Source of the DNA: Negativicutes bacterium
GTDB taxonomy: Bacteria > Bacillota > Negativicutes > Sporomusales > JAOACF01
Assembly: GCA_026417995.1 (NCBI GenBank)
Contig: JAOACF010000009.1
Span: forward strand, 1-33,366
Reading direction: 5' to 3'
DNA: 33,366 nucleotides
Within the stretch, counting starts at the first letter, position 1. The number at the start of each line of letters is the position of its first letter. Position numbers and translations under genes: made by a program. Of this stretch, positions 1-33,366 are shown one piece after another. The notes under the pieces are model-generated. The model was not told where the DNA came from. It did not search any database and saw only the letters and a program-made list of their open reading frames with translations.

Positions 1-106
1 TTCAGCAGGATTTCAGCGAAATGGCAAATCCCGCTTCCAAGCCTTTCAGCTTGAAAGCGGGATTTGTCTACGGTCTGTCCGCAAGGCACAGGCCTTGCGG
101 AATTTT

Positions 107-679
107 TCAGTTCAAGATAATATCATCCAGCTTGCGTTTGGGAACATGATGCACCTGGTTTTCATCGCGCCAGTACTTAATGTCGCCGTCCGGACCGATT
201 TCGTCAATCACGACCGTTTCTTTCGGCTTGCCCAGGGCAATCGCCAGCAAAATTTCCTGCGTTTCCGGAATACCCAGCGCCTCGCGTAATTTATCCTTAT
301 AAATATTGGCAAACATGCAGCCGCCAAGCCCCATTTGGGCAGCGCCCAGCATAATCGTCTGGACAGCAATGCCGTGGTCAATGCCGGCCGCCATTTTATA
401 ATTTTCATCCTGAACAATGACAATATAGGCGGCAGGCCGCTCTCCCGCCTCAGGCCCGGGCCAGTCTTTCAAATACATTGCCCAGAGCAGCGTCGGAAAA
501 ATTTTGTCATTTAGTTCTTTGTCACAGGCGACGTAGTATTTCAGCGCCTGCCGGTTAGAACCCGAAGGGGCCAGCCGTGCATAATTGACTAATTGGCGCA
601 GCGTCTCCCGGCTGATAGGCTCGTTTTCATAAAAACGCCGGTAACTGCGGCTGGTTGTTACCAACTGCAAAAAGTCCAT
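107..679 (-). CDS. Nitroreductase family protein (FMN-dependent)
   Basis: ORF 107..751; likely start is internal Met (MDFLQLVTTSRSYRRFYENEPIS) preceded by AAAGGAGTGGGGAGC. Nitroreductase motifs: RSYRRF near N-terminus, LAPSGSNRQ, AAQMGLGGCMFANI. Confidence 0.85.
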   Translation of the reverse strand: MDFLQLVTTSRSYRRFYENEPISRETLRQLVNYARLAPSGSNRQALKYYVACDKELNDKIFPTLLWAMYLKDWPGPEAGERPAAYIVIVQDENYKMAAGIDHGIAVQTIMLGAAQMGLGGCMFANIYKDKLREALGIPETQEILLAIALGKPKETVVIDEIGPDGDIKYWRDENQVHHVPKRKLDDIILN

Positions 680-754
680 GCTCCCCACTCCTTTAAACTT
701 CCGTATCGGAGTGATTTTCGCCGTCCGCATGGCAGGTTCCTGCCGGGGCAATCG

Positions 755-1954
755 CTAGTTTGCCGTAGCTAAGTTCTCGAAGATTACTGCCGTCCCCTGG
801 CCGCCGGCGATGCAAAGCGTCGCCAGTCCATATCTTACGCCTTGCCGCAGCATTTCATAAAGCAGCGTTACCGCAATGCGGGCGCCGGTCGCACCGATCG
901 GATGCCCGAGAGCTATTGCCCCGCCATTGACATTTATTTTCGCCAGTTCAGCGCCAAGCTCTTTAATTACCGCCAAACTCTGCGCGGCAAACGCTTCATT
1001 AAGTTCAATCAGACCAATGTCGGTAAGCGAAAGTCCTGCGAGAGCCAATGCCTTGCGTGTGGCAGGCACCGGTCCGATTCCCATGATTTCAGGTGAAACA
1101 CCCGCGCTGGCATAAGAAACAACTCTGGCAAGCGGGCGAATTCCCATCGCTATCGCCCTTTCCCGTGACAGCATCACCATCGCCGCCGCGCCGTCATTGC
1201 GACCGGAAGAATTGCCGGCGGTAACCGTTCCATCCTTTTTAAATATCGGCCTGAGTTTCGCCAGTTCAGCTACAGAAGTTTGCCGGGGAAATTCATCAAT
1301 AGTGAAAACACGCGTGTTTTTTCCTTCTGTTATCTCAACAGGCAGGATCTCCGCTTCAAATTTGCCCTGAGCAATGGCGGCCAACGCCTTCGCCTGACTT
1401 AAACAGGCAAACTCATCCTGCTCCTGTCGCGATATTTGATATTTTTCCGCCAGGTTTTCAGCGGTCATACCCATTGTCAACCGGCCATATACTTCGACCG
1501 GCTGCGACTTGGGCTGGCTTTCAGTGTTGGAATCCAGAAGCTCGCCGTTGCCGGAACCATAACCAAAACGTGCACTGCGCAGGTAATACGGCGCGGTACT
1601 CATGCTCTCAGCGCCGCCGCATATCACTGCGCCGGCATCGCCCAAACGGATTGCCTGCGCGGCCGAAATTACGGCCTGCAAGCCGGAGCCGCATTGTCGA
1701 TGCACGGTATAAGCAGGTATTTCAACCGGCAAGTCGGCATACAGCGCAGCGACCCGCGCAAGATTAGGAGTATCGCTCGACTGTTTAGCGTGTCCGAAAA
1801 TGACTTCGTTAATTGCGCCTGGTTCAAGCTTTGCCCGCTTCAGCGCTTCCCCGATGACGGTGGCGGCAAGATGCTCGACAAGCACTTCCCTCATGGCTCC
1901 TCCCAGTTTGCCGATGGGCGTTCTGACAGCCGAGACAATAACTGCCTCATGCAT
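755..1954 (-). CDS. Acetyl-CoA acetyltransferase (thiolase)
   Basis: Thiolase motifs: VRTPIGKLGGA, HRQCGSGLQAV active-site Cys, LNEAFAAQ, NVNGGAIALGHPIGATGARI, CIAGGQGTA. Confidence 0.95.
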   Translation of the reverse strand: MHEAVIVSAVRTPIGKLGGAMREVLVEHLAATVIGEALKRAKLEPGAINEVIFGHAKQSSDTPNLARVAALYADLPVEIPAYTVHRQCGSGLQAVISAAQAIRLGDAGAVICGGAESMSTAPYYLRSARFGYGSGNGELLDSNTESQPKSQPVEVYGRLTMGMTAENLAEKYQISRQEQDEFACLSQAKALAAIAQGKFEAEILPVEITEGKNTRVFTIDEFPRQTSVAELAKLRPIFKKDGTVTAGNSSGRNDGAAAMVMLSRERAIAMGIRPLARVVSYASAGVSPEIMGIGPVPATRKALALAGLSLTDIGLIELNEAFAAQSLAVIKELGAELAKINVNGGAIALGHPIGATGARIAVTLLYEMLRQGVRYGLATLCIAGGQGTAVIFENLATAN

Positions 1955-1956
1955 AT

Positions 1957-2622
1957 TTACACCACTCTCACTTTCAATTCCGGGCTGATTTCATAGCGGG
2001 CTGTGGTAACTGACCGTAAATCAGCCAGGGAAAAGTCGGAAGTAATTTCCTCAAGGATGAGACGGCCTCCATGGAAACGAAAAACCGCGTATTCGGTGAT
2101 AATCATGTCGACAGCTTGTTTAGCCGTAAGCGGCAGGGTACAAGTAGGAACTATTTTGGCTTCCCCTTCCCTGGTGGTATGCTGAGTGGCAATAATGACC
2201 TTAGGCGCGCCGACGACTAAATCCATGGCACCGCCAACGCCAAGCACGTCTTTGCCCGGAACAAGCCAGTTTGCCAAATCACCCGTCTCACTTACCTGCA
2301 AACCGCCAATGATAGTGCAGTCGATATGCCCGCCGCGTATTTGCCCGAAAGACTGTGCGCTATCAAAAAAAGACGCGCCTGGCACAATTGTCACATGCTT
2401 TCTGCCGGCATTAATAAGATCTTTATCTTCCTCGCCTGCCTTAGGATACGGACCGACGCCTAAAATGCCATTTTCGCTTTGCAGATACACTTTTTTACCG
2501 GCAACATAATTGGCAACCAGCGTAGGAATCCCCACCCCCAGATTAACCACCATGCCATCGGCCAGCTCTTCCGCCGCACGTTTGGCAATCCTCTCTTTGC
2601 GTTCCTCGTCAGTCAGCATCAT
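1957..2622 (-). CDS. 3-oxoacid/acetate CoA-transferase subunit B
   Basis: GMVVNLGVGIPTLVANY, SENGILGVGPYP, GGAMDLVVGAPKVI; adjacent to subunit A. Confidence 0.93.
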   Translation of the reverse strand: MMLTDEERKERIAKRAAEELADGMVVNLGVGIPTLVANYVAGKKVYLQSENGILGVGPYPKAGEEDKDLINAGRKHVTIVPGASFFDSAQSFGQIRGGHIDCTIIGGLQVSETGDLANWLVPGKDVLGVGGAMDLVVGAPKVIIATQHTTREGEAKIVPTCTLPLTAKQAVDMIITEYAVFRFHGGRLILEEITSDFSLADLRSVTTARYEISPELKVRVV

Positions 2623-3274
2623 TGCTCCCCCTTTTCACAAGAATATCAACATAGAGGAACGGCGTAATAATTTCTTCGGGCGAAAGTTCTCCGGCTTCGA
2701 CAATCTCGTCAACCTCGGCAATGCAGCACTTTGCAGCCGTAGCCATAATAGGATTGAAATTGCGTCCTGACTTGCTATATACCAAGTTGCCCAAGGTATC
2801 CGCCACTTTGGCGCGGATAAGGGCATAGTCGGCGTGGAGCGGCGGCTGAAGTATGTATTCCCGCCCTTGAAAATGAATGACGTCTCTGCCTTTAGCCAGT
2901 TCGGTTCCCACGCCGACCGGCGTCAAAAACCCTCCCAGGCCGGCGCCGGCAGCGCGAATCGCCTCGGCGAAGTTTCCCTGCGGGATAAGTTCGATTTCAA
3001 GTTTACCTTCGCGATAATATTTCGCTGCATCCGGATTGGGTGTGAAAAAAGAACCTATGGCCTTTTTAATCTTGTTCTGGAGTAATAGCACGCCCAGCCC
3101 TTCATTGTGGCTACCCAAATCATTGCAAATTACAGTCAGATTATCCGCCGGGTGTTCCGCGAGCGCCGCAATCAAGGTTTCCGGGCTCCCGACGCGGCCA
3201 AATCCGCCGAACATTATGCGCGAGCCTGACGCAATTCCGGCGATTGCCTCGGCTGCCGACTTGATCGCTGCCAT
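2609..3274 (-). CDS. 3-oxoacid/acetate CoA-transferase subunit A
   Basis: IMFGGFGRVGSPETLIAAL, NDLGSHNEGLG, LTPVGVGTELAKGR, YILQPPLHADYALI; overlaps the subunit B start. Confidence 0.93.
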   Translation of the reverse strand: MAAIKSAAEAIAGIASGSRIMFGGFGRVGSPETLIAALAEHPADNLTVICNDLGSHNEGLGVLLLQNKIKKAIGSFFTPNPDAAKYYREGKLEIELIPQGNFAEAIRAAGAGLGGFLTPVGVGTELAKGRDVIHFQGREYILQPPLHADYALIRAKVADTLGNLVYSKSGRNFNPIMATAAKCCIAEVDEIVEAGELSPEEIITPFLYVDILVKRGSNDAD

Positions 3275-3330
3275 CCTTTAGGCCTCCTTTACAGTCATGT
3301 CTGTTCATTCATATGCATAAATTTCTCGAC

Positions 3331-3359
3331 AAAAGAAAAAAGCCTTCGTAGAAGACTTT
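3331..3359 (-). terminator. Intrinsic terminator downstream of the PucR-type regulator
   Basis: Minus strand reads AAAGTCTTC-TAC-GAAGGCTTT followed by TTTCTTTT; 9-bp stem with one G-U pair and a U-rich tail. Confidence 0.65.
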
Positions 3360-3387
3360 AGAAAGCAGTTGCTCTTTTTGTATTTTT

Positions 3388-4959
3388 CTACAATCGTTGC
3401 CGGAAACAATGCATAAGATAGGCTGTAGTTATCACATATCTCCCGGCGGCAGTGAAAAAATCGTAGCCTGTAAGGCTATGAACCTTATCAATGCGATACC
3501 GAATCGTGTTGACATGAACGTGCAGCGCACGGGCTGCTTGCTCCAGGTCATCTGCAAACATAAGCGCATCAATAGTCGCCAGCAAGCGGGTATTATAGCG
3601 GGCATCCTGCTCAGCGAGCGGCGCAATAACCCGGGATATCAAATATTCCTCTTCGGGCGTACCCGTCGCCCTAAGCAGTGTCAGCCGCGCAAGATAATCG
3701 CCATAATACAGTATGCCGCTGTTATAAAATGCCGCTCCGGCTTGCAGCGTGCGTTTGGCCAAATGATAACTAAATTGGATTTCATTCGCGCTCATGACTG
3801 CGGGTCCAATGGCAATCACCACGCCGCAATCAGGTTTCGCCATGTGTTCGGCCAATCCACGTAACCAGCGCGGCAGCTGCGTTTCATCCGGCTGCTGGCT
3901 GGCAGCTATGATTACCGCCTCATCAGGTCTTAGAATCGCCAGCGCTTCGCCCGCTAAACTGCGGATTTGGCCGGCAATACCGGTTAACCCGGCAGAGGCG
4001 CCGGTATTTTGCTTGTGCCGACCGTCTGCTTCCCGGACCACAATCGCCCGGTAGCGGGCCTGCGGTCTGAGGCCGTGAAGCGCCAAACGCTCTTTAAGCT
4101 CTTCTTCACTCAAATTATTTTTAAACAGTATATGATCAAGCAATGCGGTCAATATTTTTTGTTCAGCTTCTAACTGATCAATTAGTTTGAGGGTTAAGAA
4201 AGTGGCAAGCTGATTAGCCATAAGTGTAAACTTTTCGCTAAGCGGCTCTCGAACACAAATGATCAGATATCCTAAAGGCTGCCCGCGCATCACGCAGGGA
4301 AAAACATGAAATCCTTTTAGCGCGGTGTAATGTATAATTCCGCCGTTTGATCGGCTGTATTCCTCGACCGCCGCCATGATGACTTCGGGGCTTAACCTGG
4401 CTGACGGCAGATAGCTGCCGAGTAATTTGCCATCTGCCCGGAAACAAAGGAGACTGCTACGCATCCGGCGGCCCAACCCCTGCAGAAACTGATCGAAATC
4501 GCCGCTCACCAGCGCAGTCTTGACTAGCTCCTTATAATGCCGGTCTACCTCAAGCAGCAGATTAGTTTGGTAATTATTGAGCTCGGCCGAGATTGCCTGA
4601 ATGATTTCCCGAAATTTTGTCTCCCTGGTAATCTCAAATAACGGCACTTGAAATTGATCGGCTATTTCGATTATATCGTCGGGAACTGTGGCAAAAAAGC
4701 GGTTTGTCTTGATCCCGATGCCGGCCACGCCCCGTTTTGCCAGTTCCGTAAAGGCGGGCCCCCTGAGTTCGGGGTAGTCTTTAAAAGCATAAAGCGTAGA
4801 CAAAACAAATTCGCCGCCGGATACCCACTCATAAAAGTCCGGCGCTTCGGCAATCGTTACATAGCCCACCGTGTTGCCCAAACCACCCTTGCCGGCAATA
4901 AGATTCATGCTTTGCGCAACGCTTTCGAGTTCCATGATGCGTTTAATTGTTACCGCCAT
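3388..4959 (-). CDS. PucR family transcriptional regulator
   Basis: N-terminal PucR domain (GKGGLGNTVGYVTIAEAPDFYEWVSGGEFVLST) and C-terminal HTH (LEQAARALHVHVNTIRYRIDKVHSLTGYD). Confidence 0.9.
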   Translation of the reverse strand: MAVTIKRIMELESVAQSMNLIAGKGGLGNTVGYVTIAEAPDFYEWVSGGEFVLSTLYAFKDYPELRGPAFTELAKRGVAGIGIKTNRFFATVPDDIIEIADQFQVPLFEITRETKFREIIQAISAELNNYQTNLLLEVDRHYKELVKTALVSGDFDQFLQGLGRRMRSSLLCFRADGKLLGSYLPSARLSPEVIMAAVEEYSRSNGGIIHYTALKGFHVFPCVMRGQPLGYLIICVREPLSEKFTLMANQLATFLTLKLIDQLEAEQKILTALLDHILFKNNLSEEELKERLALHGLRPQARYRAIVVREADGRHKQNTGASAGLTGIAGQIRSLAGEALAILRPDEAVIIAASQQPDETQLPRWLRGLAEHMAKPDCGVVIAIGPAVMSANEIQFSYHLAKRTLQAGAAFYNSGILYYGDYLARLTLLRATGTPEEEYLISRVIAPLAEQDARYNTRLLATIDALMFADDLEQAARALHVHVNTIRYRIDKVHSLTGYDFFTAAGRYVITTAYLMHCFRQRL

Positions 4960-5065
4960 CACCTACTCACCTGCTCTTAAGTTTTCCATACTTTGCTAGA
5001 TTCGCCGGCGCTGCCGGAATTCCTGTACGGGTCCGAAAATGGCAAAGACGGCCTTGCAGCCGCCT

Positions 5066-5167
5066 TTACCGTATAAAATCTCCAAAAGTATACCTTAAAA
5101 TGAGTATGCCGAGTATAGCCAATAAAGCCCATAACCACGCCGGCGCTTGTTTTTTATCCTTTGCCAT
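5066..5167 (-). CDS. Putative small single-pass membrane protein (33 aa), not in the ORF track
   Basis: Hand translation of the minus strand: MAKDKKQAPAWLWALLAILGILILRYTFGDFIR*. Charged N-terminus, one hydrophobic segment, GGAG 9 nt upstream of ATG. Confidence 0.55.
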   Translation of the reverse strand: MAKDKKQAPAWLWALLAILGILILRYTFGDFIR

Positions 5168-5364
5168 AAATCACAACTCCATACTATGTTCTGCAGTATA
5201 TTAGCCGCTTCAGCGGCATAATCCTCCTCCCGCTATGCTAATTTTAAGTTTGCCTTCTAATTCAAAGTTACAAAATCTAAATCGCCATTTTGTAGAATTC
5301 ACCAAAGGAAGTTAGTTTATCCAACCCGTATACATTAGGTGAGAAGCTGCCGGGAGGGATCTTC

Positions 5365-6690
5365 ATGGATGATCATGTGTTCTACCCCATGCTCCGGAAA
5401 CGATATCCGGTAATTGTAAAAGCCAAAGGCTTATATCTTTGGGATGCGGACGGCAAGCGCTACATTGACGCTTGCTGCGGCGCCCTTGTCAGCAATATCG
5501 GCCACGGCGTAGAAGAAGTCAACGAGGCAATTATTAAGCAGCTTAGGGAAGTAGCCTTCACTCACCGCTTCAAGTTTACCAATCGCCCGGTTCAGGAATT
5601 GGCGACATTGATTGCCGACTTGTCGCCTGGCGATATTAACTGGGTCACCTTCATGTCCGGAGGATCGGAAGCTACCGAAACCGCAATGAAGATGGCCCGC
5701 GAGTATTATATTGAAAAAGGGAAGCCCTCTAAGTATAAGATCATCGCACGCTGGCAGAGTTACCACGGCAATACCCTCGGCGCGCTTTCAATGAGCGGGC
5801 ATATCGGGCGCCGGCGCCGCTACGCGCCCCTTCTGGCCGATTTTCCGCATGTACCGCCAGCCTACTGTTACCGTTGTTCCTGGGGGAAAAAACCGGACAC
5901 CTGCTCTCTGGAATGCGCTGCTGAGGTAGAAGCAGCTATTCTGCGCGAAGGCCCGGATAATGTCGCCGCCTTTATTCTGGAACCGGTTGTCGGTTCCTCC
6001 ATCGGCGCAGCCGTTCCCAAAGACGGCTACTTGCAGACAGTACGGACTATTTGCGACAAATATGACATTCTGCTGATCGCCGACGAAGTTATGACCGGAT
6101 TAGGGCGAACCGGCGCGGCTTTTGCCGTCGATCACTGGCAAACCCTACCGGATATGCTCTGCATGGCCAAAGGGATAAGCGGCGGCTACGCTCCGCTGGG
6201 AGCGGTCGCTGTGCGCGATCATATCCGCGAGGCGTTTAGCAATGGGTCAGGACGCTTTGCGCATGGCTTTACCTTTGGCGGCAACCCGATTGCAGCAGCC
6301 GCCGGAAAGGCGGTTATCAGTTTTGTGCTAGATCACGGCCTGATTGAGCGCTCGCGCGCAACAGGCGCTTATTTGCTGGAAGAACTGCGGCGCTTGGCTG
6401 CTAAGCACGAATACATTGGCGATGTCCGCGGCTTAGGACTTATGACGGCTGTGGAGTTTGTGCAAGACAAAATCTCCGGAAAACCCTTTGCTGCGTCGCA
6501 AGGCTTGACGGATAAAGTTGTCGGCAAAGCTTTGGATCGGGGCCTGATGCTTTACGGCGCCGGGGCCTGCGCCGATGGCGTCAGTGGCGATGCTGTTATG
6601 ATTGCGCCCCCGCTCACCGTGAGTGAAGCGGAAATTAATGAAATCTTGAGTGTTTTTGAGGACACGCTGGAAGAAGTTTTCGGGAGGTGA
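5365..6690 (+). CDS. Class III pyridoxal-phosphate aminotransferase
   Basis: LYLWDADGKRYIDACCG, MSGGSEATETAMKMAR, SYHGNTLGALSMSG, LIADEVMTGLGRTG, MAKGISGGYAPLGAV with PLP Lys; GGGAGGGATCTTC before ATG. Confidence 0.92.
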   Translation: MDDHVFYPMLRKRYPVIVKAKGLYLWDADGKRYIDACCGALVSNIGHGVEEVNEAIIKQLREVAFTHRFKFTNRPVQELATLIADLSPGDINWVTFMSGGSEATETAMKMAREYYIEKGKPSKYKIIARWQSYHGNTLGALSMSGHIGRRRRYAPLLADFPHVPPAYCYRCSWGKKPDTCSLECAAEVEAAILREGPDNVAAFILEPVVGSSIGAAVPKDGYLQTVRTICDKYDILLIADEVMTGLGRTGAAFAVDHWQTLPDMLCMAKGISGGYAPLGAVAVRDHIREAFSNGSGRFAHGFTFGGNPIAAAAGKAVISFVLDHGLIERSRATGAYLLEELRRLAAKHEYIGDVRGLGLMTAVEFVQDKISGKPFAASQGLTDKVVGKALDRGLMLYGAGACADGVSGDAVMIAPPLTVSEAEINEILSVFEDTLEEVFGR

Positions 6691-6744
6691 AATGCAGCCG
6701 GATAATAACCCTCATTCCCTAAAATTATTATGTGAGGTGTTAGC

Positions 6745-8328
6745 ATGAGTAGTATTGCAGGAAAGCCCAAGGTAAAAGTAACCTACACCACACTTGCCGT
6801 AGCTAACGATGATGTCCATAAAGCCTACGAAGAAGCAGTAGCCGCCCTAAAGGCCAATCTCAAAGCCGACTATCCCAACTACATCTATGATCGCCCGGTC
6901 TACGCCCAGGAAAAAGCCGGAACACCGTCGCCTGTTGATACCCGTTTGGTATTGGCTTATTTCCCGCAACAGCCTGCCTCTATTGTTGATGAAGCGGTCG
7001 CAGCCGCTGCCAAGGCATATCCCGGCTGGAAAGCTACCCCATGGCGTGAGCGCGTGGCGCTGCTGCGCCGGGCAGCCGGTCTTATGGAAGAGCGTCTGTT
7101 TGATATCGCGGCCGTTCTGTCGCTGGAAGTCGGCAAAAACCGCCTGGAAGCAATCGGTGAAGTCCAGGAAGTTGCTGATTTGGTTTACTATTCCTGCGAC
7201 CAAATGGAACTGAACAATGGCTACATAAAAGACCTCACGAATGAATCGCCCAAACATCACAACCGCAGCGTACTAAAACCGTTCGGCGTCTGGGCTGTCA
7301 TTTCCCCCTTCAACTATCCCAGCGCCCTGACCGGCGGTCCTGCCGGCGCAGCGCTGGTCACGGGGAATACCGTTGTAATCAAGCCGGCTACCGCCACGCC
7401 GCTCAGCGCATGGTTGACCGCCAAATGTTTTATTGACGCCGGACTCCCGGCCGGTACGGTTAACTTTATCACCGGCAGCGGCAGTACTGTCGGCGAGGCG
7501 TTAATCAATCACCCCAATGTTGCGGGATGTACATTTACCGGCAGTTCGGAAATCGGCATGAAACTTGTCCGCGTATTTGCCGGCGGCAAATGGCCACGCC
7601 CCTGCGTTGTGGAGATGGGCGGCAAAAACCCGACGATTGTTACCGCCACCGCGGACATGAAACGGGCTGTTGCCGGCTGCACCCGTTCCTTTGTCGGGCT
7701 GGGCGGTCAAAAATGCTCGGCAGGCTCCCGGGTGTTTGTCCATCGCTCCCGCTTCGATGAACTGATCGCCGGCATGAAAGACTACGCTGAAAAACTGGTA
7801 ATTGGCGATCCTACATTGCGCGAAACCTTCTGTGGCCCCGTTATCAACAAGGCTGCCGTTGAGCGTTATAAAGAAGCAATCGCTCTTGCGCAAAAAGACG
7901 GGCAGATTATTATGGGCGGTAAAGTTCTTACCGGCGGCATCTATGATCATGGCTACTACCTGGCCCCGACCATTGTGACAGGACTGCCTGTCGACCACTA
8001 TCTATCGCAGGAAGAGCTGTTCCTCCCCTTTGTAACCGTCTATCCATTTGATAAGCTGGAAGACGCTATCAAATGGGCGAACGGCGTGGAACATGGATTG
8101 ACCGCAGGCATCTTCGCCGGTACGCGGGAAGAAATCGACACAATCCTGCAGGATCTCGAAGCCGGCGTTGTATATGTTAACAAGGAATCCGGGGCGACTA
8201 CCGGAGCTTGGCCGGGCTATCAGGCTTTCGGCGGCTGGAAGAAATCCACTTCCACCAATAAAGGCGCCGGCCATATCTACTACCTAACGGCCTACTTGCG
8301 TGAACAGTCGCAAACGGTTATTGACTAA
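6745..8328 (+). CDS. Aldehyde dehydrogenase family protein (1-pyrroline-5-carboxylate dehydrogenase-like)
   Basis: GVWAVISPFNYP, GNTVVIKPATATPLSAW, TFTGSSEIGMKL, VVEMGGKNPTIV, GLGGQKCSAGSRVFVH catalytic Cys. Confidence 0.92.
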   Translation: MSSIAGKPKVKVTYTTLAVANDDVHKAYEEAVAALKANLKADYPNYIYDRPVYAQEKAGTPSPVDTRLVLAYFPQQPASIVDEAVAAAAKAYPGWKATPWRERVALLRRAAGLMEERLFDIAAVLSLEVGKNRLEAIGEVQEVADLVYYSCDQMELNNGYIKDLTNESPKHHNRSVLKPFGVWAVISPFNYPSALTGGPAGAALVTGNTVVIKPATATPLSAWLTAKCFIDAGLPAGTVNFITGSGSTVGEALINHPNVAGCTFTGSSEIGMKLVRVFAGGKWPRPCVVEMGGKNPTIVTATADMKRAVAGCTRSFVGLGGQKCSAGSRVFVHRSRFDELIAGMKDYAEKLVIGDPTLRETFCGPVINKAAVERYKEAIALAQKDGQIIMGGKVLTGGIYDHGYYLAPTIVTGLPVDHYLSQEELFLPFVTVYPFDKLEDAIKWANGVEHGLTAGIFAGTREEIDTILQDLEAGVVYVNKESGATTGAWPGYQAFGGWKKSTSTNKGAGHIYYLTAYLREQSQTVID

Positions 8329-8350
8329 CATGCTCTCACGCACTTTCTCC

Positions 8351-8380
8351 AAGCTCCTGACTTCAGGAGCTTATTTTTTA
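8351..8380 (+). terminator. Intrinsic terminator downstream of the aldehyde dehydrogenase
   Basis: AAGCTCCTGA-CT-TCAGGAGCTT followed by ATTTTTTA. Confidence 0.85.
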
Positions 8381-8400
8381 CCTTTATAGAGCAGGAATTA

Positions 8401-9300
8401 TCACGCTTCGCCTTCTTCTACCAGCCGGATAAAGGCCAGTTCAGCCGGGTTTAATTCCTGATTGGCACGGGAAATCAACAAAAAATTGCGGTCAACGCTG
8501 TTTAACCGGTTGAGGCGCACTTCCGCGAGTCTGCCAGTTTTTAATTCGTCCTGTATGGCAACCGAGCTAATGAGCGAAAAGCCGATACGTTCCTCTACCG
8601 CCCGTTTTATCGATTCATGATTGGCCATCTCGATAACTGACTTAAACACTAAATTTTCTTGATAGAGAAACTTATCCACCACCGAACGCATACCGGAATC
8701 CTGCCTGGCATGAATAAAAATCGTCCCGTCGAGCAGTTCTTCCGGCTCTACCATGTCGCGGCCGCACCACTTATGTCCCGGCCAGACGATTAGCGAGAGC
8801 CTGTCCTGCGACACAGGAATAGAACGCAGCGTGGGATCGGCAAGCCAATTGAGATTGTGCCCAACCATCGCCAGATCCAGCACTTGATTGCGAACCAGAT
8901 CAACCATTTGATGCCCGTAACCGGCTTTAATCGATAGCTCAACCTGCGGGTAAAGCTCGCGGTAACGCCGCAAAATTGCAGGAAGCAAATATGTGCCGAC
9001 TGTCGATGAGGCGCCAACGCGAAGCCGGCCTTTCTTTAAAGTTTGCAACTCCTTAAGCTTATCAGGTATTGCTTTGATATTGGTCAGTATTTCCTTGGCG
9101 AGATCATAGAGTAGTCTACCCTCGGGAGTGACAATACACTTCTTGCCGCTACGGCTGAAAAGCAAAACACCATAGTATCGTTCCAGCGCGCCGATTTGCT
9201 GACTAACCGAGGACTGTGCCATATACAGGCACTCGGCCGCCCGGGCAAACGAGTTTTGTTCCACTACAATTCGAAAGGTTGCCAATTGTTGCCGTGACAT
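8401..9300 (-). CDS. LysR family transcriptional regulator
   Basis: N-terminal wHTH: MSRQQLATFRIVVEQNSFARAAECLYMAQSSVSQQIGALERYYGVLLFSRSGKK; LysR substrate-binding domain follows. Confidence 0.94.
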   Translation of the reverse strand: MSRQQLATFRIVVEQNSFARAAECLYMAQSSVSQQIGALERYYGVLLFSRSGKKCIVTPEGRLLYDLAKEILTNIKAIPDKLKELQTLKKGRLRVGASSTVGTYLLPAILRRYRELYPQVELSIKAGYGHQMVDLVRNQVLDLAMVGHNLNWLADPTLRSIPVSQDRLSLIVWPGHKWCGRDMVEPEELLDGTIFIHARQDSGMRSVVDKFLYQENLVFKSVIEMANHESIKRAVEERIGFSLISSVAIQDELKTGRLAEVRLNRLNSVDRNFLLISRANQELNPAELAFIRLVEEGEA

Positions 9301-9457
9301 GGCTTAAGCCTCACGTGCACTTTATTCATAACATCAATCTTATTATTTTATTCAAATATTATATGTTGTATCCTATCGATCCTTCCTGTATAGTTATTAT
9401 ATCTTCTAGGAAATCTAGAAATCTACCGCACTAAATATCTAGGAGGGATTCTTACTA

Positions 9458-11458
9458 ATGGACTTATTGTATGTTGCACCAGTCACCGGCCTCGCAGCTC
9501 TGCTATTCGCAGGGTACCTCATGGCAAGCGTCCTCAGGCAAAGCCAGGGAACGCCTAAAATGAGAGAGCTTTCGGAAGCAATTTTCGAGGGCGCTATGGC
9601 ATACCTCAACCGTCAGTACAAGACCCTGATCCCGTTTACCATCGTTATATTTGCCATCCTGTTTTATGTGGACGGCTATAAATTGGCGGTATCCTTTCTG
9701 GTAGGGGCAATCTGTTCGGCTCTCGCCGGCTATGCCGGTATGACCGCAACCACCAAAGCCAATGCCCGTACTACCGAGGCGGCGCGCGACAGCTTAAACA
9801 AAGCGCTGAACGTATCCTTTAAGGCCGGCAGTGTCATGGGCATGTCGGTCGCCGGTCTTAGTCTGCTTGGAGTTTCCACCCTCTATATTCTCTTTCAGGA
9901 TCCCGTGGTGATCAACAGCTTCGCGTTTGGTGCCAGCGCCATCGCTTTCTTTGCCCGTGTAGGCGGCGGTATTTTCACCAAGGCCGCTGACGTGGGCGCC
10001 GACCTTGTCGGCAAAGTTGAGGCCGGCATACCGGAAGATGACCCGCGCAACCCGGCGGTAATTGCCGACAATGTCGGCGACAATGTCGGCGATACCGCTG
10101 GCATGGGCGCTGATTTGTTCGAATCTTATGCGGCTACCGCTATTGCTGCAATGCTGATCGGTAATTCCTTGTTTGGCATCAACGGCGTTCTTTTCCCGCT
10201 GCTCATTGGCGCAGCCGGTATTGCCGCTTCAATTGTCAGCACTTTTTTTGTACGCACAACCGATGACGGCGACCCGCAAAAAGCCTTAAACATGGGTCTT
10301 TGGGGAACAAACCTGATTACCGGCATCCTGGCTTATCTCCTGGCTTCAGCTTTATTCGGCTACAAAGGATTTGGCATCTTCATATCAATCGTCGCAGGCC
10401 TTGCAGTTAACATCATGATTGGCATGATAACCGAGTACTATACCTCGCATGCCAAGATGCCTACACGGGACATTGCCGACGCTTCCCAAACCGGCCCGGC
10501 TACCAACATCATTACAGGCATTGCAACCGGCCTTAAGAGCACCGCACTTCCCACCTTGGTTTTTGTATTAGCTACCTGGGTGGCATACACAATGGCCGGG
10601 ACATACGGTATAGCCATGGCGGCAATGGGCATGCTTTGCACTGCGGCAATGGTTGTCGCCGTAGACTCTTTCGGCCCGGTTGCCGATAATGCCGGCGGCA
10701 TTGCCGAAATGGCCGAGCTTGGTCCCGAAATCCGCAAGAAAACCGACAAACTTGATGCCGTAGGCAATACAACTGCCGCTATCGCTAAAGGCTTTGCCAT
10801 CGGTTCCGCCGCGCTTACCGCGCTCGCCCTCTTCGCCGCTTTCGCCGAAGAAATTACAAAAAACCCCAGCCTAAAAGCGCTTCTGGTTGATGGCGAACTC
10901 GTTGTCAACCTGACTGAGCCCAATGTAATTATCGGTGTCTTTCTTGGTGCAGCCGTACCCTTCCTGGTATGCGGCATCACCATGGAAGCAGTGGGCAAAG
11001 CTGCCTTCCAGATGATTGAAGAAGTTCGCCGTCAGTTCCGTGAAATCCCCGGCATTATGGAAGGCACCGGACGCCCCGATTATGCCAGCTGTGTTGATAT
11101 TAGCACCAAAGCTGCCATTAAAGAAATGCTAATTCCCGGCATCTGCGCCGTTGTTTCGCCAATTATAGTTGGCTTTGCTCTCGGCGCCAAAGCGCTGGCC
11201 GGTTTCCTGGCCGGCATCACCGCCGCAGGCGTTTTGCTGGCAATCTTCATGGCCAACTCGGGCGGAGCCTGGGATAACGCCAAGAAATACATTGAAACCG
11301 GCAAACTGGGCGGCAAAGGTACAGAAGCCCACGCTGCCGCCGTTATCGGCGATACGGTGGGCGACCCCTTCAAGGATACTTCCGGCCCGGCCATGAACCC
11401 CCTCATCAAAGTCGCCGGCACGATATCGCTTTTAATTGCGCCGATGCTGTTTTATTAA
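9458..11458 (+). CDS. hppA: Membrane-bound ion-translocating pyrophosphatase (K+-dependent type)
   Basis: GGGIFTKAADVGADLVGKVEAGIPEDDPRNPAVIADNVGDNVGDTAGMGADLFESY; GNTTAAIAKGFAIGSAALTALAL; GGAWDNAKKYIETG; DTVGDPFKDTSGPAMNPLIKV. Confidence 0.97.
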   Translation: MDLLYVAPVTGLAALLFAGYLMASVLRQSQGTPKMRELSEAIFEGAMAYLNRQYKTLIPFTIVIFAILFYVDGYKLAVSFLVGAICSALAGYAGMTATTKANARTTEAARDSLNKALNVSFKAGSVMGMSVAGLSLLGVSTLYILFQDPVVINSFAFGASAIAFFARVGGGIFTKAADVGADLVGKVEAGIPEDDPRNPAVIADNVGDNVGDTAGMGADLFESYAATAIAAMLIGNSLFGINGVLFPLLIGAAGIAASIVSTFFVRTTDDGDPQKALNMGLWGTNLITGILAYLLASALFGYKGFGIFISIVAGLAVNIMIGMITEYYTSHAKMPTRDIADASQTGPATNIITGIATGLKSTALPTLVFVLATWVAYTMAGTYGIAMAAMGMLCTAAMVVAVDSFGPVADNAGGIAEMAELGPEIRKKTDKLDAVGNTTAAIAKGFAIGSAALTALALFAAFAEEITKNPSLKALLVDGELVVNLTEPNVIIGVFLGAAVPFLVCGITMEAVGKAAFQMIEEVRRQFREIPGIMEGTGRPDYASCVDISTKAAIKEMLIPGICAVVSPIIVGFALGAKALAGFLAGITAAGVLLAIFMANSGGAWDNAKKYIETGKLGGKGTEAHAAAVIGDTVGDPFKDTSGPAMNPLIKVAGTISLLIAPMLFY

Positions 11459-11475
11459 TCACTGATAAGGCAACA

Positions 11476-11524
11476 TGTAAAAAAAGACCATCCAAACTTT
11501 TACGGGTTGGATGGTCTTTTTTTA
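11476..11524. terminator. Bidirectional intrinsic terminator between convergent hppA and chemoreceptor genes
   Basis: AAAAAAAGACCATCCAA-(ACTTTTACGGG)-TTGGATGGTCTTTTTTT; symmetric A and T tracts. Confidence 0.92.
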
Positions 11525-11549
11525 CAACACTTTTGCTTTATGCTAACTT

Positions 11550-12398
11550 TTACAATTTCTCAGCAAGCCTATCTAAATCCTTGACTACGCCGCCAATTTC
11601 CTGTACAGTGCTAGCCACTTGTGCTATTGCTTCCGCCACTTGGGCAATAACCACTTCAATCTGGCTAATTTGCCGATAATTATTCTGACTGTCAGCCTGT
11701 ACGGTTTTAATGATGGATTCGATTTTTCTGATCGATTCATTGCTGTTTGCCGCCAGCTTACGAATTTCTTCCGCCACTACCCCGAAACCCCGTCCCTGAT
11801 CTCCCACCCGGGCAGCTTCTATAGCCGCATTTAGACCCAGTAGGTTTGTTTGTCCGGCAATATTTTTGATTATATCCAAAACTTGGTCTGTTTCGCGTAT
11901 CCTCGCTTGAGACTTTGCCGTGATTTCGGCAGCTTCGCGGCTTACGGCCGAAATTTCCTGGGATTGAGCCGAGATCTCCTCAGTTGTTGCAGCTAAGGAA
12001 GTGATACTGTCAAGCAGTTTAGCGGCCATATGCTGTACTTGCTCTTGGCGTTCCACAGGTTGGGTAATAGCAACCGCCCCAATAACATCGCCGACGGAGT
12101 TGGTAACCGGTATGGCTGTTGCTATGTATGGCAAACCATATAAAGAGCTATCGAAGCGCATATCAATCCGGCGATTTTCGTGAATAGCGCGGTATACGCC
12201 GCTGCCCGGTTTCAGCGCAGCATGGAACGGTACTTTCAAATCCAGGCGCTGCCCCGGTTTGTACAAGAGAAACTTTTCCCTGTCGGTTAATGTTACACCA
12301 GCATCCGGGTCTAAGGCTTGCTGAATAATGGGCAGGGTATGCAATAACATATCTAACAGTCGCTCATCTTGCGATTGCATGACCTTCTCCTCTTCCAT
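11550..12398 (-). CDS. Soluble methyl-accepting chemotaxis protein (no transmembrane segment)
   Basis: MCP signalling tip [42 protein letters not shown]-terminal about 115-aa cytosolic sensor-like region; no hydrophobic helices or HAMP apparent. Confidence 0.88.
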
Positions 12399-13287
12399 CT
12401 TTCTCCTCCGATTGCTGCTTCACATATTTGCTCTCAAGTTCTCTAATCTTTGTCAGGCCAATGAGCTCATTAAAGTCATTGAATGTTATCATTTCATTCA
12501 TTATTCCCGCAGTCGTACCTGTTGCTTTGAGTTCTTCCATTAATCTGATGACGGCCTTAGTTACGATATAAGTTGATGCTGTAGGGAAAATAACAATGTT
12601 ATAGCCAATTCGCTCCAGTTGCGTCACGGGGAGAAACGGCGTGCGTCCGCCCTCGACCATGTTAGCCAATACCGGTACTTTAAAGAAACTTGTGATCCGT
12701 TTCATCTCATCCACTGTTTCCGGCGATTCTACAAACAGCAAGTCGGCGCCAGCTTCTTCATAGGCTTTTGCCCGCTCAAGTGCTTCGTCAATTCCATGAA
12801 CAGTCCGCGCATCGGTGCGGGCGATAATTACCAGATCAGGATCTTGTCTGGTATCTACCGCTGCTTTAATTTTTCCGATCATTTCTTCCTTAGAAACAAC
12901 CTGACGTCCGGTCATATGGCCGCATTTCTTCGGCGCTACCTGGTCTTCAAGTTGAATTGCCGCAACTCCGGCTTTTTCATACTCCCGGACGGTGCGCATT
13001 ACATTGATGGCGTTGCCAAAACCGGTATCCGCGTCGGCAACGACCGGTACATTTACAGCTTCAACCATATTGGCCGCTCTGGTTACCATTTCACTCATGG
13101 TCAGCAGGCCTACGTCAGGCTTGCCTAAATGACTGGCCGCCTGGCCGTAGCCGGTCATATAGACAACCGGAAATCCGACTCTTTCAATAATCCTGGCAGT
13201 AAGCACATCATGAGCGCCGGGGGCAACCACGATTTCTTTTGCAGCTAACAGTTGCCGGAGAATAGTTGTTTTCTTCACTGAATTCAC
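12364..13287 (-). CDS. dml: 2,3-dimethylmalate lyase (isocitrate lyase/PEP mutase superfamily)
   Basis: [47 protein letters not shown]; superfamily active-site KKCGH; position in the nicotinate locus selects Dml over methylisocitrate lyase. Confidence 0.85.
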
Positions 13288-14714
13288 CCTTCCCTCAACC
13301 CAAAATATCGTTTGGCAAATCTGAGGGCACGGTCGGCATAGTGCTGAGATAATGCCCCCACAGCGTACAATGCATATTGCTCGTCGATTATGAATTCCGG
13401 CTCAGTCGGCAGCAGAGAGATGCCCGGGTTTTTAAAGGCCTGTTCCAAGATAAACCGTCGCGTCCCGGGGTCTAAATGCGTAAATATGCCGCCAACGGCG
13501 ATCACATAGCGCACGCGCCGAAGATCACGCCCGATGGGCGTTCCCGGCGTTATTCCCAATACCGGGTTGAATTCCTGGGATAAGTATCCGGCATGCCGCT
13601 TGAGCGCAACCTCAATAGCGCTAGCCGCTAAGGCAATATCAAAGTCACGATCACGCTCAGTCCTGGCTATGTGTCCCGGGTTTTTCTCCAAAAAAGCGGC
13701 GTATTCTGTAACTTCCTCAGCCAATTCTTCTTCGGCCTTGCCGATCTTCGCCAGCACCCCAAGCGGCCCCACCGTCTCCACGATGCCGGTCGCGCTTACC
13801 CGCAGCCCTAAGTTACCTTCAACCGTACGGTAGGAAGGCTGCTTTTCGTTATTAATAACCAATCCCCTTTCTTCAATCGACAGGTTTTCCAGTTCGGGCA
13901 GCACCGAATGAATATCGGTGGTGGCGCCGCCAATATCAACAACCAGCACATCGCCAACACCCTCCTGCCGGAATGTTCCTTTCGCCAGAAGCTCCGCACC
14001 GAGCAGCACCGCACCGGGAGTTGGCGTCACTTTGCCGTTCGATACCAAAGCCAACAATTTGTTAAGGCCTTTTGCCCGGGTGATTTGTTTGATAAATTGC
14101 TCGTGAATAGCTTCGCGGGCGGGCTTAACCTTAAGTTCATGAATTGTTGGCATAACGTTAGGAACCCGTATGGTCGCAATCCCGCCGGCGGTTAGTATTT
14201 CTGACGCTGTCGGCTGCACCTCTTTATTCGCGGCGAGGATCACTACCGCTTTAATTTGCGTCTGAACGATGATTTTAGCGTTAGTCAGTACCGAATCCTG
14301 GTCGCCGCCGTCCGTCCCGCCGGCCAGCAGAATAATGTCCGGCTGAATTTCCCGCAGTACCTGCAGGCGGTATTCCGGCGGGTCCTCCTGACTGATTACT
14401 TCCAGCACCCGCGCACCCGCGCTCATAGCCACCTCTTTGGCAGCTTTAGCCGTAACGCGCGGCATATATCCGAGCGCTACCATGCGAAGGCCGCCGGCCG
14501 CGCTGCTGGTAGAAAACACCTTGACGTCCGGGGATATAGCAACTCCCCTGTCTATCAATATTTGTTTTGCCGCGCGCACGCCATTTTCAATATTATCTAT
14601 TGTCGTCAGCGCCTGTGAACGCCCGCACAAAATCAGGTCATCCTGCTGCATTAGAAACGCGCAAAGCTTGGTATACGTGCTGCCCACATCGAAAACAAGC
14701 ACATTGGCTTCCAT
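13284..14714 (-). CDS. GlmL/MutL-like protein (glutamate mutase accessory-protein family)
   Basis: Likely start MEANVLVFDVGSTYTKLCAF after GGGGGAAAAATC; phosphate-binding motifs VFDVGSTYTK and VVDIGGATTDIHS; directly downstream of the mutase/isomerase genes. Confidence 0.85.
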   Translation of the reverse strand: MEANVLVFDVGSTYTKLCAFLMQQDDLILCGRSQALTTIDNIENGVRAAKQILIDRGVAISPDVKVFSTSSAAGGLRMVALGYMPRVTAKAAKEVAMSAGARVLEVISQEDPPEYRLQVLREIQPDIILLAGGTDGGDQDSVLTNAKIIVQTQIKAVVILAANKEVQPTASEILTAGGIATIRVPNVMPTIHELKVKPAREAIHEQFIKQITRAKGLNKLLALVSNGKVTPTPGAVLLGAELLAKGTFRQEGVGDVLVVDIGGATTDIHSVLPELENLSIEERGLVINNEKQPSYRTVEGNLGLRVSATGIVETVGPLGVLAKIGKAEEELAEEVTEYAAFLEKNPGHIARTERDRDFDIALAASAIEVALKRHAGYLSQEFNPVLGITPGTPIGRDLRRVRYVIAVGGIFTHLDPGTRRFILEQAFKNPGISLLPTEPEFIIDEQYALYAVGALSQHYADRALRFAKRYFGLREG

Positions 14715-14733
14715 GATTTTTCCCCCTGGTGTA

Positions 14734-15867
14734 CTATGCATTGCGCACAAAAACATACCCTTCCATAATCCGGCGCGCAGTTCTGGCAAATGCAGCCCGG
14801 ATCAGCTTACCGTTTTTAAATGAAGCTTCGACTTCAATAACGCCAGCGGGGTGACCGATCCTGATGACATCGATAGCATCGATGTGCGGAATAGCTTCAT
14901 GCACAATGGTGCCGGGTATTTTGGCAGCGGCGCCGGTGCAAGCCGTGCCAGTTCCCGGATAGGTTTTATGGAGCACTTGCATGAACATCATGCGGGAGCA
15001 AAAATCGACCTGATCTTTGGTGATGGTGCGGCCGGAAGTAAAATCAACGTAATCCCGGGCCGGAGCGACAAAAGCGATCATGGGAAAGGCCGGGCTTTTC
15101 GCTGTAGCCGCTTCTATATCAGGCGCCATGCCGATCATCACAGTAGCTTTGGCGCGAATTTCTTCCAGCAGCTTGAGCAGCTTCTGGTTACCGTTGACTT
15201 CCTGCGGCGTTTCCCCGCCGGTCATGCCGATGTCTTTTGCCCGAATAAAGACGCAGGGATTGGAGACATCAACGATGGATATATCAAGCGGCCCAATAGT
15301 AGTCTCAATTGTATCCACCGGCTTGCCGGTCGGCAGCATTTTGCCTGTCACCGAACCGGTAGTATCGTAAAAGTCCATCATGATTTTTGCACCGGTTCCC
15401 GGTACCCCGTCAATCCGACAGTCGCCCTTAACTTTCGCCAATCCACCTTCTGTCGGCACTTCGGCGACTAAAATTTTGCCTGTATTGGTATTGTGAATCC
15501 TCACAGTTGTAATTGGCTCCCGTGCAATTACAAAACCTTCATCAATAGCATACGGTCCAACGGCTGACGAGATATTGCCGCAATTGCCCGAGTAATCGAT
15601 ATAGGGCGTATTGATGCTTACCTGCCCAAACGTATAATCAATGTCTGCTTCAGGATGGGTTGAGGGGCCGATAATGGCAAGTTTGCTGGTGAGCGGATCA
15701 GCGCCGGCCAAGCCATCGATCTGGCGAACATCAGGACTGCCAAAGATTTCAAGAATTAATTTGTCGCGAGCCTCTTTGTCTTTCGGTATGTGGTTTTCTT
15801 TCAGGAAAATAGCCTTGCTGGTGCCCCCCCGCATAATCGTACAGGGAATCCGTGTCATATCTGCCAT
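14734..15867 (-). CDS. mii: 3-methylitaconate delta-isomerase (PrpF family)
   Basis: PrpF-like N-terminus RIPCTIMRGGTSKAIFLKENHIP; YSGNCGNISSAVGPYAI; GTACTGAAAKIPGTI; adjacent to the mutase gene. Confidence 0.87.
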   Translation of the reverse strand: MADMTRIPCTIMRGGTSKAIFLKENHIPKDKEARDKLILEIFGSPDVRQIDGLAGADPLTSKLAIIGPSTHPEADIDYTFGQVSINTPYIDYSGNCGNISSAVGPYAIDEGFVIAREPITTVRIHNTNTGKILVAEVPTEGGLAKVKGDCRIDGVPGTGAKIMMDFYDTTGSVTGKMLPTGKPVDTIETTIGPLDISIVDVSNPCVFIRAKDIGMTGGETPQEVNGNQKLLKLLEEIRAKATVMIGMAPDIEAATAKSPAFPMIAFVAPARDYVDFTSGRTITKDQVDFCSRMMFMQVLHKTYPGTGTACTGAAAKIPGTIVHEAIPHIDAIDVIRIGHPAGVIEVEASFKNGKLIRAAFARTARRIMEGYVFVRNA

Positions 15868-17711
15868 TACATCCCTCTCCTTTCAAGTTCCCGCTCCACC
15901 CAGGCAACGCATTTTGCCGGATCGGTACCCGGCCCGAAGAAAGCGTCCACGCCTAAGAAAGCAGTTCCTTCCGTTTGGATTTTTGTTTCGTAAGTTGAGT
16001 GTTCTTCTTCTTTTTCCGCAATACGCCCGCCGGCAATAAGCACCACCTTATCCCTGAGACCCAAGTCCTGTAGGCGCCTGTCTACCCGCGGGAAGAGCTC
16101 GCGTCCCAAGCCCAGCAGATTGCCGACACCTACAATATCCGCCTTGGCTTCGGCTGCCACTTCAGCCACCGTTTCCGGCAAATTCATGCCGCGCAGGTAG
16201 ATAACCTCGAATCCGGCTTTTTCGAAAGCTTCGCGGATTAAATTAACTCCCATTACATGCGCATCTGCGCCTACGGTGGCCAGCACCATCTTCTGCTTGC
16301 GCGTAGGTTTCGTTTCCGGCACGACCTCAACCGGCTCGGCCGTTACCGCTACGCGTTTTTCGTCAACGCCTATGGGAGTGAATCCCGGCACATACCGTTT
16401 TATTCCGTCCCGGTCACGGTGCGTTTTGACATGGCGTTTAAGATCCCAGCCGCCGGCACGCGGCGCATCCATGATACCCGATTTTCCTGCCCTGACAATC
16501 AAATCGACTAATTCATCGATACCGTATTGGCGCCAAAACTTAGCATTTATGTCACCGGGCACAAGGGATTTAACGCCCAGCACGCTCTCTAATACGGCCA
16601 TTGCCTCGTCCAATATCTCGTTTTTGCGAATTTCAATATAAGGATCATGAATATCAATCGGCACTGTATTGCTGAATACATCATGCGTGGCCCACATCGC
16701 TTTCGCCATCGAAGCCCCTGTAGGTATTCCCACCGATTCTGCCGCTTTCGGACGGTAAAAATTCGCCTTGCCCAGTTTGGCGCTGATTGCCATGCGGGCA
16801 AAATGCGCGGCCTCAGCGATCAGGTCTGCCGGCGGGTTTTGGAAGGTTTCGGGTACGACAATCAGGCTGGAACTCCACATCGTCTCCTTGAAAGCCCGCA
16901 TGGCCGCAAGGTCGGCTAACAAGTTATAGCCGGCAACATTCATTTGCAAAGCGCTGAGTTCCGGCGGCAAACCGGCCAAAATACCCAAACCTTCAGCCAG
17001 CAGGCACATAGCCAGCGCCATTCCATCTGTGCCGCCAATGTTATTTAGATGTTTATGCGACTCGATCTGCACAAAAATTTTATTCTCGGCGCAAATTTCC
17101 AGCGCTTTTACGCCGTTAACCACTTTGGTGCGGTAATCATGGATGCCTCTGCCGCCAAAGTGAACATGGATGACCGGACCAATATCCGTTCCGTCAAAAC
17201 CGGCAATAAAAGCATTCAGTATAGATAAATGCGGTGTGTCGCCCGTGGCATTAATCCGCATCGGATGAACAGCGCCGCCACCAAGCTTTACCAGTTCACG
17301 CTCCCCTTGCGGCGTGATGCCGCCTTTGCCGCGCGATTGTTCAATAAGTTCCCTGCCATTTAACGGGTCAATATGGCGGGTGGCTTCTGAGTGAACAAAA
17401 TGGAAGATGGTCGTGCCCAATTTGTCCGCCATATTGTACATTTCAAGCGATTCTTTATAGGTTTCCTCCGCCGTATTGCGGCCAAGAATGGGGTTTTGCA
17501 CCGGAATTCCTGTTTCTTCCGCTTTTTTGCCCAATTCATAAATCCGGTAGCCGCTGCGGACAACGCCGCACACTTCCCGCGGGTACGGTGCGGGCAGACC
17601 GCTTATGGATCCGTCTTTGCCAACCTCCGGCATGGGTACGCCAAAAACCTGCTCGTAAGCTTTAACCCGCTCATAATCCTCTGTAATAATATTCATGGTT
17701 CTCTCTTGCAT
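15867..17711 (-). CDS. mgm: 2-methyleneglutarate mutase (adenosylcobalamin-dependent)
   Basis: 614 aa; C-terminal B12-binding domain with [33 protein letters not shown] (DxHxxG) and [17 protein letters not shown] 7 nt before ATG. Confidence 0.92.
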
Positions 17712-17722
17712 CGTTTTTCCTC

Positions 17723-18214
17723 CTAGTTTACGCCAAGTTCTTGTCTAACCCGATTGATGAGTCCGCCGGCCCGTATGGTTTCCAAGGTATTCGCCGATAG
17801 CGGTTTACCCTTAAGCACTGCATCCTTAAGGATGATTTCCCCTGTTTCCAGATTGGCTTCAATGATGTCCCCGCTCTGTATGTGTCCGGCTGTTTCGGCA
17901 ACCAGCACCGGCAGGCCGATATTGATAGCATTGCGGCGGAAGATTCGCGCAAAAGAGCCCGCGATAACCAGACCGACCCCCGCCCCCTTTAACGCTACCG
18001 GGGCTTGCTCCCGGCTCGAACCGCAGCCGAAATTCTTGCCAGCGATGATAATGTCACCTTCCTGGACTTTAGCTGCAAAATCGGGAACTGAACTTCCGGC
18101 CATTGCAAATTTGGGTAAATTGGCAACTTCCTCTGCCATAGCGTAGCCTGGCAATATTTGATCGGTATCGACATTATTGCCAAATACCCAGGCACGTCCT
18201 CGCAAAATGCTCAT
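17723..18214 (-). CDS. dmdB: 2,3-dimethylmalate dehydratase small subunit (LeuD/aconitase swivel fold)
   Basis: [70 protein letters not shown]. Confidence 0.9.
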
Positions 18215-19419
18215 GCTTCCTTCCCCCCCGCAGGCAGCGTACCGGGCGCAGTGATTACGCCGCGAACTGCAGTCTCGGCAGCAGTCGCCGGCGATGCCAA
18301 ATAAATCTTTGCATTACGATGGCCCATTCGACCCAGAAAATTGCGGTTGGTAGTGGACAGCACCGTATCTCTTTCGGCGGCAAGCCCCTGATGAGCGCCG
18401 AAGCAGGGCCCGCAGCCCGGATTGGTGATAACCGCACCGGCATTTCGTAAAATCTCGCACCAGCCCAGCTTCTCCATTTCGCCCAAAATTGTTTTCGAGG
18501 CGGGAATAAGCAGGAGGTTAACATCAGGATGAACCTTATGAAATTTAAGCACATCGACTACGCGTTTAAAGTCGCCCAACCTGCCGTTGGTGCAACTCCC
18601 GACAACTACCTGCGTTACAGCAATATCTTCCAGCTCACTGGCAGGCTTTACGTTGGCCGGCGAATGCGGGCATGCGACCACCGGAACCAATGTTTCCAGC
18701 GCTAGGGGAACAGTTTCTGCCACTTCCGCCTCTAATTCGCTTCCGCCAAAGCAGGCAATCATCGCCCCTGCCTCAATTCCCATATTGCAGATCGTCATCC
18801 GGTCCTCATCGCTCAGCGTCTGAATGCCCGGTCCGGTAAAGACTACTGCCTTGTCAGTAAGGCCGTCGGTACCAAACCGTTTAATCAATGTAAGGATGAC
18901 ATCTTTGCCGCAAACAAAAGCCGCAGGCTTTCCCGTGACGTAGATTTGCATAACCTCCGGAACTTCTAAGTCGATGGTGCCGGTTGCCATCGCTGCCGCC
19001 AGTTCGGTTGAACCAACGCCGATGCCGATAGCGCCATATGCTCCGGCCGTACAAGTGTGGGAATCGGCACCGATAAGAATCTGTCCCGGCTGCAAACGAT
19101 GCCTTTCGGCTAATAACTGATGACAAACCCCCTCGCCCTTTTCATAAAATACGATACCATACTTAGCAGCAAAATCTTTCATTTTCCAATAGGCGTTACG
19201 CGCCTGCACCGTAGCAGCGGGAAAGATATGGTCGATAACAAAAACAATTTTATTGCGATCAAAAACCCGAGAAACGCCTATTTGTTCAAATTGCTCAACA
19301 GCCATTGGCGCTGTAACGTCGTGAGCCATAGTCAAGTCCACTTTGCAGCGGATATCCTGTCCCGGCTGTACACTGTCAAGACCGGCAGCCTTAGCCAAAT
19401 ACCTTTCAATGAAATTCAT
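18211..19419 (-). CDS. dmdA: 2,3-dimethylmalate dehydratase large subunit (LeuC/aconitase family)
   Basis: LIGADSHTCTAGAYGAIGIGVGSTELAAAMATG, VVVGSCTNGRLGDFKR, VITNPGCGPCFGAHQG Fe-S cysteines; likely start MNFIERYLAKAAG. Confidence 0.9.
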   Translation of the reverse strand: MNFIERYLAKAAGLDSVQPGQDIRCKVDLTMAHDVTAPMAVEQFEQIGVSRVFDRNKIVFVIDHIFPAATVQARNAYWKMKDFAAKYGIVFYEKGEGVCHQLLAERHRLQPGQILIGADSHTCTAGAYGAIGIGVGSTELAAAMATGTIDLEVPEVMQIYVTGKPAAFVCGKDVILTLIKRFGTDGLTDKAVVFTGPGIQTLSDEDRMTICNMGIEAGAMIACFGGSELEAEVAETVPLALETLVPVVACPHSPANVKPASELEDIAVTQVVVGSCTNGRLGDFKRVVDVLKFHKVHPDVNLLLIPASKTILGEMEKLGWCEILRNAGAVITNPGCGPCFGAHQGLAAERDTVLSTTNRNFLGRMGHRNAKIYLASPATAAETAVRGVITAPGTLPAGGKEA

Positions 19420-19454
19420 GCTCCATCCACCTTTATTCATTAAGAATTGCTGGG

Positions 19455-20873
19455 TTAATCGACAAGGTCAATGCCTAATTCTTTGGCGATTTTGGCCGCC
19501 TCTTCCAGACTGGGAACAGCTTGTTGCAGTACCAGCCTGCCTCCGCCGCGATTCAACGCCTGCACCTGAAAACATCCTTCAGTCGTTTCCAGCGTGATCC
19601 GCTGCATCTGCTGCTCCTGAACCTGAAGAACTTCCACCTCAATGCCCGCCTTTGCCACTTTATCCATAACTTCGCGATAAAGCTGGCTGTTATCCGTGCC
19701 GGCTCCGTATACCGCCGCCATAAGTACACCGGGAACATTAATTCCCCTGCGGGCAAACAACTCGGGATACAGTTCAATTTTCACTTTCTTAATTTGACCC
19801 TTTGCCAGATAATGCGCAATTCTTGCCGCGTTGGTCGGCGATCCTACAGCCTGGCTGCTGCCTCCGACAACAGCCTCGCCAAAAGGTTTAATAATCGAAT
19901 TTGCTTTCTTGGCCAGCTCGCGCGCTTCACTGAGCGCTTCCCGGATCGTATCGTAAATCCGCCGTTTTTCTTCGTCTTTAGCGGCGGACGCGATGTACTT
20001 CTCTACAGCCTGATTGGTTTTGAAAAAGGGCTCCATATACTTAATCACAACCGGAACAATAGTCTTGGCCGACACGGGATGAACAGCGGCTGCCATAGCG
20101 ATCATCACATCAACCGGCACCGTTACCGGTAGGGAAGTCAGCATCGCAAGCTGCGCCGCCAGCTTGCCGATCATAACCCCTCCGCCAATATGGGTCGAAC
20201 ATAATCCGGCAACCATGACCCGTGGGGTGCAAGGGTTGGCAATGGTAGGCGACAGCGCCAGCACAATCGCTTTTTCCATCGCCGCAGGCCCGCCGCCTGC
20301 CAACTCTACGAAGGCGGCAGCGGAAGCAGCCGCCCCTGCGCCGAAACCCTCCATGTTGCAGCCGGTGGTAGTCTTACCGACACGGAATATGCCGCCAATC
20401 TTGAGCATAACTGCCGCTACCCTGGCAATGAGTTCCTGGTCGGTAATTTCATCCAGCATAGCCCTGACAAAGCCGGTATATGTACAAGCATCTCCCGTAC
20501 CCGCGCAAGGCGCAAGCCCTACCGAATGATTGCCCACTTGCGCGCTGAGCGTATAGGCAAGCACTTTGTTCAAAAACGCATCCTCAACCAATGCGGGAGC
20601 GCCCTTCTCTGTCAGTTCTCTGCCAACCGAACCCATCAAAAAGCTGGCGCCATAGGTTGTGCCAATATCGAGCGCATACAGATTATGCGAGAAGGCGTCT
20701 ACTACCGCCGACATGACTTCCGACTGCGACATTTTATTGGCGAGCATTGCCTCAGCGATCACGGCATCGCTGACCCGGGTCTGGGTTGCGCCGGCTATTT
20801 CCAGGCAATCCCCCACTGTCAGTTGCCCCGGCGTCAATCCTTTTTCAGCTATCCTTCTGGCTATCGCTTGCAA
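19455..20873 (-). CDS. hmd: 2-(hydroxymethyl)glutarate dehydratase (Fe-S L-serine dehydratase-like)
   Basis: SDH-alpha-like: GATQTRVSDAVIAEAM, GLAPCAGTGDACTYTG, TTGCNMEGFGAGAAASAAAFVELAGGGP, NPCTPRVMVAGLCS; neighbour of hgd. Confidence 0.85.
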   Translation of the reverse strand: MQAIARRIAEKGLTPGQLTVGDCLEIAGATQTRVSDAVIAEAMLANKMSQSEVMSAVVDAFSHNLYALDIGTTYGASFLMGSVGRELTEKGAPALVEDAFLNKVLAYTLSAQVGNHSVGLAPCAGTGDACTYTGFVRAMLDEITDQELIARVAAVMLKIGGIFRVGKTTTGCNMEGFGAGAAASAAAFVELAGGGPAAMEKAIVLALSPTIANPCTPRVMVAGLCSTHIGGGVMIGKLAAQLAMLTSLPVTVPVDVMIAMAAAVHPVSAKTIVPVVIKYMEPFFKTNQAVEKYIASAAKDEEKRRIYDTIREALSEARELAKKANSIIKPFGEAVVGGSSQAVGSPTNAARIAHYLAKGQIKKVKIELYPELFARRGINVPGVLMAAVYGAGTDNSQLYREVMDKVAKAGIEVEVLQVQEQQMQRITLETTEGCFQVQALNRGGGRLVLQQAVPSLEEAAKIAKELGIDLVD

Positions 20874-20903
20874 ATGTAATCCCCTCCGCAGCTCTTGTTA
20901 AGC

Positions 20904-21794
20904 TTATCCTGTCCTTACCTGTACGCCGGTAAGTTCTTCCCATACTTTAATTACGGCGGAGATATCCTCCCGTCCCAATCCTTTGGCTCGGCTCATTTCA
21001 AAGATTTGCTGCGCCAGATTGCCAACAGGCAGCGGCACTCCTAAGTTTTTACCTGTTTCCACTGCGAGCTCAAGGTCTTTGTATTGAAGATCAATGGCAA
21101 ACCCTGGCGTAAAGTTGCCTTTGAAAATGAAATTGGCGGCTTTAGCCTCTAGTGCATAGCTTCTGCCGGAACTTTCCTTGATGATCTCCAGCATGACCTC
21201 TGGATTAAGCCCGGCTTTAGCGCCGAGCACCAGCGCTTCTGCCGCCGCCGCCATATGCACGCCGAGCAGCAGGTTATTTACGACTTTGATGGCGTCCCCC
21301 GATCCGACAGGGCCGACATGATATATCTTTTTCCCTAATATTTGCAGCACCGGTTCTATTTGACGAAATGTATCCGGTTCAGCGCCTACCATAATTGTCA
21401 GCGTGCCGGCATCAGCACCGGCAACGCCGCCGCTCACCGGCGCGTCGGCATATTGGAAGCCGCGCTGTTTGGCAAGTGCCGCCATCTTCAAGCTGGTGCG
21501 CGGAGCAACGCTGCTCATATCAACAATGGTAAGGCCTGGATTCCCTCCCGCCAGAATACCGTTGTCCGCAGTCATGGTATCTTCGACAATGGCAGCGTTG
21601 GGCAGCATGGTAATAACGATTTCCGCTCTGGACGCAGCTTCTTTCGGTGTTGCGGCGGTTAAGCCTCCGCGCGACGCCAGTTCAGCGACTACAGCTTGGT
21701 TAATGTCATAAATATATACGTCGTGAGCAGCTTTGATTAAGTTCTGAGCCATGGGCTTGCCCATAGCGCCAACGCCGATAAAACCAATGCGCAT
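20904..21794 (-). CDS. hgd: 2-(hydroxymethyl)glutarate dehydrogenase (beta-hydroxyacid dehydrogenase family)
   Basis: MRIGFIGVGAMGKPMAQNLIKAAHDVYIYD Rossmann motif; DAPVSGGVAGADAGTLTIMVG; VGSGDAIKVVNNLLLGVHMAAAAEAL. Confidence 0.9.
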   Translation of the reverse strand: MRIGFIGVGAMGKPMAQNLIKAAHDVYIYDINQAVVAELASRGGLTAATPKEAASRAEIVITMLPNAAIVEDTMTADNGILAGGNPGLTIVDMSSVAPRTSLKMAALAKQRGFQYADAPVSGGVAGADAGTLTIMVGAEPDTFRQIEPVLQILGKKIYHVGPVGSGDAIKVVNNLLLGVHMAAAAEALVLGAKAGLNPEVMLEIIKESSGRSYALEAKAANFIFKGNFTPGFAIDLQYKDLELAVETGKNLGVPLPVGNLAQQIFEMSRAKGLGREDISAVIKVWEELTGVQVRTG

Positions 21795-21805
21795 TTTTAA
21801 TCCTC

Positions 21806-22390
21806 CTACCTGAGACCGTCTTCGCCTTTTATTTCATGCTTTTGCAGACCGCCAATACGCGGATGCGGCCGTCCGCCTGAGGTAACTGCGATTGCAACAA
21901 CAATTTCGTCCGCTTTTGGCGCATCGTGCAGTCTGATTTCCATAGCATCATAATGTGTCCGTACAAAGGCCGCGTCTTTATAATGCAGCGGAACGTCAAG
22001 CGTTGTTCCGGGGCCACCTAGTTTCTTAGCCGAAGGTACAATAGCCTTGCCGCCATTCACTTCTTCCCGCATCGGCTTGCCAAGTTTCGGATGCAAAATA
22101 GCAGCGCCATGCTCGAGTTCACCATCCATGCCGATAATCGCCGCTTTGCCATAGTTTTCGACCTCTTCCCTGGCTATGCCCAGCGCTTCTACCGCCCGCC
22201 TGGTAAGAAATCCGCCAAGATATTCGCCAACATCAGTCAACAAGGTCAGATCCTCCACATATCTTCCGGCAAACGGATTTTTAATCACGGCGATAGCCGC
22301 TGCTTTTTTAATTGGCTTTTCCACTGCCCTCTGACCGTCAGCACGAACTTCCTCAACAACGGTTACAACCTTCCGGATGTCCAAATTCAT
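21806..22390 (-). CDS. DUF1185 / 'amino acid synthesis' family protein, function in this pathway unknown
   Basis: Family resemblance: KNPFAGRYVEDLTLLTDVGEYLGGFLTRRAVEALG, YGKAAIIGMDGELEHGAAILHPKLGKPMRE, HYDAMEIRLHDAPKADEIVVAIAVTSGGRPHPRIGGL. Confidence 0.75.
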   Translation of the reverse strand: MNLDIRKVVTVVEEVRADGQRAVEKPIKKAAAIAVIKNPFAGRYVEDLTLLTDVGEYLGGFLTRRAVEALGIAREEVENYGKAAIIGMDGELEHGAAILHPKLGKPMREEVNGGKAIVPSAKKLGGPGTTLDVPLHYKDAAFVRTHYDAMEIRLHDAPKADEIVVAIAVTSGGRPHPRIGGLQKHEIKGEDGLR

Positions 22391-22393
22391 GTA

Positions 22394-23254
22394 TTATCCC
22401 TCCGTTTTGGTGATTTTTGGCGAATAAAATTCCGGGCATATTCGATCATGCCCCTGAACTTGCGCGATCACTGCTAAAATATCTCCTCGCCGAAGCGCGC
22501 CTGCCGCTGTATTTTCAATTTGCTGCAGACTGCGCTCTTTCTCTGCCGGGCTGAGCCTACCAATGCGCGTCGTGACCGTCAACTCAGGAATATCGGTAGA
22601 TGGGTCCAATTCTTTTGCCAAAGCTTGTTTGACGGCCATACTCTCTATAAAACTGGCATTCGCCAGAAAAGTGGCGAACGCATCAGCTACGGCAGCACTC
22701 CTTGCCACTACCGTAACAGCGTCAGCAATGCCTCTGGTGAAGCTTCTGCCGCCAAAACCGCTTGTCGCGATGCCGCCCGCTCCATCAAAAGCAGTCAGCC
22801 GCAGTGTATGGCTAAATCTGGCGCTGCCAATCCGGGGGGCGATACCGGCGATAAGTTCTTCGCCAGGCGCCAAGCGCAATGCGATATCCCCGCCATTATT
22901 GCAGATAACTTTCGTAGCTCCGTGCGCGGCAAGCCAGTCCGCCGTCACATCCGCGATTGCACCTGCCACCGCCGCCATGGGTGTCATCGTAGAATCTCCC
23001 GTTAGCCTAACCGCATCCCACATTTTACGCGCGGTGGGCGTAAGCTTTTCCGGACGGCATTCACCCCAAGGCAGGGAACTTTCGCGCCGGCAAGAAGTTA
23101 TTGCCTCAAGACAGGCTACGGCTTGCCGAGCTGCTTGCTTACACAGCCCGGCAAGAGGAGCGCCGTTCTGCCAAGCCGCAATCATCATTGAAATTGGCCC
23201 GCACTCCACAAAAATCCGGCCGGGAGCAATTTCAGTGATAAAATCTTTATTCAT
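22394..23254 (-). CDS. UPF0280 family protein (ApbE-like fold)
   Basis: Likely start MNKDFITEIAPGRIFVECGPISMMIAA overlapping the hnr stop by 8 nt (ATGAATAA); MAAVAGAIADVTADWLAAHGATKVICNNGGDIALRL; GIATSGFGGRSFTRGIADAVTVVA. Confidence 0.75.
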   Translation of the reverse strand: MNKDFITEIAPGRIFVECGPISMMIAAWQNGAPLAGLCKQAARQAVACLEAITSCRRESSLPWGECRPEKLTPTARKMWDAVRLTGDSTMTPMAAVAGAIADVTADWLAAHGATKVICNNGGDIALRLAPGEELIAGIAPRIGSARFSHTLRLTAFDGAGGIATSGFGGRSFTRGIADAVTVVARSAAVADAFATFLANASFIESMAVKQALAKELDPSTDIPELTVTTRIGRLSPAEKERSLQQIENTAAGALRRGDILAVIAQVQGHDRICPEFYSPKITKTEG

Positions 23255-24749
23255 CGCAATTTTTCTCACATTTAATTTCATAAAGCGGCTTGATCTGGTC
23301 CACATGGCCGCCAATTGCCTCATAGTCCTCCCGCGTCATGGTATATTCGACTGGCGCCACCGTAGCCGGCGTAGGTACCCAGCTAAAAGCCTTTGCTACC
23401 ATCTTGCCGGTATCTACCATAAAATTGATGCCGCCGCCAGGCAGTACATAGGCTGGAGCGCCACCTATCGTCAGCGTGGCTTTGCCATCGTGTACCGCCC
23501 GTGTTAAGGCTACCGGCTTGGTCGTGACGCCGGCCCGGGCGCTGCCGCCCGTACCTCCGGTATATATGACAGATACCAGTGCGTCCTCGCAGTTCGCGGC
23601 AATTAGATCAACCAACGCCTGCACTTTTGCTGTAAGCGGAACTTCATCGACATTGCCGTCCTCCTTAACTTTAAAAAGCGCTGCCTTTCGGCCGGTGGTT
23701 TCCGTAACCAATATTGTCATGCCAGGCTTGGCGATGCTCATGTCGATAGCTTTGATGGCATCGCGCGGATTTACGATATGGGTGCCGCCCCACCCGCGCC
23801 CGTGTTCACCAAAATAACGGCCTCGCGTGCTTTTGCGGGCGTTGGGAATAACGCCGCTCCAGCTCATGCCCACTTCGGCGCCGGCCAGATGCTCGGAAAA
23901 TAATCCAATTACGTGGTGGTCAAGAATGATTGCCTCGTCCACCACTCCCTTAATATCCCGCGCAAAGAGTCCTATCGTTGCACTGCCGCAGCCAACCCGC
24001 ATCTTGCTATCTTCCACTCCGTCAATGACCGGGCGTTTTCCGGCTTCCAATTCAAGCTTGGCGCCATTCTCTACCGTCAGCATAACCCGTTCGCCATTGG
24101 CAAGATCAACGATCGTCCTGGCGACAATAAACCCATCTTTACCGGTCAACAGGTTCGCCCCGCCAATCGAGAGCATCTTGGAGCCGTATTCCTCGGTATC
24201 CACCATGCCGACACCGCGGCCCTCGCGTTTAACCTTGGCGCCTTCTTCACCTATATAAAAGTTGGTATCAATCTTTACTTTTACGCCACTGTAGCTAAGC
24301 GGCGCCTCGGTCACAACCGTAACGACATCTACGCCGTTGACAGTATCCTGCACAATATGCGGTGCGGGCTTGCAGCAGGGGTAATTGGTGCCTGCCCCTA
24401 CCGCCGTGATCAGCGGTGTTAAACTTCGCCTGCCCGTTTTTCTCGGGACGGCAGTCTCCAGCGCTCGGCTGCGAACCAGTCTCCCGCCCCGGTTTTCATA
24501 GCGCCGGCAAGCACCGGCATATCCTTCCAACACTTCGCATTGAACCGGACAGGAAGTGCATTTTACGGCGCCTTCAGCAAGGTCGCCGCGACGGACTGCC
24601 TGAAACTTGCACACACGCAGGCAAATGCCGCACTGCACGCATTTGTCATTTACCCTGGCTTTTCGATTAACGACTTCGATGGCTGATGTCGGGCAATCAC
24701 GCACACAAAGGCCACACCCTTTGCATAGCGCAACGTCGATAATTACCAT
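23247..24749 (-). CDS. hnr: 6-hydroxynicotinate reductase (Fe-S protein)
   Basis: N-terminal two 4Fe-4S motifs (CKGCGLCVRDCPTSAIE, CVQCGICLRVCKFQAV) plus CTSCPVQC, fused to a long domain I recognise as the Hnr family; adjacent to enamidase and ndh genes. Confidence 0.85.
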   Translation of the reverse strand: MVIIDVALCKGCGLCVRDCPTSAIEVVNRKARVNDKCVQCGICLRVCKFQAVRRGDLAEGAVKCTSCPVQCEVLEGYAGACRRYENRGGRLVRSRALETAVPRKTGRRSLTPLITAVGAGTNYPCCKPAPHIVQDTVNGVDVVTVVTEAPLSYSGVKVKIDTNFYIGEEGAKVKREGRGVGMVDTEEYGSKMLSIGGANLLTGKDGFIVARTIVDLANGERVMLTVENGAKLELEAGKRPVIDGVEDSKMRVGCGSATIGLFARDIKGVVDEAIILDHHVIGLFSEHLAGAEVGMSWSGVIPNARKSTRGRYFGEHGRGWGGTHIVNPRDAIKAIDMSIAKPGMTILVTETTGRKAALFKVKEDGNVDEVPLTAKVQALVDLIAANCEDALVSVIYTGGTGGSARAGVTTKPVALTRAVHDGKATLTIGGAPAYVLPGGGINFMVDTGKMVAKAFSWVPTPATVAPVEYTMTREDYEAIGGHVDQIKPLYEIKCEKNCDE

Positions 24750-24759
24750 GATCCACCTC

Positions 24760-25920
24760 TTAGAGAAGTTTTGCCGCTCGCTGCGCAGGCGGCGTATTCC
24801 GGCTGGTTTTAACCTTAATTTCGCCGTCGACGATCACCATGCTCACGCCCGGTATGTCACCAGCCTCAATGGCAGCGACTGCATCTTTGCCAATTGAGCC
24901 AAGCGGCGCATCCATAATGACTAAATCCCCTTCTTTCCCGACTTCAACCACGCCCGTCGGCAACCCGTATACCCGCGCGGTATTGCCTGACGCCATGGCG
25001 ATGGCTTCCGGCCCGCTAATGCCGGACAAACTCGCCAGTTGGCAAACCGTACGCAGAATACCTAAGGGAATAACGCCGGTGCCGGAAGGGGCATCATTGC
25101 CAATGATTATCCGATGCAGTTGACCTTTGGCCTTCATAGTACGGGCGACATGGTCGGCTACCTTGGGATTGCCGCACTGAACAATTTCCAGGGCAAAGTC
25201 GGTCTGTTCAATGATTTTGTCAACTTCCGCCGGCGCAATAGCCGTTGGTCCGCCGTTAATGTGCGACACAACTGTCGGTTTGGTAAGCATGACGTCTTCG
25301 GCAGTCACGGTGGAGCTTCCGGGAATGGAAGTGCCGCCGCAGTGCATTTGCACCTTGAAACCGTGCTTTTTGGCCCACTCTACCATAGGCGCCGCTTCGG
25401 CCGGCTTTTTGATGCCGCCCAAGCCTACTTCGCCTACCAGCCAAACTCCATTTTGCGCTAACTCGGCAAAGTCGGCTTCAGTGAGGCCAGGTTCTAAAAT
25501 CACGGCTCCGCCGTGTACTTTTACGCCGGAGGGGCGCTGATTGTAAAAAGATTTGCTGGCAAGCACCGCCAGAGCTTTGACACCTGCCGGGTCTTTCGGT
25601 CTTCCCGGCATATGGGCTTCGCCCGCCGAAATCATGGTGGTGACGCCGCCATGCAGGGAACTGTCGATAAAATCAATCATTTTTTGCCGCGGCGTATAGT
25701 CGCCTATAACAGTGTGGGCATGTGAGTCGATTAAGCCGGGAGTGACGGTGGCGCCGTTGGCGTTCACCACTGGCGCCCCCGGGTACTGATCTTTAAGTTC
25801 GGCTCCGCCGATAGCCGCAATTTTTTTATCGGCAATCACGATGGTATCGCCGCCTAAAACAGGCGCCTCCACTTTACCGCTCAGGATGGTTCCGATATTG
25901 GTGATTATCAGCGTGCTCAT
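24760..25920 (-). CDS. ena: Enamidase (1,4,5,6-tetrahydro-6-oxonicotinate hydrolase, amidohydrolase superfamily)
   Basis: 386 aa; TPGLIDSHAHTVIGDYTPRQKMIDFIDSSLHGGVTTMISAGEAHMPGRPKDPAG; QMHCGGTSIPGS; IIGNDAPSGTGVIPLGILRTVCQLASLSG. Confidence 0.92.
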   Translation of the reverse strand: MSTLIITNIGTILSGKVEAPVLGGDTIVIADKKIAAIGGAELKDQYPGAPVVNANGATVTPGLIDSHAHTVIGDYTPRQKMIDFIDSSLHGGVTTMISAGEAHMPGRPKDPAGVKALAVLASKSFYNQRPSGVKVHGGAVILEPGLTEADFAELAQNGVWLVGEVGLGGIKKPAEAAPMVEWAKKHGFKVQMHCGGTSIPGSSTVTAEDVMLTKPTVVSHINGGPTAIAPAEVDKIIEQTDFALEIVQCGNPKVADHVARTMKAKGQLHRIIIGNDAPSGTGVIPLGILRTVCQLASLSGISGPEAIAMASGNTARVYGLPTGVVEVGKEGDLVIMDAPLGSIGKDAVAAIEAGDIPGVSMVIVDGEIKVKTSRNTPPAQRAAKLL

Positions 25921-25926
25921 CGATTA

Positions 25927-26994
25927 CTAAGCCCCCTTATTTTGCTTTTCCTTCAATTTCGCCAGTATTTTATCCGGCGTTATAGGCAAATCAGTTATGC
26001 GTACTCCGACAGCATCGTATACCGCGTTGGCAATGGCTGCAGCCGTAGGGATGAGCGCCGGCTCGCCAACGCCCTTTGCGCCAAACGGCCCGGTCTTTTC
26101 CGGATCCTCCACAATCAGCGGATAGATTTCCGGCACATCAAGCGAGGTTGGCAGCAGGTATGTGGCAAAATTACAATTGAGAACATTACCTTCCTGCAAT
26201 TTGATTTCTTCCATCAGAGCATAGCCCATGCCAATAGCGCAACCGCCCTCAATCTGCCCTTCGACATTGCGCGGATTGATAGCCCGCCCTACATCGTGAG
26301 CGGCGACGACCCGCAATACGGTAACTTCCCCGGTATCTTCATCCACTTCCACTTCCGCCACTTGGGTGGCGAACGCGTAAGTCGCATAAGGGCGTCCCTG
26401 GCCGGTTTCGGCGTCAAGGCCGGTTGTATCAGGGTTATACCACCCATGTCCCAGGGTTAGTTTGCCTTTCATCCGGCACTTGGCAATCACCTCCGCGATC
26501 GATACCTCGCGGGTGTCGCTCCCGGAATCTAGGCCCAGACCTACTCTGCATTCCGACTGACAATCTGTGAATGCCTGACTTTTGCCGGAAGCGGCCCGCA
26601 CTTTAAGCAGCCTGTCACCTGCGATAATTTCCTCCTGACTTACGCCCAGCATTTCGGCAGCCGTTTCCAGAATTAACTGCTTGGCCGCGCGGGCGGCCGA
26701 GCGAACGGCATTCCCCGAGATATATGTCTGCCGGCTGGCCGAAGTTGCGCCGGCATCCGGCGTAACTCCCGTATCGGCCGAAACTACCCGCACGTCCTCA
26801 TAGCGTACACCGATTTCTTCGGCTGCGATTTGCGCCAGCGCGGTATCCGAACCTTGCCCGATATCGGCACAACCGGTTAAAACCAAGACTGTTCCATCAT
26901 CCAGAATATCAACATGAGCTCCTGCGGGATTTGGCAGGCCGGTGTTGCCGACACCGTACCACATGCATCCCATGCCTACGCCTCGCTTTTTCAT
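25927..26994 (-). CDS. ndhM: Nicotinate dehydrogenase medium molybdopterin subunit
   Basis: C-terminal half of a xanthine-dehydrogenase-family Mo subunit: DILDDGTVLVLTGCADIGQGSDTALAQIAAEEIGV, GATSASRQTYISGNAV, VLRVVAAHDVGRAINPRNVEGQIEGGCAIGMGYALMEE, GAKGVGEPALIPTAAAIANAVYDAVGVRI. Confidence 0.9.
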   Translation of the reverse strand: MKKRGVGMGCMWYGVGNTGLPNPAGAHVDILDDGTVLVLTGCADIGQGSDTALAQIAAEEIGVRYEDVRVVSADTGVTPDAGATSASRQTYISGNAVRSAARAAKQLILETAAEMLGVSQEEIIAGDRLLKVRAASGKSQAFTDCQSECRVGLGLDSGSDTREVSIAEVIAKCRMKGKLTLGHGWYNPDTTGLDAETGQGRPYATYAFATQVAEVEVDEDTGEVTVLRVVAAHDVGRAINPRNVEGQIEGGCAIGMGYALMEEIKLQEGNVLNCNFATYLLPTSLDVPEIYPLIVEDPEKTGPFGAKGVGEPALIPTAAAIANAVYDAVGVRITDLPITPDKILAKLKEKQNKGA

Positions 26995-28274
26995 AGCCGG
27001 CCACCTCTCCGCTCAAGTTTAATTTCCCGGACTTTTGCGGCGGCTGCCTCCAGGGTGGAAACAATACCGACACTTTGCTCCAGATACTGGCCGGTGGCTG
27101 TCAGGGAACCGGGGCGCAGCGCGTTCAGAAGCCTTATCTCTAAGGGCGATATGCCCACCTTCTCTGCCAGCATATCCATTTGCGCTTCATGCGCAAATGC
27201 CACCTGCGGCACGCCGAAGCCGCGCATGGCGCCTGCCTGCGGATTATTGGTATAAACTGTATAGGCTGTAATCTTAACATTCGGAATTTCATACGGCCCG
27301 GTGGCATGAACAGCAGAGCGAGTAAGCGTACCCGGCCCATAGGAGGCATATGCCCCTGTATCGCCGATAATCGTGCATTCAAAGGCGGTAAGCCGCCCGT
27401 TGGCATCAGCGCCGGTCTTCATGGTAATGGTGTAAGGGTGGCGTTTGACCGAATTTTTAATCGATTCCGTCCGGGAGTAAACCATCCGAACCGGACGCCG
27501 GGTAACAACAGCCAGCATCGCCAGATGCACCTGCACCGACACATCCAGTTTGCCGCCAAAGCCGCCGCCGGTAGCCGCCTGAATGACCCGGACTTTATTT
27601 AAGCCAATGTTAAGATTGCGCGCCACTTCTTTTGCATCGTAATGCGGATTTTGCGTTGAAACCCACATGGTAACAACATCCCCGTCAAACAATGCTATAC
27701 CCGCCTCCGGCTCGATGTAGGCATGCTCGACCATCTGCGTCTTGTACTGCTGCTGGACAACAACTGCGCTGTCCCGAAATCCGGCCTCGGTGTCGCCTTT
27801 CACGATTTTGCGCACGGCCAATACATTGCCTTTGTCGTATATCTTGGGCGCATCCGGCTGCATGGCGGCTATCGGGCATAAAACAGGCGTCAATTCTTCA
27901 ATATCCACTTTAATCAACGCCAGGGCTTGTTCGGCTATCGCCTCGTTCTCGGCTGCCACCAGAGCCAGCGTGTCGCCAATCTTGCGTATCTTTTCGCCGT
28001 TCTTAACGATAACGGGTTCATCCTTGATGATAATGCCAAAATTATTTGCGCCCGGCACGTCTTTGCCAGTTAAAACCGCGGCTACCCCAGGCAAAGCTGC
28101 TGCCGCGGAATAGTCAATATGCTGCAGAATGCCGTGGGCAACCGGACTGCGCAGCGCTTTGGCGTAGAGCATGCCGGGAAAGGAAATATCGGCGGCGAAC
28201 TTGGCTCTGCCAATAACTTTATCCAGCGCATCCGCTTTGGGAACCGACTGGCCAACTACCTTAAACTCGCTCAT
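26991..28274 (-). CDS. ndhL: Nicotinate dehydrogenase large molybdopterin subunit
   Basis: Likely start MSEFKVVGQSVPKADALDKVIGRAKFAADISFPGMLYAKALRSPVAH; TGGGFGGKLDVSVQVHLAMLAVVTRRPVRMVYSR; AGAMRGFGVPQVAFAHEAQMD; 4-nt overlap with ndhM. Confidence 0.92.
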   Translation of the reverse strand: MSEFKVVGQSVPKADALDKVIGRAKFAADISFPGMLYAKALRSPVAHGILQHIDYSAAAALPGVAAVLTGKDVPGANNFGIIIKDEPVIVKNGEKIRKIGDTLALVAAENEAIAEQALALIKVDIEELTPVLCPIAAMQPDAPKIYDKGNVLAVRKIVKGDTEAGFRDSAVVVQQQYKTQMVEHAYIEPEAGIALFDGDVVTMWVSTQNPHYDAKEVARNLNIGLNKVRVIQAATGGGFGGKLDVSVQVHLAMLAVVTRRPVRMVYSRTESIKNSVKRHPYTITMKTGADANGRLTAFECTIIGDTGAYASYGPGTLTRSAVHATGPYEIPNVKITAYTVYTNNPQAGAMRGFGVPQVAFAHEAQMDMLAEKVGISPLEIRLLNALRPGSLTATGQYLEQSVGIVSTLEAAAAKVREIKLERRGGRL

Positions 28275-28275
28275 C

Positions 28276-28782
28276 TTAACGCCCCTCCTCAGCTTCCCGG
28301 CTGCAGGCGCAGTGACGATCCGCGCACGCCACTTTTTCGATTGCGTTGATAATCTTGGTATAGCCAGTACAGCGGCATAAATTGCCGGCGATATGTCTGG
28401 CGATTTCCTCCCGTGTTGGGCGCGCGTTAACATCAAGCAGCGACTTGGCGCTCAGCAGCATACCGGGAGTACAGAACCCGCACTGTACCGCGCCCTCGGC
28501 GATAAAGGCCTCTTGCAGCGGGTGAAGCTTATCGTATGACCCTAACCCCTCAACGGTAACCACTTCGCAGCCATTCACCCTCGCTGCCAGGAGCAAACAG
28601 GAGTTCACGTTCTTGCCATTGAGCAGCACGGTGCAGGCGCCGCAGTCTCCTTCACCGCAGCCCACTTTCGTTCCGGTTAGCCCCAAACGCTCCCTGAGCA
28701 AATCAATAAGCAGCAAATCAGGTTCGACCTCTACTTGGCGCGTCTCGCCGTTTAAAACGAACTGAATTTTGATTTTATCCAC
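28276..28782 (-). CDS. ndhS: Nicotinate dehydrogenase small [2Fe-2S] subunit
   Basis: GTG start VDKIKIQFVLNGETRQVEVEPD after AAAGGAGGTTGCGCCT; KVGCGEGDCGACTVLLNGKNVNSC and QCGFCTPGMLL...NLCRCTGYTKI. Confidence 0.93.
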   Translation of the reverse strand: MDKIKIQFVLNGETRQVEVEPDLLLIDLLRERLGLTGTKVGCGEGDCGACTVLLNGKNVNSCLLLAARVNGCEVVTVEGLGSYDKLHPLQEAFIAEGAVQCGFCTPGMLLSAKSLLDVNARPTREEIARHIAGNLCRCTGYTKIINAIEKVACADRHCACSREAEEGR

Positions 28783-29647
28783 AGGCGCAACCTCCTTTGG
28801 CGCGCCGCGCCGCCGTCTCCAGCGCGCGGATAACAACCTGTCGGGCTAAGTCACCCCGATATTCTGCACTGGAACGAATGTCGCTAATTGGTCTCACCAG
28901 TTTTTCCGCCATCGTTCCTGCTGTCTTAAATGTAGAGGCTGCAAGCGTTTGTCCGCGCAGCCAATCTTCTATTGCCAAAAGACGTATCGGGGTTGGCGCG
29001 ACAGCGCCCATCGCCAGCCGTACATCTTTGATTTTGTCGCCGTCAATTGTTATCCATGCCGCCCCATTGACAACGGCAATCGCCAGCGCTTTCCGCTTAC
29101 CAAATTTTACAAAAGCTGAACCTTGGTTTTGCCCGCTCGCCGGTACTTTGATGCGGCTGATAATCTGGCCGGGCTTAAGGCACGTCCGGCCAGTCCCGGT
29201 AAACAGGTCGGCTACAAGTATGGCAGAAATCCCGGTACGGCTTTGAATTTCGGCTTCGGCGTTGAGCGCCAGAAGCGCGGGAGCGGTATCAGCGGCGGGA
29301 GATGCGTTGACAATATTGCCGCCAATGGTAGCTATATGGCGGATTTGAGGCGAACCGACCTCGCCGGCAGCTTCGTACAGCGCCGTCGCCGCTGCTCGCA
29401 GCCTGGCGGAAGCGGTAATTTCGTAATGAGTAACCAAAGCTCCAATCGAAAAGCAATGCGGACATTCCTCAATCCCTTTCATGGCGGCAATGCCGTTAAT
29501 ATCGACTACCGCTTTAGGGTCAATGAGTTTTTCTTTCCATTTCACTATCAAATCGGTGCCGCCTGCCAGCAAAGAATATTGCTCCAGACTGTCAAGCGTT
29601 GCGAACAAATTCTCCAATGTACGGGGAGCATGATATACAAATGGCAT
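28775..29647 (-). CDS. ndhF: Nicotinate dehydrogenase FAD subunit
   Basis: YSLLAGGTDLIVKWKEKLIDPKAVVDING; GEVGSPQIRHIATIGGNIVNASPAADTAPALLAL; CO-dehydrogenase flavoprotein family. Confidence 0.92.
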   Translation of the reverse strand: MPFVYHAPRTLENLFATLDSLEQYSLLAGGTDLIVKWKEKLIDPKAVVDINGIAAMKGIEECPHCFSIGALVTHYEITASARLRAAATALYEAAGEVGSPQIRHIATIGGNIVNASPAADTAPALLALNAEAEIQSRTGISAILVADLFTGTGRTCLKPGQIISRIKVPASGQNQGSAFVKFGKRKALAIAVVNGAAWITIDGDKIKDVRLAMGAVAPTPIRLLAIEDWLRGQTLAASTFKTAGTMAEKLVRPISDIRSSAEYRGDLARQVVIRALETAARRAKGGCACG

Positions 29648-29720
29648 ACTATCACCTCCGGCGCCTTCTCTCTACCTCATCATAAGCAAGATTCATGCCA
29701 ACGAATTTGCCAATCTCATA

Positions 29721-29747
29721 GGAGAAGGGGCCTTAAGCCCCTTCTCC
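29721..29747. other. Perfect 11-bp inverted repeat (strong RNA hairpin) between transporter and ndhF genes
   Basis: GGAGAAGGGGC-CTTAA-GCCCCTTCTCC; no U-tract on the minus (coding) strand. Confidence 0.85.
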
Positions 29748-29756
29748 TTCGCCTAT

Positions 29757-31097
29757 TTAAACTGATTTAGTCTTAGCGAGATCTTCAAGCGATTTTTGCT
29801 TGGTCTCTTCGCCTAAAACAACAATGTTCAGAGCAACAATCATCATAACGGCCGTAAACATGGCGAAAACTGTACCGAACTTTTCCGGGCCGGTCATAAT
29901 CCAACCAACAATGATCGGGGCAAGAATTCCGCCGATACGGCCGAAGGCGGCTGCGCAGCCAACACCGGTCGCACGGGCGTGAGTCGGATACATTTCCGGC
30001 GTATACGTATAAACAACGCCCCATGCTCCCAAGTTAAAGAAGGACATCAGGCAGCCCCACAAGAGAATTTCGGCGCCGGTCTTCGCGCCGCCGAACATAT
30101 AGGCGCATACGGCGCAAGCGGCAATGAAGGAGGACAACGTCGCTTTGCGGCCAACACGGTCAACCAGATACGCAGCCACAAAGTAGCCGGGAATTTGCGC
30201 CAGCGTCATCCACATGACAAACTCGAACGACCGGATCAAATTATGCCCGCTCTTTACCAGGAGTGAAGGCAGCCAGGTGAAGATGCCGTAATACGAGAAG
30301 ACGATGCCAAACCAGAGAATCCAAAGGCAGATTGTACGTTTGAGATACATTCCCTGCCACAGTTCGGCGAAAGTGAAGGCAGCCTTAGCTCCCGCACTTT
30401 TCTCGGCGGCAGAGGGAGGCGATCCTACCGGTACACCCAGCTCGCGCTCAATTTTGGCAACAACTTCGTGCGCCTCATCGTAGCGGCCTTTGTTCACAAG
30501 GTACATAGCCGATTCGGGAACGACCTGCCATAGCCAGAATACGGCGAGCGCCGGAAGAGCGCCAATGAAGAAGGCAACCTGCCAGCCGTATTTGGGGATA
30601 ATGAGATATGAAATGACGGCAGCGGCCAGCCAGCCAATAGCCCAGGCGCTTTCCAGCAGTACAATCATCATGCCGCGCTGCCTGGCAGGTGCATATTCAC
30701 TCATCAGTGTAACGGCAACAGGCAATTGCCCGCCTACGCCGAAGCCAACTAAAAAGCGGAAAAAGAGCAGTGACTCATAATTCCAGGCAATACCGCAAAG
30801 ACCGGTGGCGATACTATAAATCACCAAGGTACCGGCGAAAACCCGCTTGCGGCCAAACTTGTCGGCAATAGTCCCGGATAAAATAGCGCCTACCGCCATA
30901 CCTACCAAACCTATACTGCCGATAAAGCCAATCTGAGCGGAGGTAAGCTTCCAGGACTCGATCATTTTGGCCAGTACAAAGGCCACGATTCCTGTATCCA
31001 TCGAGTCAAACGCCCAGCCGAGCATCATAAGAAACAATAAACGCCAGTGAAACTTCCCCAAGGGCAAATTGCTAAGACGATCGGAAATACTTGCCAT
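29757..31097 (-). CDS. MFS transporter, aromatic acid:H+ symporter / NiaP-like, probable nicotinate importer
   Basis: About 12 hydrophobic segments; MLGWAFDSMDTGIVAFVLAKM, GTIADKFGRKRVF, RFLVGFGVGGQLPVAVTLMSEY; first gene of the operon. AAAGGAGGTTAAATATCA before ATG. Confidence 0.85.
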   Translation of the reverse strand: MASISDRLSNLPLGKFHWRLLFLMMLGWAFDSMDTGIVAFVLAKMIESWKLTSAQIGFIGSIGLVGMAVGAILSGTIADKFGRKRVFAGTLVIYSIATGLCGIAWNYESLLFFRFLVGFGVGGQLPVAVTLMSEYAPARQRGMMIVLLESAWAIGWLAAAVISYLIIPKYGWQVAFFIGALPALAVFWLWQVVPESAMYLVNKGRYDEAHEVVAKIERELGVPVGSPPSAAEKSAGAKAAFTFAELWQGMYLKRTICLWILWFGIVFSYYGIFTWLPSLLVKSGHNLIRSFEFVMWMTLAQIPGYFVAAYLVDRVGRKATLSSFIAACAVCAYMFGGAKTGAEILLWGCLMSFFNLGAWGVVYTYTPEMYPTHARATGVGCAAAFGRIGGILAPIIVGWIMTGPEKFGTVFAMFTAVMMIVALNIVVLGEETKQKSLEDLAKTKSV

Positions 31098-31196
31098 TGA
31101 TATTTAACCTCCTTTTTTTTGTACAATTTCATTTGTATGCCTTTTCCCGGTCAGCCTCCCCTCCTCCATGCGTATTGAACCTGTGCATAATTTTTT

Positions 31197-31212
31197 TGCA
31201 AGAATTATGCCA
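31197..31212 (-). promoter_or_regulatory. Sigma-54 (-24/-12) promoter for the nicotinate operon
   Basis: Minus strand TGGCATAATTCTTGCA; GG and GC elements exactly 12 nt apart; predicted +1 near 31186, 89-nt leader to the MFS start. Confidence 0.8.
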
Positions 31213-31242
31213 AATTTCACAAGTGTCCGGCAAAATTCTTGT

Positions 31243-31289
31243 AAAAAATAAAAAACCGATGCTTTGCCCAAAACAAGCAAAGACATCGG
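31243..31289 (-). terminator. Intrinsic terminator of the sigma-54 activator gene
   Basis: Minus strand CCGATGtCTTTGC-TTGTTTTGG-GCAAAGCATCGG followed by TTTTTTATTTTTT; 12-bp stem with one bulged base. Confidence 0.85.
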
Positions 31290-31415
31290 CGTCTAAACTT
31301 TTGTTATTTTACATTTTTACTAAAAATAATAGTATTTTTTTAGCAAATTGTCAAATATTCTTTTTTAAGGAAAACAATAAGATCTCATACACAAACATGC
31401 CGTCTATTTCATTCC

Positions 31416-31431
31416 GTTTCATTTTTGCAAT
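31416..31431 (-). promoter_or_regulatory. Possible degenerate half-site of the 31479-31520 inverted repeat
   Basis: Minus strand ATTGCAAAAATGAAAC vs repeat arm ATTGCAATTATGAAAT, 13/16 identical. Confidence 0.35.
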
Positions 31432-31478
31432 GTTTCTGTCAATAAAGGTACCCGACCGCACAATATCTAGTGTTGATC

Positions 31479-31520
31479 GACATTTCATAATTGCAATGGA
31501 TATTGCAATTATGAAATGTC
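31479..31520. repeat. Perfect 19-bp inverted repeat (4-bp spacer), candidate UAS for the sigma-54 activator
   Basis: GACATTTCATAATTGCAAT-GGAT-ATTGCAATTATGAAATGTC; overlaps the regulator stop codon (31509..31511). Confidence 0.8.
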
Positions 31521-33095
31521 TTCTTTTACTATTTCTAAGTCTACCATCTTGCGCCAAAGCGTAGTCGTACTGATACCCAATAATTGCGCCGCTTCTTTTT
31601 TTGCTCCGTTTGTAAGCTTTAAAGCGCGTACAATGCTTTCCCGCTCAGCCGCAGCAACGACCTCGGCGAGAGAGGCCATAGGCTGCTTTTTGGGGGTATG
31701 CTCATTCTGCAAATAGTGAGGGAGATGCTCGATTTCAATGATATTATCATTCACGCCAATTACGTTCATCGCATACTCAATGCAATTTTGCAGCTCGCGT
31801 ACATTTCCCGGCCATGAATAACTGCAAAGCCGCGACAAAGCTGCATCCGATATTCCGATGATGAATTTTCCCAGAAGCTTGTTAAACCTGTTAATCAGCG
31901 CCCGGACCAAGTCAGGAATATCATCGGCGCGCTCCCGGAGCGGCGGCACCTTGATTTGCACAACATTCAAGCGATAGTACAGATCTTCCCTGAAGCGGCC
32001 CGACCTTACCATTTCGGCTAAATCCCGGTTCGTAGCCGCGATGACCCGAACATCAATGCGCAAAGGCTTAACGCCGCCAATACGGGTTACTTCGCGTTCC
32101 TGCAAGACGCGCAGCAGCTTGCTCTGCAGATTGAAATCCATTTCGCTGAGCTCATCGAGAAAAATGGTACCTCCGTCCGCCTGCTCAAAAGCGCCGGGGC
32201 TGCCGTGCTTTTTGGCTCCGGTAAAAGCGCCCTCTTCATAACCGAATAAATAACTTTCCACGATTGAAGCCGGCATGGCGCCGCAGTTGATGGCGACAAA
32301 CGGCTTGCTGCGCCGGTCGCTGTGATTGTGGATGGACTGAGCGAACAGTTCTTTCCCTGTCCCGGTTTCCCCGTAAATCAAAATAGAAGACACTCCCCGC
32401 GACACGAACGCAGCCATGCTTTTAACTTTTTGAATGGTCTCGCTATTGCCCACAATATCAGTAAAATTATAGCGGGCATATTGGAATTTTTTTACTTCTT
32501 CAATTAATTTGCGCTGGCGCTGCACGCCATGCTCGTTATTAAAACCAAAACCAAAAGATTGCGTAATCGGAATCCGTACCGCAATTGCTCCGGCTTCCGA
32601 GGTTGACTCGCCGATTACCGGCCGCTGGCTTTGCATCGCCCGTTTGGCCGCCTCACTAACCCGGCCGATAAAACGAAAGTTGTCCAATCCTTCAAAACCG
32701 ACACTGGCAGTTCGCCGGCCTTCCGCATCAAACAAAACCGCCTCTCCTCCGGCTACCCGGGCTATAAACGGCAAAGCCTGCTTAAGTGATTCATATAGCT
32801 GCTCATCGCGCTTGAGCCGTTCGAAATTGCTGGCACATAGAACATATTCACCCAACGGCAACGCCCAGGCTTCAGCGCTGGCCACCACTTGCGACGGCCC
32901 GGCCTCCACTTTTTCTGTCTGCGCTGCGTGTTTGGCCAGTTCAAAAATCCGTCCTTTGAAGTCTACAACCTCTCTGCCTTCGGAATCAACCGTCTTGAGC
33001 CTCATCCCGGTCCTATCGGTAACAGTTGCATAACCGCCGGTAACCCGCGCGATGATCGGCAGAGCGTCAAGTAACACGGGCAGCAAGTCTGCCAT
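31509..33095 (-). CDS. Sigma-54 interaction domain transcriptional activator (AAA+ enhancer-binding protein) with duplicated N-terminal sensor segment
   Basis: Walker A GETGTGKELFAQSIHNHS, GAFTGAKKHGSPGAFEQADGGTIFLDE, LQSKLLRVLQEREVTRIGG, WPGNVRELQNCIEYA, Fis-type HTH KKEAAQLLGISTTTLWRKM. Confidence 0.95.
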   Translation of the reverse strand: MADLLPVLLDALPIIARVTGGYATVTDRTGMRLKTVDSEGREVVDFKGRIFELAKHAAQTEKVEAGPSQVVASAEAWALPLGEYVLCASNFERLKRDEQLYESLKQALPFIARVAGGEAVLFDAEGRRTASVGFEGLDNFRFIGRVSEAAKRAMQSQRPVIGESTSEAGAIAVRIPITQSFGFGFNNEHGVQRQRKLIEEVKKFQYARYNFTDIVGNSETIQKVKSMAAFVSRGVSSILIYGETGTGKELFAQSIHNHSDRRSKPFVAINCGAMPASIVESYLFGYEEGAFTGAKKHGSPGAFEQADGGTIFLDELSEMDFNLQSKLLRVLQEREVTRIGGVKPLRIDVRVIAATNRDLAEMVRSGRFREDLYYRLNVVQIKVPPLRERADDIPDLVRALINRFNKLLGKFIIGISDAALSRLCSYSWPGNVRELQNCIEYAMNVIGVNDNIIEIEHLPHYLQNEHTPKKQPMASLAEVVAAAERESIVRALKLTNGAKKEAAQLLGISTTTLWRKMVDLEIVKEDIS

Positions 33096-33106
33096 ATGGC
33101 CACCTC

Positions 33107-33135
33107 ATGGATGTAAAATTACCTGTTACATCCAT
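33107..33135. promoter_or_regulatory. 10-bp perfect inverted repeat upstream of the activator gene, candidate autoregulatory operator
   Basis: ATGGATGTAA-AATTACCTG-TTACATCCAT, about 12 bp upstream of the activator start codon. Confidence 0.5.
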
Positions 33136-33166
33136 TTTCATATACGCTTGTTATCCTGTCAATGTC

Positions 33167-33366
33167 TTACAGCAAATACCTAAGCCATACGTAAGCATGG
33201 GAAATAACAATCGATACCAGCATCAGCGGAAAAGCAAAGTATAAGAAGTTCCGGAAAGAAATGGTATAGCCGTTTTTTTCCGCGATGCCGGCTACAACTA
33301 CATTGGCAGAGGCACCGATCAGCGTTCCGTTGCCGCCCAGGCACGCTCCTAATGCCAGCGACCACC
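33167..33366 (-). CDS. C-terminal fragment of an ArsB/CitM (SLC13-like) ion transporter, truncated by window edge
   Basis: Hand translation of the minus strand: [78 protein letters not shown] is typical of this family. Confidence 0.85.

Follow-up and report, generated by a model that had tools for sequence, protein, structure and literature searches.

A complete predicted operon for the anaerobic fermentation of nicotinate in an uncultured Negativicutes bacterium

The nicotinate fermentation pathway of Eubacterium barkeri and its gene cluster were reportedly described by Alhapel et al. (2006, PNAS). As the E. barkeri reference we used genome G446, picked by its enamidase (Ena), which is 100% identical to PDB 2VUN, presumably the E. 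barkeri protein. This genome carries, on one contig, a single 20-kb cluster in which 16 of the 18 ORFs described here have a counterpart (29-69% identity), the exceptions being only the MFS transporter and MCP-like protein genes.

The operon and its counterpart in Eubacterium barkeri

The locus lies in a window of 33,366 nt, the whole stretch of DNA that was analysed (Negativicutes bacterium, contig JAOACF010000009.1, assembly GCA_026417995.1). The host is an uncultured bacterium related to Sporomusaceae and known only from environmental DNA; its genome assembly comprises 236 contigs at 89% completeness. An earlier note had placed 18 same-strand ORFs at 11550-31097, and all are present on the minus strand, overlapping or closely spaced, with a largest internal gap of 109 nt (mfs to ndhF); our family assignments agree with those of the note. 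The listed starts of three genes are too early, the true starts likely being 28274 for ndhL (MSEFK...), 23254 for the UPF0280 gene (MNKDF...) and 14714 for mutL (MEANV...). An Rfam scan of the window gave no match. The features are as follows.

31509..33095, minus: sigma-54-dependent activator, likely operon regulator (Pfam Sigma54_activat, HTH_8; orthologues in related operons)
31483..31516, no strand: paired palindromic predicted activator sites TTTCATAATTGCAA-n6-TTGCAATTATGAAA, which overlap the activator gene at its end
31417-31430: third predicted activator site
31196..31212, minus: predicted sigma-54 -24/-12 promoter TTGGCATAATTCTTGCA, about 100 nt upstream of mfs (score 0.95)
29757..31097, minus: MFS transporter, aromatic acid:H+ symporter type, putative nicotinate importer (TIGR00895 324 bits, below cut-off)
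28775..29647, minus: ndhF, nicotinate dehydrogenase FAD subunit, divergent (Pfam FAD_binding_5, CO_deh_flav_C)
28276..28836, minus: ndhS, 2x[2Fe-2S] subunit (Fer2, Fer2_2)
26991..28274, minus: ndhL, split molybdopterin subunit, N-terminal half (best PDB match 3HRD_A)
25927..26994, minus: ndhM, split molybdopterin subunit, C-terminal half (best PDB match 3HRD_B)
24760..25920, minus: ena, enamidase (2VUN)
23247..24749, minus: hnr, 6-hydroxynicotinate reductase (homology to E. barkeri)
22394..23254, minus: UPF0280 protein with an ApbE-like fold, proposed to transfer or insert the flavin of Hnr (co-occurrence, structure)
21806..22390, minus: PF06684 (DUF1185, 'amino acid synthesis') protein (PF06684 252 bits)
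20904..21794, minus: hgd, 2-(hydroxymethyl)glutarate dehydrogenase (best match 3CKY)
19455..20873, minus: hmd, 2-(hydroxymethyl)glutarate dehydratase (homology to E. barkeri cluster gene)
18211..19440, minus: dmdA-like aconitase-family large subunit (no orthologue of E. barkeri DmdA)
17723..18214, minus: dmdB-like small subunit (TIGR02087)
15867..17711, minus: mgm, B12-dependent 2-methyleneglutarate mutase (B12-binding domain, DAHVMG motif)
14734..15867, minus: mii, 3-methylitaconate isomerase (3G7K)
13284..14714, minus: mutL/glmL-like mutase reactivation protein (PF13941 443 bits; TIGR01319 above cut-off)
12364..13287, minus: dml, 2,3-dimethylmalate lyase (PEP_mutase superfamily)
11550..12398, minus: soluble MCP-like protein (MCPsignal 98 bits)

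We consider it highly probable (about 0.93) that the block forms a complete operon, inducible and serving the anaerobic fermentation of nicotinate, with UPF0280 and PF06684 in its core. Judged by homology, the MFS transporter would import nicotinate, the four-subunit molybdenum dehydrogenase NdhFSLM, probably selenium-dependent, would hydroxylate it, Hnr would reduce the 6-hydroxynicotinate and Ena would then open the ring, after which Hgd, Hmd, Mgm, Mii, DmdAB and Dml, acting in turn, would yield propionate and pyruvate. UPF0280 most likely installs the covalent flavin of Hnr, and PF06684 most likely aids the step after ring opening. The earlier reading of the block as a nicotinate fermentation pathway is upheld, and its wording 'near-complete' falls short, as the 18 ORFs cover all nine steps. 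Chance assembly is excluded, because, of the 398 genomes of the phylum that were sampled, only 15 carry hnr, and the same neighbours recur at independent loci; the comparison set comprised about 80 such clusters. The pathway being already established, the operon alone is a gain in annotation: under standard family models Hmd, Hnr and Ena receive no name, and the matches of Mii, Dml and DmdAB are to other enzymes.

The note expected the ORFs to group with E. barkeri proteins, and when this was run gene by gene 11 proteins did so, DmdA did not and NdhF did so weakly. Identities to the E. barkeri cluster are 69% for Mgm, 68% for Ena, 67% for Mii and Dml, 61% for Hnr and PF06684, 58% for Hgd, 53% for NdhS, 51% for Hmd and the GlmL-like protein, 50% for NdhL, 49% for NdhM, 44% for DmdB, 41% for UPF0280 and 29% for NdhF. 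For five enzymes the top PDB match is the E. barkeri enzyme, well ahead of the next: Ena (2VUN 571 bits, next 24), Mii (3G7K 552, next 258), NdhL (3HRD_A 436, next 210), Hgd (3CKY 350, next 218) and NdhM (3HRD_B 334, next 188). The NdhL/NdhM split is present, with MoCoBD_1 and MoCoBD_2 on separate ORFs. The best PDB matches of NdhF are other flavin subunits; NdhF and NdhS were rejected as markers, their PDB matches not being specific. The genome holds genes for maturation of selenium-dependent molybdenum hydroxylases (YqeB, 373 bits), with YqeC-like and XdhC-like ORFs that, read by eye, adjoin yqeB, and a SelD gene with an in-frame TGA. Hmd has five invariant cysteines and found no match in Pfam, NCBIfam or PDB, where only spurious hits to 14-3-3 were returned.

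In the tree of the hydratase large subunit, E. barkeri DmdA joins LeuC-like proteins (support 99/99), and 23 operon-borne DmdA, all from nicotinate loci, form a separate clade (100/99). On this phylogeny the operon DmdAB and the characterised E. barkeri pair are not orthologous, and the tree shows that at the predicted dimethylmaleate hydratase step one aconitase-family enzyme has been replaced by another in evolution; the E. barkeri protein is therefore the exception among these operons. The operon DmdA is equally close to LeuC and to E. barkeri DmdA, as would be seen if DmdAB were ordinary LeuCD or homoaconitase paralogues in the cluster by chance, with dimethylmaleate hydrated elsewhere; we hold this to be unlikely, as the operon clade is confined to nicotinate loci and is separate from the LeuC-like copies that this genome also has. 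The unlike DmdA, the divergent NdhF and a transporter of another family than that of E. barkeri could also suggest parallel chemistry on a related N-heterocyclic acid, such as another pyridine carboxylate, in place of nicotinate, and ndh and hnr paralogues without ena do occur in three loci (L087, L098 and L099). Against such a substrate stand the 61-69% identities of Ena, Hnr, Mgm, Mii and Dml and the fact that neither the NdhL/NdhM split nor any of the downstream set has been lost, and we regard it as very improbable, nicotinate being the substrate we favour.

Regulation of the operon

The earlier range holds for the ORFs and leaves out the sigma-54 activator gene, which belongs to the operon unit and encodes its likely regulator. 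The encoded protein has an unclassified N-terminal sensor region, an AAA+ domain and a Fis-type HTH. The promoter scores at least 0.89 in 12 of 13 homologous regions (99th percentile of shuffled sequence, 0.80), and a palindrome pair spaced 18-22 bp is present in 11 of the 13 (expected 0.007 over the 12 others); the palindromes here are 20 bp apart and form the sole such pair in the genome. On sensing its ligand, the putative inducer, the activator would bind the paired palindromes and drive transcription from the -24/-12 promoter ahead of mfs. The term 'regulon', asserted earlier with neither promoter nor regulator, gains both from these elements.

The MCP-like protein consists of a short signalling domain and an unclassified N-terminal domain, and similar genes are present in six related loci (L034, L037, L040, L053, L056 and L059). 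A sensor domain common to this protein and the activator, suspected by eye, was rejected, with a BLASTP E of 0.029 across 24 residues and an hhalign probability of 7%.

UPF0280 and the covalent flavin of Hnr

Hnr comprises an N-terminal 2x[4Fe-4S] part, four more invariant cysteines and a large catalytic region for which no match was found among solved folds. The E. barkeri Hnr is said to hold a covalent flavin (Alhapel 2006). Two conserved genes had been passed over in the earlier note, UPF0280 and PF06684. A long subfamily of UPF0280 was found in all 15 genomes with hnr and in none of the 383 without it (398 sampled). The gene is present in 43 of 43 full-length loci, where it mostly abuts hnr, and is decayed where hnr has been lost. 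Generic UPF0280 was rejected as a marker, since a short form is common (about 130 genomes, at most 92 bits) and only the long form tracks hnr.

Foldseek matched UPF0280 to ApbE/FmnB/Ftp (E 1e-5 to 1e-3, probability 1.00), the closest structure being 2O34. Its invariant motifs NNGGD, TSG and ADAxAT correspond to the GGD, TSG and ADAxAT motifs of the ApbE FAD:protein FMN transferases, whereas for the ApbE HIxDP segment no counterpart was seen by eye, there being no invariant histidine and an invariant GGRS instead. The ApbE target motif D-x-x-[ST]-G-A-[ST] occurs in 0 of 40 Hnr sequences and is also absent from E. barkeri-type Hnr; CGSAT (T258) is conserved in 35 of the 40. The standard ApbE reaction is unlikely because of these two absences, in target and in enzyme. 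Canonical ApbE is absent from five Hnr-bearing genomes.

These same absences would fit a role other than flavin transfer, in which UPF0280 is a structural partner of Hnr, a factor that delivers FAD to it or its maturation chaperone, and our literature search found no paper on the Hnr flavin or giving generic UPF0280 a function. We rate such a role only somewhat below even odds, since both the ApbE-like fold with its ApbE-type motifs and the strict association with Hnr, an enzyme said to carry its flavin covalently, speak for transfer. For attachment of the Hnr flavin UPF0280 is the best candidate, and the question of how Hnr acquires this flavin is thereby given a concrete candidate gene. More tentatively, and with distinctly less than an even chance, the long form may be a dedicated non-ApbE transferase whose target sequence or linkage is new, Hnr a ferredoxin-type ring reductase of unseen fold, and PF06684 a ring-opening enamine/imine hydrolase.

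PF06684 and comparison with known clusters

To our knowledge, PF06684 is a structurally solved family with no role known. Across loci its gene travels with the enamidase gene, which gives it a pathway context, and we propose that it may act as an enamine/imine hydrolase or tautomerase after ring opening. A strict tie to enamidase was rejected, since Sagittula and Pleomorphomonas have PF06684 and no ena match nearby; Acetobacterium bakii, a seeming exception, was a flank artefact with the gene just beyond the fetched stretch.

Alphaproteobacteria have aerobic hnr clusters, namely Azorhizobium, Bradyrhizobiaceae SG-6C (PMC3511419) and, on plasmids, Sagittula and Pleomorphomonas. In these clusters hnr, UPF0280 and PF06684 stand in a row as they do here, whereas the mutase branch is absent and the alignment of Hnr begins only at about residue 45-62, leaving out most of the ferredoxin part. 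The two plasmid loci have hydantoinase/oxoprolinase-type genes instead of an ena match.

The E. barkeri cluster shares with this operon the nine enzyme steps, the split NdhL/NdhM, the GlmL-like protein and the UPF0280 and PF06684 genes, and differs in gene order. The regulator gene encodes a sigma-54 activator here and is a divergent LysR-type gene in E. barkeri, the transporter is of the MFS type here and of another family there, the MCP-like gene is an addition here, and DmdAB comes from a different aconitase-family clade than the E. barkeri pair.

Operon content and surroundings

The contig of the window has 38,542 bases and is one of 236 in a 2.65-Mb assembly that is 89% complete. The 18 co-directional genes described in the earlier note are present as ORFs that overlap or are separated by short gaps, and the gene classes proposed for them match Pfam and NCBIfam results. 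The identity of the operon, nicotinate fermentation of a kind already known, is clear. No curated model in these collections names Hmd, Hnr or Ena, and Mii matches models of 2-methylaconitate isomerase/oxalomesaconate tautomerase, Dml those of methylisocitrate lyase and DmdAB those of LeuCD/homoaconitase, so the warning that standard annotation would mislabel several members was justified.

Features of the window and its flanks
107-8328: nitroreductase-like, thiolase, two CoA-transferase subunits, PucR-type regulator, class-III aminotransferase, aldehyde dehydrogenase; together a catabolic island distinct from the operon
9458-11458: gene for a membrane-bound pyrophosphatase, convergent with the operon end
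31097-11550, minus strand: operon
11550-12398, minus strand: short, soluble MCP-like protein, N-terminal domain unclassified; similar genes adjoin hnr in several other loci
31509-33095: sigma-54 activator gene upstream of the operon, beyond the range given in the earlier note
33000-38542 of the contig (L026, past the window): CitMHS/ArsB-type transporter and [NiFe] hydrogenase gene set

UPF0280, Hnr and PF06684

UPF0280 is encoded in all 43 full-length loci, mostly touching hnr, and UPF0280-hnr loci span Bacillota, Deltaproteobacteria, Spirochaeta and, on plasmids, Alphaproteobacteria. Of the 398 genomes sampled, 15 reached at least 192 bits with a profile of its long form, and these are the same 15 that carry hnr; the next-best match (92 bits) is a member of the widespread short form. 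One genome (G108) has lost hnr from an otherwise largely intact operon, and its UPF0280 is a mere fragment with stop codons. This nicotinate-type operon (L116, G108:C141:15000-33000), in which neither hnr nor ndh was found, keeps activator, ena, PF06684, hgd, hmd, mgm, mii, mutL and dml; mfs, like UPF0280, is reduced to a fragment.

The E. barkeri Hnr reportedly contains a covalent flavin. The predicted structure of UPF0280 (pLDDT 95.6) matches 2O34 and ApbE flavin transferases, its NNGGD, TSG and ADAxAT motifs show little or no variation, and canonical ApbE is absent from five Hnr-bearing genomes. Because the ApbE target motif defined in a 2025 review (PMC12052999) occurs in 0 of 40 Hnr and UPF0280 shows no evident counterpart of the catalytic His segment of ApbE, we do not class the protein as ApbE; it may still work like one.

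The N-terminal part of Hnr holds 12 invariant cysteines, eight in ferredoxin pattern plus C64, C67, C71 and C81. Its predicted model is confident (pLDDT 92), with its match to solved structures limited to the ferredoxin part and none reaching E 0.001.

The neighboring PF06684 protein is encoded by each of the 15 Hnr-bearing genomes and by two more, including G108. It was seen in 37 of 38 full-length loci with ena, the gene in the remaining one sitting just past the fetched flank, and in none of the five without ena. We infer that it would act after ring opening, for example in enamine hydrolysis. Alphaproteobacterial plasmids differ in having the order hnr, UPF0280, PF06684 without an ena match. 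That clusters of this type conserve two proteins of unknown identity has been remarked on (PMC3511419). Members of the PF06684 family adopt a chorismate-mutase-like fold, and no function is known for them (PMC2954203). Loci L087, L098, L099, L085 and L076 carry ndh-like genes, hnr and UPF0280 without ena or PF06684, and possibly represent a related pathway for another heterocycle.

Probable control region upstream

Between the activator gene and mfs, the first gene of the operon, lies a -24/-12 site, TTGGCATAATTCTTGCA. Of 13 homologous regions, 12 have a best site at 0.89 of the maximum score or more, the 99th percentile in shuffled sequence being 0.80. Pairs of TTTCAN4TTGCAA-related palindromes, 18-22 bp apart, occur in 11 of the 13. 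Since this motif was derived from the window, the 12 other regions serve as the test, and Markov shuffling of these yielded a mean of 0.007. The homologous regions are only 34-54% identical to that of the window, and in a whole-genome search the pair was unique to this operon.

Comparison with Eubacterium barkeri

In PDB searches the top solved structures were enamidase 2VUN (Ena), methylitaconate isomerase 3G7K (Mii), hydroxymethylglutarate dehydrogenase 3CKY (Hgd) and the large and medium subunits of nicotinate dehydrogenase 3HRD (NdhL, NdhM), all of which we take to be E. barkeri proteins; PDB matches gave no separation for Dml, NdhF and NdhS. Searching the 2VUN sequence against the family of Acetobacterium bakii identified a genome (G446) with 100% identity, from which we infer that it is E. 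barkeri. A single cluster on one of its contigs holds counterparts of 16 of the 18 operon ORFs.

Identity of operon proteins to their G446 counterparts
NdhF, 29%
NdhS, 53%
NdhL, 50%
NdhM, 49%
Ena, 68%
Hnr, 61%
UPF0280, 41%
PF06684 protein, 61%
Hgd, 58%
Hmd, 51%
DmdA, 40%
DmdB, 44%
Mgm, 69%
Mii, 67%
GlmL-like protein, 51%
Dml, 67%

Correspondence to the E. barkeri enzymes is good at most steps, weak at NdhF and breaks down at DmdA. The window DmdA is equally close to a G446 LeuC-like protein and to G446 DmdA. In a maximum-likelihood tree, G446 DmdA groups with LeuC-like proteins (support 99/99), among which is one encoded by the genome of the window. A distinct clade (100/99) unites 23 operon-borne DmdA, that of the window among them. 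The program flagged long branches at the outgroup, which should leave this split unaffected. Judged from the tree, the window DmdA is not orthologous to G446 DmdA, and the simplest reading would be that a LeuCD copy replaced DmdAB in the E. barkeri lineage.

The nicotinate dehydrogenase of E. barkeri contains selenium. The window's genome encodes YqeB, an adjoining YqeC-like ORF and a SelD with one in-frame TGA (L111, G000:C159:51148-52065), probably a selenocysteine-containing SelD; by analogy, these genes are consistent with a selenium-containing enzyme here as well. The MFS transporter and MCP-like protein of the window are without counterpart in the G446 cluster; in their stead that genome carries a different transporter ORF and a LysR-type gene in divergent orientation.
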